Source of the DNA: Celeribacter neptunius
Lineage (GTDB): Bacteria > Pseudomonadota > Alphaproteobacteria > Rhodobacterales > Rhodobacteraceae
DNA: 64,000 nt
Direction: 5' to 3'
Assembly (NCBI RefSeq): GCF_900113955.1
Contig: NZ_FORH01000006.1
Location: 186,001-250,000, forward strand
The notes under the pieces were generated by a model. It was not told where the DNA came from and did no database searches. It worked only from the letters and a program-made list of their open reading frames with translations. Numbering within the stretch: the first letter of the stretch is position 1; each line of letters starts with the position of its first letter. A program made the position numbers and the translations under genes. Positions 1 through 64,000 of the stretch are shown here, piece by piece.

Positions 1-1108
1 CCTCGTGTGTTTCGCGATGAAATCGAATTCGAATCTTGCGGTGCTGAAGCTCATGGGCGAGCTGGGCGCCGGGATCGACGTGGTCTCGATCGGCGAATAT
101 CTCAAGGCGAAAGCCGCCGGTCTCCCCGGCGATCGCATTGTGTTCTCGGGCGTTGGTAAAACCCGGGCGGAGATGCGCACCGCGCTCGAAGGCGGCATTC
201 GCCAGTTCAATGTCGAGAGCGAACCAGAACTCGAGGCCCTCAACGAGGTCGCCATGTCGCTGGGCGTCAAGGCGCCGATCGCGCTTCGGGTGAACCCGGA
301 TGTGGATGCCAAGACCCATGCCAAGATTGCCACAGGCAAATCCGAGAACAAGTTCGGCATTCCGATCGCCACCTGCCGCGAGGTCTACCGGCGCGCGGGC
401 GAGATGGAGGGCATCGATGTCGTCGGCATCGACGTGCATATCGGTTCGCAGCTCACCCAGCTCGAGCCGTTCGAGCTGGCCTTCACCAAAGTCGCTGAGC
501 TGACCGAAGCGCTGCGCGAGGATGGCCACAACATCCGCCGTCTCGATCTTGGCGGCGGTCTGGGCATTCCTTATGAGCGCTCCAACGAGGCGCCGCCGCT
601 GCCGGTGGAATATGGTGATGTCATTCGCAAGACCGTCGGGCATCTCGGCTGCGAGATCGAGATCGAACCCGGGCGGCTGATCTCCGGCAACGCGGGGATT
701 CTCGTCTCTTCGGTGATCTATCTGAAACATGGCGAGGGTCGTGATTTCCTCATCGTCGATGCGGCGATGAACGATCTCGTGCGCCCGTCGATGTATGACG
801 CCCATCACGACATCATCCCGGTGACGGAGCCGGAAGCCGCCGCCGAACAAAGCCCGATGGATATTGTCGGTCCGGTTTGCGAAACCGGGGACACATTCGC
901 CAAAGCCCGCAATATGCCCGCGCTGGGCGAGGGCGATCTCGTGGCGTTCCGCTCTGCCGGTGCCTATGGCGCGGTGATGGCGTCCGAGTATAACTCGCGG
1001 CCGCTCATCCCCGAAGTTCTGGTGCAAGGCGATCAATTCGCTGTCATCCGGGCGCGACCGAGCTTTGACGAAATGATAAACCGCGATAGCATCCCGGCGT
1101 GGCTCTAA
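1..1108 (+). CDS. lysA: Diaminopimelate decarboxylase (5' end outside window)
   Basis: PLP-dependent decarboxylation of meso-diaminopimelate to L-lysine, the last step of lysine synthesis. The reading frame is already open at base 2 and reads LVCFAMKSNSN. This is the conserved fold-III motif whose lysine (codon 20-22) binds PLP, so about 50 N-terminal residues lie upstream. Further motifs are the HIGSQ segment, the phosphate-binding GGGLGIPY loop, the EPGR motif and CETGDTF near the C-terminus, which contributes the active-site cysteine. The stop is at 1106-1108. A TIGR02302-type gene follows 61 bp later on the same strand, an order I associate with Rhodobacteraceae. Family assignment is secure. 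Confidence 0.96.
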   Translation, partial: LVCFAMKSNSNLAVLKLMGELGAGIDVVSIGEYLKAKAAGLPGDRIVFSGVGKTRAEMRTALEGGIRQFNVESEPELEALNEVAMSLGVKAPIALRVNPDVDAKTHAKIATGKSENKFGIPIATCREVYRRAGEMEGIDVVGIDVHIGSQLTQLEPFELAFTKVAELTEALREDGHNIRRLDLGGGLGIPYERSNEAPPLPVEYGDVIRKTVGHLGCEIEIEPGRLISGNAGILVSSVIYLKHGEGRDFLIVDAAMNDLVRPSMYDAHHDIIPVTEPEAAAEQSPMDIVGPVCETGDTFAKARNMPALGEGDLVAFRSAGAYGAVMASEYNSRPLIPEVLVQGDQFAVIRARPSFDEMINRDSIPAWL

Positions 1109-1169
1109 ACCTGCATCATGCGGATGCTGGTGGATCAGAGCGCCATCGGTAGGATCGCGAGCAGGATCT

Positions 1170-3707
1170 ATGAGACTCGACCAACAGCTTGAAAACAGCT
1201 TGGGACCGCGTTTGACCCGGCGGGTGAAACGGGCGCTCGGCCTGACCCGCGCCGGTCTCGCTGTCGAGCGGCTGGGCCAGGCCTTCTGGCCGTTTGTCTC
1301 GCTGGTGCTGTTTCTCGCCGGTCTGGCGATGCTCGGGGTTCAGGATCTTTTGCCGCTCTCGGCGCTTTGGGCCGGTCTCGGGGTTTTCGCCTTGTGCCTG
1401 CTTGTTGCGCTGGGGCTCGGGCTGCGGCGGTTCGAACGCCCCAAGGCCGCAGAGGCGCTGACACGGGTCGACGCCGATCTGCCAGGCCGTCCGCTTCAGG
1501 CTCTGAACGATGCGCCGCTCGTCGGCGCCGGTGATCCTGCGTCCGAATCCCTTTGGCTGGCGCATCGCAAACGTATGGCGGCACGGCTGACCGGCATTCA
1601 CGCGGTGGCGCCTCTGCTGCGTCTCTCGGGGCGCGATCCCTATGCGCTGCGGCTGATTGCCCTGACCACATTCGGCGCCGGGGTCGCGTTCGGCTCGCTG
1701 GAACGCGCGGGGACTCTGAGCCCGCTGGCCGCTACGGGGCCGGAGATCGCCGCCGGTCCGATCTGGGAAGGCTGGGTACAGCCGCCCGCCTATTCCGGCA
1801 AACCGACGTTGTATCTCGGGGATCTCGATCCCGAATTCACCGTGCCGAAGGGCTCGGCCGTGTCGATGCGCTTCTACGGTGAGGACGGGGTGCTCCGCCT
1901 GCGTCAGACGGTCTCCGGCGACGACAGCACGGCAGAGGACCTGGCGGTGATGGACTTCCCGGTGCAACAAGCCGGTGAGATCGAGGTCGATGGCCCGACC
2001 GGGCGGCTCTGGGACGTGGCTTTGCAGCCCGACCGTCCGCCGGTGGCCGAGCTGGTCGGGCCGATGACCCGCGCGCCCTCGGGCGAGGCGCGGCAGGATT
2101 TCCACCTCGCCGATGATTTCGGCGTGGCGCGTGCGACCCTGAGCATCACCCGCGATACGGAGAGCGTCGCGCGCCGCTATGGCTTCACCCTCGATCCGGA
2201 GCCGCGTCCGGCGATCGAGGTGCCGGTGATCCTGCCGCAGACCGGCGACCGGACCCGGATCGAGGGTCAGATCGCCGACAATCTTGCCGAACATGCTTTT
2301 GCCGGCCTGCCGGTGCACCTGTCGCTCACCGCCTGGGACGAAGCCGGTCAGGCGAGCACCGCGGCGCTTGGCGCGGCTGTGCTGCCGACGCGCAAGTTCT
2401 TCGACCCGCTGGCCGCCGCGCTGATCGATCAGCGTCGCGAGCTGCTGTGGAATCGCGACAACGCCCCGCGCACCGCCGAGGTGCTGCGCGCCGTTTCCGT
2501 CGATCCCTCCGAGGTCTTCGACCATATGGGCGGGTATTTTCGTCTGCGCGAGGTCATCGCTAAGATCGAAGGCCGGAATGTCCGTCTCACCGATGAGGAG
2601 GTGGAGCAGATCGCCGCCGAGCTCTGGGACATCGCGCTGGATCTGGAGGATGGCCAGTTGAAAGAGGCGCTGGCCCGGTTGCACCGGGCGCAGGAGCGCC
2701 TGTCGCAGGCCATGCGGGACGGTGCGACGCCGGAAGAGATCGACAGGCTGATGCAGGAGCTGCGCGAAGCAACGCAGGACTATATTCAGCAGTTGGCCGA
2801 GCAACAGGGCGATCAGGGCGACGACACCGATATGCCGGACCAGGGCCAGCAGAACGGGCAGCAGATCACCGGCGATCAGTTGCAACAGCTGATGGACCGG
2901 ATTCAGGAGCTGATGGAACAGGGCCGCATGGCCGAGGCGCAGCAGCTCATGGATATGCTGGCCGAGATGCTCGAGAACATGCGCGTGACCCGGGGTGAGG
3001 GTCAGGGGCAGGGCCAAGGTCAGGGCATGCAGGGTTTGCAGGATATGCTGCGTGATCAGCAACAGCTCAACGATGATACGTTCGAGGATTTGCAGGACCG
3101 TTTCGGTCAGGGGCAGCAAGGCCTGCAAGGGGAGAATGAAGGGCAGGGCAGTCCGCAGGATCAGGCTCAGGGCGAAGGTGAGCAGCCGGGGCAGGGCGAT
3201 CAGCCCTCCGGCTCTCTGTCCGAGCGTCAGCAGGCCCTGCGCGATGCCCTGCGTCAACAGCGCCAGAATATCCCCGGTGGCGGCGGTGGTTCCGATGAGA
3301 GCGTCGGTGGCGCGCTCGATCGCGCCGATCGGGCGATGGACGAGGCGGGAGAAGCTCTGCGCGAGGGCGATCTCTCGGGCGCGCTGGACAGCCAGGCCGA
3401 GGCAATGGAAGCGCTACGCGAAGGCATGCGCCGACTGGGCGAGCAGCAGGCCCAGAACCAGCAGAATCAAGACGGGCAACAGGGCGAGGCCGGCGGCCAG
3501 TCCGGTGCCGAGCCGCAAGGTCGCGATCCGCTGGGGCGCACCCCCGGTGACACCGGACGGTTCGGCAGCGACGAAGGGCTCTATGAGGGTGAGGATGTCT
3601 ATCGCCGGGCCGAGGAGCTCTTGGATGAAATCCGCCGTCGTTCCGAGGATCAGGGCCGTCTGGCCGAGGAGCGCGACTACCTGAACCGTCTGCTCGAACA
3701 ATTCTGA
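1170..3707 (+). CDS. TIGR02302 / DUF4175 family membrane protein
   Basis: An 845-residue protein of the DUF4175/TIGR02302 family, which is typical of Alphaproteobacteria and has no established function. Two close hydrophobic segments (about residues 40-85) form an N-terminal membrane anchor. A third hydrophobic stretch lies near residues 160-175, and the rest should be extracytoplasmic. From about residue 520 to 770 the sequence is dominated by Gln, Gly, Asp and Glu, with GQGQGQGQG-type tracts and helical stretches rich in EAL and QQL, so it is probably partly disordered or coiled. The C-terminus is again helical (YRRAEELLDEIRRR). The start is ATG, 61 bp after lysA. A large antisense ORF over this gene is a codon-bias shadow. 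Confidence 0.85.
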   Translation: MRLDQQLENSLGPRLTRRVKRALGLTRAGLAVERLGQAFWPFVSLVLFLAGLAMLGVQDLLPLSALWAGLGVFALCLLVALGLGLRRFERPKAAEALTRVDADLPGRPLQALNDAPLVGAGDPASESLWLAHRKRMAARLTGIHAVAPLLRLSGRDPYALRLIALTTFGAGVAFGSLERAGTLSPLAATGPEIAAGPIWEGWVQPPAYSGKPTLYLGDLDPEFTVPKGSAVSMRFYGEDGVLRLRQTVSGDDSTAEDLAVMDFPVQQAGEIEVDGPTGRLWDVALQPDRPPVAELVGPMTRAPSGEARQDFHLADDFGVARATLSITRDTESVARRYGFTLDPEPRPAIEVPVILPQTGDRTRIEGQIADNLAEHAFAGLPVHLSLTAWDEAGQASTAALGAAVLPTRKFFDPLAAALIDQRRELLWNRDNAPRTAEVLRAVSVDPSEVFDHMGGYFRLREVIAKIEGRNVRLTDEEVEQIAAELWDIALDLEDGQLKEALARLHRAQERLSQAMRDGATPEEIDRLMQELREATQDYIQQLAEQQGDQGDDTDMPDQGQQNGQQITGDQLQQLMDRIQELMEQGRMAEAQQLMDMLAEMLENMRVTRGEGQGQGQGQGMQGLQDMLRDQQQLNDDTFEDLQDRFGQGQQGLQGENEGQGSPQDQAQGEGEQPGQGDQPSGSLSERQQALRDALRQQRQNIPGGGGGSDESVGGALDRADRAMDEAGEALREGDLSGALDSQAEAMEALREGMRRLGEQQAQNQQNQDGQQGEAGGQSGAEPQGRDPLGRTPGDTGRFGSDEGLYEGEDVYRRAEELLDEIRRRSEDQGRLAEERDYLNRLLEQF

Positions 3708-3767
3708 TAGGGGGAGGCGGGGGCATCGGTGACAGCACGCCAGGTCCGCTTTTGAGCGGGCGCCGGC

Positions 3768-4955
3768 TCAGCTGTTGAGTTGCCCCAGAAGTGCGGTCAG
3801 CCGGGTGCTCGCCGCCGACATGATCTGATCCAGCCAAGCCCTGAAGCCGTTCGCCAGTATGACATAGGCTTCCATCGTTCCGGCGAGGGAGGGCACGTTC
3901 TCGGCGATCACCGGCGCCAGAACATAGAGCACGATCAGCATGGCGGCGATCAGTACCAGAAGCGTGAAGCCGGTGCGGAAGCCGGACCGTTCGGCCCGGG
4001 CACGCCGGGTGTCCTCATCGGGCACCGTACCATCGTCATCGCGCTCGGAAGAGGCGCTGAGCGTGGAATTGATTTCTTCGATATCGGGCAGAAGATCGCG
4101 GCGTTTGCCTGCGGCGGCGGCGACACTTCCGGCTGCGATCCCCGGATCGGCCGGGTCGAGACCGCGCAGCCGCGCCATGCGATCGCGCAGGCTTTTCTTC
4201 GCGGCATCCTGTGCCGGTTCTTCCAGCCCGAGATCGGGTTGGGTCTCGAGCGTATCGCTTTCGGGTTGCCGCATCGAGTGGTCGAATTCGACCTCGGCGC
4301 GCAGAATGTCACGCACGCTATCCTTGAGCGCGGACGCCGGTTTCGGCGTGACCGGGGCAACGGTAGCGGGCTCTTCATCCTCATATTCTTCGGCAATATC
4401 CGAGTCAGAGGGGAGGGGCGCCTCAGCTGTGTCTTGTTCTTCGAGAATGGAGGCGACGGCCTCCGCAACGGCCGGTTCGGGCTCCACTGGGGCGGGCTCC
4501 AAATCGGGCAGGGACTCTGCCTCGGGCATGGGCTCGGCTTCGGACTCCGCTTCGGGTGCGAAGTCGGGGCTTGGTTCCGCCACAGGCTCAGAGGTCGGCT
4601 CGGGCTCGGGCTCCGCTTCCTTTTCGATGACAGGTTCGGGGGCCGCCTCGGGCGCAGGCTCGGCCTCGGACACAGGCCCGACTTCGGGCTCGGGTTCGAC
4701 TTCGGGTTCCGGGGACGCGTCCTCATCGGCCTCTGGCGTGGGGGGAGCTTCCGCCTCCGAGCCAGCCTCGTCCGGCGCCGCGTCGGCGGAGGAAAGCTCG
4801 TAGCCCTGTTCCCGGGCGAGTTCATTGTCGAGATGGGCAGGTTGTTGGAACCAGGTATGTCCGCAATTGGAGCATTGGACATCGCGACCCGCGTCCGGAA
4901 TGACACGTGCATCGACCTCGTATTGGGCTCCACAATTGGGACAGATCAGCCGCAT
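3768..4955 (-). CDS. Zinc-ribbon (MJ0042-type) domain membrane protein
   Basis: A 395-residue protein. It begins MRLICPNCGAQYEV and has a second CSNCGHTW knuckle, so four cysteines form the small zinc ribbon of the MJ0042/zinc_ribbon_5 family. A long, very acidic Glu/Pro/Ala-rich linker with EPEPE-type repeats follows (about residues 55-190). Near the C-terminus is one strong transmembrane helix (TLLVLIAAMLIVLYVLAPV, about residues 320-340). An in-frame ATG lies 12 codons upstream, but this start sits next to an AGGGG ribosome-binding site and directly before the zinc ribbon. The gene is divergent from ftsE. Function is unknown; a membrane-anchored sensor or scaffold is a guess. Confidence 0.8.
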   Translation of the reverse strand: MRLICPNCGAQYEVDARVIPDAGRDVQCSNCGHTWFQQPAHLDNELAREQGYELSSADAAPDEAGSEAEAPPTPEADEDASPEPEVEPEPEVGPVSEAEPAPEAAPEPVIEKEAEPEPEPTSEPVAEPSPDFAPEAESEAEPMPEAESLPDLEPAPVEPEPAVAEAVASILEEQDTAEAPLPSDSDIAEEYEDEEPATVAPVTPKPASALKDSVRDILRAEVEFDHSMRQPESDTLETQPDLGLEEPAQDAAKKSLRDRMARLRGLDPADPGIAAGSVAAAAGKRRDLLPDIEEINSTLSASSERDDDGTVPDEDTRRARAERSGFRTGFTLLVLIAAMLIVLYVLAPVIAENVPSLAGTMEAYVILANGFRAWLDQIMSAASTRLTALLGQLNS

Positions 4956-5054
4956 ATTTTCCCCTGCTTTTCCCCTGCCACCACAGTTCACGCGGGTTCT
5001 CCCGCGCTGTTTTCGGTAATTCTTACCGCACTACGTCAGATTGTCCATGTTTTT

Positions 5055-5114
5055 GCGACAGTTGCATTGAAAGCTTTTGAGCGGTGAGGCAAAACTGTCG
5101 CGAACGAGCGACAG
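5055..5114. promoter_or_regulatory. Three GCGACAG half-sites upstream of ftsE
   Basis: Between the zinc-ribbon gene and ftsE, GCGACAGTT at 5055-5063 is mirrored perfectly by AACTGTCGC at 5093-5101. A third copy, GCGACAG, lies at 5108-5114, only nine bases before the ftsE start. The 9-bp inverted repeat with an added direct half-site looks like an operator or a leader hairpin. No regulator can be named from sequence. Confidence 0.4.
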
Positions 5115-5123
5115 GGGTGACAT

Positions 5124-5795
5124 GTGATCGAGTTTCATGACGCAGGCTACGGGTACGGTGGCCGGGAGCTTCTCACCGAGATGTCCCTGACGCTGGCGCC
5201 GGGGTCTTTCCATTTTCTGACCGGCCCGTCGGGTGCGGGGAAAACCACCTTTCTCAAACTCTGCTATCGCGAGTTGCAGGCCACCGCCGGCCGGGTGACG
5301 ATCTTTGGCGAGGACACCCGCGAGATGGGGCGCGACGAGGTGGCGAACCTGCGGCGCAAGATCGGCGTCGTGCATCAGGATTGCCAATTTCTCGATCATC
5401 TGAACCTGACCGAGAATGTCGCTTTGCCGCTTTCCGTTGCCGGTCGTGAACGCGATGATCAGGATCTCTCCGATCTTCTGAACTGGGTCGGCCTGTCGGA
5501 ACAGGCCAAAGCTCTGCCGCCGGAACTCTCGGGCGGGGAGCGGCAGCGCGCGGCGCTGGCCCGGGCGGTGATCATGTCGCCCGATGTGATCCTCGCCGAC
5601 GAACCCACCGGCAATGTCGATTGGGACATGTCGCTGCGGCTCTTGCAGCTCCTGATCGAACTCAATCGCATGGGCAAGACCGTGGTCATCGCCACCCATG
5701 ACCTGCATTTGATCCGCCAGGCCAAGTCGCATGTCCAGGCGCGTGTCTTGAGGATTTCCAATCGCCGCATTCAGCAATCGGGAGCAGATCTGTGA
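5124..5795 (+). CDS. ftsE: Cell division ATP-binding protein FtsE
   Basis: ABC-type ATPase of the FtsEX complex, which controls periplasmic peptidoglycan hydrolysis at the septum. At 223 residues it has the usual FtsE length. Walker A is GPSGAGKTT (about residues 34-42), the Q-loop lies in VVHQDCQFLDHLN, the ABC signature is LSGGERQR, and Walker B is VILADEPTGN followed by a TH switch histidine in IATHD. The start is GTG at 5124; an overlapping ATG two bases earlier is out of frame. It overlaps ftsX by four bases (GTGA), so the two are translationally coupled. Confidence 0.95.
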   Translation: MIEFHDAGYGYGGRELLTEMSLTLAPGSFHFLTGPSGAGKTTFLKLCYRELQATAGRVTIFGEDTREMGRDEVANLRRKIGVVHQDCQFLDHLNLTENVALPLSVAGRERDDQDLSDLLNWVGLSEQAKALPPELSGGERQRAALARAVIMSPDVILADEPTGNVDWDMSLRLLQLLIELNRMGKTVVIATHDLHLIRQAKSHVQARVLRISNRRIQQSGADL

Positions 5796-6691
5796 GAACC
5801 ATTCTGTTGCCCTTTCTGACTTTCAGCGAAAGTGCGTCGGGCCGGGTTGTGCCGCCCTCCGGGTTTACCGCGCAGCTCACCGTGATCACCGCTGCCGCCA
5901 TGGCCTTTCTCGCGGTCTTCGCGCTAGCCTTGTCGATGGCCACCGGACGTCTGGCGGACCGCTGGGGTACCGAACTGGCGCGTGGCTCGACCGTGCGCAT
6001 CTCCGCGCCTGAAGATCAGATCGAGGCGCAGGTCGCAGCAGCACTCAAGGTGCTCGAGACCACGCCAGGCGTGGCCGAGGCGCGTCTCCTTTCCAAGGAC
6101 GAGGAGACCGCCCTGCTCGAACCCTGGTTCGGTCCGTCGCTGCCGCTCGATGATCTGGCCCTGCCGGCGCTGATCGATGTGCAGGAGACCTCGGAGGGCT
6201 TCGATGCCGAAGGTCTGCGGTTGCGTCTCGCGGGCGAGGCCCCGGGCGCCGTGCTCGACGATCACAGCCGCTGGCGCCGTCCGCTGGTGCGCGCGGCGGA
6301 ACGGATCAGGCTTCTGGGGGTGATTTCTCTCGTATTGATCACCGGGGTCACCGCTGGGATGATCACATTGGCTGCCAATGCTGCGCTCGCCGCCAATGCG
6401 CAGGTTATTCGCACCCTGCGGCTGGTTGGTGCAACCGACCGGTTCGTCGCGCGTGCCTTTGTCAATCGCTTCACCTTCCGCGGTTTTTCCGGTGCTCTCA
6501 TCGGCACGTTTTTCGGCATGGTCGCCATCGCGCTCTTGCCAAATGCCGATGAAGCGGGGAGTTTCCTCACGGGGCTGGGCTTTGCCGGTCCCGAATGGCT
6601 CTGGCCCATGCTGATTCCGGTTCTGGCCGCGCTGGTGGCCTATGTCGCCACCAGGATCGCGGCGGCACAAACCCTGCGGAGGCTGATGTGA
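5792..6691 (+). CDS. ftsX: Cell division protein FtsX (permease-like)
   Basis: Membrane partner of FtsE, 299 residues. The layout is the FtsX one. A first transmembrane helix (about residues 28-50, TVITAAAMAFLAVFALALS) is followed by an extracytoplasmic domain to about residue 165 that would contact a hydrolase activator. Three more helices (around 170-195, 225-250 and 265-290) make up the FtsX/MacB-type core. The GTG start lies inside the ftsE stop. The last codons overlap the start of the acyltransferase by one base, so three genes form one tight operon. Confidence 0.92.
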   Translation: MRTILLPFLTFSESASGRVVPPSGFTAQLTVITAAAMAFLAVFALALSMATGRLADRWGTELARGSTVRISAPEDQIEAQVAAALKVLETTPGVAEARLLSKDEETALLEPWFGPSLPLDDLALPALIDVQETSEGFDAEGLRLRLAGEAPGAVLDDHSRWRRPLVRAAERIRLLGVISLVLITGVTAGMITLAANAALAANAQVIRTLRLVGATDRFVARAFVNRFTFRGFSGALIGTFFGMVAIALLPNADEAGSFLTGLGFAGPEWLWPMLIPVLAALVAYVATRIAAAQTLRRLM

Positions 6692-7425
6692 TGCCCTATC
6701 CGATCCAGTGGCTCCTCTCCCTGATCTTCGTGGTTCAGATGTATCTGGCCATGGCGCTTCTGGCCGTGGTGTTCACGCCGCTGGCGATGTTGCGCCGCCA
6801 TTACGCCTATCTCGCCTGTTGGACCTATTGCCATTGGGTGCGGATTTCGGCTCGCGTCCTTGTCGGGCTGAAATCCGAGATCCGGGGAGAGGTGCCGACG
6901 GACGAGGTGCTGATCGGGGCCAAACATCAGAGCTTTTTCGACATCATCCTGATCGTCTCTGCCGTGCCGCGGCCGAAATTCATCATGAAGAAGCAGCTCG
7001 TCTGGGCCCCGATCGTCGGTTATTACGCCAAGCGTATCGGCTGTGTGCCGGTGGATCGTGGCAAGCGCGGACAGGCGATCAAGAAAATGATCGCGGATGT
7101 AAAATCCGGCGCCGCATTGCCCGGCCAGCTGATCATCTTTCCGCAGGGCACCCGCGTCGCCGCCGGCGCGCATCTGCCTTACAAGATCGGCACGGGCGTG
7201 CTCTATGAGCAAACCGGACAGGATTTGGTGCCCGCCGCCACCAATGTGGGGGTGTTCTGGCCACGCCACGGCATCTACCGCAAACGCGGAACGGCGGTGG
7301 TGGAATTCCTGCCTCGCATTGCCGCAGGGCGCGACATGAAAGAGGTCATGGGCGAGCTGGAAGAGGTGGTCGAAGCCAAATCCAACGCGTTGATGGAAGA
7401 GGCCGGGTTCCGGGGGCGCGGCTGA
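6691..7425 (+). CDS. plsC: 1-acyl-sn-glycerol-3-phosphate acyltransferase (PlsC family)
   Basis: Lysophosphatidate acyltransferase of phospholipid synthesis, 244 residues. An N-terminal membrane segment (about residues 8-35) precedes the acyltransferase domain. Catalytic motif I reads KHQSFFD, which keeps the essential His and Asp of HX4D. Motif III is FPQGTR, and the PYKIGTG block follows. The ATG at 6691 has a GGAGG site 9 bases upstream and overlaps the ftsX stop by one base. Coupling to ftsEX suggests coordinated envelope synthesis. Which paralogue of PlsC this is in the cell cannot be decided here. Confidence 0.9.
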   Translation: MPYPIQWLLSLIFVVQMYLAMALLAVVFTPLAMLRRHYAYLACWTYCHWVRISARVLVGLKSEIRGEVPTDEVLIGAKHQSFFDIILIVSAVPRPKFIMKKQLVWAPIVGYYAKRIGCVPVDRGKRGQAIKKMIADVKSGAALPGQLIIFPQGTRVAAGAHLPYKIGTGVLYEQTGQDLVPAATNVGVFWPRHGIYRKRGTAVVEFLPRIAAGRDMKEVMGELEEVVEAKSNALMEEAGFRGRG

Positions 7426-7501
7426 GCCAGGTTCTGGGCCTGAGCTGTCACGCAAAGGTCATGGGGCGAGATTAGGACGTCTCTCGAAAAGGAGACCTGT
7501 G

Positions 7502-8104
7502 ATGCCGAAACCCGTTGAAACGATTGCCGAGCTCGAAGCGCTTTACGAGGCGCCGAACCCGCTCGCGCTGACCAAGGTCGCGCCGGCGCTGACCCCGCTC
7601 TATCGCACATGGATCGCGGCGTCGCGCTTTGTCGTGGTCTCCACTGTCGGCCCCGAAGGTGTCGACGGCAGCCCGCGTGGCGATGACGGACCGGTGGTGC
7701 GGATTGTCGATGAGAAAACCATCTGGCTGCCCGATTGGCGGGGCAACAACCGGATCGATACGCTGCGCAACATCGTGCGCGACGGAAGGATTGCGCTCAT
7801 GTTCATGGTGCCGGGCAGCAACAATGTGCTGCGGGTGAATGGCCGGGCTCAGCTTACCGCCGCCCCCGCCGTCACCGAAACCTTCGAACAGCGCGGCAGG
7901 CATCCGCGCACGGTGGTGATCATCACCGTCGAAGAGGTCTATTACCAATGCGCCAAGGCGGTGATGCGCGCCGGGCTCTGGGGGCGCGACGATGCCGGGG
8001 ACCTGCCGAGCTCCGGCGATTTCAACCGCGAGCAAGACGCCGCATTTGATGCGGAAAGCTATGATGCCAACTATCCGGAGTACGCTAAGACCCGGATGTG
8101 GTGA
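7502..8104 (+). CDS. Pyridoxamine 5'-phosphate oxidase-family flavoprotein
   Basis: A 200-residue PPOX-fold protein of the type often annotated as MSMEG_1061-like FMN-dependent. The split-barrel core contains the segments VVSTVGPEGVDGSPRGD, IWLPDWRGNNRIDTLRNI and ALMFMVPG, which match the FMN-binding strands and loop of this group. The C-terminal half has YYQCAKAVMRAGLW. The ATG at 7502 has an AAGGAG site 8 bases upstream; a GTG directly before it is in frame but too close. It stands alone, convergent with accA. The substrate is unknown; reduction or detoxification of a cofactor-like molecule is only an inference from the family. Confidence 0.82.
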   Translation: MPKPVETIAELEALYEAPNPLALTKVAPALTPLYRTWIAASRFVVVSTVGPEGVDGSPRGDDGPVVRIVDEKTIWLPDWRGNNRIDTLRNIVRDGRIALMFMVPGSNNVLRVNGRAQLTAAPAVTETFEQRGRHPRTVVIITVEEVYYQCAKAVMRAGLWGRDDAGDLPSSGDFNREQDAAFDAESYDANYPEYAKTRMW

Positions 8105-8161
8105 GGGGGCTTTGAGCCCGATGTGCACGTTCATCTAAGAGCGTCACGAGTCGTGACAAGC

Positions 8162-8309
8162 CTGCCTGTGGGGTGGCGCCAAGACGCATGAGGTCTGCGC
8201 TTTATCCTGACCAAATCCGTGAAAGCTCAATCTCTTGCACGGGGATGACAATGCGCCAGCCCGCCGGGACGGGCAGGCGCAGGCGCGGCGGCTTCGCCTC
8301 GTCCCGCGC
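8162..8309 (-). repeat. Dispersed hairpin repeat, copy C
   Basis: Read on the minus strand. Hairpin 1 (8283-8309) has a GCGCGG/CCGCGC outer stem, a five-base bulge GACGA and a small GGC-GAA-GCC inner stem. A 3-base spacer leads to hairpin 2 (8254-8279), whose 26 bases are identical to those of copy B at 39011-39036. Box 2 is at 8197-8219 and box 3 at 8162-8178. Spacing between parts matches the other three copies within one or two bases. It lies downstream of accA in the same orientation as accA. Confidence 0.8.
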
Positions 8310-8366
8310 CCAAAAGGTCAATGTCTGCTCCGTCCCGCAAAGCCGCCGCTCGAACGGGGAATAAAA

Positions 8367-8389
8367 AAGGCCGGGGAGAACCCGGCCTT
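8367..8389 (-). terminator. Rho-independent terminator of accA
   Basis: Stem AAGGCCGGG/CCCGGCCTT with a five-base loop. On the minus strand it runs into TTTTTT, as expected just downstream of the accA stop at 8418. On the plus strand the T-run starts several bases away, so it may also stop plus-strand reads weakly. Confidence 0.85.
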
Positions 8390-8417
8390 GACGTCTTTTT
8401 TTGAAAGCTTGGCGCGC

Positions 8418-9380
8418 TTAGGCCGCCAGACCTTTCGAACCCATTTCCAGGAATTTCTTGCGGCGGTCCTTGAGGATCGCATCGGGCTTTTTCTTCATCA
8501 GCGGCGTCAGGAGCGCTTCGATCGCCTTGCCGACCGAGGCAATCGCCGCCTCGCGGTCACGCTGGGCGCCGCCCAGCGGTTCGGGGATCACCTGATCCAC
8601 GACGCCGAGCTTTTGCAGATCCTGCGCGGTGAGCCGCAGCGCTTCGGCGGCTTCGCGCATCTTCTCGGCATCCTTCCACAGGATCGAGGCACAGCCCTCC
8701 GGCGTGATCACCGAATAGACCGAATGCTCGAGCATGGCGACCTTGTTGGCGGAGGCAAAGGCCACCGCGCCGCCGGAGCCGCCCTCGCCGATGATGATCG
8801 AGATCAGCGGCACTTTCAAAGACAGGCATTTCTCGGTTGAGCGCGCGATGGCCTCGGACTGACCGCGCTCTTCCGCGCCCTTGCCGGGATAGGCACCGGG
8901 CGTGTCGACGAGGGTGATCACCGGCAGGCCGAATTTATCCGCCAGTTCCATCAGGCGGATCGCCTTGCGATAGCCCTCGGGCCGGGCCATGCCGAAATTG
9001 CGCTCGATCCGCGATGTGGTGTCATGGCCCTTTTCCTGACCGATCACCACCACGGGTTGATCGTTGAACCGCGCCAGCCCGCCCATCACGGCGTGATCAT
9101 CGGCAAAATTGCGGTCGCCGGCGAGCGGGGTGTATTCGGTGAACAACGCCTCGATGTAATCCTTGCAATGCGGACGTTCCGGGTGACGCGCCACCTGACA
9201 TTTGCGCCAGGCCGAGAGACCCTTGTACAGGTCCTTGAGCATGTCATCCGCCTTCTTGTCCAAGGCGGCGGCTTCTTTTTCGACATCCATCTCTTCGTTG
9301 GCGCGGGCCAGAGCGCGCAGCTCCTCGGCTTTGCCTTCGATCTCCGCGAGCGGTTTTTCGAATTCGAGATAATGAGTCAT
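8418..9380 (-). CDS. accA: Acetyl-CoA carboxylase carboxyltransferase subunit alpha
   Basis: Alpha subunit of the carboxyltransferase that makes malonyl-CoA for fatty acid synthesis, 320 residues, the standard length. The N-terminal helical region ([17 protein letters not shown]) is typical. The crotonase-like core carries [28 protein letters not shown] and IGEGGSGGA. These are the oxyanion-hole and biotin/CoA-binding segments of AccA. The chosen ATG ([10 protein letters not shown]) matches the family start; the frame extends 20 codons upstream without support. The gene stands alone and ends at a strong terminator. Confidence 0.97.
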
Positions 9381-9511
9381 ACGGGGGGCCTCCGAACGGG
9401 TTTCGATCCCGTATATGGCGATTTTTGGGTCTGGGTGCAACTCAGCAAGATTTGTGATCTGCTGAAGCGGTATCTCTGCGGTCGAGGACTTGTTGAAAGG
9501 ACACGAGGTAA

Positions 9512-10351
9512 ATGGTGCGGCACTCTTATGAAGATCGGCTCTTGCGGGTGCTCGATTACGTCTATGCCCATCTCGATGGCGATCTCTCGCTCGACACGCT
9601 GGCGGAAGTCGCAGCGCTGTCGCGGTTTCATTTCCACCGGGTGTTTTCCGGGATGACCGGTGAAACGGTCGCGGGGTTTATCCGGCGGGTGCGCTTGTCC
9701 AAGGCCTCGCATCTTCTGCTGCGCAGCGAGGACGAAATCGAACGCATCGCTCTGCAATGCGGCTACCCCAATCCGCGCAGTTTTACCCGTGCCTTTCAAG
9801 ATGCCTTTGGACTGACGCCGACCGCCTTTCGGGCGCGTGGCGTTGAGATGCCGCCTCTGCGGCTCAATGAAAGAGGAGATTACGAAATGTATGAGATCAC
9901 GGTTGAAGACCGGGCGCCCGCGGCTTTTGCAGGTGTGGCGCATAAGGGAGATTACATGGAGATCGGCCAGGCCTTCGAGGTGGCTGCAAAAACCGCTTTG
10001 TCGCGGGGGATGGGGCCGGTGCTCGGGGCGATGGTGGGCGTGTATTTTTCCAACCCTGGCGAGGTGCCGGTCGAGGAGATGCGCAGTATGGCTGGATTTG
10101 TCCTGACGGGTGAGATGGATCTTGCGCCGCCGCTCGAACCTTTTTCACTCGCCGGTGGGCGCTATGCCGTGTTGCGCCATATCGGCCCCTATACCGGGTT
10201 GCGACAGGCCTATGATTATCTCTACGGCAAATGGTTGCCCGAAAGCGGCGAGGAGCCGCGCGACGGGCCGCCGTTCGAGATCTACCTGAATTCGCCGATG
10301 GACACCGCGCCGGAGGATCTGGTGACACTGATCCATGCGCCCATCGCATGA
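9512..10351 (+). CDS. AraC-family regulator with GyrI-like effector domain
   Basis: A 279-residue regulator. The AraC/XylS DNA-binding module is N-terminal: a first helix-turn-helix near [19 protein letters not shown] (residues 25-45) and a second near [20 protein letters not shown] (75-97). A short linker leads to a GyrI-like/SOUL-type ligand domain (about 125-279, [20 protein letters not shown] and [20 protein letters not shown]). The Rob/SoxS-like order with a C-terminal GyrI domain usually binds small amphipathic drugs or metabolites. It is divergent from accA, and no obvious target gene adjoins it. Confidence 0.9.
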
Positions 10352-10372
10352 GGCCTTGCGCCTGACAGGAAA

Positions 10373-10400
10373 GCGCCCCGGAGATTGCTCCCCGGGGCGC
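10373..10400 (-). terminator. Terminator hairpin downstream of mcl1
   Basis: Nine-base stem GCGCCCCGG/CCGGGGCGC around a ten-base loop. Read on the minus strand it is followed by TTTCCT. It lies 46 bp beyond the mcl1 stop, and between convergent genes it may serve both. The U-tract is short, so confidence is moderate. Confidence 0.6.
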
Positions 10401-10445
10401 GGTCACCTCAACGGTCAGGTCCTCCTCCCGGCCGGAGGGAAAGGC

Positions 10446-11405
10446 TTAGCTGTTGGCGATCAACTCGGACTGAGCGACGATCACCTCGGCCTGTTTGATC
10501 GAGGCGATATCGACCAGACGGCCTTTGTAGACCGTCGCGCCCTCGCCATTGGCCTTGGCCTGCTCCATCGCCGCGAGAATCTCGCGCGCCTCAGAGACGG
10601 CCTCCTCGGAGGGTGTGAACACTTCATTGGCCAGGGCGATCTGTTTCGGGTGGATCGCCCATTTGCCGACCATGCCGAGCGTTGCGGAGCGGCGCGCCTG
10701 TGCCCGGTAGCCCTCGTCATCGGAGAAATCGCCAAACGGCCCGTCGACCGGCAGCACCCCATGGGTGCGGCAAGCGGCGACGATGGCGGCCTGAGCCCAG
10801 TGCCACGGGTCTGAGTAATGCCGGGTGTCACCGTGCAGCATGTAATAGTTTTCCTGCGTGCCGCCGATACCGGTGGTCTGCATGCCCATCGAGGCGGCGA
10901 AATCCGCCGCCCCAAGGCTCATGGCGACGAGCCGCGGAGAGCTGGCTGCGATCTCCTCGACATGAGCGATGCCGGCGGCGGATTCGATGATGACTTCGAA
11001 ATTGATCTTCTTGGTGCGGCCCTTGGCGCGCTCGATGGCGGTGACCAGCGCATCCACCGCATAGATATCTTCGGCACAGCCCACTTTCGGGATCATGATC
11101 TGGTCGAGCCGCTCACCGGCCTGTTCCAGAAGATCGACGACGTCGCGATACCAGTAGGGCGTGTCGAGCGAGTTGATCCGCACCGCGAGGGTCTTTTTGC
11201 CCCAATCAATCGTGTTGATCGCCTCGATGATATTGGCGCGGGCCACGTCCTTGTCCGACGGCGCCACCGAGTCTTCGAGATCGAGATTGATCACATCCGC
11301 GTCCGAAGCCGCCATTTTCGGGAACAGCTTGGTGTTGGAGCCGGGGCCGAACAGTTGGCAACGGTTCGGGCGATCCACGGGGGTGGGCTGAAGACGGAAG
11401 GACAT
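10446..11405 (-). CDS. mcl1: L-malyl-CoA / beta-methylmalyl-CoA lyase
   Basis: HpcH/HpaI-family CoA-ester lyase, 319 residues, very close in sequence to Mcl1 of Rhodobacter. In that family it cleaves malyl-CoA to acetyl-CoA and glyoxylate and beta-methylmalyl-CoA to propionyl-CoA and glyoxylate, in the ethylmalonyl-CoA and propionate pathways. Visible motifs are VINLDLEDSVAP (Mg-binding acidic patch), FEVIIESAAGI (metal Glu), GAADFAASMGMQTTG and GKWAIHPKQI. The start MSFRLQP is the family start; the frame runs on 24 codons upstream. It is divergent from dgcN across 281 bp. Confidence 0.95.
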   Translation of the reverse strand: MSFRLQPTPVDRPNRCQLFGPGSNTKLFPKMAASDADVINLDLEDSVAPSDKDVARANIIEAINTIDWGKKTLAVRINSLDTPYWYRDVVDLLEQAGERLDQIMIPKVGCAEDIYAVDALVTAIERAKGRTKKINFEVIIESAAGIAHVEEIAASSPRLVAMSLGAADFAASMGMQTTGIGGTQENYYMLHGDTRHYSDPWHWAQAAIVAACRTHGVLPVDGPFGDFSDDEGYRAQARRSATLGMVGKWAIHPKQIALANEVFTPSEEAVSEAREILAAMEQAKANGEGATVYKGRLVDIASIKQAEVIVAQSELIANS

Positions 11406-11448
11406 GGTGGCTCCTGTCGGCAATGATGTTTCGAAATTGTCGCCAGCA

Positions 11449-11477
11449 TTGTTATTATCTTGCTTTGCGTGGTGCAA
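11449..11477 (-). promoter_or_regulatory. Candidate mcl1 promoter
   Basis: On the minus strand TTGCAC (11472-11477) and TAACAA (11449-11454) are separated by 17 bases and point at mcl1, 44 bp from its start. The -35 hexamer lies inside a block (11469-11501) that resembles the mscL upstream region. Confidence 0.4.
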
Positions 11478-11686
11478 GCCACATTTTGCGTCTGCGGCAT
11501 ATCCCCAAAAAACCTCTCAAATAAGTTTTCAAACTGCTCAAAACGTAATCATTTCAATATATGTCCCAGTTTTGTGGATATATTCGGGATATTCTCCCAA
11601 TCCGTCAGCTTTCCTGACGCAATTTGCGAAGCACCTTGCGGCGAATCTCGGTCATGATTTTTCAAACGCAACCGGAGAGCTGCACC

Positions 11687-12706
11687 ATGATCGAAACACC
11701 ATATCTTCTTTTCCTCGGAGACGCCCCTGACCAACTGGCCGCGAAAGTGGCGCAGGGGATCAAGGACTGGCGCCCGGAATTCGCGCTGGGTCAATATCGC
11801 ATGGACGGCTGCAAGGCCGACATGAAATTGCCGGACATGGATCTGAAAGCCGCCAAGGCTGCGGGTGCCAAGACGCTGGTGATCGGCGTTGCCAACCGCG
11901 GTGGTGTGATCAGCCCGGCCTGGAAAAAGGTTCTGGTCGCGGCGCTGGAAGAAGGTTTCGACATCGCGTCGGGCCTGCACAACCTGTTGCGCGACGAGGA
12001 AGATCTCGCCGCCGTCGCCAAGGCTTGCGGCCGGGCGCTGCATGACGTGCGCGTGCCCGAGGTGAAATACCCGATCGCCAATGGCGTGAAACGCAGCGGC
12101 AAGCGCTGCCTCGCCGTCGGCACCGATTGTTCGGTCGGCAAGATGTACACCGCTCTGGCGATGGACAAGGAAATGCGCGAGCGCGGGTTGAAATCCACCT
12201 TCCGCGCCACCGGTCAGACCGGCATCCTGATCACCGGCGACGGTGTGCCCTTGGATGCGGTGGTGGCCGATTTCATGGCCGGTTCGATCGAATGGCTGAC
12301 GCCGGACAATGATGAAGATCACTGGGACCTGATCGAAGGTCAGGGCAGCCTGTTCCACGTCTCCTACTCGGGCGTGACCATGGCGCTGGTGCATGGCGGT
12401 CAGCCGGATGCGCTGATCCTCTGCCACGAGCCGACCCGCGCGCATATGCGGGGTCTGCCGGGCTATGACCTGCCGACGCTCGAGGCGCTGCGCGATACCG
12501 CGCTCACCCTGGCACGCGTCGCCAACCCGGCGTGTGAGGTCGTGGGCATCTCGGTCAACACCCAGCACCTGAGCGAGGAAGAGGCGATTGCCTATCTCGC
12601 CAAGGTCGAGGGGGAAATGGGTTTGCCCGCGATCGATCCCTTCCGTCAGGGCGCCGGCCGTCTGGTGGATGCGCTCGAGGGAAAGACATCTGAGCTTGCG
12701 GCGTAA
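11687..12706 (+). CDS. dgcN: DUF1611 protein, D-glutamate N-acetyltransferase-like DgcN
   Basis: A 339-residue DUF1611 protein. The N-terminal Rossmann-like half (to about 135) is followed by a P-loop-like half with AVGTDCSVGKMYTAL (about 143-157), then ATGQTGILITGDGVP and EGQGSLFHV. DUF1611 proteins paired with a DgcA-type epimerase have been described as D-Glu N-acetyltransferases in D-glutamate catabolism. The next gene is exactly that epimerase, which supports the call. The ATG at 11687 has a GGAG site; the frame extends 21 codons upstream without one. The P-loop suggests nucleotide or CoA binding. The reaction itself is taken from family knowledge. Confidence 0.85.
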   Translation: MIETPYLLFLGDAPDQLAAKVAQGIKDWRPEFALGQYRMDGCKADMKLPDMDLKAAKAAGAKTLVIGVANRGGVISPAWKKVLVAALEEGFDIASGLHNLLRDEEDLAAVAKACGRALHDVRVPEVKYPIANGVKRSGKRCLAVGTDCSVGKMYTALAMDKEMRERGLKSTFRATGQTGILITGDGVPLDAVVADFMAGSIEWLTPDNDEDHWDLIEGQGSLFHVSYSGVTMALVHGGQPDALILCHEPTRAHMRGLPGYDLPTLEALRDTALTLARVANPACEVVGISVNTQHLSEEEAIAYLAKVEGEMGLPAIDPFRQGAGRLVDALEGKTSELAA

Positions 12707-12749
12707 GGCGTAAGCTCAGAAACTCATCCCAAATCATATCGGAGGTCCC

Positions 12750-13727
12750 ATGAAACTGGACGTGACGGCAGAGGCGTTTCGCCTCGCCGAGGTCTTTACC
12801 ATTTCCCGTGGCTCGCGCACCGAGGCGAAAGTGCTCACAGTGCGTGCCACGGACAAAACTGCGGCAGGCGAATTGACGGGGTGGGGCGAATGTGTGCCCT
12901 ATGCCCGCTATGGCGAGAGCCTGGAGAGCGTGACGGCGGAGATCGAGGCCCTGCCGGCAGACATCACCCGGGCAACGCTGCAGGAGATGATGGAGCCCGG
13001 CGCGGCCCGCAATGCGGTGGATTGCGCGCTCTGGGATCTCGAGGCCTCGAAAACGGGCAAACGGGTTTGGGAAATTCTGGAGCTGCCGGCGCCGGTGCCG
13101 ATGATCACCGCGTTCACCCTGTCTCTGGCCAGCCCGGAAGAGATGCAGGCCTCGGCGGCGAAACATGCGCATCGACCGCTTCTCAAGATCAAGCTCGGCA
13201 CGCCCGACGATATGGCCCGGCTCGAAGCCGTGCGCCGCGGCGCGCCGAAATCGAAAATCATCGTCGATGCGAACGAGGGTTGGACGGCCGAGGTCTACGC
13301 GGATCTCGCGCCGCACCTGCTGCGGCTTGGCGTCGAGCTGGTGGAACAACCCTTGCCTGCGGGACAGGATGACATGTTGGCGGAGATTGAGAGACCCCTT
13401 CCGGTCTGCGCCGATGAGTCCTGTCACGACCGGAAGAGCCTCCCCGATCTCAAGGGCAAATACGATGTGATCAACATCAAGCTCGACAAGACCGGGGGGC
13501 TCACCGAGGCGCTGGAACTGCGCAAAGCCGCGCGGGCCGAGGGGTATGGCATCATGGTCGGCTGCATGGTCGGCACCTCTCTGGCGATGGCGCCGGCGGT
13601 GATCGTGGCCCAGGGGGCGCGTGTCGTGGATCTTGACGGGCCTTTGCTTTTGGCCGAAGACCGTCCGGAACCTTTGCACTATGACGCCGAGGGTGTTCAC
13701 CCGCCCAAACGCGCACTCTGGGGCTGA
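12750..13727 (+). CDS. dgcA: DgcA: N-acetyl-D-glutamate racemase / dipeptide epimerase (enolase superfamily)
   Basis: A 325-residue enolase-superfamily enzyme of the muconate-lactonizing/dipeptide-epimerase subgroup. The KxK catalytic lysines are K146 and K148 (LLKIKLG). Metal ligands are D173 (VDANEG), E199 (VEQPLP) and D222 (CADES). The opposite lysine lies in NIKLDKTGG (242-250). Such enzymes epimerize L-Ala-D/L-Glu; next to DgcN they act on N-acetyl-D-Glu. AGGAGG-type site GGAGG precedes the ATG. It lies 43 bp after dgcN and 35 bp before the aminotransferase, so the three form one operon. Confidence 0.87.
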   Translation: MKLDVTAEAFRLAEVFTISRGSRTEAKVLTVRATDKTAAGELTGWGECVPYARYGESLESVTAEIEALPADITRATLQEMMEPGAARNAVDCALWDLEASKTGKRVWEILELPAPVPMITAFTLSLASPEEMQASAAKHAHRPLLKIKLGTPDDMARLEAVRRGAPKSKIIVDANEGWTAEVYADLAPHLLRLGVELVEQPLPAGQDDMLAEIERPLPVCADESCHDRKSLPDLKGKYDVINIKLDKTGGLTEALELRKAARAEGYGIMVGCMVGTSLAMAPAVIVAQGARVVDLDGPLLLAEDRPEPLHYDAEGVHPPKRALWG

Positions 13728-13762
13728 CCCCGTATCCAACCCGCTCATCTAAGGAGATCATG

Positions 13763-14623
13763 ATGACCCGCACCGTCTATGTGAACGGCGACTACCTGCC
13801 GGAAACCGAGGCCAAAGTATCCATTTTCGACCGCGGGTTCCTGATGGCGGACGCCGTTTACGAGGTGACCTCGGTTCTCGGCGGCAAGCTTCTGGACTTT
13901 CAGGGCCACGTGGCGCGCCTTCAGCGCTCGCTCAGCGAGCTGCAAATGGTCTCGCCCGTCACCATGGACGAGCTTCTCGAGATCCATCACCAGCTGATTG
14001 AGAAAAACGATCTCGACGAGGGCGGCATCTACCTGCAGATCACCCGCGGTGCCGGGGCGGATCGCGATTTCCTCTGGCCGGACCCCGAAGAGGTCCAGGG
14101 CGGTATCGTGCTCTTCACCTTCGCCAAAAAGATCACCGCCAACAAATCGATCGATGAGGGCATCAAGGTGATCTCCATCGAGGATCTGCGCTGGGGCCGT
14201 CGCGACATCAAGACCACGCAGCTCCTGTACCCGTCCTTTGCCAAGATGCAGGCGAAGAAAGCCGGGGCAACCGACGCCTGGTTTGTCGAAGATGGCTATG
14301 TGACCGAGGGCTATGCCAACAACGTCTATATCGTCAAAGACGGCGTGATCATCACCCGCCAGCTCTCCAATGACATCCTGCACGGCATCACCCGTGCCGC
14401 GATCCTGAAATTTGCGGCGGAAGCGCAGATGAAAGTCGAGGAACGCCCCTTCACCATCGAAGAGGCGCAAGCCGCCGACGAGGCGTTTGCGACCTCGGCC
14501 ACCGGGTTCTCGCAACCGGTCGTGGAGATCGATGGCGTGACCGTCGGCACCGGCAAACCGGGCCCGGTCTCGAAACGCCTGCGCGAGATCTACATCGAAG
14601 AAATGCCGAAAACCGCGCTTTGA
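13763..14623 (+). CDS. dat: D-amino-acid transaminase (PLP fold type IV)
   Basis: A 286-residue class IV aminotransferase closest to D-alanine aminotransferase. The PLP lysine is K150 in RRDIKTTQLL. DRGFLMADAVYE at the N-terminus, the TRGAGADRDF region and the EGYANNVYIVKDG strand are family hallmarks. It would move the amino group between D-Ala or D-Glu and 2-oxoacids. Two ATGs follow each other at 13760 and 13763; AAGGAG at 13751 is better spaced for the second. Position after dgcN-dgcA supports a D-amino-acid degradation role. Branched-chain aminotransferase or aminodeoxychorismate lyase activity is less likely. Confidence 0.88.
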   Translation: MTRTVYVNGDYLPETEAKVSIFDRGFLMADAVYEVTSVLGGKLLDFQGHVARLQRSLSELQMVSPVTMDELLEIHHQLIEKNDLDEGGIYLQITRGAGADRDFLWPDPEEVQGGIVLFTFAKKITANKSIDEGIKVISIEDLRWGRRDIKTTQLLYPSFAKMQAKKAGATDAWFVEDGYVTEGYANNVYIVKDGVIITRQLSNDILHGITRAAILKFAAEAQMKVEERPFTIEEAQAADEAFATSATGFSQPVVEIDGVTVGTGKPGPVSKRLREIYIEEMPKTAL

Positions 14624-14655
14624 TCGTCAGGGATATCTGTTGGACAGACCTAAAA

Positions 14656-14677
14656 AAGCCCGCCATATGGCGGGCTT
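14656..14677. terminator. Bidirectional terminator between dat and RTX gene
   Basis: Stem AAGCCCGCC/GGCGGGCTT with an ATAT loop. T-runs flank it on both strands (TTTT on plus, TTTTTT on minus), fitting the convergent genes on either side. Confidence 0.9.
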
Positions 14678-14713
14678 TTCCAATCGTGCTACACGATATG
14701 TCCTACGCGATGC

Positions 14714-15664
14714 TTAGACTGTCAGGGTAAAGAGCCCGGTCGTATCGGCGGGCAGATCGGCAAGGGTCAGCCCCTGGAGCAGCGCGACCTGTTCCCCGAG
14801 GAACTCGAGCATCAGGCCGTCCGAGGTTTCGGTGATCACGATGTCCTCGTCCGCGCCAATGCCGGAGAGGTCGCTGCCATAGACGTCGATCGTGAGGGTG
14901 TCTTCCAGAGGGTCGAAATCGGTGACTGTGACCGTCTCCTCGCTCTGGTCGATATCCTCGGCAACCACGATATGATCCGCACCGGGACCACCGGTCACCT
15001 CATCGCCATTGTCGGCGCCGAGGAAATCGTTCCCTGCGCCACCATTGAGGCTGTCGGGCGTATTGGTGGATTCCAAGCCGGATTCATAGGCGATGAGCGT
15101 GTCGTCGCCCTGTTCGCCGTAGAGCGTATTACTGCCGCTGACGTCCATCATGTAGTCGTTGCCTGCGCCGCCGCGGATCAGGTCGTCACCATTCTGGAAG
15201 TCGAGGGCGGTGAACAGCTCTTCCTCGTTCTCGGCGGCGAAAACGGTCGTGCCGCTTGCATCATCGCCATCGCCGAGGAATATCGTGTCATCGCCTTCGC
15301 CCCCCTCGATCAGGTCGGAGCCGCTATTCCCGAACAGCCGGTCGTCGCCGTCACCGCCGAGAATGCCATCGCTCCCTTCGCCGCCAAAGACGGTGTCGGC
15401 GCCGCCTTCGGCAAAGATGACGTCATTGCCACCCTCGCCGCTGATCCGGTCCGCGGCATTGCTGCCATAGAGGAGGTCGTCACTGTCGTCGCCATTGATG
15501 ACGTTGACATCGTCCGAGCCGTCCTCCGTCGCCGTATCGTCGGATATGTCGCCGGACGTATCCGGGGTCGGCTCGGTCTCTGCCTCATTGTCATCGTGGT
15601 CGTCGTCTGAATCAATCAGGAATGCGGCGCCGAGCATGGCCGGCACCAAAAGTAAAAGCCACAT
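14714..15664 (-). CDS. Short RTX (hemolysin-type calcium-binding repeat) protein with N-terminal membrane segment
   Basis: A 316-residue acidic protein. It starts MWLLLLVPAMLGAAFLI, one hydrophobic helix, then an Asp/Glu/Thr-rich linker. From about residue 55 to 235 it carries RTX nonapeptides of the GGxGxDxux type (GGEGSDGIL, GGDGDDRLF, GGEGDDTIF, GGAGNDYMM, GGAGNDFLG), which bind calcium between turns. A C-terminal domain ends in LPADTTGLFTLTV. RTX proteins usually leave by type I secretion with no N-terminal signal, so the N-terminal helix is unusual and suggests membrane anchoring or Sec entry. The start was chosen at the hydrophobic helix, downstream of GGGGGTG; 52 upstream codons look non-coding. 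Function unknown. Confidence 0.8.
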   Translation of the reverse strand: MWLLLLVPAMLGAAFLIDSDDDHDDNEAETEPTPDTSGDISDDTATEDGSDDVNVINGDDSDDLLYGSNAADRISGEGGNDVIFAEGGADTVFGGEGSDGILGGDGDDRLFGNSGSDLIEGGEGDDTIFLGDGDDASGTTVFAAENEEELFTALDFQNGDDLIRGGAGNDYMMDVSGSNTLYGEQGDDTLIAYESGLESTNTPDSLNGGAGNDFLGADNGDEVTGGPGADHIVVAEDIDQSEETVTVTDFDPLEDTLTIDVYGSDLSGIGADEDIVITETSDGLMLEFLGEQVALLQGLTLADLPADTTGLFTLTV

Positions 15665-15934
15665 AATATCCACCCCCGGAAAATTGAGCTTTGTTAATAA
15701 TCTATGCGTTTCTGCAACAGAAACATGGCCCTGAAATGAGCCACGTTCCGGGGCACTAGACCTCCGGGATCGGGGAGTGTCAATCGTCGTTAAATTTCCG
15801 TAAATGATAAGGATGCCCAATCAACACAAAATGCATTTTTGGCGCGGATTGTTTCTCGAAATTGAACGAAGATCGAATCTCGATCATTCGGGGCATATCG
15901 TGCTGGGGGGCTGGTCAGATGCGGGCAGCGCGGC

Positions 15935-16321
15935 CTATTTCAGAATCCCGTTCAGACAGCCCTCGGCGTCGAGACGGTTTTGCCAGCCCCGGGTGCGCAG
16001 CCCGTCGAGATCGGCGAATTGCGCGCAGAGCTGAAACGTCTGCGGTCCCGTGGCGCGATAGCTGTAGCCTTCCTGCGCCAGCAAGGCGTCCGGCCTCAGA
16101 GGGCTGGTGCACAGCGGGGTGTCCACCAGCGCTTCGGGGCTGCGGGCATCGGCGCGGGCCAGACATTGCACATAGCGCTCGAGATCCTGCAATTCGCGAA
16201 ATCGCTGATCGTCGCGCTTTGCCACCCGGGCCGCTTGGGGGCTGCCGACCGCGATCAGCCCGGCGATCAGCACCGCGCCCGTCAGCAGGGCAAGGGCAAG
16301 AAGCGGCCAGAGCTTAGCCAT
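15935..16321 (-). CDS. Small membrane-anchored protein of unknown function
   Basis: A 128-residue protein with an N-terminal hydrophobic helix (LLALALLTGAVLIAGLIAVG, residues 7-26), then a soluble part with four cysteines (C53, C71, C98, C121 by count). I do not recognise a family. The four cysteines in an exported domain suggest two disulfides. Its start overlaps the end of the DUF5671 gene by eight bases, so it is the last gene of a five-gene minus operon. Confidence 0.7.
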   Translation of the reverse strand: MAKLWPLLALALLTGAVLIAGLIAVGSPQAARVAKRDDQRFRELQDLERYVQCLARADARSPEALVDTPLCTSPLRPDALLAQEGYSYRATGPQTFQLCAQFADLDGLRTRGWQNRLDAEGCLNGILK

Positions 16322-16949
16322 CGTTCTCGGCGTCCTTCATGGCGATCTGGAAATAGCCGAAAATTGTCCCGGACACGGCCGCGACCAGCAACAGCTTGAG
16401 GATGAATTGCAGGGTCAGATCACCGCTGAGCAGGGCATAGATCGCGCCGAGGAGATCGCCAAGAAGCGTGATGGCGGAAAAGAACAGTGCGATATAGCCG
16501 AACCATTTGCGCACGGCGGAGCGTTTCCGGCTCGGGTCGCGGGTCAGGGCGCGCGTCTCGCTGCGCTGCATCAAAAGGAACAGCGGGAAGAACACGATCA
16601 GCGCGGCGATCGACCAGCGCATGGAACTGGTGCTGTAGCCCGGGCGCAGCCCTTCGGTCTCGGGTATCCAGCGGTTGATGAGATCGACGCCGAGATCGAC
16701 GATATTCCAGGCGGTCATGCCGAGCGCCACGAACATCAACGCGTAAAAGAACGCTTCTTTCGCCGAGACATAGGGGCGCGGGCGCGGCACCGGCGGGATG
16801 TGATCCGTTTCGGCCCAGGCCGAGAGCGCATCGTGCACTTCGGTCTCGGCCCAGCCGGCCGTGCGCAGGGCGCTTGCGATCTCCGCGCGGCTCTGACCTT
16901 CGATCAGCGCCTCACGCGTGAACTGCGCCAACTGCTCCGCAGGTTTCAT
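16314..16949 (-). CDS. DUF5671 domain membrane protein
   Basis: A 211-residue membrane protein. The first 55 residues are soluble and resemble the small helical regulatory segment found in this group (QFTREALIEGQSRAEIASALRTAGW). Four hydrophobic segments then follow around residues 65-90, 110-128, 147-170 and 178-200, separated by charged loops; this matches DUF5671. Function is unknown. The start overlaps the end of DUF1244 by four bases and its end overlaps the next gene, so it is translated within one operon. Confidence 0.8.
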   Translation of the reverse strand: MKPAEQLAQFTREALIEGQSRAEIASALRTAGWAETEVHDALSAWAETDHIPPVPRPRPYVSAKEAFFYALMFVALGMTAWNIVDLGVDLINRWIPETEGLRPGYSTSSMRWSIAALIVFFPLFLLMQRSETRALTRDPSRKRSAVRKWFGYIALFFSAITLLGDLLGAIYALLSGDLTLQFILKLLLVAAVSGTIFGYFQIAMKDAENDG

Positions 16950-17275
16950 TCCTTCGCATCCGTGCCGACGTTATCGGCGAAGGCCTTCTCGAACGCCGCC
17001 TGTTTCTCCGGACTGGCCGGGGTCTGGCTCTGGGCTTTCCAGTCGTCATAGGGCATGCCGTAGTAAAGTTCGCGCGCCTCGTCCTTCGACATCTCGATAC
17101 CGCGCTCGGCGGCGGCTTCCTGGACCCAGCGCGACAGGCAGTTGCGGCAGAACCCGGCGAGGTTCATCAGGTCGATATTCTGCACATCCGGGCGTTTGTT
17201 CATCAGATGATCGCGCAGCGTGCGAAACGCCGCCGCTTCAATCTCCTCCATGGTTTGCTCATTGATCTTGTCCAT
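16946..17275 (-). CDS. DUF1244 family protein
   Basis: A 109-residue DUF1244 protein, a small alphaproteobacterial/gammaproteobacterial family without known function. Family hallmarks are AAAFRTLRDHL, the CRNCLSRW cysteine pair and the YGMPYDDWK segment. The cysteine pair within a helical core could bind metal. ATG at 17275 has AAAGGG ten bases upstream. An in-frame GTG three codons earlier overlaps the preceding stop and cannot be excluded. Confidence 0.87.
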   Translation of the reverse strand: MDKINEQTMEEIEAAAFRTLRDHLMNKRPDVQNIDLMNLAGFCRNCLSRWVQEAAAERGIEMSKDEARELYYGMPYDDWKAQSQTPASPEKQAAFEKAFADNVGTDAKE

Positions 17276-17280
17276 CTCGA

Positions 17281-17625
17281 TCACCCTTTCACCCGTTTGG
17301 CATAGGCCGCCGTATTCATGTCGCGCACATCGACCGAGAGGCTGCCGACCGTCGGCAGCACCCCGTCCATCGCATGTAGCACGATATCGGAGAGTCGCGC
17401 CTTTGTCTCGTCATCGCGACCTTCGAGGAGATAGAGCGTTGCATGGGCGAATGTGGCGGGCTCTGTGCCGATCTTGAAATAGGGCTGCGGACGGGCACGG
17501 ATTTTCAATGCTGGCGCGTTGATCTCGACGTCGAGAATGAGCGCCTCGAAGACATCGTTGCAGAGCCGGGACATATCGTGGCTCCGCTCGAGACCTTCGG
17601 AAAAATCGATGACAACATGAGGCAT
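17281..17625 (-). CDS. 5-carboxymethyl-2-hydroxymuconate isomerase-like tautomerase
   Basis: A 114-residue member of the CHMI branch of the tautomerase superfamily. The mature protein would begin with the catalytic Pro (MPHVVIDFS), and the C-terminal VDVRDMNTAAYAKR is typical. CHMI works in homoprotocatechuate degradation, yet no other hpc/hpa gene is nearby, so the true substrate may differ. It starts two bases after the N-formylglutamate amidohydrolase stop. Confidence 0.85.
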   Translation of the reverse strand: MPHVVIDFSEGLERSHDMSRLCNDVFEALILDVEINAPALKIRARPQPYFKIGTEPATFAHATLYLLEGRDDETKARLSDIVLHAMDGVLPTVGSLSVDVRDMNTAAYAKRVKG

Positions 17626-17627
17626 GA

Positions 17628-18398
17628 TCAGAGTCCTGTTTCTGTAAGCGTATCTTTGAGAATGGGGGCCAGAAGCGCGGCCCAGCGGGCCTGATCCTCG
17701 GGCGTTTCAATGAGATCGGAGCGCAGCTCGATCAGCAGGTTCAGCCGCCCGTGATGCAGCGCATGGCGGTCGATCGCGTCGCCGGGCAGATGGCCGTCGT
17801 AAGGTTCGTTGTCACCGATCACCAGACGTTCGCCAAGGCGCTCGGCCTCCGCCCCGAGCGTCTCCGAGCTTTCCAGCGCTTTGATGAATGGCGTGGTGAA
17901 CCGTTTGTCATAGGCCGAGAGAATACCGATCTGCCAGGGCCGGCGGGGACGTCCCTTGAGCTGCGGCGTGAAACTGTGGATGGCGCAGATGATCCCCTGT
18001 TCACGTCGGGCGCAAAGGTCCTCATAGGCGTCATGGTAGGGGCGGTGAAACAGCTCGAGACGCCGCTCCACCTCGGCCTCATCAGCAAGGCGGTTGGCCG
18101 GAATGATCGTGCCATCATAGAGTTTCATCACCAGTGTCGGGTCATCTTCGCCACGGTTCGGGTCGATCACCAGACGCGAGAAGTCGGTGTGGATCATTGG
18201 GCTGTCGAGCGCTTCGGCGAGATGGCGGCTCACCCCGAGCGCGCCGATGTCATAGGCGATGTGACGCGCCATATCGGCCTCCGAAATGCCCAGCATTTCG
18301 CCGATCTCGGGCGGGACCCGATTGGTCGCGTGATCACATGTGATCAGCCAGCGCCCGGGGCGTGTGTCACCTTCGATCTGAAATGGGGGGATGTTCAT
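17628..18398 (-). CDS. N-formylglutamate amidohydrolase family protein
   Basis: A 256-residue zinc-dependent hydrolase of the N-formylglutamate amidohydrolase family. CDHATNRVP, FSRLVIDPNR and the AIHSFTP histidine carry the metal-site residues. The best-known members hydrolyse N-formyl-L-glutamate at the end of histidine degradation, but no hut genes are present, so the substrate is open. MNIPPFQIEG is used as start with AAGGTGA upstream; another ATG eight codons earlier (MTGQGDAK) is possible. It is first in a five-gene minus operon and divergent from pyk. Confidence 0.87.
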   Translation of the reverse strand: MNIPPFQIEGDTRPGRWLITCDHATNRVPPEIGEMLGISEADMARHIAYDIGALGVSRHLAEALDSPMIHTDFSRLVIDPNRGEDDPTLVMKLYDGTIIPANRLADEAEVERRLELFHRPYHDAYEDLCARREQGIICAIHSFTPQLKGRPRRPWQIGILSAYDKRFTTPFIKALESSETLGAEAERLGERLVIGDNEPYDGHLPGDAIDRHALHHGRLNLLIELRSDLIETPEDQARWAALLAPILKDTLTETGL

Positions 18399-18456
18399 TT
18401 TTGCGTCACCTTGGCCTGTCATGCCCGGAATACGCGGTTTCAGGACAAAGGGCCAG

Positions 18457-18485
18457 TTGCGACAGGCGTGAGATTGCGCCATAGA
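18457..18485 (+). promoter_or_regulatory. Candidate pyk promoter
   Basis: TTGCGA (18457-18462) and CATAGA (18480-18485) are separated by 17 bases and lie 50 bp before the pyk start. This is a plausible sigma-70-type promoter. Confidence 0.45.
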
Positions 18486-18534
18486 GGGGGTGGCCCACCG
18501 CGAATGATAACCGACCGAAAGGAAGTAAGGCTGT

Positions 18535-19983
18535 ATGAGACGCCTTCGCAACGTGAAGATCGTGGCCACTCTGGGCCCGGCATCCAATGATTATGACACC
18601 ATCCGCGCGCTCGTCGAAGCCGGCGCCGATGTGTTCCGCCTGAACATGAGCCACGGCGATCACGAGGAAATCCGTGCCCGCCATGCGATCATCCGCAAAA
18701 TCGAGACCGACCTCGGCCGTCCGATCGCCATTCTCGCCGACCTGCAGGGGCCGAAGCTCCGTGTCGGGACCTTTGCCTCCGGCGCCCATGATCTCGAAGA
18801 GGGCGACAAGTTCCGTCTCGATCTCGATGAGGCCCCGGGCGATGGCAATCGCGTGCAACTGCCGCATCCGGAGATCTTCGCCGCCCTCAAACCGGGCGCC
18901 AACCTGCTGGTCAATGACGGCAAGATCCGGCTTCAGGTCGAGGAATGCGGTCCGGATTTCGCCGATTGCGTCGTCATCGTCGGCGGGACCATCTCGAACC
19001 GCAAGGGCGTGAACGTCCCAGATGTGGTGCTGCCGCTCGATGCGCTGTCGCCGAAGGACCTGCGCGATCTCGAATTCACCTGTGAGCTCGGCGTCGACTG
19101 GCTCGCCCTGTCTTTCGTGCAGCGTCCCGAGGACGTACTCAAGGCGAAAGACCTGGCCAAGGGTCGTGCCTCTGTGCTGGCCAAGATCGAGAAACCCTCC
19201 GCCGTCGAGGCCTTCGATGAGATCCTCAAGGTCTCCGATGGCATCATGGTCGCCCGTGGCGATCTCGGTGTCGAACTGCCGGTTCAGGCCGTGCCGCCGA
19301 TCCAGAAACGCCTTACCCGCAAATGCCGGAGTGCGGCAAAACCGGTGATCGTGGCGACCCAGATGCTCGAATCGATGATCGAGAGCCCGATGCCGACCCG
19401 TGCCGAGGTCTCCGATGTTGCCACCGCCATCTATGAGGGCGCCGATGCGATCATGCTCTCGGCCGAATCCGCCGCCGGCAATTACCCGATCGAAGCCGTA
19501 ACCACGATGAACAACGTCGCGGTCGAGGTCGAAAGCGACACGGTGTATCGCGATGTGCTCGATGCTTCGCGCGCCGGGATTTCCAAGCAGACCACCGCCG
19601 ATGCCATCGTCTCGGCGGCGCGCGAGATCGCCGAAACCACCGACGTGAAAGCCGTCGTCTGTTATTCCGAAAGCGGCACCACCGCGGCGCTCACCGCCCG
19701 CGAACGCCCGCATGTGCCGATCATCGCCATGACCTCGCGCCGAAACACTGCGCGCAAGCTCTGTCTCTACTGGGGCATGCATTGTGTGATGACCGGCGAG
19801 GTCGAGCGCTTCAAGATGGCCGTGGTCAATGCCGCCCGCGCGGCGCGAACTTCGGGCTTTGCCACCGAGGCCGACAAGATCGTCGTCATCGCCGGCATTC
19901 CGTTCAATCAGCCGGGCTCGACCAACATCCTGCGGGTCGCGCCTTGTGAGGAACGCTTGATTTTCAACACCGATCCCGAATAA
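18535..19983 (+). CDS. pyk: Pyruvate kinase
   Basis: Converts phosphoenolpyruvate and ADP to pyruvate and ATP in lower glycolysis. At 482 residues it has the normal bacterial length. Motifs seen are RNVKIVATLGPAS, FRLNMSHG, ILADLQGPKLR, AKIEKPSAVEAFDEIL and IMVARGDLGVELP (Mg and PEP site), then VATQMLESMIESPMPTRAEVSDVA. A C-terminal allosteric domain begins near residue 350. AAGGAAG lies nine bases before the ATG. An antisense ORF of over 700 codons across this gene is a shadow. Confidence 0.97.
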   Translation: MRRLRNVKIVATLGPASNDYDTIRALVEAGADVFRLNMSHGDHEEIRARHAIIRKIETDLGRPIAILADLQGPKLRVGTFASGAHDLEEGDKFRLDLDEAPGDGNRVQLPHPEIFAALKPGANLLVNDGKIRLQVEECGPDFADCVVIVGGTISNRKGVNVPDVVLPLDALSPKDLRDLEFTCELGVDWLALSFVQRPEDVLKAKDLAKGRASVLAKIEKPSAVEAFDEILKVSDGIMVARGDLGVELPVQAVPPIQKRLTRKCRSAAKPVIVATQMLESMIESPMPTRAEVSDVATAIYEGADAIMLSAESAAGNYPIEAVTTMNNVAVEVESDTVYRDVLDASRAGISKQTTADAIVSAAREIAETTDVKAVVCYSESGTTAALTARERPHVPIIAMTSRRNTARKLCLYWGMHCVMTGEVERFKMAVVNAARAARTSGFATEADKIVVIAGIPFNQPGSTNILRVAPCEERLIFNTDPE

Positions 19984-20022
19984 TGGCCTGATCGAATTCA
20001 GGTTTTTGCCGGGAGCGGTGGT

Positions 20023-20259
20023 ATGGAGACCGATCTCTTTCTGGTTCTGGGAATGGCGATCCTCTGCCTCGCCGTTCCCGCATTTCTCAGCGCCTATTCC
20101 GATGCGCGCCGCCCGACCGCAGGCCTGATCATGCTGGCGCTGGGCGCCGGTGCGGTGATCTATGCGGTGGTGGCGCATCCCGGGGGGTACAGCCTTCAGG
20201 ACCTGCCCGAGGTGATTTTCCGGGTGCTGGCCCATTATTTCCGGCATCTGTCGCAATAG
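20023..20259 (+). CDS. Small conserved-looking membrane protein
   Basis: A 78-residue protein with two hydrophobic segments (FLVLGMAILCLAVPAFLSAY and GLIMLALGAGAVIYAVVA) and a short amphipathic tail (DLPEVIFRVLAHYFRHLSQ). No family is recognised. It starts 39 bp after pyk and ends 120 bp before rpmI. Composition and codon use match the neighbours, so it is probably real. Confidence 0.7.
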   Translation: METDLFLVLGMAILCLAVPAFLSAYSDARRPTAGLIMLALGAGAVIYAVVAHPGGYSLQDLPEVIFRVLAHYFRHLSQ

Positions 20260-20273
20260 GGCGCAGTTCACAC

Positions 20274-20302
20274 TTGCCAAAAGACGGATTGGGCTGTAGA
20301 TG
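20274..20302 (+). promoter_or_regulatory. Candidate promoter of rpmI-rplT
   Basis: TTGCCA (20274-20279), 17-base spacer, TAGATG (20297-20302), 78 bp before rpmI. The leader between promoter and gene is long enough for L20-type autogenous control, but no defined structure can be assigned by eye. Confidence 0.45.
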
Positions 20303-20379
20303 CACGCCCTCATGGTGCGCGTCCGGCGATATGGCATGCCGAGTCGCGCGAAGAACCATCGAAACCAAAGGAGATGGAA

Positions 20380-20580
20380 ATGCCTAAGATGAAGACGAAG
20401 TCGAGCGCCAAGAAGCGCTTCAAAATGACCGCCTCCGGCAAGGTCAAGGCTGCGCAGGCCGGCAAACGCCACGGCATGATCAAGCGCACCACCAAGTTTA
20501 TCCGTGACGCACGTGGCACGACCACGCTCTCCGCACCCGATGCGAAGATCGTGAAGTCCTACATGCCCTACGACCGCTAA
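20380..20580 (+). CDS. rpmI: 50S ribosomal protein L35
   Basis: A 66-residue basic ribosomal protein starting [15 protein letters not shown], with the conserved [14 protein letters not shown] and KRTTKF segments. AAAGGAG sits nine bases upstream; an ATG two codons earlier overlaps that site. It is followed after 14 bp by rplT. infC is not next to it. Confidence 0.97.
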
Positions 20581-20594
20581 GAGGAGAGACACAC

Positions 20595-20957
20595 ATGTCC
20601 CGCACCAAAGGTGGTACCGTTACCCACGCCCGTCACAAGAAAGTCCTGAAGGCCGCCAAAGGTTACTATGGCGCCCGTTCCCGGAACTTCCGCACCGCGA
20701 CCCAGGCCGTCGACAAGGCGAACCAGTACGCGACCCGCGACCGTAAGGCCCGCAAGCGCAACTTCCGCGCCCTGTGGATCCAGCGTATCAACGCCGCTGT
20801 GCGTTCGCATGACGAAGCGCTGACATACTCCAAATTCATCAACGGCCTGTCGCTGGCTGGCATCGAAGTGGACCGCAAGGTTCTCGCCGATCTCGCCATC
20901 CACGAGCCGGATGCGTTTGGTGCCATCGTCGATAAGGCGAAGGCCGCGCTCGCGTAA
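20595..20957 (+). CDS. rplT: 50S ribosomal protein L20
   Basis: A 120-residue protein starting [31 protein letters not shown] (read in part), the long basic N-terminal tail of L20. The globular part has [21 protein letters not shown], which binds 23S rRNA in assembly. AGAGGAGAG lies just upstream. It is cotranscribed with rpmI and ends before a strong terminator. Confidence 0.97.
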
Positions 20958-20991
20958 GCTCTCTACTCTCTCCTAGAGAACGAACATTTTT

Positions 20992-21035
20992 GAAGCCGCG
21001 GACCTCATGGGGTCTCGCGGCTTCTTGTCTTTTGG
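20992..21035 (+). terminator. Terminator of rpmI-rplT
   Basis: GAAGCCGCG (20992-21000) pairs with CGCGGCTTC (21016-21024), and GACC/GGTC extends the stem inside. TTGTCTTTTG follows. The same T-rich stretch could double as the -35 of a pheS promoter (TTGTCT at 21025, TATCGA at 21047, 16-base spacer). Confidence 0.8.
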
Positions 21036-21082
21036 GTCTCTCGTGGTATCGAGGCGGGGACCAATGAATACGAGGGGTTCAG

Positions 21083-22153
21083 ATGGACGATCTGAAGAAC
21101 AAATACCTCACCGCCATTCTCGCGGCGGGAGACGAAGCGACGCTCGAGGACATCCGTCTTCAGGCCGTCGGCAAAAAAGGCGAAGTGGCGCTCAAGATGC
21201 GCGAGCTGGGCAAGATGAGCCCGGAAGAGCGTCAGGTCATGGGGCCGAAGCTCAATGCTTTGAAAGACGAGATCAACTCCGCGCTGGCCGCCAAGAAACT
21301 CGCGCTGGAAGACGCCGCTTTGGATGCCCGTCTGGCCGAGGAATGGCTCGATGTCTCGCTGCCCGCCCGCCAGCGCCCGCAAGGGACCATTCACCCGATC
21401 TCGCGCGTCTCCGAGGAGATCTACGCGATCTTCGCCGATCTCGGATTTGCCGTCGCCGAAGGGCCGCAGATCGAGGATGACTGGCACAATTTCGACGCGC
21501 TGAATATTGCGCCAAACCACCCGGCCCGTCAGGAGCATGACACCTTCTACATGCACCGCGCCGAGGGCGACAATCGCCCACCGCATGTCCTTCGGACCCA
21601 CACCTCGCCGGTGCAGATCCGCTCCATGATCGATCAGGGCGCGCCGATCCGCATCATCGCGCCGGGCCGTGTCTATCGCTCCGACTACGACCAGACCCAC
21701 ACGCCGATGTTCCACCAGGTCGAAGGCATGGCCATCGACAAGGACATCTCCATGGCGAACCTGAAATGGGTGCTCGAAGAGTTCTACACCGCGTTTTTCG
21801 GCACCAAGGTCAAAACCCGTTTCCGCGCCTCGCATTTCCCCTTCACGGAACCCTCCGCCGAGGTGGATGTGCAGTGCAAATGGGAAAACGGCACCGTGAC
21901 CGTGGGCGAGGGCGACGACTGGCTCGAAGTCCTCGGCTCCGGCATGATGCACCCCAAAGTCCTGACCGCCGGTGGCATCGACCCGAAAGAGTGGCAAGGC
22001 TTTGCCTTTGGCATGGGGATCGACCGTCTGGCAATGCTGAAATACGGCATCCCGGATCTCCGCGCGTTCTTTGACTCTGACCTGCGCTGGCTGCGGCACT
22101 ATGGGTTTAGTGCGCTGGGTACGCCGACGCTTGCAGGTGGTATTCACGGGTAA
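21083..22153 (+). CDS. pheS: Phenylalanine--tRNA ligase alpha subunit
   Basis: Catalytic alpha subunit of the class II PheRS tetramer, 356 residues. The N-terminal coiled-coil arm spans about residues 1-85. The class II core then shows motif 1 ([22 protein letters not shown] region), motif 2 ([17 protein letters not shown]) and motif 3 ([14 protein letters not shown]), with [10 protein letters not shown] and [19 protein letters not shown] between. The beta subunit gene follows after 127 bp that contain nested inverted repeats. Confidence 0.97.
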
Positions 22154-22157
22154 ATTT

Positions 22158-22237
22158 CGCGGGGTGCCAGCCCCGCGTCGCGCCCGACCCGCCTCATGGG
22201 CGGGCGCGAGACGCCCACCCCGGGCCGGGCGCGACGC
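22158..22237. repeat. Nested GC-rich inverted repeats between pheS and pheT
   Basis: CGCGGGG/CCCCGCG (22158-22164 with 22071-type loop partner at 22171-22177) forms one hairpin. TCGCGCCCG (22178-22186) pairs with CGGGCGCGA (22201-22209). The same left arm, as GCGTCGCGCCCG (22175-22186), is also perfectly complementary to CGGGCGCGACGC (22226-22237). The arms compete, so two alternative folds are possible inside the pheS-pheT transcript. There is no T-run, so it does not look like a plain terminator. Confidence 0.6.
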
Positions 22238-22280
22238 TCGTCTCTGAACAGAATTCTTTCTCCCATAAGGAGACCCGAAC

Positions 22281-24674
22281 ATGAAATTCACACTCTCCTG
22301 GCTCAAAGAGCATCTGGAAACCGAGGCCTCCCTCGATGACATCCTTTACGCGCTGACCGATCTCGGGCTTGAGGTCGAAGGCGTCGAGAACCCGCGCGAC
22401 AAGCTTAAGGGCTTTAAACTCGTGAAGGTCAAAGAGGCCGAGAAACACCCCGACGCCGACAAGCTGCGGGTTTGTCAGGTCGAGACGGACGAGGGCATGA
22501 CCCAGATCGTCTGTGGCGCGCCCAATGCCCGGGCTGGGATCACCGCCGTCTTGGCGAAACCCGGCATGTATATCCCCGGCCTCGACATCACCATTTCCGT
22601 CGGCAAGATCCGCGGCGTCGAAAGCCATGGCATGATGGCCTCCGAGCGTGAGCTGGAGCTCTCCGACGAGCACAACGGCATTATCGAGCTGGAAGATGGC
22701 GAGATCGGCATGGAATTTGCCGACTGGCTGGCGAAGCATGATCCAAGCAAGGTTGACCCCACGATCGAGATCGCCATCACGCCCAATCGCCCCGACGCGT
22801 TGGGTGTCCACGGCATCGCCCGCGATCTTGCGGCGCGCGGTCTGGGAACGCTCAAGCCGCTGAAAGCGTCGACGGTCGAGGGCAAATTCCCGAACCCGAT
22901 TTCGGTGGAAATTACCGAGGCCGCGAAAGACGGTTGCCACGTCTTTGCCGGGCGTCTGATCAAAGGCGTGAAAAACGGTCCTTCGCCGAAATGGCTGCAG
23001 GATCGGCTGACCGCCATCGGTCTGCGGCCGATCTCGGCTTTGGTCGATGTCACCAACTTCTTCACCTATGACCGCAACCGCCCGCTGCACGTCTTTGACG
23101 CCGCGACGGTGAAAGACGGTCTGGTGATCGATCGCGCCAAGGGCGGCGAAGAGCTGCTGGCCTTGGATGAAAAGACCTACACCATGCCCGAAGGCGCCAT
23201 GGTGATCTATTCCGCCGGCAAGGTCGAAAGTATCGGTGGCATCATGGGCGGCGAGGAAACCGGCTGTACCGACGAGACCGTCGATGTCTTTGTCGAGGCC
23301 GCCGTCTGGAACGTCCTGGATATCGCCAAGGGCGGGCGCGCGCTGAAGGTCAATTCCGACGCGCGGTATCGCAACGAACGCGGCATTGATCCGGCCTATA
23401 ACCTGCAGGCGGTGGACGATGCGACCGCGATGATCCTTGAGCTTTGCGGCGGTGAGGCCTCCGAGGTGGTCGTCGCGGGCGAAGTGCCGGATGTGTCGCG
23501 CAGCTATCATCTCGACACCGACCGGGTGCAGAGCCTCGTCGGCATGGACATTCCGGCAGAGCGTCAGGTGGCCATTCTCGAAAGTCTTGGCTTCGAGATG
23601 GATGGCGACATGGCGAAAGTGCCCTCCTGGCGTCCGGACGTGTTGGGCGAGGCGGATTTGGTCGAAGAGGTCGCCCGTGTCGAAAGCCTGACCCATCTGG
23701 AACCGAAACCGATGACCCGCCCCTCGGGGGTCGCGAAACAGATCCTCACCCCGATGCAGGTGCGCGAAAGCGCCGCCCGCCATCAGGCCGCGGGGCTTGG
23801 CTACAATGAATGCGTGACCTACAGCTTCATCGATCAGGCCTCCGCCGCGCTGTTCGGCGGTGGCGCGGATGCAACGCGTCTCGAAAACCCGATCTCTTCC
23901 GAGATGAGCCATATGCGTCCGGATCTCCTGCCCGGTCTTCTGGCCGCCGCGACCCGCAATCAGGCGCGGGGCTTTGCCGATCTCAACCTGTTCGAATGCG
24001 GTCCCGCCTTCCATGGCGGGGAGCCGGGCGAACAGCGCGCGCAATTGTCCGGCATTCGCGTCGGCGCGACGGGACCCAAGGACGTGCATGGCGAACGCCG
24101 TGTGGTCGATCTCTATGACGCCAAGGCCGATGCCGAGGCCGTGCTCGCCGCCATCGGTGCCCCGGCCAAGGCCCAGATCCTGCGCGAGTGTTCGCCCTGG
24201 TTCCACCCGGGCCGCTCCGGCAAGATCTGTCTCGGGCCGAAAAAGGTGCTCGCAGAATTTGGCGAGCTGCACCCGAAAGTGCTGAAAGAGATGGGTGTGA
24301 AAGGCACGGCGGTGGGCTTCACCGTCTATCTCGAAGAGGCGCCGATGCCGAAGGCCAAGAAAATCGCCCGTCAGGCGTTCTTCACCAACGATCTGCAAGC
24401 GGTCGAACGCGATTTCGCCTTTGTCGTCGATCAGAGCGTGAAAGCGCTCGATCTGGTCAATGCGGCGGGCGGCGCCGACAAGGCGCTGATCGAGGATGTG
24501 CGCATCTTCGACGAATTCGTCGGCGGCTCGCTCGGCGAGGACAAGAAATCGCTCGCCATCACCGTGCGCCTCCAGCCGACCGAAGGCACGTTGAAAGAGA
24601 AAGACATCGAAGAGCTGTCGCAAAAGATCATCGCCAAGGTGGAAAAAGCCACCGGAGGCACGCTGCGCGGCTGA
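22281..24674 (+). CDS. pheT: Phenylalanine--tRNA ligase beta subunit
   Basis: Beta subunit of PheRS, 797 residues. Domains in order: the N-terminal B1 region and tRNA-binding OB fold (about 40-150, HPDADKLRVCQV and GAPNARAG), the B3/B4 editing region (about 210-390, including HVFDAATVKDGLVI and IGGIMGGEETG), the B5 domain (about 400-480), a degenerate class II core (about 490-690), and the C-terminal FDX-ACB anticodon-binding domain (about 705-797, VERDFAFVVDQ). AAGGAGA lies before the ATG. It ends at a strong terminator. Confidence 0.97.
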   Translation: MKFTLSWLKEHLETEASLDDILYALTDLGLEVEGVENPRDKLKGFKLVKVKEAEKHPDADKLRVCQVETDEGMTQIVCGAPNARAGITAVLAKPGMYIPGLDITISVGKIRGVESHGMMASERELELSDEHNGIIELEDGEIGMEFADWLAKHDPSKVDPTIEIAITPNRPDALGVHGIARDLAARGLGTLKPLKASTVEGKFPNPISVEITEAAKDGCHVFAGRLIKGVKNGPSPKWLQDRLTAIGLRPISALVDVTNFFTYDRNRPLHVFDAATVKDGLVIDRAKGGEELLALDEKTYTMPEGAMVIYSAGKVESIGGIMGGEETGCTDETVDVFVEAAVWNVLDIAKGGRALKVNSDARYRNERGIDPAYNLQAVDDATAMILELCGGEASEVVVAGEVPDVSRSYHLDTDRVQSLVGMDIPAERQVAILESLGFEMDGDMAKVPSWRPDVLGEADLVEEVARVESLTHLEPKPMTRPSGVAKQILTPMQVRESAARHQAAGLGYNECVTYSFIDQASAALFGGGADATRLENPISSEMSHMRPDLLPGLLAAATRNQARGFADLNLFECGPAFHGGEPGEQRAQLSGIRVGATGPKDVHGERRVVDLYDAKADAEAVLAAIGAPAKAQILRECSPWFHPGRSGKICLGPKKVLAEFGELHPKVLKEMGVKGTAVGFTVYLEEAPMPKAKKIARQAFFTNDLQAVERDFAFVVDQSVKALDLVNAAGGADKALIEDVRIFDEFVGGSLGEDKKSLAITVRLQPTEGTLKEKDIEELSQKIIAKVEKATGGTLRG

Positions 24675-24700
24675 GGCGTGCGCGATCACAGGACCAAGGA

Positions 24701-24721
24701 GGGGGCTCAGGCCCCCTTTTT
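24701..24721 (+). terminator. Terminator of pheT
   Basis: Stem GGGGGC/GCCCCC with a short loop, followed directly by TTTTT. It lies 27 bp after the pheT stop and just before the ytoQ ribosome-binding site. Confidence 0.88.
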
Positions 24722-24739
24722 CATAGGGAAGGAGCAAAC

Positions 24740-25183
24740 ATGAAAGTCTATCTGTCCGGCGAGATTCACACTGATTGGCGCGATCAGATCATCGAAGGAG
24801 CCAAGGGGCTCAATGTCACGTTTTCCGCGCCTGTGACCGATCACGCAGCGTCCGACGATTGCGGTGTGGCGATCATGGGCGCCGAGGATCAGAAATTCTG
24901 GCATGACCACAAGGGCGCCAAGTTGAACGCCATCCGTACCCGCAATGCGATCGAGGCGGCGGATGTTGTCGTCGTGCGGTTTGGCGAGAAATACAAACAA
25001 TGGAACGCGGCCTTTGACGCGGGCTATGCTTCGGCGCTGGGCAAGGCGCTGATCGTCATGCACGGGGCCGAACATCAGCATGCGCTGAAAGAGGTCGATG
25101 CTGCCGCGCTGGCTGTGACCGAGACCCCGGAGCAGGTGGTGCAGATCCTCACCTATGTCTTGACCGGTACGCTGCCCGGGTAG
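24740..25183 (+). CDS. ytoQ: YtoQ family protein
   Basis: A 147-residue protein of the YtoQ family, related to nucleoside 2-deoxyribosyltransferase-like folds. It starts MKVYLSGEIHTDWRD and has the NAIRTRNAIEAADVVVVRFGEKYKQWNAAFDAGYA region (read in part), where this fold places its ligand pocket. Biochemical function is not established. GGAG lies six bases before the ATG. A long frame running in from inside pheT is not used. Confidence 0.85.
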   Translation: MKVYLSGEIHTDWRDQIIEGAKGLNVTFSAPVTDHAASDDCGVAIMGAEDQKFWHDHKGAKLNAIRTRNAIEAADVVVVRFGEKYKQWNAAFDAGYASALGKALIVMHGAEHQHALKEVDAAALAVTETPEQVVQILTYVLTGTLPG

Positions 25184-25205
25184 GTGTCCTCAGCCTTCAG
25201 CCATC

Positions 25206-25237
25206 ACCCTCACCACCGCATAGGCGATGGTGAGGGT
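25206..25237. terminator. Long hairpin between ytoQ and the truncated glycosyltransferase
   Basis: ACCCTCACCA (25206-25215) pairs with TGGTGAGGGT (25228-25237), and CGC/GCG continues inside after one mismatch. There is no strong T-run on either side, so it may act as a bidirectional 3' end stabiliser and not a classic terminator. Confidence 0.6.
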
Positions 25238-25296
25238 TTCACATCCTCGAAACGATAGGGCAGGGTGGCAATGGTCAAAGGCCCAAGCTCGGAAGC

Positions 25297-25455
25297 TTAC
25301 GGTGCGAGGACAAACATCTCAGCCTCATCGTATTCGAAAGCCCCCCCAAGCGCTGTCCGAAAAACGGTACGCAACGCAAAATAGGCGAAAACGGTGAAGA
25401 GAAAGATGTTGGCGTATCGCTGGTCTTTCGAGCTCTGCGTGTCCACGGTTTCCAT
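25297..25455 (-). pseudogene. Truncated second copy of the GT39-type glycosyltransferase (N-terminal remnant)
   Basis: A 52-codon frame starts ATG GAA ACC three bases after the stop of the full-length glycosyltransferase on the same strand. Its second half, AYFALRTVFRTALGGAFEYD and then EAEMF, aligns with the neighbour's AYFAGQVILRLLLGGALETD and EAEML, including the acidic DE pair at the catalytic loop. The frame then stops at TAA (25297-25299). No continuation of the roughly 440 missing residues is visible downstream in any frame I checked. I read it as the remnant of a tandem paralogue. It may still be translated as a short one-helix peptide. Confidence 0.65.
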
Positions 25456-25458
25456 CGT

Positions 25459-26937
25459 CTATTCCATGGCGCCGTAGAGCAGGCGCAACGGTTGGCTGCG
25501 GTCACCATGATGGAAGGGCAGGGCGATCTGCTCGCCGCTGTCATAGATGGCCTGCGCCGCATGAGGCCAACCCACCTGCGTGGCAAGCCGTTGCAGTTGC
25601 GCGTCCGTCTGCAAAGCGCGGCTGATGAGCAGAATATGCACCGCAGTTTCAGAGCGAGCCGAAGCAGGCAGGTCGGAGCGAATGGTCCAGTCCGGTCTGA
25701 GCCGCGCCAGATTGCCGCCGATATAGAAATCCGTGACGATCAGGGTGTCTTCGGGCAGGGCCATCTCTTCGATGGCCTGCGCGAGCGGGGCGAAGTCCAG
25801 ATCGCGGCGGGCGTTGTCCTTATAACGATCAAGGGTCAGGCCGGTGCAGACGAGAAGGGCGAAGAGAACAAGAGCGCCCAGATACCCACGCATTGCCAGC
25901 GGAGAGAGACGTGGTGTGAGGCGAAGGAAAACGCCAATCACGATCGGGATGACAATCGGCAAAAGCCAGCGTGGGGTGACATGGCCGACATCCGCCAGCC
26001 AGACGATCGCGAGACCGATGATGGCGAGGATCGCGCCGGCGCGGAGGAAAAGCGTCGAGATCTCGCGGGTGCCGGACTGCATGGGGCGATGCCTTGAGGC
26101 AAGCCACATCAACGCGCTGACGAGCATGGGCAGGAGAAGGAGTATGAAGAGGCCTTGAAAATAGAGCGGGACACCTTCTGGAACCAGCGGAGAGACTTGC
26201 TCCGAGATTGCCATTTTTCCAACCGAGGACAGCGCAAGGTCGGGGTTGTTTGCCATCCAGAGATAGGGGCCGGCGACGATCGCCAGGGCAAGAACCGGCG
26301 AGATCAAGATGCGTGGTGAAAGCAAAGCGGAGCGCAGCGGAGCCAGGGTGAGGGCCGCAAGGGTTAGCCCCGTCGGGATGGCCCAGAAATTGTATTTCGC
26401 GATGCCGCCCAAGCCCATGGCCAGGCCGAAAAGCGCCCAATAGCGCCAGTTGCGCGTTTTCAGAGCCCAGAGAAAGGCGGCAAAGCTCGCGGAGATCGTG
26501 GCAAGCAACATATTGGAATGGGTCGTTGCACGTTCGGCTTCCCAGGCAATGTCAGGGATGAGAAAGAGCGACAGCGCCGTGAGGGCGGCAACCCGCGCGG
26601 AAACATAGGCGCGCAGGCCGAGGAACAGGAGCGCGTAAGTCGCCCAGAGCAGCATATTCTTGAGCAGGGAGAGGGCAAATAATGTCTCCCCGAAGATCGA
26701 GAAGAGCCCCGTCTGAATCCAGTTGTACAGCGGCAGTTGCGGTCCGTAGCCCCAGCGAAACCCCGGCGTCATCAACAACATTTCTGCTTCATCGGTTTCC
26801 AGTGCGCCGCCAAGCAGCAGTCGCAGGATGACCTGGCCGGCGAAATAGGCTGTGATGATCAGAAAAAACAGCCGTGTGGTCCGGCCTGTGTTTGCAGGGA
26901 CCGGACTGGGGAGGCTGTCGGAAGACATATGTGTCAT
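25459..26937 (-). CDS. Glycosyltransferase family 39 / ArnT-like membrane protein
   Basis: A 492-residue multi-spanning protein of the PMT/ArnT superfamily. About ten hydrophobic helices fill residues 20-380. The first extracytoplasmic loop carries the acidic catalytic pair (GGALETDEAEM). WANNPDLALSS and RWLLPIVIPI lie in later loops. The C-terminal soluble part (about 385-492) has LIVTDFYIGGNLARLRPDW. Such enzymes move sugars from polyprenyl-phosphate carriers to lipid A or proteins in the periplasm; donor and acceptor are unknown. Start MTHMSSD is weakly supported; an ATG three codons later is possible. A truncated copy follows directly. Confidence 0.83.
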   Translation of the reverse strand: MTHMSSDSLPSPVPANTGRTTRLFFLIITAYFAGQVILRLLLGGALETDEAEMLLMTPGFRWGYGPQLPLYNWIQTGLFSIFGETLFALSLLKNMLLWATYALLFLGLRAYVSARVAALTALSLFLIPDIAWEAERATTHSNMLLATISASFAAFLWALKTRNWRYWALFGLAMGLGGIAKYNFWAIPTGLTLAALTLAPLRSALLSPRILISPVLALAIVAGPYLWMANNPDLALSSVGKMAISEQVSPLVPEGVPLYFQGLFILLLLPMLVSALMWLASRHRPMQSGTREISTLFLRAGAILAIIGLAIVWLADVGHVTPRWLLPIVIPIVIGVFLRLTPRLSPLAMRGYLGALVLFALLVCTGLTLDRYKDNARRDLDFAPLAQAIEEMALPEDTLIVTDFYIGGNLARLRPDWTIRSDLPASARSETAVHILLISRALQTDAQLQRLATQVGWPHAAQAIYDSGEQIALPFHHGDRSQPLRLLYGAME

Positions 26938-27004
26938 AGGGTGCGCACTTGCATGATGAATCTTGGGCGCACCCTAGCTTTTGGACACAGAAGGGTCCAT
27001 CGCT

Positions 27005-27703
27005 TCATTCCGGGCGCGGCGGGACGTTCTTGGCTTTCTCAACCGCCGGGCGGGCGTAGAAACGCTCGACATAGGCGGTCACGTTTTTCAACTCGTTATA
27101 ACCGGTCACTTCCTTGGCGCCATAGAAATCCAGCGCGTTGAGCCAGGGGGCGATCATCATGTCGGCGATGGAATAGTCATCCATGATCCAGTCGCGGCCC
27201 TCGAGACGTTGCTCGACCACGGCCAGAAGCCGTTTCGCCTCGTTGATATAGCGGTCGCGGGCCAGCGGGTCCTCCATCTTGGCGCCGGCGAATTTGTAGA
27301 AAAAGCCCAGCTGACCGAACATCGGGCCGATGCCGCCCATCTGGAACATCACCCACTGGATCGTCTCGTAGCGGGTCTTCGGATCTTGTGAGAGAAACTT
27401 GCCGCTTTTCTCGGCCAGGTAGATCAGGATGGCGCCGGATTCAAAGAGCTCGATCTGCGCACCTCCCGGCCCGTTCGGATCGATGATCGCGGGGATCTTG
27501 TTGTTCGGATTGAGCGCGAGGAATTCCGGGCTTTTCACATCGACATCGCCAAGCGTCACCAGATGCGCCTCATAGGGGATCCCCATCTCCTCTAGCGCGA
27601 TCGAGACCTTGACGCCGTTCGGCGTCGGGTAGGAATAGAGCTGCAGGAGGTCCGGGTGGTTGGCGGGCCAACGGCCGGTGATCGGGTGGGATAGCTGGGT
27701 CAT
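27005..27703 (-). CDS. Glutathione S-transferase family protein (YfcG/YghU-like)
   Basis: A 232-residue GST-fold protein. The thioredoxin-like N-terminal domain shows LYSYPTPNGVKVSIALEEM, in which Thr/Asn replace the usual catalytic Tyr or Ser as in the YfcG/YghU disulfide-bond oxidoreductase group, then NPNNKIPAI and the glutathione-binding ELFESGAILIYLAEK. The helical C-terminal domain has WVMFQMGGIGPMFGQ and YSIADMMIAPWL. Start MTQLSHPITGRWP fits the YghU-type N-terminal extension; an upstream frame is not used. Substrate unknown. Confidence 0.88.
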   Translation of the reverse strand: MTQLSHPITGRWPANHPDLLQLYSYPTPNGVKVSIALEEMGIPYEAHLVTLGDVDVKSPEFLALNPNNKIPAIIDPNGPGGAQIELFESGAILIYLAEKSGKFLSQDPKTRYETIQWVMFQMGGIGPMFGQLGFFYKFAGAKMEDPLARDRYINEAKRLLAVVEQRLEGRDWIMDDYSIADMMIAPWLNALDFYGAKEVTGYNELKNVTAYVERFYARPAVEKAKNVPPRPE

Positions 27704-27800
27704 AGGGGTCCTCGCGGGTGAACAACAGTCGAATTCCCCCCAACCTAAGCCTCGCATTCTCAAAAAAAACCGCTAATGCGTGTGCGCCAATGTGCTAAGC

Positions 27801-27833
27801 AATGTGCAGGCCGTGTTTTGCAGATGCGGCATA
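27801..27833 (+). promoter_or_regulatory. Block upstream of mscL resembling the mcl1/dgcN intergenic block
   Basis: These 33 bases align without gaps to 11469-11501 with 22 identities. The strongest part is TTTTGC, three variable bases, then TGCGGCATA. It ends 30 bp before mscL. No regulator is known to me for this pattern. Confidence 0.4.
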
Positions 27834-27862
27834 AGGTGGGACAGTTGAAAAGGCTGATAGAA

Positions 27863-28297
27863 ATGCTCAAAGAATTCAAAGATTTTATCGCCAAGGGCAA
27901 TGTCATGGACATGGCCGTTGGTATCATCGTCGGCGCCGCCTTTACGGCGATCGTCAAATCCATGGTGGCCGACCTGATCAACCCGATCATCGGCATTTTC
28001 ACCGGCGGGCTCGATTTCACCAACCGTTTCGTGGTGATTTCCGGCGATGTGGCGGCGGGCACCTCGCTCGATGCGGCGCGCGAAGCCGGGGCATCGATCT
28101 TCGCCTATGGCTCCTTCATCATGGCCGTGATCAATTTCCTGATCATCGCCTTCGTCGTCTTCATGCTGGTGCGCTACGTCAACAAGGTGAAAGACGCGGC
28201 ACAAAAGAAGGAAGAGGAGGCCCCGGCCGTGGAAGAACCCGCAGGGCCGACCGAGCTGGAGGTGCTGCTGGAAATCCGCGACTCGCTGAAAAAGTGA
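27863..28297 (+). CDS. mscL: Large-conductance mechanosensitive channel
   Basis: A 144-residue MscL, the emergency osmotic release channel of the inner membrane. [20 protein letters not shown] is the amphipathic N-terminal helix and start of TM1 with the pore-lining [10 protein letters not shown] periplasmic loop (about 45-75) has the G/N-rich segment, and TM2 is [20 protein letters not shown]. The cytoplasmic helix ends [15 protein letters not shown]. The ATG at 27863 matches the family start. It is followed by a clear terminator. Confidence 0.96.
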
Positions 28298-28335
28298 CCA
28301 GCGCCAGATCGGCTTCAGAACCCGGACGAAAAATC

Positions 28336-28365
28336 GGCCCGTTGGATCGCTCCAACGGGCCTTTT
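28336..28365 (+). terminator. Terminator of mscL
   Basis: Eleven-base perfect stem GGCCCGTTGGA/TCCAACGGGCC with a TCGC loop, followed by TTTTC. Confidence 0.9.
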
Positions 28366-28505
28366 CGCTGGTGGTGACTTGCGCCACCAACGGGGACACA
28401 ATCGTAATACGGGGCATGAATGGGTTTCCGTCGCGACTTGTTCAAAAAAAATAACTATGGAAGATTGTCGCGCAGATCGGAGCCTCAGAGGAAGAATTGC
28501 GCGTC

Positions 28506-28964
28506 ATGACCAAGATCGATGAAACGGATCGGCGAATTCTGCGGATTTTGCAGCGACGTGGCCGGATCTCGAATGCCGATCTGGCGCAGGAGGCCAATGT
28601 GTCGAGTTCGGCCTGTCACCGGCGGGTGCAGCGGCTCGAGGCGGAGGGGATCATCAAGGACTATGTTGCGCTTCTGGACCCCCGGGCGCTCGACCGGCGT
28701 TCGACCGTCTTTGTCGAGGTGACGCTCACCAGCCAGGCGGACGATATTCTTGCCGCCTTCGAGAAAGCCGTGCGCAATGTGCCCGATGTGCTCGAATGCC
28801 ATCTGATGGCCGGCAAGGCGGATTACATTCTCAAGGTCGTGGCCGCCGATACCGATCACTTCGCCGAGCTGCATCGTCAACTGGTGCGCTTGCCCGGGGT
28901 GCAGACCATGCAATCCTCCTTCTCCATGCGCACCGTCTTCAAGACCACGGCCCTGCCGGTCTGA
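28506..28964 (+). CDS. Lrp/AsnC-family transcriptional regulator
   Basis: A 152-residue Lrp-type regulator. The N-terminal winged helix-turn-helix (IDETDRRILRILQRRGRISN, then DLAQEANVSSSACHRRVQRL) spans residues 3-55. The RAM/AsnC ligand domain follows (about 65-150, VFVEVTLTSQ, VLECHLMAGKADYILKV). ATG at 28506 has GAGGAAG eleven bases upstream; a TTG three codons earlier is too close to it. It has no partner gene in the same direction before the GAF-HTH regulator, and its amino-acid ligand is unknown. Confidence 0.92.
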   Translation: MTKIDETDRRILRILQRRGRISNADLAQEANVSSSACHRRVQRLEAEGIIKDYVALLDPRALDRRSTVFVEVTLTSQADDILAAFEKAVRNVPDVLECHLMAGKADYILKVVAADTDHFAELHRQLVRLPGVQTMQSSFSMRTVFKTTALPV

Positions 28965-29059
28965 CGGGGTAACAGGAGGGACGCGGCGCGGAATTTGGCG
29001 AAATCCGCGCACCTGTGCTAAGGCTGAGCCCTGCCGCGTTTGGGAGGAGGCGGCACAAG

Positions 29060-30016
29060 ATGCGCACAAACCACTCTGAACACATCATTTCCGTGGTCGA
29101 ATCGGGGTCCGTCGGGACACGTCTGACCGCGAGTTGGCGGCGCTCATTGCAGAAATACGGGCTGGATCCCTCGCGCGATCCGGGGCCGCGGCGCTTTACC
29201 GAGGCGGAGGTGCATGAACGCCGTGCCCGGCTCGAAGGGTTCATGGATCTCGCCACGCCAAAGCTCGACCAGCTGTTTCAGATGGTCGGCAACACCGGCT
29301 GTTCGGTGCTGATGACCGATCGCGACGGGGTCATCCTCGATCAGCGCTCGAAGGAGGCCGACAGCGACACCTTTCAGGCCTGGGGCCTGTGGCAGGGTTG
29401 TGACTGGTCCGAGGCCGCCGAGGGCACCAATGGGATCGGCACCTGTCTCGCCGAGGCCCGTCATATCACGATCCATGGCAATGAGCATTTCATGAGCCGC
29501 AACACCGTGATGTCCTGTATGGATTCGCCGATCTTCGGCCCGGACGGGCAATTGATCGCGGCGCTCGATGTCTCGTCCTGCCGCGCCGATCAGACCGAAG
29601 CCTACGCCAGGCTCATCGCCGGTGTCGTGGCTCAGACCGCAAAACAGATCGAGACCGAGGCCTTCCGCGCCGCCTTCCCGAAAGCCCGGATCATTGCCGG
29701 TCCCGAAGAGCGCCCCGAAGGCGCGGTGCTTCTGGCCGTGGATCAGGACGACCTGATCGTCGGGGCGACCCGTGCGGCACGGCGGGCCTTTGGGCTTGGG
29801 CTGGAGGCACAGCTCACCGCGCGCCCGGCCTCCGACATTCTCGGGCGCGACAGCTCAGCTTCGGCGCTCGAACGCGCCGAGCGTGCCGCGCTCAAACGCG
29901 CCATCGCGAGGGCCGGCGGCAATATGTCGGCGGCGGCGCGCGAACTGGGAATCGGTCGCGCGACGCTCTATCGCCGGATGAAACGGCTGGGGCTTGGGGA
30001 AAACGGCGAAAACTGA
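29060..30016 (+). CDS. GAF-domain regulator with Fis-type HTH (AcoR-like, no AAA+ domain)
   Basis: A 318-residue regulator. The N-terminal part resembles AcoR-type activators (TASWRRSLQKYGLDP, then RDGVILDQRS and the WSEAAEGTNGIGTCLAE GAF core, about residues 65-195). The C-terminus is a Fis-type helix-turn-helix (about 270-312, GGNMSAAARELGIGRATLYR). The sigma-54 AAA+ ATPase domain that normally lies between these two is absent. It is replaced by about 70 residues with a small PAS-like stretch. GGAGGAGG precedes the ATG. It lies 136 bp before the aldehyde dehydrogenase gene, the likely target. Confidence 0.88.
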   Translation: MRTNHSEHIISVVESGSVGTRLTASWRRSLQKYGLDPSRDPGPRRFTEAEVHERRARLEGFMDLATPKLDQLFQMVGNTGCSVLMTDRDGVILDQRSKEADSDTFQAWGLWQGCDWSEAAEGTNGIGTCLAEARHITIHGNEHFMSRNTVMSCMDSPIFGPDGQLIAALDVSSCRADQTEAYARLIAGVVAQTAKQIETEAFRAAFPKARIIAGPEERPEGAVLLAVDQDDLIVGATRAARRAFGLGLEAQLTARPASDILGRDSSASALERAERAALKRAIARAGGNMSAAARELGIGRATLYRRMKRLGLGENGEN

Positions 30017-30152
30017 TCCCGACCTGTCTCAGAGGTGAGACATTGCTGCGGCACGGCACCAAAGTCGGGGGTGACCGACGGCATACGAGTGTCCACATTC
30101 TTCTTTACAGGCGTGCCGTGGGAGACGGCCCGCCGCAATGAGGAGGAATTCA

Positions 30153-31673
30153 ATGAACGTTCAAGCCGACGCGAGCGCCAAATACGCTTCGCCTTTCAAA
30201 TCCCGCTATGACAATTTCATCGGTGGTAAGTTCACCCCGCCGGTCAACGGCCGCTATTTCGACAACACCACACCGATCACCGGTGAGAAGGTCTGTGAAG
30301 TGGCGCGTTCGGACGCCGCCGATGTCGAGCTGGCTCTGGACGCCGCACATGCCGCGAAAGCCGCCTGGGGCAGCACCTCTGCTGCCGAGCGCTCCAACAC
30401 CCTGTTGAAAATCGCCGATCGCATCGACGAGAATCTCGAGATCATCGCTACCGCCGAGACCTGGGACAACGGCAAGCCGATCCGCGAGACCATGGCCGCC
30501 GATATCCCGCTCTCTTCCGACCATTTCCGCTATTTCGCCGGCGTGCTGCGCGGTCAGGAAGGCTCGATGTCGGAGATCGATGCGGACACCGTGGCCTATC
30601 ACTATCATGAGCCGCTGGGCGTCGTCGGTCAGATCATCCCGTGGAACTTCTCGGTTCTGATGGCCGCCTGGAAACTCGCCCCGGCGCTCGCCGCGGGCAA
30701 CTGTATCGTGCTGAAACCGGCGGAACAGACCCCGGCCGCGATCATGGTGATGATGGAACTCATCGCCGACCTGTTGCCCGATGGGGTTCTGAACATCGTC
30801 AACGGCTATGGTGCCGAAGTTGGTGCCCCGCTGGCCCGTTCGCCGCGCATTGCCAAGATCGCCTTCACCGGCTCGACCCAGACCGGTCGCATGATCATGC
30901 AATACGCCACCGAGAACCTGATCCCGGTGACCCTCGAGCTGGGCGGCAAGAGCCCGAACATCTTCTTCTCCGACGTGATGCGCGAAGATGACGCCTTCCT
31001 CGACAAGGCGGTCGAAGGTTTCGTGCTCTTTGCCTTCAACCAGGGTGAGGTCTGCACCTGCCCGAGCCGCGCGCTCATTCAGGAAGACATCTACGAAGAG
31101 TTCATCGCCCGCTGCATCAAACGCGTCGAAGCGATCATTCAGGGCGACCCGCGTGACATCAACACCATGGTCGGCGCTCAGGCCAGCTCCGAGCAGCAGG
31201 AGAAGATCCTCTCCTACCTGACCATCGGTCGCGAAGAAGGCGCCGAAGTGCTCACCGGCGGCGATGCCGCCAAGTTCAACGGCGATCTTGCCGGCGGCTA
31301 TTACATCCAGCCGACCATCCTCAAAGGCCACAACAAGATGCGGGTCTTCCAGGAAGAGATCTTTGGCCCGGTTGTCTCCGTGACCACCTTCAAGGACGAG
31401 GAAGAAGCGCTCGCCATCGCCAATGACACCATGTACGGCCTCGGCGCCGGCGTGTGGTCGCGCGACATGAACACCTGCTACCGCTTCGGGCGTCACATTC
31501 AGGCCGGTCGTGTCTGGGTGAACAACTACCACGCCTACCCGGCGCATGCCGCCTTCGGGGGCTACAAACAGTCCGGCATCGGTCGCGAGACCCACAAGAT
31601 GATGCTCGATCACTACCAGCAGACGAAAAACATGCTCGTCTCCTACAACCCGAACAAGCTGGGCTTCTTCTAA
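30153..31673 (+). CDS. NAD-dependent aldehyde dehydrogenase (AdhB/ExaC type)
   Basis: A 506-residue aldehyde dehydrogenase. The general-base glutamate is E262 (LELGGKSPN). The nucleophile is C301 in [11 protein letters not shown], with a second cysteine C303. Cofactor-binding segments are [20 protein letters not shown] and AFTGSTQTG. The CTC motif and length fit the acetaldehyde/ethanol-inducible ExaC-AldB group. GAGGAGG lies ahead of the ATG. A GAF-HTH regulator sits upstream and a DUF779 gene downstream, a recurring three-gene arrangement. Confidence 0.93.
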
Positions 31674-31806
31674 GAAAATCCTCAGCCTGAGTTAAGCTCG
31701 GCTCCTTTTCGAGCTTATGTCCTGCGGGGCGCCCGTGTTCTCCTCCCTCCCCCCTTTGGGATGCACAGGCGCCCCGCGCTTTTTCGACCTGAAAGCCGGA
31801 AGCGAC

Positions 31807-32178
31807 ATGTCCCCCGACCTACTGCCCGCCCGCGTTATCGCAACAGAGGCCGCCCGCAAATTGCTGGCGGAGATCAAAGCAGAGCACGGCCCGGTGATCT
31901 TTGTGCAGTCGGGGGGCTGTTGCGACGGTTCCTCGCCGATGTGTTTCAAGGATGGCGATTACCTCATCGGTTCGCGTGACGTGAGACTGGGCGAGGTGGA
32001 CGGCACCCCGGTGTGGATTTCCGAAAGCCTCTATGAGATCTGGAAACACAGCCAGATGATCCTGGATGCCGCCCCCGGCCATGGCGCCGGTTTCTCGCTC
32101 GATACCGGCCGCGGCATGTGCTTCCTGTCAAAGGCGCGGGTGTTCAGTGACGCGGAATGGCAGGCGCTCGAGGCCTGA
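31807..32178 (+). CDS. DUF779 family protein
   Basis: A 123-residue DUF779 protein. The conserved core is VQSGGCCDGSSPMCF with three cysteines, then VWISESLYEIWKHSQMILD and GRGMCFLSKARVF. The family commonly neighbours aldehyde dehydrogenase genes, as here (134 bp after the stop). The cysteine cluster could bind metal or protect the dehydrogenase; its job is not known. The ATG at 31807 starts the family-like sequence; 30 upstream codons are discarded. Confidence 0.87.
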   Translation: MSPDLLPARVIATEAARKLLAEIKAEHGPVIFVQSGGCCDGSSPMCFKDGDYLIGSRDVRLGEVDGTPVWISESLYEIWKHSQMILDAAPGHGAGFSLDTGRGMCFLSKARVFSDAEWQALEA

Positions 32179-32294
32179 GCGCCTTCGTGCTGCTTTTTAC
32201 CAAACATCGCTCAATGATGGACATGGTCAGATAGATCCGCTATGTGGGCCTATCTTGCGCAGCCGTTCTGCGCGCCCTGACTGGATTTCCCTTG

Positions 32295-34346
32295 ATGCTG
32301 ACGCCCCTTTCCGACGCGCTTGCCGAGCGCGGTTATGACAAATTGACCGATGTACAGACCGCTGTGACGGCCCCGGAGCTTGCCGAGGCCGATCTGCTGG
32401 TCTCGGCCCAGACCGGTTCGGGGAAAACCGTGGGCTTCGGTCTCGCCATCGCGCCGACGCTTTTGGGCGAGGCGGAGCATTTCGAGCATGCCGGCAGCCC
32501 CTTGGCACTGATCGTCGCGCCGACCCGCGAGCTGGCGATGCAGGTGGCCCGCGAGCTGATGTGGCTCTACGGCAAGGCGGGGGCGCGGATTTCCACCTGT
32601 ATCGGTGGCATGGATGCCCGCAATGAACGGCGGAGCCTCGAGCGTGGTGCGCATATCGTTGTCGGCACGCCGGGCCGTCTGCGCGATCACATCATGCGTG
32701 GGGCGCTGGATCTGTCTGCCATTCGCGCCGTGGTTCTGGACGAGGCCGACGAGATGCTCGATCTCGGCTTCCGCGAGGATCTCGAATTCATGCTGGGCGA
32801 GGCCCCCGAGGACCGTCGCACGCTCTTGTTCTCTGCCACCGTGTCGAAAAGCATCGCCGAGATTGCCAAGACCTATCAGCGTGACGCCGTGCGCATCACC
32901 ACGATTGCGGAAAAGAGCCAGCACAGCGATATCTCCTACGAGGTGATCCAATGTGCGCCGCGCGATGCCGAGCACGCGATCATCAATCTGCTGCGCTTCC
33001 ACGACAGCGAGACCTCGATTGTCTTTGCCAACACCCGCGCCGCCGTGGCGCGTCTCACCGCGCGCTTTGCCAACCGCGGCTTCTCGGTCGTGTCCCTGTC
33101 GGGAGAACTATCGCAGGACGAGCGCAGCCATGCGCTTCAGGCGCTGCGCGATGGCCGGGCCAAGGTCTGTGTCGCCACCGATGTCGCGGCCCGCGGCATC
33201 GACCTGCCCAATCTCGAGCTGGTGATTCACGCCGATCTTCCGACCAACACCGAGGGGCTGCTGCACCGTTCGGGCCGGACCGGCCGCGCCGGGCGCAAGG
33301 GCACTTCGGTGCTGATCGCGCCGGATAACATCTCGAAGAAAGCCGCGCGGCTGTTGAAATGGGCCAAGATCGACGCCGAATGGAAATACGCGCCGACGGC
33401 GGAGGAAATCTTTGCCCTCGATGAGGCCCGGATCATGGACGATCCGGCCTGGGCCGAGGAGTTGAATGACGCGGATCACGCCTTTGCCGCGAAGCTCTTG
33501 GAGCGGTTCAGTGCGGAGCAGGTCGCCGCGGCCTGTCTGCGCCTCTACCGTGCCGGGCTGTCCGCCCCCGAAGAGCTCAATGTCCACACGGCCAAACGGC
33601 CGCAAGACCCGCGTGCCGCCTTTGGCCCGTCGAAATGGGTCTCGCTCTCGGTCGGGCGCGACCAGAATGCCGAGCCGCGCTGGCTCTTACCGCTGCTGTG
33701 CCGCGCCGGTAATCTCGACAAGACGGCCATTGGCAAGATCAAGATGGAAGACAGCGAGACTTTCGTGGAACTGAAGGAAGAGGTGGTCGCGGGTTTCCTC
33801 GACCGTCTCGGTGCCGGTGGCGAGCTGGAAGACGGGGTCAAGGCGACCCCGGTCGAGGGCGTGCCCACATTCAGCCGTGGCCCCGCCAAACCGCGCGGAC
33901 CGCGCAGTTTCGACAAGCCGCGTGGCCCCCGGGGCGACAGGCCGAAATATGACAGGCCGAAGTACGACAAACCGCGTGAGACGGCCCGCGGTGAGGCGTC
34001 CTTCGGTGAAAAGCCGCGCCATGACGGTGAGAAGACCGAGAAATACGTGAAACCCGCGCGCAAGGAACGCGATGAGGCGGTGCATGCCCCCGCCAAAGCG
34101 CCGCGTCGGGAAAAAACGCAGGAGAAGCCGAAGGGCAAACCTGCGGGTGAGGGGAAACCGCGCAAACCACGGGCAAAATCGCGTCCGAACGAGACACGCC
34201 CGAATGAAACCTGGGATAAAAAGGGCGGCGGCAAGTTTGGCGCGAAATCCGGTCCGGCAGGCAAGGGCAAGAAACCCCACCGCAAGGGCGGCGGCGCCAA
34301 AGCCGCGCATAAGGGTGGTGACGCGGTGCCGGTGCGGAAACGGTAG
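32295..34346 (+). CDS. DEAD-box RNA helicase with DbpA-like RNA-binding domain and basic tail
   Basis: A 683-residue ATP-dependent RNA helicase. Core motifs in order: Q-motif (YDKLTDVQTAV), AQTGSGKT (Walker A), PTRELAMQ, GTPGRLRDH, DEAD (LDEADEMLDLG), SAT, then in RecA2 VFANTRAAVARL, ATDVAARGIDLPNLE and HRSGRTGRAGRKG. A DbpA-type RNA-binding domain follows (about 465-530, WVSLSVGRDQNAEPRWLLPLL). From about residue 545 to the end the sequence is low-complexity Lys/Arg/Pro/Gly with RPKYDRPKYDKPR-type repeats, a likely RNA-binding tail. Start MLTPLSDALAERGY is chosen because the helicase fold begins there. Likely ribosome assembly or cold adaptation, by family. Confidence 0.93.
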   Translation: MLTPLSDALAERGYDKLTDVQTAVTAPELAEADLLVSAQTGSGKTVGFGLAIAPTLLGEAEHFEHAGSPLALIVAPTRELAMQVARELMWLYGKAGARISTCIGGMDARNERRSLERGAHIVVGTPGRLRDHIMRGALDLSAIRAVVLDEADEMLDLGFREDLEFMLGEAPEDRRTLLFSATVSKSIAEIAKTYQRDAVRITTIAEKSQHSDISYEVIQCAPRDAEHAIINLLRFHDSETSIVFANTRAAVARLTARFANRGFSVVSLSGELSQDERSHALQALRDGRAKVCVATDVAARGIDLPNLELVIHADLPTNTEGLLHRSGRTGRAGRKGTSVLIAPDNISKKAARLLKWAKIDAEWKYAPTAEEIFALDEARIMDDPAWAEELNDADHAFAAKLLERFSAEQVAAACLRLYRAGLSAPEELNVHTAKRPQDPRAAFGPSKWVSLSVGRDQNAEPRWLLPLLCRAGNLDKTAIGKIKMEDSETFVELKEEVVAGFLDRLGAGGELEDGVKATPVEGVPTFSRGPAKPRGPRSFDKPRGPRGDRPKYDRPKYDKPRETARGEASFGEKPRHDGEKTEKYVKPARKERDEAVHAPAKAPRREKTQEKPKGKPAGEGKPRKPRAKSRPNETRPNETWDKKGGGKFGAKSGPAGKGKKPHRKGGGAKAAHKGGDAVPVRKR

Positions 34347-34405
34347 ACGGGGCCGCGAGAACTCTCTTTCTCATCCTCCGAGATCGCTTTTGAACGTCGC
34401 ATTTG

Positions 34406-34558
34406 GCGCGGAACAAGGCCGATAGGCCGCCGCGCATCGCTGACGCGTCCCCATGCGGCTGCGATTTGGCGAGGTTGGCGTCCCGTGTCGAAGTTTTCCG
34501 GAGGTGGCCGGGATAAAGTGAGAGGGTCTGCGGTCGGGATCGCAACCGCACGCGTCAG
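34406..34558 (+). repeat. Dispersed hairpin repeat, copy A
   Basis: Hairpin 1 (34406-34435): GCGCGG/CCGCGC outer stem, bulge AACAA, inner GGCC-GATA-GGCC. Hairpin 2 (about 34436-34465) pairs ATCGC with GCGAT and keeps the same T-T mismatch as copies B and C. Box 2 is at 34499-34521 and box 3 at 34541-34558. The element starts 59 bp after the helicase stop in the same orientation. Its hairpin 2 and box sequences are the most diverged of the four copies. Confidence 0.78.
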
Positions 34559-34626
34559 AGATGCGCGGCTTCGCTCTGAACTCGAAACGTTCGAATAGTC
34601 TCGATCAAAAGCGAGTTCCCAAAACA

Positions 34627-34658
34627 AACCCCCGGAGGCGTGAAAGCTTCCGGGGGTT
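34627..34658 (-). terminator. Terminator of rpsU
   Basis: Thirteen-pair stem with one G-T wobble (AACCCCCGGAGGC with GCTTCCGGGGGTT), six-base loop. On the minus strand TTTGTTTT follows. Confidence 0.9.
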
Positions 34659-34709
34659 GTATTCTTTTATGTCCTCGAGAGGACCGTTCGTACGTCGGAT
34701 CAAAAGATC

Positions 34710-34916
34710 TTAGAGCATACCTTCGCGCTGAGCTTTTTTACGAGCCAGCTTGCGGGCACGGCGGATGGCCTCGGCCTTCTCGCGCGCTTTCTTCACGGAC
34801 GGCTTCTCGAAATGTTGCTTGAGCTTCATTTCACGGAAAACGCCTTCACGTTGAAGTTTCTTTTTCAGAGCACGGAGTGCCTGATCGACGTTATTGTCAC
34901 GAACGCTAACCTGCAT
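34710..34916 (-). CDS. rpsU: 30S ribosomal protein S21
   Basis: A 68-residue very basic protein, [20 protein letters not shown] at the start, then [17 protein letters not shown] and a Lys/Arg-rich C-terminus. This is the standard alphaproteobacterial S21. AAGGTGGTG precedes the ATG. Monocistronic with its own terminator. Confidence 0.97.
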
Positions 34917-35026
34917 GTGGTGTCACCACCTTCCTAAGTTAGATTTGCAAAAATTGCAGGAGGCCGCCGTATAGCAAAGTCATCACGGCTTGTCTACTAT
35001 GGGGGCTGACTCATGAGGAGAAAGCC

Positions 35027-35740
35027 ATGCCAATGACCGCCTATCCCGATCCGACCCTTGAAAAACTGCTCGATGCGGCGCTGATCCATGTGGTTTTCGA
35101 CGGTTGGGGGCCGGAAACCTTCCGTGCTGCCGTGGCCGATTCGGAGGTTTCGGAGGCGCTGGCCAAGGTCGCGGCGCCGCGCGGTTCGGTCGATCTGGCC
35201 GCCGCCTATCACAAACGCGGCGATCGCGAGATGGTCAAGGCGCTCGAAGAGGCGGATCTCTCGGATATGCGGTTTCGCGACCGGATCGCCCATGCGGTCT
35301 GGCTGCGGCTTCAGGCGGTGGATCGCGAGGCGGTGCGCCGTGGCATGTCGCTGTTTTCCTTGCCGCATCTGGCGCCAGAGGGGACGCGGCTCCTGTGGGA
35401 GACCGCGGATGCGATCTGGTCGGCGCTGGGCGACAGCTCCGAAGATGTGAACTGGTACACCAAACGCGCTACCTTGTCGGGGGTCTTTGCCTCGACCGTG
35501 CTGTTCTGGCTGGGCGATGACAGCGACGGGTTCACCGACACCAAGGCCTTCATCGACCGGCGGATCGACAATGTCATGCAGTTTGAGAAGGCCAAGGCCA
35601 GCGTGCGCGAGAACAAGGCGCTCTCGGCGATGTTCGCGCTGCCGAATGCGATGCTCTCGATGGTGAAAGCGCCCGCAGGCACCCGTCGTGGGGATGTCCC
35701 CGGGACGCAGACCGCCTCTCAGGGAGAGAATGCAGAATGA
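35027..35740 (+). CDS. coq9: COQ9 family protein (ubiquinone biosynthesis)
   Basis: A 237-residue COQ9-type protein, related to TetR-fold lipid-binding proteins. In eukaryotes COQ9 presents quinone intermediates to COQ7. Residues 10-75 form the TetR-like helical part (LLDAALIHVVFDGWGPETFRAAV). The COQ9 signature is WETADAIWSALGDSSEDVNWYTKRATLSGVFASTVLFWL (read in part). The family has the same role inferred in Alphaproteobacteria. The stop overlaps the ATG of the quinone oxidoreductase gene, so the two are coupled. Confidence 0.9.
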   Translation: MPMTAYPDPTLEKLLDAALIHVVFDGWGPETFRAAVADSEVSEALAKVAAPRGSVDLAAAYHKRGDREMVKALEEADLSDMRFRDRIAHAVWLRLQAVDREAVRRGMSLFSLPHLAPEGTRLLWETADAIWSALGDSSEDVNWYTKRATLSGVFASTVLFWLGDDSDGFTDTKAFIDRRIDNVMQFEKAKASVRENKALSAMFALPNAMLSMVKAPAGTRRGDVPGTQTASQGENAE

Positions 35741-36723
35741 GCCAGCCTGACATGATGCGCGCCGTCGAGATTTCCGCCCCCGGTGCCCCCGAGGTCTTGC
35801 AGCTTTGCGAGCGTCGCGTGCCGAGGCCCGGTGCCGATGAAATCGTGATCCGGGTGGCCTATGCCGGGGTGAACCGCCCCGATGCGTTGCAGCGTGCCGG
35901 GCTTTACAATCCGCCGCCGGGCGCCTCCGATCTGCCGGGGCTCGAAGCCGCGGGCGAGGTGGTGGCGATTGGCGCGGCTGTGTCCGATTGGAAAATCGGC
36001 GATCAGGTCTGTGCTTTGCTGCCGGGCGGCGGTTACGCCGAATATGTCGCCACACCCGCCGCTCATGCCCTGCCGGTGCCCGAGGGCCTGACGCTGAAAC
36101 AGGCGGCCTGCCTGCCCGAGACCTTCTTCACCGTCTGGTCCAACGTGTTCATGCGCGGCGGGCTTCAGGCGGGCGAACGGTTCATGGTCCATGGTGGCTC
36201 GTCAGGGATCGGCACCACCGCGATCCAGCTGGCCCGGGCCTTTGGCGCGCGGGTTTTCGCGACCGCCGGGTCTGAGGAGAAATGTCAGGCCTGTGCGGAT
36301 CTGGGGGCCGAGCGCGCGATCAATTACCGCGAGGAGGATTTCGTCGAACTCGCCAAACAAGAGGGCGGGATGAACCTCATCCTCGACATGGTCGGTGGGG
36401 ACTATATCCCGCGCAACATCAAGGCGCTGGCGATGGAAGGGCGTCTGGTCAACATTGCCTTCCTGCAAGGCTCGAAGGCGGAGGTGAATTTCGCGCAGGT
36501 GATGCTGCGGCGGTTGACGCTCACGGGCTCGACGCTGCGGCCGCAGTCGGATGCTGCCAAGGCAAAAATCGCCGACGAGCTGCGCAGCAAGGTCTGGCCG
36601 CTTTTGGAGGCGGGCACCGTCGCCCCGGTGATGCATTCCGAATTCGATCTGGCAGACGCGGCACAAGCGCATGCGCTGATGGAGACCAACGCTCATATCG
36701 GCAAGATCGTGTTGAAGATCTGA
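35737..36723 (+). CDS. NAD(P)H-quinone oxidoreductase, zeta-crystallin/PIG3 type
   Basis: A 328-residue medium-chain dehydrogenase/reductase without zinc ligands. YAGVNRPDALQRAGLY and GLEAAGEVVAIG belong to the GroES-like domain. The Rossmann part has the HGGSSGIGTTAIQLARAFGA nucleotide loop and INYREEDF, as in PIG3. It probably reduces quinones with NADPH. The ATGA overlap with coq9 suggests a shared role in quinone metabolism. Confidence 0.92.
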   Translation: MSQPDMMRAVEISAPGAPEVLQLCERRVPRPGADEIVIRVAYAGVNRPDALQRAGLYNPPPGASDLPGLEAAGEVVAIGAAVSDWKIGDQVCALLPGGGYAEYVATPAAHALPVPEGLTLKQAACLPETFFTVWSNVFMRGGLQAGERFMVHGGSSGIGTTAIQLARAFGARVFATAGSEEKCQACADLGAERAINYREEDFVELAKQEGGMNLILDMVGGDYIPRNIKALAMEGRLVNIAFLQGSKAEVNFAQVMLRRLTLTGSTLRPQSDAAKAKIADELRSKVWPLLEAGTVAPVMHSEFDLADAAQAHALMETNAHIGKIVLKI

Positions 36724-36752
36724 AGCGTGAGATCAAAGATTGACGGAGGCAG

Positions 36753-37394
36753 TTACTCAATCGCCTCCAGAAGCGCATCGTCCAGCGTACAGTCCCGGAT
36801 CGTGTCGGCGCCGCATTTGCGTGGCTCGAGATCCGGGGTGAGGCAGATGCGGACTTCCTGAATGCGGTAGGATTTGCAGGTCACGGTGATCTCATTGGCG
36901 TCGAGCCCGTCATTCTCTTTCATGAAGGCTTCCTCGATCAGCGCGGCCGGGAGTTTCACATCCTTGGTGAGTTTGCGGAACACCTCGGGGCGGGTGAATT
37001 TCTCATAGGCCGCCCGCGCCGTGTCGAGATAGGCCTGCGCCGGCAATCCGGAACAGCGCCCGTGTTTCTTCCACTGATACCAAGCGGCGCCATCGGTGCC
37101 CATGATGTCTTGCATCGCGGCGGTCTGGCGTCGAGAGGGATCGCGCTCTGACGTATTGCAGTACGACGGCCAGCCGTTTTCATATTGCGGCCAGAGCCCG
37201 TGCAACACCCAGCCATAGTCGCCGTCACATTGCGGCGATCCCCGGTCTTCGCCCTCCAGAGCACACCATGTGGGGGACCATGAGAGCGAGAGCACATAAT
37301 AGTCGAAATCTCCGGCGCGCTCGCCCTCGGCAAAGGCCGGGGGGGCCAGAGACAGGGCGGCGGTCAGACAGGCACTCACGATCCGTTTACGCAT
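36753..37394 (-). CDS. Ribonuclease T2 family protein, secreted
   Basis: A 213-residue RNase T2-fold enzyme with a Sec signal peptide (MRKRIVSACLTAALSLAPPAFA). Both catalytic segments are present: CAS I WVLHGLWPQ (H65) and CAS II WYQWKKHGRC (H111). Eight cysteines support disulfides in the periplasm or outside. It would cut RNA to nucleotides via 2',3'-cyclic phosphates. A much longer frame runs through from upstream but antisense to trcR; MRKRIV at 37394 is the natural start. It probably serves nutrient scavenging. Confidence 0.92.
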   Translation of the reverse strand: MRKRIVSACLTAALSLAPPAFAEGERAGDFDYYVLSLSWSPTWCALEGEDRGSPQCDGDYGWVLHGLWPQYENGWPSYCNTSERDPSRRQTAAMQDIMGTDGAAWYQWKKHGRCSGLPAQAYLDTARAAYEKFTRPEVFRKLTKDVKLPAALIEEAFMKENDGLDANEITVTCKSYRIQEVRICLTPDLEPRKCGADTIRDCTLDDALLEAIE

Positions 37395-37535
37395 TTTCTC
37401 TTTCCTCTGATTGCGATCCGCACTATACAGCCGCCAAGTTCCCCGACAACGAGAACCGTCCCCAGCCGGGGAAAGCCCCTTGAGGCGACGGGAAAGTTGT
37501 ATCCGGGGAGAGCCGCATTTTAAGGAGTGTGACCC

Positions 37536-38273
37536 ATGGCAAAACCGATTATGGCAAAGGCCACCGCTGTCTGGCTGGTCGACAATACCACGCTGAGCTT
37601 CAAGCAGATCGCCGATTTCTGCAGCCTGCACGAGCTGGAAGTTCAGGGCATCGCCGATGGGGATGTCGCGGGCGGCGTGCGGGGCTTTGACCCGGTGGCC
37701 AACAACCAGCTGACCGCAGAAGAAATCAAGACCGCGGAAGAGAACCCGCTGCACAAGCTGAAGCTCAAATTCAACGCTGCTGCCCAGGGCGAAGAGAAAC
37801 GCCGTGGCCCGCGCTACACGCCGCTCTCCAAGCGTCAGGACCGTCCGAACTCGATCCTCTGGCTGGTGAAATTCCACCCGGAGCTGACCGATGGTCAGAT
37901 CGCCAAGCTGGTGGGCACGACCAAGCCGACGATCCAGTCGATCCGCGAACGCACCCATTGGAACATCGCCAATATGCAGCCGATCGATCCGGTGGCGCTG
38001 GGCCTGTGTAAGCAAAGCGAACTCGACGCCGCCGTGCAAAAGGCCGCGAAGAACCGCGATGCCGGCATGACCGATGACGAGCGTCGCAAGCTGCTCTCGA
38101 CCGAGGATTCTCTGGCCGCTGACGCAGAGCCGAAAATCCCCACCGCCATCGCCGGCCTCGAGGCCTTCTCGCTCTCGGGCGACGATGAAGAAAAAGAAGA
38201 TACCTCGGTGCCGGATGCCGACAGTTTCTTCAACCTGCCCGATGGGGCGCATGACGACGAAGAAGACGAGTAA
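37536..38273 (+). CDS. trcR: DUF1013 / TrcR cell-cycle transcriptional regulator
   Basis: A 245-residue protein of the alphaproteobacteria-specific DUF1013 (TrcR) family. MAKATAVWLVDNTTLSFKQIADFC and the later VKFHPELTDGQIAKLVGTTKPTIQSIRERTHWNI (read in part) form two helix-turn-helix-like blocks (about residues 5-50 and 108-150). The C-terminus is acidic (DDEEKEDTSVPDADSF and DDEEDE). AAGGAGTG precedes the ATG. It is believed to act in cell-cycle transcription; targets are not visible here. Confidence 0.92.
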   Translation: MAKPIMAKATAVWLVDNTTLSFKQIADFCSLHELEVQGIADGDVAGGVRGFDPVANNQLTAEEIKTAEENPLHKLKLKFNAAAQGEEKRRGPRYTPLSKRQDRPNSILWLVKFHPELTDGQIAKLVGTTKPTIQSIRERTHWNIANMQPIDPVALGLCKQSELDAAVQKAAKNRDAGMTDDERRKLLSTEDSLAADAEPKIPTAIAGLEAFSLSGDDEEKEDTSVPDADSFFNLPDGAHDDEEDE

Positions 38274-38297
38274 TTGCGTCAGGGCATTTGAATGCAT

Positions 38298-38330
38298 AAA
38301 CCCCGGGAGTTGTCTCCCGGGGTTTTGTTT
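38298..38330. terminator. Bidirectional terminator between trcR and recR
   Basis: Twelve-base stem AAACCCCGGGAG/CTCCCGGGGTTT with a TTGT loop, followed by TGTTTTT on the plus strand and AT-rich sequence on the minus strand. It separates two convergent genes. Confidence 0.9.
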
Positions 38331-38348
38331 TTCATGCCTGAGATCGTG

Positions 38349-38948
38349 CTAGAATGCGTTGCGTTTGCGGGCATTGAGCGCCGCCGAGATCGTGCCGTCG
38401 TCGAGATAGTCGAGCTCACCGCCGATCGGCACGCCCTGGGCCAGCGAAGACACCTCGCAGCGTCCGGACAGCTCGTCGGCGATGTAATGCGCCGTGGTCT
38501 GACCGTCGACCGTGGCGTTGAGTGCGAGGATCACCTCATGCACCTGCTCGTCGCCGACGCGTTGCACCAGCGCCGGGATACGCAGATCCTCGGGCCCCAC
38601 GGCATCCAAGGCCGAGAGCGTGCCGCCCAGCACGTGATAGCGGCCCTTGAACACGCCGGCGCGCTCCATCGCCCAGAGATCGGCGACATCCTCGACGACG
38701 CAGATCTCGCCATTGGCGCGGCGCTCGTCGGTGCAGAAATCACAGAGATCGCCGGTGCCGATATTGCCGCAGCGCAGGCACTCGCGCGCGCTTTCGGCCA
38801 CCTGCTGCATCGCTTGCGCCAGCGGGTGCATCAACCGGCCACGCTTCTTGATCAGATGCAGCACGGCACGGCGCGCCGAACGGGGCCCGAGCCCCGGCAG
38901 ACGCGCCATCAGATCGATGAGATCCTCGATATCCTGCTGACTGCTCAT
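38349..38948 (-). CDS. recR: Recombination mediator protein RecR
   Basis: A 199-residue RecR of the RecFOR gap-repair pathway. Helix-hairpin-helix [17 protein letters not shown] (about 15-32), zinc finger [16 protein letters not shown] (59-74), Toprim domain with [15 protein letters not shown] (about 82-96), and a C-terminal Walker-B-like region. GGAGG lies before the chosen ATG; an upstream ATG four codons earlier is less likely. It belongs to the dnaX-ybaB-recR minus-strand block, though a repeat element separates it from ybaB. Confidence 0.97.
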
Positions 38949-38978
38949 GCGCGCCTCCACATTGTTCCTGTGCCCGAT

Positions 38979-39130
38979 GCGCGGAACAAGGCCTCAGGCC
39001 GCCGCGCATTCGCCTGCCCGTCCCGGCGGGCTGGCGATTGGGGGAGGTTTTCGCGACGTGCCGATGTTCCCCGGATGTGACGGCTATAAAGCGCGACTGG
39101 TCCCCCCGGGGATCGCCATCCCACGGGCAG
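38979..39130 (+). repeat. Dispersed hairpin repeat, copy B
   Basis: Hairpin 1 (38979-39007): outer GCGCGG/CCGCGC, bulge AACAA, inner GGCC-TCA-GGCC. Spacer ATT. Hairpin 2 (39011-39036) pairs CGCCTGCCCG with CGGGCTGGCG, one T-T mismatch, and all 26 bases match copy C. Box 2 is at 39072-39094 and box 3 at 39114-39130. It fills the ybaB-recR gap in the orientation opposite to both genes, 31 bp upstream of the recR start. Confidence 0.8.
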
Positions 39131-39182
39131 TCCAATGCGCGTCTCGCCGCCCAATGCAAGGGACATGCCGCTCATCCCCGTT

Positions 39183-39527
39183 TCAGAACGGCATCTTGAA
39201 ATCGGCGGGAAGACCCAGACCCTCGGTCAGGGCTTTCATCTCCTCTTCGGATTTGGCGGCCGCTTTCGCCTGGGCATCCTTGATCGCGGCGAGGATCAGA
39301 TCCTCGACCACTTCCTTTTCATCCGGGTGGAAAATCGACGGGTCGATGTCGAGCGCGGTGAGCTTGCCCTTCGCCGTCGCCGTGGCTTTCACCAGACCCG
39401 CGCCGCTTTCGCCGACAACCGTCATTTCATCGAGCTTCTCCTGCAGATCGGCCATATCCTTCTGCATTTTCTGAGCTTTTTTCATCATCCCGGCCATATC
39501 GCCGAGGCCGCCAAGACCTTTGAGCAT
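39183..39527 (-). CDS. ybaB: YbaB/EbfC family nucleoid-associated protein
   Basis: A 114-residue YbaB/EbfC protein, a dimeric DNA-binding protein associated with the nucleoid. KKAQKMQKDMADLQEKLDEM is the first helix, and ATAKGKLTALDIDPSIF with VEDLILAAIKDAQAKA form the conserved core. It lies 30 bp after dnaX on the same strand, the common dnaX-ybaB-recR order. Confidence 0.95.
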   Translation of the reverse strand: MLKGLGGLGDMAGMMKKAQKMQKDMADLQEKLDEMTVVGESGAGLVKATATAKGKLTALDIDPSIFHPDEKEVVEDLILAAIKDAQAKAAAKSEEEMKALTEGLGLPADFKMPF

Positions 39528-39557
39528 CTTATTCTCCTGCGTAAACTGTCAGTGGGA

Positions 39558-41360
39558 TCAGTCCTCTTCGAAAGGATCCCATTCATCTTCGACCTCTTGC
39601 AGCGCGTCTTGCGCGGCTTCCGAGGCAATCTTTTCCGGGGTGCGGATCGTCGCGATCTCGGCGCCGGGGAAAAGCTCGAACACTTTCGCCACCATCGGGT
39701 GTTGCATCGCCTCTTGGCGGAGCGCCAGCTCCTCGGCATCGCGAATCTCACGAATTGTGCGCACATCCTCAGGGGCTTCGGCGATGGTCACGCCCCAGCG
39801 ATGGCCGGTGAAGGCAAAGAGCCGGCTTTGCAGCCGGGCGGCAAGATCGGCAGGGGCATCGCCCCAGGGCTGGAACTCGATGAAACCGGGGCGGTAATTG
39901 GCCAAACGGACGTGGTTTTCCACATCGATCAGCAGTTTCGCGTCGCGGTGATCCCGGATCAGGTTCACGATCGTCTCGAAACTGGCATAGCGGGCGAGCG
40001 CCACATCGGGCGCCTGGGCCGGGGCGGTCGCTGCGCCAGAGCCGACCGCATGGCTACCGGCGTGCATCACCGGGGCGTGGGCCATCTGACCGCCGCCCAT
40101 GGAACCGGACCCCTGCGCATTGACGGAACCACCGCCCGCCGGTGCACCGCCACCCGTCAGGCCGCCTGCGGGGCCAGACGGCGGGCGCGGCGGCGGGTTC
40201 TGTTCATTGAGCTTGCGCACCAGATCTTCCGGCAGCGGCAGATCGGCCACGTGCGTCAACCGGATGATCGCCATTTCCGAGGCCATCATCGCGTTGGGCG
40301 CATTGGCCACCTCTTCGATCGCTTTCAGAAGCATTTGCCACATGCGCGACAGCACCCGCATCGGCAGTTTCTCGGCCATGGTCAGCCCGCGCGTGCGCTC
40401 GTCCGGGCCGATGGTCGGATCATCGGCGGCGGCGGGGGTGATCTTGATCACCGAGACCCAATGGGTGATTTCCGCCAGATCGCGCAACACCGCCAGAGGA
40501 TCGGCACCATCGGCATATTGCCCGCCGAGCTCCTCGAGTGCGCCGGCGGCATCGCCGAGCATGATCATGTCGAACAGGTCCAGGACCCGGCCGCGGTCGG
40601 CGAGACCCAGCATGGCGCGGACCTGATCCACCGTGGTCTCGCCGGCGCCATGGGAAATCGCCTGATCCAGCAGGGATTCCGCATCGCGGGCGGAGCCTTC
40701 GGCGGCGCGGGTGATCAGTGCCAGCGCCTCATCGGTGATCTGCCCGCCTTCGGCATCGGCGATCTTGCGCAACAGCGCCAGCATCACCTCCGGTTCGATC
40801 CGCCGCAGATCGAAGCGCTGACAGCGCGACAGCACCGTCACCGGCACCTTGCGGATCTCGGTGGTGGCAAAGATAAATTTCACATGCGCCGGCGGTTCCT
40901 CGAGCGTTTTCAGGAGCGCGTTGAACGCACTCGTGGAGAGCATGTGGACTTCGTCGATGATGTAGATCTTGTAGCGCGCCGAGGCGGCGCGGTAATGCAC
41001 CGAGTCGATGATCTCGCGAATATCGCCGACACCGGTGCGCGAGGCGGCGTCCATTTCCATCACATCGACATGGCGGCCTTCGGAGATTGCCACGCAATGT
41101 TCGCATTTGCCGCAAGGATCGGTGGTCGGCCCGCCGTTGCCATCCGGACCGATGCAGTTCATCCCCTTGGCGATGATCCGCGCCGTGGTGGTTTTGCCGG
41201 TGCCGCGAATGCCGGTCATGATGAAGGCCTGGGCGATGCGGTCGGCAGCAAAGGCATTCTTGAGCGTCCGCACCATGGCGTCCTGACCGACGAGATCGGC
41301 AAAGGTCTCCGGGCGGTATTTGCGCGCCAGAACCTTGTAGCCGGAATTGGTGTCGGTCAT
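39558..41360 (-). CDS. dnaX: DNA polymerase III subunit gamma/tau
   Basis: Clamp-loader ATPase, 600 residues. Walker A is GIRGTGKTTTARI (about 49-61). The zinc module is CIGPDGNGGPTTDPC (in part) plus CGKCEHC. Walker B is YIIDEVHMLS, and the arginine finger sits in VLSRCQRFDLR. Domain III ends near residue 370. A Pro/Gly-rich linker (PPPRPPSGPAGG) and a tau-like C-terminal domain follow. No slippery poly-A frameshift site is obvious, so a separate gamma form is not indicated. Confidence 0.96.
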   Translation of the reverse strand: MTDTNSGYKVLARKYRPETFADLVGQDAMVRTLKNAFAADRIAQAFIMTGIRGTGKTTTARIIAKGMNCIGPDGNGGPTTDPCGKCEHCVAISEGRHVDVMEMDAASRTGVGDIREIIDSVHYRAASARYKIYIIDEVHMLSTSAFNALLKTLEEPPAHVKFIFATTEIRKVPVTVLSRCQRFDLRRIEPEVMLALLRKIADAEGGQITDEALALITRAAEGSARDAESLLDQAISHGAGETTVDQVRAMLGLADRGRVLDLFDMIMLGDAAGALEELGGQYADGADPLAVLRDLAEITHWVSVIKITPAAADDPTIGPDERTRGLTMAEKLPMRVLSRMWQMLLKAIEEVANAPNAMMASEMAIIRLTHVADLPLPEDLVRKLNEQNPPPRPPSGPAGGLTGGGAPAGGGSVNAQGSGSMGGGQMAHAPVMHAGSHAVGSGAATAPAQAPDVALARYASFETIVNLIRDHRDAKLLIDVENHVRLANYRPGFIEFQPWGDAPADLAARLQSRLFAFTGHRWGVTIAEAPEDVRTIREIRDAEELALRQEAMQHPMVAKVFELFPGAEIATIRTPEKIASEAAQDALQEVEDEWDPFEED

Positions 41361-41378
41361 GCGATGTGCCTCCTTAAA

Positions 41379-41420
41379 GCGTTTTGCGAAAACCCTGACA
41401 TGCAGATTTTCGCAAAACGC
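41379..41420. promoter_or_regulatory. Perfect 14-bp inverted repeat upstream of dnaX
   Basis: GCGTTTTGCGAAAA (41379-41392) is mirrored exactly by TTTTCGCAAAACGC (41407-41420) around a 14-base centre. It ends 18 bp before the dnaX start codon. It could be an operator for dnaX or a leader stem. The pattern differs from a terminator because the loop is long and no T-run follows in either direction. Confidence 0.5.
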
Positions 41421-41573
41421 CGAGCGACGTTGTTATGTGGCGCGCCTGTCGCAATCCCCCTCTGTCTCGGGGTGTCGCGAAAGGCCTTGATTGCACCATA
41501 AGGTAAGGGCGGGAGGAGCCCCCCGCAACCTCAATTGATGCTCCAATCGATGCCATTGTGGCATAGAGCGCGA

Positions 41574-41731
41574 ATGCCCGATCGGGGGGGCTGGCGATCT
41601 GACTTTTGATTGAAGCGTTTGTCGCGGTCAAATCCGAGAAAACTTTGAGCGGTGTGTTTGTTTCAGACAAATCGCCAGACCGTGGGCCGGTCTGGCGTTC
41701 GCGCGGCGGCGCTGCGCGCCTTGTTCCGCGC
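41574..41731 (-). repeat. Dispersed hairpin repeat, copy D
   Basis: Minus orientation. Hairpin 1 (41701-41731) has outer GCGCGG/CCGCGC, bulge AACAA and an inner stem GGCGC-GCA-GCGCC. Spacer GAA. Hairpin 2 (41673-41697) is fully paired, CGCCAGACCG with CGGTCTGGCG, so the T-T mismatch of B and C is here an A-T pair. Box 2 is at 41615-41636 (one base shorter) and box 3 begins at 41596. Hairpin 1 starts eight bases after the rsgA stop, same orientation. Confidence 0.78.
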
Positions 41732-41739
41732 CGTGCGGC

Positions 41740-42783
41740 TTACTCGCCGCGTTTCGCCTTTTTCACCTTCATGGTGTTTTTCACCATCTTGGAGAATTTC
41801 CGACCGCGTTCGCGCGCCTCGGCGATGCTTTCGGAATTGCGGGCATCTTCATCCATCAGCTTGCGCCAGCGCTCGAGCCGCTCCTCGCTCAGTTCCCCGG
41901 TCTCCAGCGCCGCGCGTACGGCGCAACCGGGCTCGCTCCGGTGCTGGCAATCGGAGAATTTGCAGCTCAGAGCCAGATCGGTGATGTCCTCGAACAGCGT
42001 CGCGATGCCCTCCGAGGCGTCGTGCAGCGCCAGCTCGCGCATCCCCGGTGTGTCGATCAGCCAGCCGCCCGCATGCATCCGGTGCATCGAACGCGCTGTG
42101 GTGGTGTGTCGCCCCTTGGCATCATCCTCGCGGATTTCGCCGACCTCGATATCCTCGCCGGTGAGACCGCGGGCGATGGTGGATTTACCGACCCCCGAAG
42201 AGCCGACCAGAGCAATCGTCTGACCGGTGCCGCAATACCCTTCGAGCCTTGCGATGTCTTCGGGCGATTTGGCGTTGATCAACAGCACCTCTGCGCCTTC
42301 GTAGAGCGCCTTGGCGCGGTCCTCATAGGCCTCTGCCGCCATTTCCTCGGGCTTGTCCGCCTTGGTGATCACGATCACCGGCGTGACCTCGGCCTCGATG
42401 GCGATGGCGAGATAACGTTCCAGCCGCGCCTCGTTGAAATCGTGATTGCACGACGTGGTGATGAACAGCGTGTCGAGATTGGCGGCAATGAGCTGCGCCT
42501 GGGCTTGCAGCCCGGCGGCCTTGCGCGAGATCACCGTCTTGCGGTCCAGCAGGCGGATCAGGCGTTCGCCATCGGTGAGGGCAAAATCACCCACGGCCAT
42601 GTCGGTGGCCACGTGATCGCCGGTCAAAGCGATTTCCATCCGCTCGAGCGCGGGGGTGAGTGCCATAACGGAACGGCGGCGCACCTCGGTGAGCCGCAGC
42701 GGTGTGAGGGTTTCGAATTCCTCGAGATCGAGCTGGCCGTTGAAGAATTGGGACCAGCCGAGAAGTTTCAGATCAGATATCAT
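41740..42783 (-). CDS. rsgA: Ribosome small subunit-dependent GTPase RsgA
   Basis: A 347-residue circularly permuted GTPase that helps mature the 30S subunit. An N-terminal OB fold (about 25-105) precedes the permuted G-motifs: G4 ITKAD, G1 GSSGVGKST, G3 DTPGMREL. The C-terminal zinc knuckle is CKFSDCQHRSEPGC. Start MISDLKLLGW is preferred; 14 upstream codons include another ATG. It is close to the SRP RNA gene, which lies upstream on the same strand. Confidence 0.95.
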   Translation of the reverse strand: MISDLKLLGWSQFFNGQLDLEEFETLTPLRLTEVRRRSVMALTPALERMEIALTGDHVATDMAVGDFALTDGERLIRLLDRKTVISRKAAGLQAQAQLIAANLDTLFITTSCNHDFNEARLERYLAIAIEAEVTPVIVITKADKPEEMAAEAYEDRAKALYEGAEVLLINAKSPEDIARLEGYCGTGQTIALVGSSGVGKSTIARGLTGEDIEVGEIREDDAKGRHTTTARSMHRMHAGGWLIDTPGMRELALHDASEGIATLFEDITDLALSCKFSDCQHRSEPGCAVRAALETGELSEERLERWRKLMDEDARNSESIAEARERGRKFSKMVKNTMKVKKAKRGE

Positions 42784-42955
42784 TGGTCTGCCTTTGAAGA
42801 CGTCAAAAAGACCTCCGCGTCGCATTTGCGACGAGAGTACAGGGTCTCGGGCAGTCCGATAATGGGAAAGGCCTTAGGTGGCAGCTGCCCGAGGGGCGTA
42901 AGACAGAACAATCATCAAATCCCTCCTCGGTTGGCTGGGGTGCAGGCATTTAGGT

Positions 42956-43049
42956 GAGAGGCTGGACAACGACCCAAGCGGGGCTCGTTACGGCTGCTTC
43001 CTTCCGGACCTGACCGGGTTGGCGAGGCGCTCGCCCGCGCCAACCTCTC
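42956..43049 (-). ncRNA. ffs: Small bacterial SRP RNA (4.5S type)
   Basis: Read on the minus strand, the domain IV hairpin carries the invariant GGTCAGGTCCGGAAGGAAGC with its asymmetric loop and GGAA tetraloop, followed by CAGCC. The predicted ends GAGAGGTTGG and CCAGCCTCTC pair over ten bases with one G-U, which defines the gene limits used here. Its RNA joins Ffh in co-translational targeting of membrane proteins. Exact ends may differ by a few bases. Confidence 0.93.
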
Positions 43050-43056
43050 GATGCGT

Positions 43057-43085
43057 TACATAGTCGTCATGTCGCGGATTCGCAA
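43057..43085 (-). promoter_or_regulatory. Promoter of the SRP RNA
   Basis: On the minus strand TTGCGA (43080-43085) and TATGTA (43057-43062) are 17 bases apart. The -10 ends about seven bases before the predicted RNA start near 43049. Confidence 0.6.
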
Positions 43086-43096
43086 GGGGTTGGCGC

Positions 43097-44002
43097 TCAG
43101 CCGCCGAGCCGGGCGCGTTCCTCGCGCAACAACCCCGCGAGCCGGTGGAAATCCGCGCTCCGCGCCGAGCTTTTGCGCCAGGCCAGAACGACCTCGCGCG
43201 GTTTGGTGCCAAACAGCGGGGTCAGTTCGATCTCGGTGTTGCGCGTCACGCCGGCGTCAATCGCCAGCTGCGGCAAGAGTGTGATGCCCAGGCCCTCTTC
43301 GACCATCGCCACCAGGGTCGGCAGCGAGGTGGCGGCAAAGGTTTCGTCCTGTTTGGCGTGGCTTTCGGGAAAGGCCGAAAGCGCGTGACGTTGCAGGCAG
43401 TGCCCGCGTTCCAACAACAACAGCGTCTCGTCATCGAGATCGGGACCGCCGATCGCCCGACCGGAAATCAGCCGATGCCCCGGCGCGGTGGCGAGTTGGT
43501 AATCATCCTCGAACAGGCTTTCGATCTCGAGATCCCCGGTCTCGAAGGGCAGGGCGATCAGGATCACATCGAGCCGCCCGGCGCGCAGTCCGGCGATCAG
43601 ATGTTCGGTCAGCTCCTCACGCATATAGAGCCGCAGGTCGGGGTAGTCCTGACGCAAGCGCGGCAGCAGACGCGGAAACAGAAACGGCCCGACCGTCGGG
43701 ATGGTGCCGAGTTTCAGCGTGCCACGCAGCGTGCCGGACTGGCTTTGCGCCAGCTCCACCATGTCCTGTGCCTCGGCCAGCATCACGCGGGCGCGGGCGG
43801 CGAGCTCCTCGCCCAGAGGCGTCATCAGCACAGACCGTTTGCTGCGCTCGGCCACCGGCGCGCCGAGGATGTCTTCAAGCTCCTGTATCCCGGTCGAGAG
43901 TGTCGATTGGGTGACGAAACAGGCCTCGGCGGCACGGCCGAAATGCAGCTCTTCCGAGAGCGCGACGAGGAAGCGGAGCTGGCGCAGGCTGGGCAGGATC
44001 AT
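43097..44002 (-). CDS. oxyR: OxyR-like LysR-family peroxide regulator
   Basis: A 301-residue LysR-type regulator close to OxyR. The HTH spans about 5-60 (LRQLRFLVALSEELHFGRAA). TSLPTLVAMVEEGLGITLLPQ and the LERGHCLQRHAL segment are OxyR hallmarks. C202 matches the peroxide-sensing Cys199 of E. coli OxyR. The position of the resolving Cys208 is F211, and the only other cysteine is C28 in the HTH. It is divergent from a peroxiredoxin gene, the classic OxyR target. Identity as OxyR is likely; its redox mechanism must differ from the two-cysteine model. Confidence 0.88.
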   Translation of the reverse strand: MILPSLRQLRFLVALSEELHFGRAAEACFVTQSTLSTGIQELEDILGAPVAERSKRSVLMTPLGEELAARARVMLAEAQDMVELAQSQSGTLRGTLKLGTIPTVGPFLFPRLLPRLRQDYPDLRLYMREELTEHLIAGLRAGRLDVILIALPFETGDLEIESLFEDDYQLATAPGHRLISGRAIGGPDLDDETLLLLERGHCLQRHALSAFPESHAKQDETFAATSLPTLVAMVEEGLGITLLPQLAIDAGVTRNTEIELTPLFGTKPREVVLAWRKSSARSADFHRLAGLLREERARLGG

Positions 44003-44146
44003 TAATCGAATTTCTCAATTATTTTTATCTTTTTTATTCGTTTCAACAATCGAAATGCAAGAGCTATTTCTAATTCATCGAAAGGGCAGAAGCGCCCGAG
44101 ACGACAGAAATCGACAAGAAATATTGAGAAAACAAAGGACTGAAAA
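44003..44146. promoter_or_regulatory. AT-rich divergent control region of oxyR and peroxiredoxin
   Basis: This 144-bp region is markedly AT-rich compared with its surroundings. ATCGAA occurs at 44005-44010, 44049-44054 and 44077-44082. ATTGAGAAA precedes both genes in sense direction (44011-44019 on minus, 44123-44131 on plus). It should hold the OxyR-binding site, but no textbook OxyR box can be fixed by eye. Confidence 0.45.
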
Positions 44147-44803
44147 ATGACCGACCAAATTGAAACCGTTACCGGCCCGCAACTGAACAAACCTGCGCCT
44201 GCCTTTGAGGCGCTGACCACCGATGGCGTCAAAACCCTCGACGACTACAAGGGCAAATGGCTGATCCTGTTCTCGCACCCGGCCGATTTCACGCCCGTCT
44301 GCACCACCGAGTTCATCGGTTTCGCGGGCAAACAGGAGGCGTTCAATGCCATGGGGGTCGAGCTCCTGGGCCTCTCCATCGACAGCCACTATTCTCACAT
44401 CGCCTGGATGCTCAACATCAAGGAGAACTGGGGCGTCGAGATCAAATTCCCGATCATCGCCGACCTGTCGATGAAAGTGGCCAATGCTTACGGGATGATC
44501 CAGCCGGGCGCTTCCGACACCGCGGCGGTGCGGGCGACCTTCATCATCGACCCGAACGGCATCCTGCGCGCCATGGTCTATTACCCGATGAACGCCGGGC
44601 GTTCCGTGGATGAGATCCATCGCCTCGTGGTGGCGCTTCAGGCCGCCGACGCAAATAAATGCGCCATGCCGGAAAACTGGAAGCCGGGTGACGCGGTGAT
44701 CGTGCCGACGCCGCCGACCGCCGCCGCGGCGCAGGAGAAACTGGCGAATGCGCCCGAGGGGCAGGATGTCGTGGATTGGTATTTCTCGACCCGTCAGCTC
44801 TGA
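44147..44803 (+). CDS. Peroxiredoxin (AhpC/Prx6 type)
   Basis: A 218-residue thiol peroxidase of the Prx6 subfamily. The peroxidatic cysteine is C52 in HPADFTPVCTTEF. A second cysteine, C172 in NKCAMPENW, is placed like the one in archaeal-type Prx6 enzymes. The long C-terminal domain (to residue 218) also fits Prx6. It would reduce hydrogen peroxide and organic peroxides. AAAGGAC precedes the ATG. It is divergent from oxyR and 78 bp ahead of an MBL-fold hydrolase gene. Confidence 0.93.
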   Translation: MTDQIETVTGPQLNKPAPAFEALTTDGVKTLDDYKGKWLILFSHPADFTPVCTTEFIGFAGKQEAFNAMGVELLGLSIDSHYSHIAWMLNIKENWGVEIKFPIIADLSMKVANAYGMIQPGASDTAAVRATFIIDPNGILRAMVYYPMNAGRSVDEIHRLVVALQAADANKCAMPENWKPGDAVIVPTPPTAAAAQEKLANAPEGQDVVDWYFSTRQL

Positions 44804-44881
44804 GCTTGCGCCGGATTTGAGCCAAAGGGTGTGCGTGGTGACGCGCGCACCCATCCTTGCAGATCAAACACAGGAGTTCCT

Positions 44882-45757
44882 ATGAGCAAGACACCCGTTG
44901 TCAAACCCTTCTGGGATGCGCCGACCGGCAGTTGGCAATACGTGTTTCATGATCCCGAGACCATGAAAGGTGCGATTGTCGATCCGGTGCTCGATTTCGA
45001 CCCCAATGCAGGGGCAATCGCGACAAAGAACGCGGATATGATCCTCGACTATATCCGTGAAACAGGGATCGAGATCGTCTGGATTCTCGACACCCATCCC
45101 CATGCCGACCATTTCTCGGCTGCGTCTTATCTGAAATCGCAACTGGGCGCGCCCACCGCGATCGGGGAAAAGGTCGTGGGCGTGCAGAAGCTCTGGAAAG
45201 AGATCTACAACCTGCCCGATGATTTCGCCACCGACGGGTCGCAATGGGATCACCTCTTTGCCGATGGCGATACGTTCATGGTCGGCGAGGTGCCGGTTCG
45301 GGTGATCTTTTCCCCCGGCCATACGCTGGCCTCGGTCACCTACGTGGCGGGCGATGCGGCTTTCGTGCATGACACGTTGATGATGCCCGACAGCGGCTCC
45401 AGCCGGGCCGATTTCCCCGGAGGCAGTTCCAGGGAGCTCTACGATTCGATTGAGCGGATCCTGGCGCTGCCCGACGAGACGCGGGTCTTTGTCGGCCATG
45501 ATTACCGGCCCAATGGGCGCGAGGCGCTGTGCGAGGCCAGTGTGGCCGACCACAAGGCGGCGAATATCCATTTCAGGGATGCGCCGAGCGAGGCGGACTA
45601 CCGCGCGGTGCGCGATGCCCGTGACGCCACATTGCCGCTGCCAAAGCTGATGCTGGCGGCGCTGCAGATCAATATCCGTGGCGGTCGCAAGCCCGCAGCC
45701 GAAGACAACGCGCGATCCTATCTGAAAATTCCGCTGGATTATTTCGAACCGCGATGA
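44882..45757 (+). CDS. MBL-fold metallo-hydrolase (persulfide dioxygenase/glyoxalase II-like)
   Basis: A 291-residue metallo-beta-lactamase-fold enzyme. The metal motif is THPHADHFSAA, followed by FSPGHTLASVTY, HDTLMMPDSG and VGHDYRPNG. This pattern is shared by persulfide dioxygenases and Blh/BigR-linked enzymes. The C-terminal NIRGGRKP with EDNARSYLKIPLDYF also fits that group. Sulfur-oxidising activity on glutathione persulfide is likely but not certain. CAGGAG lies before ATG 44882. It may be cotranscribed with the peroxiredoxin gene. Confidence 0.85.
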   Translation: MSKTPVVKPFWDAPTGSWQYVFHDPETMKGAIVDPVLDFDPNAGAIATKNADMILDYIRETGIEIVWILDTHPHADHFSAASYLKSQLGAPTAIGEKVVGVQKLWKEIYNLPDDFATDGSQWDHLFADGDTFMVGEVPVRVIFSPGHTLASVTYVAGDAAFVHDTLMMPDSGSSRADFPGGSSRELYDSIERILALPDETRVFVGHDYRPNGREALCEASVADHKAANIHFRDAPSEADYRAVRDARDATLPLPKLMLAALQINIRGGRKPAAEDNARSYLKIPLDYFEPR

Positions 45758-45763
45758 CACGCG

Positions 45764-45794
45764 AAACGCGCGCCTTTTTGGGGCGCGCGTTTTC
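45764..45794 (+). terminator. Terminator after the MBL-fold gene
   Basis: AAACGCGCGCC pairs with GGCGCGCGTTT around a seven-base loop, with T-rich sequence following. It starts six bases after the stop. Confidence 0.8.
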
Positions 45795-45818
45795 ATCGAT
45801 ATGTCTTAGGGGGCGTGA

Positions 45819-45888
45819 ACTCCCCTGTGGGCGCTCCGCACACTTACCCTTGTGGGCGTTCCGCAAATTACCCCTGTGGGCGTTCCGC
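45819..45888 (-). repeat. Three direct repeats of the permease 3' end
   Basis: A unit of about 21 bases reading GCGGAACGCCCACAGGGG plus TAA on the minus strand occurs at 45868-45888 (inside the permease, encoding its last residues AERPQG and stop), 45844-45864 and 45819-45839. The second copy keeps TAA. The third has a base change and no stop. Period is 24-25 bases. It looks like slipped-strand duplication of a gene end. Confidence 0.75.
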
Positions 45889-46635
45889 CCAACCGGCAAA
45901 GATTTTCTCCAGCCCGACCACAATGTAGTAGAGCAGGATGCCGAGAAAGGCCAAGGCGATCAGCACCGCGAACATCAGCGGATAATCGGCGTTGATCTTG
46001 CCGCTGTCGAACAGGTGGCCGAGGCCGCGACCGTGCGGTTCGACGATCTCCATCAGGTTGGTGCCGATGAAGGCCAGCGTCACCGCGACTTTCAGCGCGC
46101 CGAAGAATTCCGGCAGGGTCTTGGGCAGGGCGATTTTCCAGAAGATCGTCCATTTCGACGCGCCCAGAGAACGCAGGATATCGCGATATTCCGGCTCGAG
46201 CGTCGAGAGGCCGATCGAGACCGCCACCGAGATCGGGAAGAACGAGATCATGAAGGCAATCAGCACGGTGTTGAAATCATGCTGGCCGATGAAGATCAGC
46301 GCGATCACTGGCACCACCGTGGCTTTCGGGATGGCGTTGAACCCCACGAGCAGCGGGTAGAGCGCATCCCGCATGGTGCGCGAAAAGCCCATGACCATGC
46401 CGATCAGCGTGCCGAAAACGACCGCGACCAACAGCCCGACGACGGTACGCCAGAGCGTCTGCCAGCCGTAGATCAGGAACAGGTTCCAGTATTTCGCATA
46501 GGCCGGGATCAGATCCGAGGGCGAGGCCATCTTGTAATTCGGCCATTGGTTCACCCAGACGATGAATTCCCAGAAGGCGAGGAAAGCGACGATGGCGATG
46601 AGCGGCGTGGCGACCTTTTTCCAATGTTTCATCAT
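45868..46635 (-). CDS. ABC transporter permease (NitT/TauT type)
   Basis: A 255-residue inner-membrane permease of the nitrate/sulfonate/taurine family. Six hydrophobic segments are visible (first at about 10-30, VATPLIAIVAFLAFWEFIVW). The cytoplasmic EAA loop reads EYRDILRSLGASKWTIFWKIALPKTLPEFF (in part), the ATPase-docking signature. Its start overlaps the ATPase stop, so it is the last gene of the operon. The stop codon is part of a triplicated sequence. Confidence 0.92.
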   Translation of the reverse strand: MMKHWKKVATPLIAIVAFLAFWEFIVWVNQWPNYKMASPSDLIPAYAKYWNLFLIYGWQTLWRTVVGLLVAVVFGTLIGMVMGFSRTMRDALYPLLVGFNAIPKATVVPVIALIFIGQHDFNTVLIAFMISFFPISVAVSIGLSTLEPEYRDILRSLGASKWTIFWKIALPKTLPEFFGALKVAVTLAFIGTNLMEIVEPHGRGLGHLFDSGKINADYPLMFAVLIALAFLGILLYYIVVGLEKIFAGWAERPQG

Positions 46636-47438
46636 GCGGCCTCCTCATCCTTGGTCTGGCCCTCTGCTCGCCCCTGCGCGATCTCGATCTGGTGGCGCAG
46701 ACGGTGCAGGATGTCGGTGGCCTCGGGCGTGTAGATCACTTCGAGATCGGTGCGACCCTCGAGCTTCACATTCTCCACATGCTGGGTGGTGGCCGGACGG
46801 CCGGAGAGCACAATCACCTCATCCGCGAGATAGACGCTTTCGCGCAGATCGTGGGTGATCAGCACACCGGTAAAGGGTTCCTCGGCCCTGAGCGCATGCA
46901 TGGTCTGCCACAGGTCCTCGCGGGTAAAGGCATCCAGGGCGCCGAAAGGCTCGTCCATGATCAGCACATCGGGCTTGTGCACGATGGCACGACAGAGCGA
47001 GGCGCGCTGGCGCATGCCGCCCGAAAGCTCGGAGGGGCGTTTGTCTTCGAAGCCTTCGAGGCCGACGAGCGCCAAAAGTTCGCGCCCGCGCTCTTCTTTC
47101 TCGCGTTTGCTCATCTTGTTCGGCACGATCTCGAGCGGCAAAAGCACGTTCTGCAGGATCGTCCGCCATTCGAGCATCACCGGGTTCTGAAACGCCATGC
47201 CGACGGTCGAGCGCGGGCTGGTGACGCGTTCGCCATGTAGCCAGACCTCGCCCTGATCGGGTTTCATCAGCCCGGCGACCAGTTTCGTGAGCGTGGATTT
47301 GCCACAGCCCGACGGGCCGACCACGGCGCAGAAATCGCCTTCGGGTACGGAGATGTTGAGGTCGTCGAGAACGGGCAAGGGGCCGTTATCGGTCTTGTAG
47401 GCGTGTGTCACGCCCTTGATTTCTATGAGGTTTGTCAT
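46632..47438 (-). CDS. ABC transporter ATP-binding protein (NitT/TauT type)
   Basis: A 268-residue ATPase. Walker A GPSGCGKSTLTKLV (about 41-54), signature LSGGMRQRASL, Walker B VLIMDEPFGALD and switch ITHDLRES. VGMAFQNPVMLEWRTILQN is typical of the TauB/SsuB group. It overlaps the permease gene and lies 108 bp after the binding-protein gene, with a GC-rich hairpin between. Confidence 0.94.
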   Translation of the reverse strand: MTNLIEIKGVTHAYKTDNGPLPVLDDLNISVPEGDFCAVVGPSGCGKSTLTKLVAGLMKPDQGEVWLHGERVTSPRSTVGMAFQNPVMLEWRTILQNVLLPLEIVPNKMSKREKEERGRELLALVGLEGFEDKRPSELSGGMRQRASLCRAIVHKPDVLIMDEPFGALDAFTREDLWQTMHALRAEEPFTGVLITHDLRESVYLADEVIVLSGRPATTQHVENVKLEGRTDLEVIYTPEATDILHRLRHQIEIAQGRAEGQTKDEEAA

Positions 47439-47493
47439 TTTTCCCCGTCTTGTCCTGTCTGCCGCCCGGTGTCGCCACCTGCCCGTATGGAAA

Positions 47494-47523
47494 CGGGCGC
47501 GGGCTCATGAGATCCCGCGCCCG
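47494..47523 (-). terminator. Hairpin between binding protein and ATPase genes
   Basis: Ten-base perfect stem CGGGCGCGGG/CCCGCGCCCG with a ten-base loop, and no T-run. In ABC operons such stems often protect the binding-protein mRNA or give partial termination, so that more binding protein is made than membrane parts. Confidence 0.65.
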
Positions 47524-47546
47524 CCCGTGTTTTCAAAAATCTGCGA

Positions 47547-48554
47547 TCACTTCAGCATGCGCGCGTCGGAGGCGGGCAGGTAGTCTTCGGTGAAATACAG
47601 GCTGGCGTCGGGCTCGGCGTTGAATTCGTAGACCATCTTGAGCTGCTCGAGAGAGCCGGCGAAACGTTCGGCGTCGATCCCGCCCATGCCGTTTGCGGCG
47701 ACATAGTCGGTATAGACATTGCCTTCGAGCGCCAGCTCAAGACGACGGGTCTCGAGATCGAGATCGGAGGCCGGGTTGTACTTGATCATGTATTCGACCG
47801 CGGCTTTCGGGTCGGCCATGGCGTCTTTCCAGCCCATGGTCACGGCGGACACGAACCCTTTGACCGCCTCCGGATTCTCGGCGGCGAAATCGGTGTTCAC
47901 GATCAGCACGTTGCCATAGAGGTTCACGCCATAGTCCGACATCATGATGGTCGAAATGTCATCTTCCGGCACGCCGAGACGCACGAGGTTCAGGAAGGAC
48001 GAGAAGTTGAAGCCGGTGACGGCGTCCACCTTGCCCTCGGCCAGCATCGGCTCACGGGTCGGGAAGCCGACGGGCTCGACGGTGATCTTGTCCATGTCGA
48101 GATCATTCTCGGCGGCAAAGATCGGGAATTGCGCCCAGGCGCCATCCGGCGGCGGTGCGCCCAGCACGTGACCTTCGAGATCTTTCGGGGCCTCGATGCC
48201 GAGCGACTTGCGACCGACCACGGCAAAGGCCGGGGCGTCATAGACCATCATCATGCCGATGACCGGCGCGCCCGGGTTCTGGTCGAGGAATTTCACCAGG
48301 CTGTTGATATCGGCCATGCCGACCGGGAAGGCGCCGGTGGCGACTTTCGGGATCGCGTCGAGCGAGCCCTGACCGGCGGAGATTTCCACCGCGAGGTCCT
48401 GATCCGCGAAATAGCCCTTTTCGATGGCGGTGAAATACGGGGCGGCCGGGCCCTCGAATTTCCAGTCGAGCGCGAACGGCATCGCGGTCTCGGCATAGGC
48501 GGCCGTTGCGGTGAGCGCAAAGGCAGCCAGGGTGGTGATCGATTTGTAGAACAT
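47547..48554 (-). CDS. ABC transporter substrate-binding protein (NMT1/TauA-like)
   Basis: A 335-residue periplasmic protein with a signal peptide (MFYKSITTLAAFALTATAAYA). MPFALDWKFEGPAAPYFTAIEKGYF is the opening strand and helix of the NMT1/THI5-like fold (read in part), and GSLDAIPKVATGAFPVGMAD forms the ligand pocket loop. The ligand could be a pyrimidine precursor, a sulfonate or another small molecule; the sequence does not decide. AGGGGAAA precedes the ATG at 48554; an ATG six codons upstream is closer to no site. First gene of a three-gene operon. Confidence 0.9.
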   Translation of the reverse strand: MFYKSITTLAAFALTATAAYAETAMPFALDWKFEGPAAPYFTAIEKGYFADQDLAVEISAGQGSLDAIPKVATGAFPVGMADINSLVKFLDQNPGAPVIGMMMVYDAPAFAVVGRKSLGIEAPKDLEGHVLGAPPPDGAWAQFPIFAAENDLDMDKITVEPVGFPTREPMLAEGKVDAVTGFNFSSFLNLVRLGVPEDDISTIMMSDYGVNLYGNVLIVNTDFAAENPEAVKGFVSAVTMGWKDAMADPKAAVEYMIKYNPASDLDLETRRLELALEGNVYTDYVAANGMGGIDAERFAGSLEQLKMVYEFNAEPDASLYFTEDYLPASDARMLK

Positions 48555-48701
48555 GAATTTCCCCTGTTTCATTCGAGCGTAGAATGACCTGTGGTCTTCT
48601 CGTCCGCGAGATTGAGGTGCACAATCATGTATACAATCTGAACGATTGCGTAAAAAAGTGGCGGGAACCTGGATTTCTGCCCGTGATTTTTGCCTAAATG
48701 G

Positions 48702-48731
48702 TAAACAAAAGCGATCGCCGGAGCGACCGCT
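48702..48731 (-). terminator. Terminator of the 2',3'-cyclic nucleotidase gene
   Basis: Minus strand: AGCGGTCGC, loop TCCG, GCGATCGCT, one mismatch, followed by TTTGTTT. Confidence 0.8.
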
Positions 48732-48755
48732 TCTGCATTTTTACGGGGATTTGCG

Positions 48756-50732
48756 TCAGAGCGTGATGCGGAACTGGGCGAATCCATCCGTGCCTTCGCC
48801 GGCATCCTCGATGGCCAGACCTTTGAGATCCGCGAGATGTGTCCGCGCCGCCGGGCCGGTTTCGAACAACACGCTGGTGTCGCCCAGAGGCGCCAGAGAC
48901 CAGTTGTCATCGGCGGTCGGGTTGATGGTGCCCTGATCGACGATATAGCGCACGATGATGTCGCGGTTGGTGTCCGGCCCCTCGAAGATCACCGTGGTGC
49001 CATCGGCGCCGGGGAAGGTGCCGCCGCCGCCCGCGCGGTAGTTGTTGGTGGCGACCACGAATTCCATCTCGTCGGTGACCGGCGCGCCATTATAGGCGAG
49101 ATTCACGATGCGCGAGGCATTGGCGTCGAGCAATTCGCCATGGGCATCGAAACGCGACGGCTGCGAGATGTCGATCTGATAGGTCACCCCGTCGATCACG
49201 TCGAAATTGTAGGACGGGAAATCCGGGTTCAAGAGGACCGCGTCTTTCGTACCTTTCTCGACCTGGTTGAACATGCCGGCGGAGCGTTCGAGCCAGCCCT
49301 TGAGCTGGGCGCCGGTGATGCGCACCGCACGGATCGTGTTCGGGTAGAGATAGAGATCGGCGACATTCTTGATCGCCACATCGCCCGGCGCGACATCGGT
49401 ATAATAGTCGGGACCGCCACGGCCACCGGCCTTGAACGGCGCCGCCGCCGAGAGGATCGGCAGGCCCTCGTGCTCGGTGCCCTTCATCATCTCTTCGATA
49501 TACCAAAGCTGGGCGTTGGAAACGATCTGCACCGACGGATCATCGGCCACCAGCGCGAAATAGGAATGCAGCGGTGCTGCGGTCTTGCCCACGGCGCGGC
49601 GCACATAGGACAGGGTCTGTTCGTGGATATCCGCGACCGAGGCCAGAACCGGCTCGACGCTTTCGACCAGCGGCGTGACCGAGCGATCTTCGTTGCGCTT
49701 GGAGATCGGACGGGTTTCCACGGCACTGGTTACCACGCGCCATGCGCCGCTCTCGTTTTCCAACAAGAGGTCCATGACGCCCAGATGCGAGCCCCAATAG
49801 CCGCCCATCACCGCCGGCTTGCCGTGGATCAGGCCCTTGGCCGAATCTACGGCGGCGTAGCCATCATAGGTCGGCGAGGGGAAGACGAGGTGCGAATGGC
49901 CAGTCAGGAGCGCGTCGATCCCATCGATTTCGGCCAGCGGTACGGAGGCGTTTTCCATGCCCTCGGTGTGATCGGCGGAGCCGATGCCCGAGTGGTTCAG
50001 CGCGATGATGAGATCGGCGCCTTTTTCCTTCATCTCCGGCACATAGGCGCGGGCGGTCTCGACGATGTCGCGGGCGTTCACCGTGCCTTCGAGATTCTTG
50101 CGGTCCCACATCATGATCTGCGGCGGTACAAAGCCAATCAGGCCGATCTTGATCTGATGCGTGGCGCCGGAGCCGTCGGTCACCTCGCGATCGAGGATGA
50201 TATAGGGCGGCAGCAACGTCACGTCCTCGCGCGGGTTGGCGCCCATTTCCTTGACGACATTAGCCGAGATCACCGGGTAATTGGCGCCCGCGAGTGCTTT
50301 CATCAGGAAGGGCACGCCGTAGTTGAACTCATGGTTGCCGAGTGTGGAAGCGTCAAAACCGAGTCTGTTCATCGCGGTGATCACCGGATGCATGTCGCCC
50401 TCGCTCATGCCGCGCTCATAGGCAATGAAATCGCCCATCGGGTTGCCCTGAAGAAAGTCGCCATTGTCGATCAGCATCGTGTTGGTGGCTTCTTCCCGGA
50501 CGGCATTGATATGCGCTGCGGTGCGGGCCAGACCGACCGTATCGACCGGCTTGTCGGCATAATAGTCGTAGGGGAAGACATGCACGTGCAAATCGGTTGT
50601 TTCCATGATCCGCAAATGTGCCTGATTGGCATTGGCGCGGGCGGAAAAGGGGTGAAGAGCAATCAAGGCAGATCCTGCAATTGTGCCGGACAGGAAAGTC
50701 CGGCGATTCATCGGGGTGTGCGGGTGGTCCAT
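48756..50732 (-). CDS. cpdB: Bifunctional 2',3'-cyclic-nucleotide 2'-phosphodiesterase/3'-nucleotidase, Tat-exported
   Basis: A 658-residue periplasmic 5'-nucleotidase-family enzyme. A twin-arginine signal ([21 protein letters not shown]) opens it. The metallophosphatase domain (about 35-330) carries [33 protein letters not shown] and TGHSHLVFP. The C-terminal substrate domain (about 350-570) has [15 protein letters not shown]. It hydrolyses 2',3'-cyclic and 3'-nucleotides to nucleosides. ATG at 50732 is better spaced to AGGAG than the preceding ATG at 50735. It could use the products of the RNase T2 encoded at 36753. Confidence 0.93.
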
Positions 50733-51032
50733 CATGCGTCTCCTGTGATGATTTCTTGCATTCAGACATGCTTGCCGAGACCATTCCAGAGCCACAAGAC
50801 AAACATGTGACGTCTTGGAACTTATCAAGAGAAATCAATAGCGCAAACCATTTTGAGTTGCCTTTTGGGGCGATTGAACAACTTTGAGTTGATTTCTCAA
50901 GCCTGCGTCACGGCCGCAACATATGTGCGGATGGTGCGTTGGGCATGCCGGTGAATGTGACGGTGAGTGTGGTGGTGGGTTTGCGTATTTGAAGGGTGGT
51001 GCGACGCGGGATTGCCGCCTATTGCAAGGTGT
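50733..51032. promoter_or_regulatory. Divergent control region cpdB-nudC with inverted and direct repeats
   Basis: This 300-bp gap has no gene. GAGAAATCAA (50829-50838) and TTGATTTCTC (50889-50898) form a perfect 10-bp inverted repeat. TTTGAGTTG occurs at 50852-50860 and again at 50883-50891. From 50930 to 51000 it is strongly GT-rich on the plus strand. These may be operator sites for either gene. Confidence 0.45.
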
Positions 51033-51968
51033 ATGAAACAGGATGGTGTTGCCCTTGCGGGCGGAGAATTGAACAGGGCGGCGCATCTGCGGCGCGAGGC
51101 GGAAGCGTTGCGCAGCCGGGACGGCATGCGTCTCCTGGCTCTGTGGCGGGGATCGGTTCCTCTCGATGAGAGAGGGCATTTTGCCCTGTTCGACGCCGGA
51201 GATCTGCCGGCGGTCGCGGGGGATGAGATCTTTCTCGGGCTGCTGACCGATGGCGCACCGGTTTTTGCCGTCGACGTGAGCCATCTGGCGGCGCGCGATC
51301 CGCAATCCGAGAGCGGCAATCCCTGGTCGCAGGATGGGGTGACGGTCGCAGGGCTCGAAAGCGTGAGCTTCTTTGATTTGCGCGCGGTCATGACCCGGCT
51401 GAGCCCGCTTGAGGCCGAACTGGCCGGCACGGCGCGCGGCGTGTTCGAATGGCATCGCCAGCATGGGTTCTGTGCGGCCTGCGGCGCGCGTACCGTGATC
51501 GCCGATGCCGGGTGGCGGCGCGATTGCCCGGCTTGCGGAGCCTCGCATTTCCCGCGCACCGATCCGGTGGTGATCATGCTGGTGACCCATGGCAATTCGG
51601 TGCTTCTGGGTCGCAATGCCAATTGGCCGGAGCGGATGTATTCGCTGCTGGCCGGGTTCGTCGAGCCGGGCGAGCCGATCGAAGCGGCGGTGCGCCGCGA
51701 GGTGTTCGAGGAGGCGGGCGTCCGCATCGGCACGGTACGCTATGTCACCAGCCAGCCCTGGCCGTTTCCGGCGTCCTTGATGTTCGGCTGCACGGCCAAT
51801 GCGCTCAGCACGGAGATCGAGATCGATCCCGAAGAAATCTCGGATGCCCGCTGGGTGAGCCGCGAAGAACTGGCCCTGGCGGTGGCGGGGCGACACCCCG
51901 AGATCGCGCCGCCGAGAAAAGGCGCGGTCGCGCAATTTCTCCTGACCAAGTGGCTTGCAGACCGTTAG
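51033..51968 (+). CDS. nudC: NAD+ diphosphatase NudC (NADH pyrophosphatase)
   Basis: A 311-residue Nudix hydrolase. The N-terminal domain is followed by the zinc ribbon FCAACGARTVIADAGW and CPACG (about 148-175), PRTDPVVI, the Nudix box GFVEPGEPIEAAVRREVFEE and AGV (about 206-228), and the NudC marker SQPWPFPASLM. It splits NADH to NMNH and AMP and removes NAD caps from RNA. The frame extends 22 codons upstream; MKQDGVALAGG has AAGG before it and fits the family length. Confidence 0.93.
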   Translation: MKQDGVALAGGELNRAAHLRREAEALRSRDGMRLLALWRGSVPLDERGHFALFDAGDLPAVAGDEIFLGLLTDGAPVFAVDVSHLAARDPQSESGNPWSQDGVTVAGLESVSFFDLRAVMTRLSPLEAELAGTARGVFEWHRQHGFCAACGARTVIADAGWRRDCPACGASHFPRTDPVVIMLVTHGNSVLLGRNANWPERMYSLLAGFVEPGEPIEAAVRREVFEEAGVRIGTVRYVTSQPWPFPASLMFGCTANALSTEIEIDPEEISDARWVSREELALAVAGRHPEIAPPRKGAVAQFLLTKWLADR

Positions 51969-52020
51969 GAATATGGAAATAAGGTGGTGGGAGTAAACGG
52001 GGCAAGACAGGTGAGCAGCG

Positions 52021-52494
52021 ATGAAATTCTCGACCCGCAAGGATATTGAGGCGCCCGCAGATTTTGTTTTTGCGCGGATCACGGATTTCGAGGGTCTGGA
52101 ACGTCAGGCGATGCGCCGCGGGATCGAAGTGACGCGCAAGTCGCAGAACCAGCCGCGCGACAAAGGCGCGGGATGGGCGCTCAAGGTGCCGTTTCGGGGC
52201 AAGCTGCGCGATCTCGAAGCGGAAATCGCCGAATTCGACGCGCCCAATGCGGTCGCCGCGGCGGCTGTCTCTGGGGGGCTGAACATGGAACTCACGGCGG
52301 AGCTCGTGCCGCTGTCGCCGCAGCGGACCCGGGTCACCTTTGCCTATGATGTCCGGCCCAAGACCCTTTCTGCACGCATCCTCGTGCAATCGGTGAAATT
52401 CGCCAAGGCGACGTTGCAGAAACGGTTCGAGAAGCGGATCGGGATGTTCTGCGATCATCTTTCCGATCAATATGCCAGCGGACCGAAGCTCTGA
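52021..52494 (+). CDS. SRPBCC (START-like) family protein
   Basis: A 157-residue protein with the SRPBCC helix-grip fold: STRKDIEAPADFVFARITDFEGLERQAMRRG at the start (read in part), central strands, and a long C-terminal helix (KFAKATLQKRFEKRIGMFCDHL). It should bind a hydrophobic ligand. No specific function can be given. It lies 52 bp after nudC on the same strand and convergent with pheA. Confidence 0.8.
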   Translation: MKFSTRKDIEAPADFVFARITDFEGLERQAMRRGIEVTRKSQNQPRDKGAGWALKVPFRGKLRDLEAEIAEFDAPNAVAAAAVSGGLNMELTAELVPLSPQRTRVTFAYDVRPKTLSARILVQSVKFAKATLQKRFEKRIGMFCDHLSDQYASGPKL

Positions 52495-52533
52495 CGGGCT
52501 CCGGTCGCCTGTGGTCGTCTCGGATCGGGTTGG

Positions 52534-53364
52534 TCAGGTGCGGCGCGGATCGGCCGGATAGACCCCGAGGATCTCGACCATCTCGGTGAAATAGCGCAGC
52601 TCGTCGAGGGCGAGCCGGACATTCGCATCCTCCGGGTGGCCTTCGATATCGGCATAGAACTGCGTCGCGGTGAACACACCGTCGACCATATAGCTTTCCA
52701 GCTTGGTCATGTTGATGCCATTGGTGGCAAACCCGCCCATCGCCTTGTAGAGCGCGGCGGGGATGTTGCGCACCCGGAACATGAAGGCGGTGACCATCTT
52801 GTCGGCGCGGCGGCTGTAATCCGGTTCGCGCGCCATGATCAGAAACCGCGTGGTGTTGAGCTTGTGATCCTCGATATGGCGTTCGAGCACGTCGAGCCCG
52901 AAGATCTCGCCGGCTAGTTCAGAGGCGAAAGCGCCGATCTCGGGCGCGCCCTCTTCCTTGACCGAGCGCGCGGCGGCGGCATTGTCGGACCAGTTGACCG
53001 TGGTCAACCCGTGCTCGCGCACGAAAGTCCGGGCCTGGCCCAGCAGCACCGACATGGCGCGCACGGTCTTGATATCGGAGGTCTTGGTGCCCGGCAGACC
53101 CAGAAGGTTCACATGCACCCGCACGAAAGTCTCGTCGATGATATGCAGCCCGGATTCCGGCAGCAGGTGATAGACATCCTGGACCCGGCCATAGGTCGAA
53201 TTCTCGACCGCGATCATGCCGAGATCGGCACGGCCCGTGCGCACGGCGTCCATCGCATCTTCGAATGTCGGGCAGGGCAGGGGCTCGTATTCGGGGCGTG
53301 CATCGGCACAGGCCTGATGGGAATAGGAGCCAGGTTCTCCCTGAAATGCGATCCGAGCGGCCAT
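52534..53364 (-). CDS. pheA: Prephenate dehydratase
   Basis: A 276-residue monofunctional prephenate dehydratase of phenylalanine synthesis, converting prephenate to phenylpyruvate. IAFQGEPGSYSHQA and IAVENSTYGRV belong to the catalytic domain, and NTTRFLIM carries the catalytic TRF motif (about 168-175). The C-terminal ACT domain (about 190-276, NIPAALYKAMGGFATNGINM) senses Phe; its ESRP motif is changed to ESYM. No chorismate mutase domain is present. It is divergent from a cytochrome c gene, a recurring Rhodobacteraceae pair. Confidence 0.95.
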   Translation of the reverse strand: MAARIAFQGEPGSYSHQACADARPEYEPLPCPTFEDAMDAVRTGRADLGMIAVENSTYGRVQDVYHLLPESGLHIIDETFVRVHVNLLGLPGTKTSDIKTVRAMSVLLGQARTFVREHGLTTVNWSDNAAAARSVKEEGAPEIGAFASELAGEIFGLDVLERHIEDHKLNTTRFLIMAREPDYSRRADKMVTAFMFRVRNIPAALYKAMGGFATNGINMTKLESYMVDGVFTATQFYADIEGHPEDANVRLALDELRYFTEMVEILGVYPADPRRT

Positions 53365-53423
53365 TTTTACCCCTTTTTTGTCGATTGATCAGCGCTAACT
53401 TGTCCGGGTTTCGGTCTTATACC

Positions 53424-53453
53424 TTGAAATGAAGCAGGGGAAGCGGATAGATA
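53424..53453 (+). promoter_or_regulatory. Candidate promoter of the cytochrome c gene
   Basis: TTGAAA (53424-53429), 18-base spacer, TAGATA (53448-53453), 33 bp before the start. TATATAA at 53469 is another possible -10. Confidence 0.35.
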
Positions 53454-53486
53454 GCGCGCGACGAACCTATATAAACGGAACGCGAC

Positions 53487-54005
53487 ATGTTCGACACTAT
53501 GACAGTTACAAAGGTCGTTGGGGGCCTCTGCGGCACCTTCCTGATCTTCCTCTTCGGCAACTGGGCCGCTGATTCTATCTACGCCATGGACGCCACCGGC
53601 CACGACGGTGAACACGCCCAAGCCTATGTCATTGCCACCGGCGACGAGGACGCCGTGGAGGAAGAGGTGGTCGAAGTGAGCTTTGACGATCTGCTGGCCT
53701 CCGCCGATGTGGCGAAAGGCGAAAAGGTGTTCTCCAAGTGCAAGGCCTGCCACAAGGTGGACGGCTCGAACGGTACCGGTCCGCATCTCGACGGTGTCTT
53801 CGGGCGCGCAGTCGGCGCGGTCGGCGATTTCGGCTATTCCGATGCTGTTGCCAGCCATGGCGGCACCTGGGACGCCGCGACGCTCAACGCCTATCTCGAG
53901 AATCCGAAAGACGCGATCCCGGGCAACAAAATGTCCTTCGCCGGTCTGAAGAAGATCGAGGATCGCGCCAATATCGTGGCCTACCTGCAGTCGATCTCCG
54001 GCTGA
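53487..54005 (+). CDS. Membrane-anchored cytochrome c (CycM/cytochrome c-y type)
   Basis: A 172-residue c-type cytochrome. An uncleaved N-terminal anchor (VTKVVGGLCGTFLIFLFGNWAADS, residues 7-30, read in part) is followed by an acidic tether (about 35-68). The class I heme domain has CKACH (85-89) and axial Met149 in GNKMSFAG. This layout is that of the membrane-bound cytochrome c-y, which carries electrons from the bc1 complex to oxidases. Divergent from pheA. Confidence 0.92.
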   Translation: MFDTMTVTKVVGGLCGTFLIFLFGNWAADSIYAMDATGHDGEHAQAYVIATGDEDAVEEEVVEVSFDDLLASADVAKGEKVFSKCKACHKVDGSNGTGPHLDGVFGRAVGAVGDFGYSDAVASHGGTWDAATLNAYLENPKDAIPGNKMSFAGLKKIEDRANIVAYLQSISG

Positions 54006-54052
54006 TCCGACGCAAGGCGTGTCTGGACGCGCCTCTGGCGCGTATGTCATCG

Positions 54053-54088
54053 AAACTCCCATCGGCCGCACCGATGGGGGTTTTCTTT
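54053..54088 (+). terminator. Terminator of the cytochrome c gene
   Basis: AAACTCCCATCGG and CCGATGGGGGTTT pair over thirteen positions with one mismatch, loop CCGCA, followed by TCTTTT. Confidence 0.88.
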
Positions 54089-54231
54089 TGCGCAGTCTCG
54101 CCGGGCCAGGGGTGGATTACAGCATGTTCACGCAAATTCGACCGCATGTTGCTTGCATGTGCGGCCCCGCTCCCATTACCGTCTGAACAGTGGCGGCCCC
54201 CGCCCATTGCCAACAATCCGAGAGGTCGCCG

Positions 54232-56115
54232 ATGATCCCACGCTCCATTGCCCGCGTTTTCGTCCCCGTTCTGGCTATCGCTTCGCTGACGAGCGCCGTG
54301 GCTCTGGCCCAGGACAGCGCCGAGGATCCGGAGATCATCACCCGGAGCTGGTATTCCGAATGGGACGAGGCGAAATATGCCGAGCCTTTCGAACATCTCG
54401 ATTACGTCAATCCGAATGCGCCAAAGGGCGGCGATGTCACCATCGGCATGGTCGGAACATTCGACAGCATGAATCCGTTCTCGACCCTTTCGGGGACGCC
54501 GGCGGCGCTGTCCTCGTCGATGTATGAACGGTTGATGTCCGGCACGGCGGACGAATTCAAATCGGCGCTCTATTGCGTGCTCTGCGAGACCATCGAATAT
54601 CCGAAATCGAAGGACTGGGTGATCTTCCACCTGCGCCACGACGTGACCTTTTCCGATGGTGCGCCGATGACGGCGGAGGATGTGGCCTTTACCCATAACA
54701 AGATGATTGCAGAAGCCACGCCGTCCTGGCGTTCGGGCGTCTCCGCGATGATCAAGGAGGTCGAGGCGCTCGATCCCTATACGGTGAAATTCACCTTTCA
54801 ACCGGATATTCCGCGCAACGGTCTGATCGATCAGGCGGGCGCGACACCGGTGATGCAGAAGGCCTGGTTCGAAAAGACCGGGGCCAAGCTCGATGAGAAA
54901 CGCTACGAGACCTCGCCGGGCACGGGCGCCTATATGCTGTCGAATTACGATCCCGGCCAATGGGTCGAATACAAGCGCAACCCGGACTACTGGGGCGCGG
55001 CTCACCCGATGAATGTCGGGCGCAACAATCTCGACACCATCCGGGTCGTGTATTTCGGCGACACGGTGGCGGCGTTCGAGGCCTTCAAGGCCGGCGATAT
55101 CACTTTCCGGCAGGAGAACTCCTCGCTGCAATGGGCGACAGGGTACGATTTCCCGGCGCTCGACAAGGGCTGGGTCACGAAAGAGACCTTGCACAACGGC
55201 AATATCCCGCCCGCTTACGGGTTCGTCTTCAACCTGCGCCGCGAGAAGTTCCAGGACCGCAATGTCCGGCTGGCCCTGGGTCTGATGTACAATTTCACCT
55301 GGACCAATGACACCTTGCAATACGGGCTGTTTTCCCAGCGTGTCAGCATGTGGCAGTCGCCGGGGCTGATGGCCGAGGGCCTGCCCGAGGGCGCGGAGCT
55401 CGAGATCCTCAACGGGGTGAAAGACGATCTGCCCGAGGCGATCTTCACCGAAGAGGCCTTTGTGCCGCACAGCTCGGGTGAACGGTCTCTGGACCGCAAG
55501 AACATGCGCCGTGCCATCGCGCTTTTGGCCGAAGCCGGTTACGCGCCGGGCGACGACGGCATGATGCGCGATGCCGAGGGCAAAACCCTCGATGTCGAGG
55601 TGCTGCAATACAGCCCGTCCTGGGACCGGATCATGAAGCCCTATGTCGAGAACCTCGTCGCGCTGGGGGTGAATGCCAGCTACAACCGGATCGATCCGAA
55701 CCAGTATCAGGCCCGGACCCAGAGCAATGATTTCGACATGATCTATGATGGTTATGCCAACGGCTTTGAAGAGGGTTCCTCCTTCACGCAGAAATACGGC
55801 TGCGCAGATAAGGAAGACGTCTTTAACCCGGCGGGCTATTGCAACCCGGCGATCGACAAGATCGGAGATGAAATCCTGAAGGTGAAGACCTATGACGAGA
55901 TGTCCGCCATGGTGCGCGCCGCCGACCGGATCATGCGCTATGACTATTTTATCGTACCGGCGCATATGAACGACAGCTATTGGGTGGCCTATTACGACAT
56001 GTACGAGCATCCCGAAGCGGATAAGATGCCGCCGCTGGCTCTGGGGTACCTGGACTTCTGGTGGGTGAACCAGGAGCGCGAGGCAGAGTTGCGCGCCGCC
56101 GGCGCCCTGAAATAA
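54232..56115 (+). CDS. yejA: Peptide/microcin C-type ABC transporter substrate-binding protein (YejA-like)
   Basis: A 627-residue family 5 solute-binding protein with signal peptide (MIPRSIARVFVPVLAIASLTSAVALA). WYSEWDEAKYAEPFEHLDYVNPNAPKGG is the YejA-like opening (read in part), then FHLRHDVTFSDGAPMTAEDV is the SBP_bac_5 hallmark, and GTGAYML marks the middle domain. YejA-type proteins bind oligopeptides and peptide antibiotics such as microcin C. The ATG at 54232 follows GAGAGG. First gene of a four-gene operon. Confidence 0.93.
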   Translation: MIPRSIARVFVPVLAIASLTSAVALAQDSAEDPEIITRSWYSEWDEAKYAEPFEHLDYVNPNAPKGGDVTIGMVGTFDSMNPFSTLSGTPAALSSSMYERLMSGTADEFKSALYCVLCETIEYPKSKDWVIFHLRHDVTFSDGAPMTAEDVAFTHNKMIAEATPSWRSGVSAMIKEVEALDPYTVKFTFQPDIPRNGLIDQAGATPVMQKAWFEKTGAKLDEKRYETSPGTGAYMLSNYDPGQWVEYKRNPDYWGAAHPMNVGRNNLDTIRVVYFGDTVAAFEAFKAGDITFRQENSSLQWATGYDFPALDKGWVTKETLHNGNIPPAYGFVFNLRREKFQDRNVRLALGLMYNFTWTNDTLQYGLFSQRVSMWQSPGLMAEGLPEGAELEILNGVKDDLPEAIFTEEAFVPHSSGERSLDRKNMRRAIALLAEAGYAPGDDGMMRDAEGKTLDVEVLQYSPSWDRIMKPYVENLVALGVNASYNRIDPNQYQARTQSNDFDMIYDGYANGFEEGSSFTQKYGCADKEDVFNPAGYCNPAIDKIGDEILKVKTYDEMSAMVRAADRIMRYDYFIVPAHMNDSYWVAYYDMYEHPEADKMPPLALGYLDFWWVNQEREAELRAAGALK

Positions 56116-56182
56116 GCCTGAAATAACACGGGCGCGAATGCGACCGATGAGAGCAGACATAACAATCCGATAAGGACGGCCC

Positions 56183-57295
56183 ATGGGAGCCTATATTCTA
56201 CGGCGCTTACTCCTGATCATTCCGACGCTGGTCGGGATCATGGTGGTGAATTTCGCGCTGACGCAATTTGTGCCCGGCGGGCCGGTCGAACAGGTGCTCG
56301 CCAACCTGCAGGGCGAGGGCGATGTGTTCGAGTCGATCACCGGCGGGCAAGGCGACGTCAATGTCTCGCTCGAGGATAAGAACGCCTCCTCCTCGGGCAA
56401 TACGTATGAAAGCGACTACGCCGGCGCCCGGGGGCTTCCGCCCGAATTCATCGCTGATCTTGAACGGCAGTTCGGCCTCGACAAGCCGCCTTTGGAACGT
56501 TTCCTCGGCATGATGTGGAATTACATGCGGTTCGATTTCGGCGAGAGCTATTTCAAATCCGAACGTGTGCTCGATCTGGTGTGGGACAAGCTGCCGGTGT
56601 CGATCTCTCTGGGGCTTTGGGCGACGTTGATCTCCTATATGGTGTCGATCCCGCTGGGCATTCGCAAAGCGGTGCAGGACGGATCGCGCTTTGACACCTG
56701 GACCTCGGGGGTGATCATCGCCGCCTATGCGATCCCGAGCTTTCTGTTTGCGATCATGCTCCTGGTGCTGTTCGCCGGCGGGTCGTACTGGCAGATCTTC
56801 CCGCTCCGCGGCCTGACCTCGCCGGATTGGGATCAGATGTCCTGGCTCGGCAAGATCGGCGATTATTTCTGGCATATCGCCCTGCCGGTTCTGGCCTCGG
56901 TGATCTCATCCTTTGCCACGCTGACGCTTTTGACCAAGAACTCCTTTCTGGACGAGATCCGCAAACAATATGTGGTCACCGCCAAGGCCAAGGGGCTTTC
57001 GCAGTCCCGCGTGCTCTACGGCCATGTGTTTCGCAATGCGATGATGATCGTCATCGCCGGGTTCCCGGGGCTTTTCCTCGGCGTCTTCTTCGGTGGCTCG
57101 GTGATCATCGAAACGCTGTTCTCGCTCGATGGGCTCGGGCGCATGGGCTATGAGGCCGCGCTGGCCCGTGATTACCCGGTGATCTTCGGCACGCTGTTCT
57201 TCTTTGGGCTCATCGGCCTCGTCATCGGTATCCTGTCGGATCTGATGTATGTCTTCGTCGATCCGCGTATCGATTTCGAGCGGAGGGACACATGA
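56183..57295 (+). CDS. yejB: ABC transporter permease YejB
   Basis: A 370-residue DppB-type permease. The N-terminal helix ([23 protein letters not shown]) is followed by a long periplasmic insert (about 35-125) typical of YejB. Five more helices follow, with EAA loop [29 protein letters not shown] is a family motif. The stop overlaps yejE by four bases (ATGA). Confidence 0.94.
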
Positions 57296-58398
57296 AACTG
57301 TCCGAACTCAATCGCCGGCGCTGGCGCAATTTCCGCGCCAATCGTCGCGCCTACTGGTCGCTGATCCTGTTCTCGATCCTGTTCGGCCTGTCGCTCTTTG
57401 CCGAGTTTCTCGCCAATGACAAACCGATCCTGGTGCAATACCGGGGCGGTTATTACATGCCGATCTTCAAATTCTACCCGGAGACCGAATTCGGCGGCGA
57501 TTTCCGCACCGAAGCCGTCTATCGCTACCCGGAGGTGCAATGCCTGATCGAGACCGGCGGTCTGGTCGATTGTTTCGACGATCCCGAGGCCTATATCGAA
57601 GACGCGCAAGACGGCGAGATCAACGGCGAGAAGATCGAGAAAGGCTGGATGATCTGGCCGCCCATTCGTTACTCGTTCAACACCCAAGTCGAGGGGCCGG
57701 GGGCCGCGCCCTCGCCGCCCACGTCGCAGAACTGGCTCGGCACCGATGACACCAAACGCGACGTGGTCGCCCGCGTGATCTACGGTTTCCGTCTCTCGGT
57801 GTTCTTCACCCTGATCGTCTCGGTCGCCTCCTCGCTCGTCGGCATCATCGCCGGCGCGATCCAAGGTTATTTCGGTGGCCGCACCGACCTGATTTTTCAG
57901 CGCATCCTCGAGATCTGGGGCGCCATGCCCTCGCTCTATGTGATCATCATTCTTTTTGCCATTCTCGGGCGAAGTTTCTGGCTCCTGGTCTTTGTCACCA
58001 TCCTGTTCGGCTGGACGGCGCTCGTGGGCGTGGTGCGGGCGGAGTTCCTCAGGGCGCGGAATTTCGAATATATCCGGGCCGCCCGGGCGCTGGGTGTGTC
58101 GAACCGCACCATCATGTTCCGCCATATGCTGCCCAACGCCATGGTGGCGACGCTGACCATGCTGCCTTTCATCGTCACCGGCAATATCGGCACGCTGGCC
58201 TCATTGGATTTTCTCGGTTTTGGCTTGCCAAGCTCCTACCCGTCGTTGGGGGAGCTGACGCTGCAGGCGAAACAGAACCTTCAGGCGCCGTGGCTCGGCT
58301 TCACCGCCTTTTTCACCTATGCCATCATGCTCTCGCTTCTGGTCTTCATTTTCGAAGGCGTGCGCGACGCGTTTGACCCAAGGAAGACCTTCAGATGA
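57292..58398 (+). CDS. yejE: ABC transporter permease YejE
   Basis: A 368-residue DppC-type permease. TM1 is about 20-40. A long periplasmic insert (about 45-150, with the YejE-type [16 protein letters not shown] containing two cysteines) precedes five helices. The EAA loop is [43 protein letters not shown] is the family's start of the core (read in part). Overlaps both neighbours by ATGA. Confidence 0.94.
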
Positions 58399-60002
58399 GC
58401 CTTTTGGAGTACAAAGACCTGCGGATCGGTTTCCGGCAGGACGGTGGTGTGGTCGAGGCGGTCAAGGGCGTGTCCTTTTCGATGGAAAAGGGCGAGGTGG
58501 TGGCACTTGTAGGCGAATCCGGCTCCGGCAAGTCGGTGACGGCGCTCTCTTCGGTGAACCTGCTGCCCGACACGGCGAAGATCTCCGGCTCGATCACCTA
58601 TGAGGGGCAGGAACTTGTTGGTGCGCCGGAAAAGCTGTTGCGACGCTTGCGTGGCAATGACATCAGCTTCATCTTTCAGGAGCCGATGACCTCTTTGAAC
58701 CCGTTGCACACGCTGGAAAAACAGCTCTCCGAAGTGATGTTGATCCACCAGGGGCTGACCGGCGAGGCGGCGCGCGAGCGCATCCTGCATCTTCTGGACC
58801 GGGTGGGGATCTACCAGCCGGAGGAGCGCCTGGGCTCCTATCCGCATCAGCTTTCGGGCGGCCAGCGTCAGCGGGTGATGATCGCCATGGCATTGGCCAA
58901 TGCGCCGAAACTGCTGATCGCCGACGAGCCGACCACCGCGCTCGACGTGACGATTCAGGCGCAGATCCTCGATCTGCTGGCCGACATCAAGCGCAATGAA
59001 GGCATGTCCATGCTCTTCATCACCCATGATCTGAACATCGTGCGGCGTTTCGCCGACCGGGTCTGTGTGATGAAAGACGGTGCGATCGTGGAGGCCGGCA
59101 AAACCACCGAGATTTTCGACAATCCGCAACATGCCTATACCCAGATGCTTCTGGCCGCCGAGGCCACGGGGCGCCCCGAACCGGTGCCGGAAGGCGCCGA
59201 GGTGGTGGCCGAGACCAGGGACCTGCGGATCTGGTTCCCGATTCAACGGGGATTGCTGCGCAAGACCGTCGGCTATGTGAAAGCGGTGAATGCTGCGACA
59301 TTCACCGTGCGCGAGGGCGAGACCGTCGGCATCGTCGGCGAGAGCGGCTCCGGCAAGACCACGCTGGCGCTCGCCATGATGCGGCTGATTTCTTCGAAAG
59401 GCCCGGTCGTGGTGCTCGGAAAGGATATCCAGGGCTGGTCGAACAAGGCGCTGCGACCGCTGCGCGCCGATATGCAGATCGTGTTTCAGGACCCTTATGG
59501 CTCGCTCTCGCCGCGGATGACGGTGGAACAGATCATTGCCGAGGGTCTGGGCGTGCATGAGATCGAAGGCTATGCCTCAACCGAGCAGGCGGTGATCGAC
59601 ATCATGCGCGAGGTCGGGCTCGATCCCGAGACCCGCCATCGTTACCCGCATGAATTCTCCGGCGGTCAGCGCCAGCGTATCGCCATCGCCCGCGCCATGA
59701 TCCTGCGACCGCGCCTTGTGGTGCTGGACGAGCCGACCTCGGCCCTGGACATGACGGTGCAGGTACAGATCGTCGAGCTGTTGCGCAAACTGCAGGTGAG
59801 CCACAAGCTTGCCTATCTGTTCATCTCGCACGACCTGCGCGTGGTGCGGGCATTGTCACACAAGGTGCTGGTGATGAAACGCGGCGATGTGGTGGAAATG
59901 GGCACCGCCGAAGAGATCTTCGAAACCCCGAAAGAGGCCTATACCAAGGCGCTGATCAGTGCTGCGCTCGATCTCAAGGTTGAGGCGGGCGCGGGCGTTT
60001 AG
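58395..60002 (+). CDS. yejF: ABC transporter ATP-binding protein YejF (two ATPase domains)
   Basis: A 535-residue fused ATPase. Domain 1 (about 1-255) has GESGSGKSVTAL, LSGGQRQRVMIAMAL and LIADEPTTALD. Domain 2 (about 275-530) has GESGSGKTTLALAMM, FSGGQRQRIAIARAM and VVLDEPTSALD. The fused DppD-DppF layout is characteristic of YejF. It powers peptide import by yejABE and is the last gene before a bidirectional terminator. Confidence 0.95.
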   Translation: MSLLEYKDLRIGFRQDGGVVEAVKGVSFSMEKGEVVALVGESGSGKSVTALSSVNLLPDTAKISGSITYEGQELVGAPEKLLRRLRGNDISFIFQEPMTSLNPLHTLEKQLSEVMLIHQGLTGEAARERILHLLDRVGIYQPEERLGSYPHQLSGGQRQRVMIAMALANAPKLLIADEPTTALDVTIQAQILDLLADIKRNEGMSMLFITHDLNIVRRFADRVCVMKDGAIVEAGKTTEIFDNPQHAYTQMLLAAEATGRPEPVPEGAEVVAETRDLRIWFPIQRGLLRKTVGYVKAVNAATFTVREGETVGIVGESGSGKTTLALAMMRLISSKGPVVVLGKDIQGWSNKALRPLRADMQIVFQDPYGSLSPRMTVEQIIAEGLGVHEIEGYASTEQAVIDIMREVGLDPETRHRYPHEFSGGQRQRIAIARAMILRPRLVVLDEPTSALDMTVQVQIVELLRKLQVSHKLAYLFISHDLRVVRALSHKVLVMKRGDVVEMGTAEEIFETPKEAYTKALISAALDLKVEAGAGV

Positions 60003-60032
60003 CGCTCAACCCCATAAGACGCCGGGCAAAAG

Positions 60033-60062
60033 AAAAGCGCGGGATCTCTCCCGCGCTTTTGT
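60033..60062. terminator. Bidirectional terminator between yejF and the carboxypeptidase gene
   Basis: Perfect twelve-base stem AAAAGCGCGGGA/TCCCGCGCTTTT with a TCTC loop. T-runs are built into the stem on both strands. Confidence 0.9.
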
Positions 60063-60084
60063 CATTCCACCGCTGGCCTTTGGC

Positions 60085-61635
60085 TCAGGACGGGCCGACA
60101 GTGGCACATTCTGTGCCTCGCGCTTCCAGTCGACGGCAGGTCATCGAGGCCATCTCTTCGGTCATGCCGAGGAAGTTCGCGTCAAATCCACGTTTGGTCT
60201 TCACCACTTTACGCAATGCGCCATCGAGCATTTCCACCTCGGTCAGCGCGGTTTTCAACAGCTCTTTGCGGGCGGCATATTCGCTGTTGTAAGTGCCGAT
60301 GTTGATCCCCCAATAGCGGCTGCCCGAGGTTGAGATGCGGGTGACCACTTCGGGTGCGCTGGGCAGCGGCGAGGCGGCCATCGCGGAGGTCGGCTCGACC
60401 GAGGCGAGCTGCAATGTTTCAGGCCGCGGCACCGGCGCGATCATCGGCAGGCTCGGCTGTTTCGCCCGCGCGGTTTCGGCGAGAATCGTATTGGCTTCGG
60501 TCGTGGCGGCGCTGGCGGCGGCCAGAAGGGCCTTTTCCTGTTCGGCCTCTTGTTGTGCCTGCGCCAAAGCGTCCATGACATCGTCGGAGGCGGCCATCAG
60601 CAGTTCCTCGGTCTCCGGGGCGAGCGCCTGCACCGGTCGGGGCAGGGGGCGCTGGCTCGAGGTCATCTTGATATTCACGCGAATGATCTTGGAGGCCACG
60701 TCGGGCATGTCTGCGCCCGCGACCATGACCGTCCCGCCGGCCCCTTTGCCGAGATAGGCGGGGCGTTTGGGTTTGACCACGGCGACATTGCGCGGGGCGC
60801 GTTTGAAACCGAGATCCATCAGTTCGGTCACCTTGGCGTTGCGCGACACGGTGGATTTGCCGCCGAACACGGTGACGATGATCCGCTCGCTGCCATGCCG
60901 GGCCGAGGCCGTCAGGTTGAAGCCCGCCGCCGAGGTGTAACCGGTCTTGATCCCATCTGCGCCGGGGTAGGAGTTGAGGAACCGCGTGTTGGTATGGCTC
61001 ACCGTGCGCACCCCGGCATCCGCGGTCTTGCGCGAGAACAGGTTGTAATAGTCCGGGAAGTCGTAAAACAGATGCCGCCCCAGAACCGACATGTCCCGGG
61101 CGGTCGACAGGTGACCGCTCTCGGTCAGGCCATTGGCATTCTTGAACGTCGTGCGCGACATGCCCAAAGCCTTTGCCGTGCGGTTCATCCGGCGGGCAAA
61201 GGCGGCTTCCGAGCCTTCGATCGCCTCGCCGATGGCGGTGGCCGCGTCATTGGCGGATTTTACCGCGGCGGCACGGATGAGATAGCGCAGCTTGATCTGC
61301 TGACCGGTGCGCAGCCCGAGTTTCGATGGCGGTTCCGAAGCGGCGTTGCGCGATACGGTGACCAGATCGTCGAGGCCGATCTCGCCGTGCTCGATTGCCT
61401 CAAAGGCGATGTAGAGGGTCATCATCTTGGTCAGCGAGGCCGGGTGCAATCGGGTGTCGGCATTGGTGGCATGCAACACCTTGCCATTGCGGGCATCCAT
61501 CACCAGCGCGGCATATTCCGCCGCAACGGCGCGACTGGACACCGCGATCAGCATCGCGAATGCGACCAGAAAGAGAGGGAAAATACGTCCTGAAACGGCA
61601 CACGGGATCGCCCGCGCTCGCACGTTGCTCTTCAT
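60085..61635 (-). CDS. D-alanyl-D-alanine carboxypeptidase with C-terminal SPOR domain
   Basis: A 516-residue penicillin-binding protein of the PBP5/6 (S11) family. A signal peptide (about 15-39) leads to the mature protein. Active-site motifs: S67-L-T-K70, S127-A-N129 and K230-T-G. The transpeptidase fold ends near 290. A long Ala/Glu/Gln linker (about 335-420) precedes a SPOR domain (about 435-510, YWGINIGTYNSEYAARKELL), which binds denuded glycan at the septum. It trims the terminal D-Ala from peptidoglycan pentapeptides, releasing D-Ala. Confidence 0.93.
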   Translation of the reverse strand: MKSNVRARAIPCAVSGRIFPLFLVAFAMLIAVSSRAVAAEYAALVMDARNGKVLHATNADTRLHPASLTKMMTLYIAFEAIEHGEIGLDDLVTVSRNAASEPPSKLGLRTGQQIKLRYLIRAAAVKSANDAATAIGEAIEGSEAAFARRMNRTAKALGMSRTTFKNANGLTESGHLSTARDMSVLGRHLFYDFPDYYNLFSRKTADAGVRTVSHTNTRFLNSYPGADGIKTGYTSAAGFNLTASARHGSERIIVTVFGGKSTVSRNAKVTELMDLGFKRAPRNVAVVKPKRPAYLGKGAGGTVMVAGADMPDVASKIIRVNIKMTSSQRPLPRPVQALAPETEELLMAASDDVMDALAQAQQEAEQEKALLAAASAATTEANTILAETARAKQPSLPMIAPVPRPETLQLASVEPTSAMAASPLPSAPEVVTRISTSGSRYWGINIGTYNSEYAARKELLKTALTEVEMLDGALRKVVKTKRGFDANFLGMTEEMASMTCRRLEARGTECATVGPS

Positions 61636-61886
61636 GATAAATCTGCCTCGTCATGCCGGATCATTGCGCCCGACTTATAAAGGAAACGGTAACACAGGCT
61701 GGAGGCGGAGAAAACTCCCAATTTTCAAGGCGTTTCAGAGCGTGCATTGATGCAACGCCAGATTTTGTATGCGCGTGGATGTCCGCCACCACATGCGCAC
61801 TTTGTTAATCCTTTGGTAACGTGAGGCGGCGCGCCGCTGCCTGAAATTCAGGCAAGGCCAGTCAGGATCAAACGTCAGGCCGAGTC

Positions 61887-62591
61887 TCAGACAAAGACAG
61901 AGGCGATCAGCGCGGGCAAATCGCGCAGGCTCGAGAGCTGGCGATAGCGCGGATGTGCGTCGGGCGCTTTGGCCTGTTCGATCTCCCAGGTGAAATTATG
62001 CGGGATATACACGCCCCAGGCACCGGCCGCGATTGGCGGCAACACGTCGGACTTCATCGAATTGCCGACCATCATGGCGCGGTCCGGCGTGACATTGTGG
62101 CGCTCGAAAATCGAGCTATAGACCGTTGCGGTCTTGTCGGAGACCACCTCGACCCCATCGAACAGTTCGCCCAGGCCGGATTGCGCCAGCTTGCGTTCCT
62201 GATCCAGAAGGTCGCCTTTGGTCACCAGCAGGATCTCGAACTCTTCGGCGAGGGCGGGGATCGTTTCCTCGACGCCGTCGAGCAGATGGATCGGGTGACG
62301 CAGCATCTCTTGACCGGCGGCGATCAGCTCGCCGATGACGGCGGCGGGCACGCGTTCCTCGGTGACTTCGATGGCGGTCTCGATCATCGACAGGACGAAT
62401 CCTTTGATGCCGAAGCCGTAATGGCCGAGGTTGCGCCGCTCGGCCGCCAGGAGCCGTTCGGCCAGATGATCCGGATCGGTAAAGTCGGCCAGCAGCTCGC
62501 CGAATCGCGCCTGAGTCATGCGGAAAAACTGCTCATTTTCCCAAAGCGTGTCATCCGCATCGAAGGCGATGGTTGCGCATTTTTCGGCCAT
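61887..62591 (-). CDS. HAD-family hydrolase
   Basis: A 234-residue haloacid-dehalogenase-like phosphatase. Motif I is FDADDTLWENE with the nucleophile Asp, motif II LLVTKGD, motif III lysine in the DKTATVY region, motif IV MVGNSMKSDVLP. A helical cap lies between about 25 and 95. Substrate is unknown; the YjjG/HAD-IA-type small phosphatases are nearest. It is divergent from clpS. A 17-bp palindrome TGCCTGAAATTCAGGCA lies just beyond its stop (61838-61854). Confidence 0.87.
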   Translation of the reverse strand: MAEKCATIAFDADDTLWENEQFFRMTQARFGELLADFTDPDHLAERLLAAERRNLGHYGFGIKGFVLSMIETAIEVTEERVPAAVIGELIAAGQEMLRHPIHLLDGVEETIPALAEEFEILLVTKGDLLDQERKLAQSGLGELFDGVEVVSDKTATVYSSIFERHNVTPDRAMMVGNSMKSDVLPPIAAGAWGVYIPHNFTWEIEQAKAPDAHPRYRQLSSLRDLPALIASVFV

Positions 62592-62706
62592 ATTTCCAGC
62601 TCTCCTTTACCGGTTTTGGCATAACCCTCTTTATTGATATGAAAAAGGGGCTATATATCGGCCAATGATCCCGACGTGTGCAGATGAAGATACCGGAGAC
62701 GACAGA

Positions 62707-63066
62707 GTGATCCTCTCGGCTCAGATGAGACCTCAGATGATGGCCAATGATGACGACCGTTCGGATGAGGACGGCGATGTCGGTCTTGCGCTCAAGACCC
62801 GGCCGAAAACCAAGCGTCCGCCGCTCTACAAGGTCATGCTTCTGAATGACGATTACACGCCGATGGAATTCGTCGTTCTGGTGCTCGAACGATTCTTTGG
62901 CATTGGCCATGGTCAGGCGACCGAGATCATGCTGACCGTGCATAAAAAGGGCCTCGCCGTGGTCGGAGTCTTTGCTTTTGAGATCGCCGAGACCAAGGTG
63001 CAGCAGGTCATGGATTTCTCCCGCCGGCATCAGCATCCGCTGCAATGCACGATGGAAAAGGAATAA
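62707..63066 (+). CDS. clpS: ATP-dependent Clp protease adaptor ClpS
   Basis: A 119-residue N-end-rule adaptor that hands substrates to Clp[21 protein letters not shown] carries the N-degron pocket (LNDDYT), followed by [15 protein letters not shown] and [21 protein letters not shown] (read in part). The frame begins at ATG 62665, but GTG 62707 has GGAG nine bases upstream and gives the usual ClpS length, so it is preferred. ATG 62725 is a third option. Confidence 0.93.
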
Positions 63067-63084
63067 GCGGTCCGCCGCTTCGCC

Positions 63085-64000
63085 ATGCTGTCTGCGCGTC
63101 TTCCCCTCCTGCTCGACGGGCCGCTCTCGGATCTGTCTCCGGACGCCCGTGTGGTGATCTATCGCCCGCGCGCCGGCGAGGATCTCACGCGTTTCGGCAC
63201 GAATAATCTGCAGATCGTGCAGGGGTTCAAACCCGATTTCGATGCGTTCAAGGCTGAGGGCTTTGATGTGCGCACCGAGGCCGAAGGTGATTTCGATCTT
63301 GCCATCGTGGCGGTGCCTCGGTCCAAGGCTCAGGCCCGCGCGTTGATTGCCGATGCCGCGTCGCGTGCCGCGCGGGTGCTCGTCGACGGCCAGAAGACCG
63401 ACGGCATCGACTCGCTGCTCAAGGACATTCGCAGAGGTGCCGGTGCGGCACAGGTGATCTCCAAGGCGCATGGCAAATCCGTGCTATTTTCTGGCGGGGA
63501 TTTCTCCGACTGGGCCGATCCCGGCGCGCTGCAGTTGATCGATGGGTTCACCACCCGGCTGGGCGTGTTTTCCTATGACCGGATCGACAAGGGCTCCGAG
63601 GCTCTGGCCGCCGCACTTCCCGACAGGCTCCCCGCCAAAATCGCCGATCTCGGTGCCGGCTGGGGCTATCTTTCCCGTGCGATCCTCTCTCGCGACGGGG
63701 TGCAGGAACTGCATGTGGTCGAGGCGGAAGCCGCGGCGCTTGCCTCGGCCCGGGACAATCTCACCGATCCGCGCGTCACGTTCCACTGGGAAGACGCCAC
63801 GCGTTTCACCCCGCCCGGCAAGCTCGACGCGGTGATCATGAATCCGCCGTTTCACACCAGCCGCGCCGCCGATCCGGCGCTGGGTCAGGCCTTTATCGAG
63901 GCGGCGGCCGGGATGCTCGGCCCGCAGGGTCAGCTCTGGCTGGTGGCCAACCGGCAATTGCCCTATGAGGCGACCCTTGCCGCCTGTTTCGGCAGCCACG
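63085..64000 (+). CDS. Class I SAM-dependent methyltransferase, RsmC-like (3' end outside window)
   Basis: The frame from ATG 63085 stays open to the window end (305 codons). The N-terminal half (to about residue 150) resembles the degenerate methyltransferase domain of RsmC/RlmG proteins. The C-terminal half shows motif I IADLGAGWGYLS, the acidic strand VVEAEAAAL and the catalytic NPPFHTSRA. RsmC methylates G1207 of 16S rRNA at N2; RlmG-type activity is the alternative. It starts 18 bp after clpS. Confidence 0.88.
   Translation, partial: MLSARLPLLLDGPLSDLSPDARVVIYRPRAGEDLTRFGTNNLQIVQGFKPDFDAFKAEGFDVRTEAEGDFDLAIVAVPRSKAQARALIADAASRAARVLVDGQKTDGIDSLLKDIRRGAGAAQVISKAHGKSVLFSGGDFSDWADPGALQLIDGFTTRLGVFSYDRIDKGSEALAAALPDRLPAKIADLGAGWGYLSRAILSRDGVQELHVVEAEAAALASARDNLTDPRVTFHWEDATRFTPPGKLDAVIMNPPFHTSRAADPALGQAFIEAAAGMLGPQGQLWLVANRQLPYEATLAACFGSH

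What the first reader, a model, noticed from the sequence alone, without database searches (positions are those of the whole stretch)
8162..41731. Four-copy, about 150-bp intergenic repeat with fixed architecture
Copies lie at 8162-8309 (minus), 34406-34558 (plus), 38979-39130 (plus) and 41574-41731 (minus). All share the same order: hairpin 1, a 2-3 base spacer, hairpin 2, then 34-36 bases to box 2 (consensus near CGGATTTGACCGGGATAAAG), then 18-19 bases to box 3 (near CGCCANCCCAC then GGGCAG). Copies B and C share 26 identical bases in hairpin 2. The spacing is too regular for chance. It behaves like a mobile or replicating intergenic element, or a repeated RNA or protein-binding module. I do not recognise it as a named family. 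Four copies in 64 kb imply many in the genome.
Basis: seen in the sequence. Interest (0 to 1): 0.8.

Follow-up and report, generated by a model that had tools for sequence, protein, structure and literature searches.

The report
Mobile hairpin repeat of Rhodobacteraceae
The four look-alike stretches are copies of a small DNA repeat with co-evolving hairpins that has spread between genes, mostly just after a gene's end, in many genera of one bacterial family, and that I did not find described.

Summary
All four copies match one covariance model (E 8e-28 to 1e-17); 95 copies were read in the host genome. In a sample of its family, 159 of 394 genomes (393 genera) have it at E<=1e-6, with only seven candidates scored each; 0 of 24 genomes of other alphaproteobacterial families have it at E<=1e-5. 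Rfam has no match.

"Box 3" is no separate motif: it is the reverse complement of hairpin 2, and the tail repeats an arm of hairpin 1. Strands covary in two mutually exclusive pairings (0 of 500 shuffles).

93 of 95 copies are intergenic, 52 between convergent and 2 between divergent genes, orientation random to genes. Near-identical copies lie at unrelated sites; copy C's site is empty in 9 of 9 congeners fetched. Wobble pairs are rare (2% against 10% in SRP RNA), hinting at DNA. RAYT, TnpB-like and reverse-transcriptase families gave no hit in this genome.

Best reading: a trans-mobilised, MITE-like DNA element that folds as competing hairpins. Mobilising enzyme and any RNA role are unknown.

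The parts
8160..8310 (-). Copy A, core (hairpin 1 to box 3)
   Evidence: cmsearch E 8.2e-28; 97% identical to the copy in L021 at another locus
8311..8343 (-). Copy A, outer arm of type Y (GCTTTGCGGGACGGAGCAGACATTG...)
   Evidence: sequence; the terminal 15-mer lies next to a copy or a low-scoring match at 21 of 25 places
8114..8159 (-). Copy A, 3' continuation of the core and outer arm of type X (ends in GGGCTC in element orientation)
   Evidence: sequence; X and Y arms lie at opposite ends
34405..34559 (+). Copy B, core; hairpin 2 arm TGACGCGT pairs with box 3 ACGCGTCA
   Evidence: cmsearch E 2.1e-18; sequence
38978..39132 (+). Copy C, core; 234 bp between the flanking called genes where 9 of 9 fetched same-genus genomes have 3-16 bp
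   Evidence: cmsearch E 2.3e-22; orthologous sites
38978..39008 (+). Copy C, hairpin 1 with the A-rich bulge AACAA
   Evidence: alignment A5 columns 1-35
39010..39037 (+). Copy C, hairpin 2
   Evidence: alignment A5 columns 37-64
39072..39091 (+). Copy C, box 2, central conserved motif (CGGATGTGACGGCTATAAAG)
   Evidence: alignments A3 and A5
39111..39132 (+). Copy C, box 3, reverse complement of hairpin 2
   Evidence: pair counts of the long-range helices
41576..41732 (-). Copy D, core; at the orthologous site one congener (G003) has a shorter derivative
   Evidence: cmsearch E 1.4e-17

Best explanation
A non-autonomous, MITE-like DNA element. Its core (about 165 bp) has no reading frame common to its copies and consists of hairpin 1 with an A-rich bulge, hairpin 2, a central motif near GGATTTGGC-GATAAAG, and an inverted copy of hairpin 2 followed by a repeat of the first arm of hairpin 1. 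The arms can pair in two exclusive ways: local hairpins 1 and 2, or one long imperfect palindrome. I infer that the folded single strand or cruciform, not a transcript, is what an enzyme acting in trans recognises, that the element copies itself into sites downstream of genes, and that selection removes insertions upstream of genes. In this genome the core lies between outer arms (type X at one end, type Y at the other) and faces either way; in a Salipiger plasmid and in genome G169 other outer arms are seen. This suggests insertion into, or recombination within, other palindromes. Shown: spread in the family, copy number, covariation, location, dispersal of near-identical copies, empty orthologous sites. 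Inferred: the DNA form, the trans enzyme, the insertion into palindromes.
For: Copies: 117 matches at E<=1 (150 of 4012 candidates scored); 95 at E<=0.001 in the first 88 sources. Pairs of copies 95-99% identical at loci with unrelated flanks; in several pairs similarity stops sharply at GAGCCC on one side and GTCCGC on the other. Copy C site: 3-16 bp in 9 of 9 fetched same-genus genomes (of 19 others in the genus sample) against 234 bp here; copy D site: 57-75 bp in 7 of 9. Context: convergent 52, tandem 41, divergent 2 of 95; gaps >=100 bp without a copy in the same DNA: convergent 7, tandem 70, divergent 55 (Fisher p 1.7e-13 for divergent, 2.4e-17 for convergent). Orientation in tandem contexts 20 sense, 21 antisense. 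Pairing: 92.6% and 91.7% of cells in the two states, covariation above all 500 shuffles and all slides. G-U share 2.1% and 1.8% against 9.7% in SRP RNA of 10 genomes of the genus. Plasmid copies in Salipiger, Pacificitalea and Pseudosulfitobacter, tandem copies, and a strain-level rearrangement at one copy.
Against: No mobilising gene was found. No empty site closer than about 80% DNA identity was seen, so no target-site duplication could be read and the ends rest on paralogues. Two genome-wide patterns for core-free X-Y shells found none, which does not favour insertion of the core into pre-existing shells. The structure is conserved over more genera than a simple MITE needs, so host use is possible. 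Outer arms of the 32 other-genus copies are as a set no more complementary than shuffled ones (mean score 7.53 against 7.21). Covariation of inverted repeats can also arise by template switching (recalled). Three carriers in the tests below do hold some of the candidate mobiliser genes (see membership rows).
Confidence: 0.6

Rival explanations
1. An RNA module of 3' untranslated regions, like ERIC, NEMIS or REP transcripts: the hairpins stabilise or destabilise upstream mRNA or end transcription, and the two exclusive pairings act as a switch.
For: Strong bias to gene 3' ends; strong covariation of two competing states; an unpaired but conserved bulge and central motif. Hairpin 2 of copy D with its ATTTG tail meets a loose terminator pattern (one of 3 such sites in window 38900-41800, shuffle mean 2.9; copy C does not). 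ERIC is reported to act on mRNA stability (PMC2229807, section 5 part 1 read).
Against: Orientation is random to genes (20 and 21), G-U pairs are scarce, and Rfam has no match. No expression data were available.
Confidence: 0.2
2. The covariation is mutational: DNA polymerase template switching between inverted repeats keeps the arms complementary, so the structure has no function beyond being a palindrome-rich mobile sequence.
For: Both-side changes far outnumber one-side changes in the long-range helices (127 cells against 12), and three strands change together, as template correction would give. The mechanism is recalled, from no call.
Against: The architecture, the bulge and the central motif persist across genera, and unpaired columns are conserved, which correction alone does not explain.
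Confidence: 0.1
3. A chromosomal protein-binding site (nucleoid, gyrase or cell-cycle) related to the CcrM-associated intergenic repeats (CIR) of Caulobacter and Brucella, methylated at GANTC in hairpin 1.
For: GANTC lies at the hairpin 1 bulge in 20 of 32 other-genus copies and 11 of 90 own copies, and elsewhere in the core in only 3 of 32 and 1 of 90; shuffled cores hold the motif somewhere in 12 of 32 and 36 of 90. CIR are described as two arms with a linker and an exposed GANTC (PMC2229807, section 5 part 1 read).
Against: 79 of 90 own copies lack GANTC at the bulge, and 9 of 20 same-genus genomes gave no match at E<=1e-5 among the 50 candidates scored in each, so an essential host role is unlikely.
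Confidence: 0.1

Closest known systems
CIR (CcrM-associated intergenic repeats of Caulobacter, Brucella and other alphaproteobacteria)
   Same: Intergenic, alphaproteobacterial, two arms with a linker, GANTC exposed in one arm (PMC2229807)
   Different: CIR are given as about 110 bp against an about 165-bp core here; this element has an inverted copy of hairpin 2 at its 3' end; R1 finds nothing at E<=1e-5 in 24 genomes of other alphaproteobacterial families. The original CIR paper is not held, so sequences were not compared.
ERIC / IRU / RU-1 of enterobacteria
   Same: 127-bp intergenic repeat shared by many members of a bacterial group (PMC2229807)
   Different: No sequence comparison made; two exclusive pairings and exchangeable outer arms are not in the passage I read
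CGTC-tagged REPs of alphaproteobacteria
   Same: Palindromic, downstream of coding regions, between unidirectional and convergent genes, no dedicated transposase known (PMC3733652, abstract and section 6)
   Different: 20-40 bp units with 8-9 bp stems and a terminal CGTC tag; here a 165-bp multi-hairpin unit
Correia / NEMIS of Neisseria
   Same: About 107 and 155 bp forms that differ by an internal stretch; the long form almost exclusively intergenic (PMC2229807)
   Different: The 155-bp form binds IHF; here 0 of 90 copies match the exact IHF consensus

Membership tests
MITE (miniature inverted-repeat transposable element) | Short, non-coding, multi-copy, dispersed | tested here: met
   95 copies read; near-identical copies at unrelated loci; no reading frame open in all copies (best frame 29 of 90 own, 19 of 32 other-genus)
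MITE (miniature inverted-repeat transposable element) | Terminal inverted repeats | tested here: inconclusive
   Arms X and Y lie at opposite ends in 29 of 29 copies clearly typed at both ends; own arms are a little more complementary within a copy than shuffled (8.38 against 7.13) but less than between copies (9.54)
MITE (miniature inverted-repeat transposable element) | Target-site duplication and a parent transposon with the same ends | tested here: inconclusive
   No close empty site available; 4 of 25 places of the terminal 15-mer lie away from copies and I saw no long element with it; one of them (L196) looks like a solitary arm
REP / REPIN mobilised by RAYT | RAYT (Y1_Tnp, PF01797) in the genome | tested here: not met
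   0 matches in G000 and in 8 of the 10 other genomes I took as carriers; matches in carriers G003 and G034 and in G005, G015, G026 of the rest (5 of 27 in all)
TnpB-type (OrfB) associated elements | PF07282 in the genome | tested here: not met
   0 in G000; over the cut-off in 2 of 30 genomes, carrier G030 and G033; sub-cut-off matches in carriers G028, G169, G195 and in G035
Retron or other reverse-transcriptase-borne elements | RVT_1 (PF00078) in the genome | tested here: not met
   0 in G000, G192, G301, G131, G169, G195, G001, G021, G028, G034; present in carriers G003, G006, G007, G019, G029, G030, G022 (14 of 30 in all)
CIR | GANTC conserved in the repeat | tested here: inconclusive
   At the hairpin 1 bulge in 20 of 32 other-genus and 11 of 90 own copies
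CIR | Sequence homology to the CIR consensus | not testable with these tools
   Paper not held, no CIR sequence at hand
Any Rfam family | Covariance-model match at gathering score | tested here: not met
   Only SRP RNA in the window; 7 matches in six copy loci, all below gathering
Correia / NEMIS | IHF site inside the long form | tested here: not met
   0 of 90 copies match WATCAANNNNTTR on either strand (consensus recalled)

The most novel reading that the evidence does not exclude
A class of mobile DNA, old within one bacterial family, that moves as a folded single strand or cruciform: three co-evolving strands switch between local hairpins and one long palindrome, a CcrM-type methylation site at the hairpin bulge ties the switch to replication, and the element lodges inside other palindromes (outer arms), which would explain why its core faces either way within them. 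Neither RAYT, TnpB-type nor reverse-transcriptase genes are needed, so the enzyme would be unknown.
Probability: 0.15. Interest if true: 0.8.

Novelty: new variant of a known kind. Interest (0 to 1): 0.55.

Why it matters
For family-wide intergenic repeats of this general kind the way they spread is largely open. This one has a sharp structural signature, a covariance model that finds it in many genera, both rich and apparently empty genomes within one genus, and a series of similar plasmids in one species (Pseudosulfitobacter pseudonitzschiae), so presence-absence genetics of its movement, and a test for a DNA or RNA role, become practical.

Tried and rejected
An IHF site in the centre was suspected; 0 of 90 copies match the consensus exactly. 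Mobilisation by RAYT, TnpB-type or RT genes was tested and not supported for this genome. A parent transposon sharing the terminal 15-mer was sought at the four places away from copies and not seen. Core-free shells were sought by two exact patterns over the genome: none; in 489 kb of fetched own DNA four X-Y pairs lie within 130 bp, three of them short forms that hold hairpin 1 and one (in L066) that I take for chance. Homologues in 80 dnaX neighbourhoods: none. Phage records: none. A plain terminal-inverted-repeat reading of the outer arms failed: complementarity within a copy is lower than between copies, which led to the X/Y result. The orthologous site of copy D is not empty everywhere: of nine genomes G003 has a shorter derivative (R1 E 1e-6) and G015 a 217-bp gap without an R1 match. 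Fast inversion is not supported: pairs at least 95% identical have the same core-in-shell orientation in 13 of 13.

Rows dropped or capped. R1 was built without L005, L012, L019, L023 and L028. Short derivatives (match under 145 bp) were left out (IHF count); one search also left out L005 and L087. The loci fetched hold further low-scoring matches (20 at E<=1) that are in no count. Of 36 other-genus matches 32 were used; of 29 matches, 28 were used. The 29 other-genus loci are those the tool returned as best matches, not a random draw. One search holds 60 contexts, 6 of which repeat a copy already counted. X/Y types come from my own patterns: of 95 copies 29 are clear at both ends, 12 clear at one end and ambiguous at the other, the rest typed at one end or none. 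Gene calls are from my own simple codon-usage caller, not an annotation. Literature searches listed no paper that I recognised as describing this repeat; open-access library only, and I opened passages or sections of four papers.
Full report
Observation. A covariance model, R1, built from 26 copies of this genome, all four window copies among them, finds them at E 8.2e-28 to 1.4e-17, the next place in the window being E 0.012. Independent of that model, blastn with copy C alone has 40 places at E<=6e-8 in the genome, itself included.

How many and where. In the host genome (4.40 Mb, 18 contigs) R1 gives 117 matches at E<=1, 150 of 4012 candidates being scored. With the loci and 60 further stretches I read 95 copies at E<=0.001. 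In 61 genomes, the host included, 19 have matches at E<=1e-5: 11 of 20 in the genus, 8 of 17 in other genera of the family, 0 of 24 in other families of the class (50 candidates scored per genome). In a family sample 159 of 394 genomes (393 genera), the host included, have a match at E<=1e-6 with 7 candidates scored per genome, so this is a lower bound. Named carriers are plasmids of Pacificitalea, Salipiger and Pseudosulfitobacter, with one Roseinatronobacter record in a tally; most of the 89 Pseudosulfitobacter records match only over hairpins 1 and 2. Phage records gave none. Rfam has no match at gathering score.

Anatomy. In 32 copies from 29 other genera the core runs from hairpin 1 (outer stem, A-rich bulge such as AACAA or AATCAA, inner hairpin) through a short spacer, hairpin 2, a variable stretch and the central motif near CGGATTTGGCNGGGATAAAG to box 3 and a tail such as GATGGCGCGGC. 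Box 3 plus tail is, in most of these copies, the reverse complement of the 3' arm of hairpin 1, the spacer and the 5' arm of hairpin 2; the tail repeats the 5' arm of hairpin 1. I aligned 37 copies (29 from other genera, 8 from this genome) and counted two structures. State I (hairpins 1 and 2, box 3 on itself): 92.6% of 944 cells paired, 16 of 26 pairs with both-side changes. State II (long-range): 91.7% of 992 cells, 17 of 27 pairs with both-side changes. Both exceed all 500 shuffles and all slides on every measure. The structures were drawn from this alignment, which favours them over the slid versions. Some columns separate the states: column 42 pairs in 36 of 37 rows with column 161 (state II) and in 16 of 37 with column 59 (state I). 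Box 3 left also pairs with the 3' arm of hairpin 2 (96.8% of cells).

DNA or RNA. G-U pairs make up 2.1% and 1.8% of standard pairs in the two states, against 9.7% in the SRP RNA of ten genomes of the genus. The control is small and its rows are close relatives, so this is suggestive only. Both-side changes outnumber one-side changes in state II by 127 to 12 cells. This fits complementarity kept at DNA level, by selection or by template switching between inverted repeats (mechanism recalled). On the other side, hairpin 2 of copy D with its ATTTG tail meets a loose terminator pattern, one of three such sites in 2.9 kb where shuffles give 2.9; copy C does not.

Gene context. With my own gene caller, 93 of 95 copies are intergenic; the two overlaps are short derivatives whose match runs on into a gene. 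Contexts are convergent 52, tandem 41, divergent 2; in tandem contexts 20 lie sense and 21 antisense. Gaps of at least 100 bp without a copy in the same DNA are convergent 7, tandem 70, divergent 55. This baseline is unfavourable to convergent gaps, since insertion itself lengthens them; all non-overlapping gene pairs of the window give tandem 32, convergent 11, divergent 11. In other genera 60 contexts, 6 of them repeats of the same copy, give convergent 31, tandem 25, divergent 0, one side missing 4, and no overlap with called genes. In annotated records three tandem copies lie between convergent genes in Pacificitalea, one between convergent genes in Salipiger, and the two Pseudosulfitobacter copies opened lie between tandem genes.

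Mobility. Several pairs of copies are 95-99% identical at loci with unrelated flanks, and in several the similarity stops sharply at GAGCCC on one side and GTCCGC on the other. At copy C, nine of nine fetched same-genus genomes have 3-16 bp between the orthologous genes where this genome has 234 bp. At copy D, seven of nine have 57-75 bp against 379 here; G003 has a shorter derivative and G015 a 217-bp gap. R1 on these nine stretches finds only the G003 derivative (E 1e-6) at E below 0.5. The genomes are about 80% identical in DNA, so no target-site duplication can be read. In Pseudosulfitobacter, strain H46 has a full and a partial R1 match in a stretch where SC33-45 has one match, and the alignment shows partly duplicated hairpin sequence in H46.

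Outer arms. In this genome the core sits between two outer arms. Type X reads GAGCCC...GGACRTT, type Y GCTTTGCGGGAC... In all 29 copies clearly typed at both ends the ends are of opposite type, 16 as X-core-Y and 13 as Y-core-X. With one end enough, 38 face one way and 34 the other, no copy is inconsistent and 23 are untyped. Pairs of copies at least 95% identical agree in 13 of 13; at 90-95% 6 of 19 disagree, and below 80% about half. So the core turns relative to its arms on an evolutionary time scale. Neither core nor shell is oriented by genes. Other arms occur elsewhere: a GGTTYTGGCCTG type in G169 and in locus L233, and GGTGGGCAGATTGCCCACCCTAC in a Salipiger plasmid. A 31-bp hairpin is nested in 16 of 95 own copies by pattern, 11 in one orientation and 5 in the other. 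I read these as palindromes nested in palindromes; core-free X-Y shells were not found, so the direction of nesting is open.

Enzyme. Y1_Tnp has no match in this genome nor in carriers G001, G006, G007, G019, G021, G028, G029 and G030; carriers G003 and G034 have it. PF07282 and RVT_1 have no match in this genome. RVT_1 is also without match in G192, G301, G131, G169 and G195, but carriers G003, G006, G007, G019, G022, G029 and G030 have it; PF07282 is over its cut-off in carrier G030. A past mobiliser, now lost, is not excluded, and DDE transposases were not tested.

Methylation site. GANTC lies at the hairpin 1 bulge in 20 of 32 other-genus copies and 11 of 90 own copies; elsewhere in the core it is found in 3 of 32 and 1 of 90, where shuffled cores hold it somewhere in 12 and 36. 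This recalls the CIR repeats, described in a review as about 110 bp, two arms with a linker, GANTC exposed (PMC2229807, outline and section 5 part 1 read). The CIR paper itself is not held; a paper on alphaproteobacterial RNA motifs cites it among earlier described long repeat elements (PMC1273637, passages only).

Known kinds. It works like a MITE or an ERIC/CIR-type intergenic repeat. By present gene content of this genome it is not a RAYT-dependent REPIN, and it is no Rfam family. CGTC REPs of alphaproteobacteria share location and lack of a known transposase but are 20-40 bp (PMC3733652, abstract, section 6 and passages). A survey of 50 bacterial genomes has a class of mobile/repeat candidates and notes that inconsistent orientation suggests a mobile element (PMC11109978, passages only); the four genus names I searched there (Rhodobacter, Paracoccus, Ruegeria, Roseobacter) do not occur in its main text, and its supplements were not read.

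Verdict. Real, widespread in the family, mobile on an evolutionary scale, structurally conserved, and not described in the sources I searched. A new family of a known general kind with an unusual three-strand architecture; mobiliser and any cellular role unknown.

Noticed in passing
own copies such as L028, L063, L069, L072, L078, L084; also L200, L201, L202, L206, L207: A 31-bp hairpin near GGTCATGCTGAAAGCATGCCTCCGGCATGACC sits inside hairpins of the element in both orientations (16 of 95 copies by pattern; 26 places in the own loci): a smaller nested repeat.
   Followed up: partly
L012, L019, L075, L087, L199, L208: Internal-deletion forms: hairpins 1 and 2 only, or hairpin 1 alone between the outer arms, apparently by loss between near-direct repeats.
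   Followed up: partly
L261 (Pacificitalea manganoxidans pDY25-A) 2290-2850; L241, L242, L244 (G192): Tandem arrays of two or three copies with a period of about 190-230 bp.
   Followed up: partly
L263 against L265 (Pseudosulfitobacter pseudonitzschiae H46 and SC33-45): Sequence at one element differs between strains of one species by partial duplication; many similar plasmids are held for population study.
   Followed up: partly
L196 about 2019 (G000 contig C9:19918): What looks like a solitary Y outer arm without a core match.
   Followed up: no
window 45822-45891: Three copies of a 21-nt repeat near CCCCTGTGGGCGTTCCGC at 24-25 nt spacing, at the 3' end of the gene called at 45868-46635 (-).
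   Followed up: no
window 42953-43049 (-): Bacterial small SRP RNA, used as the RNA control.
   Followed up: yes
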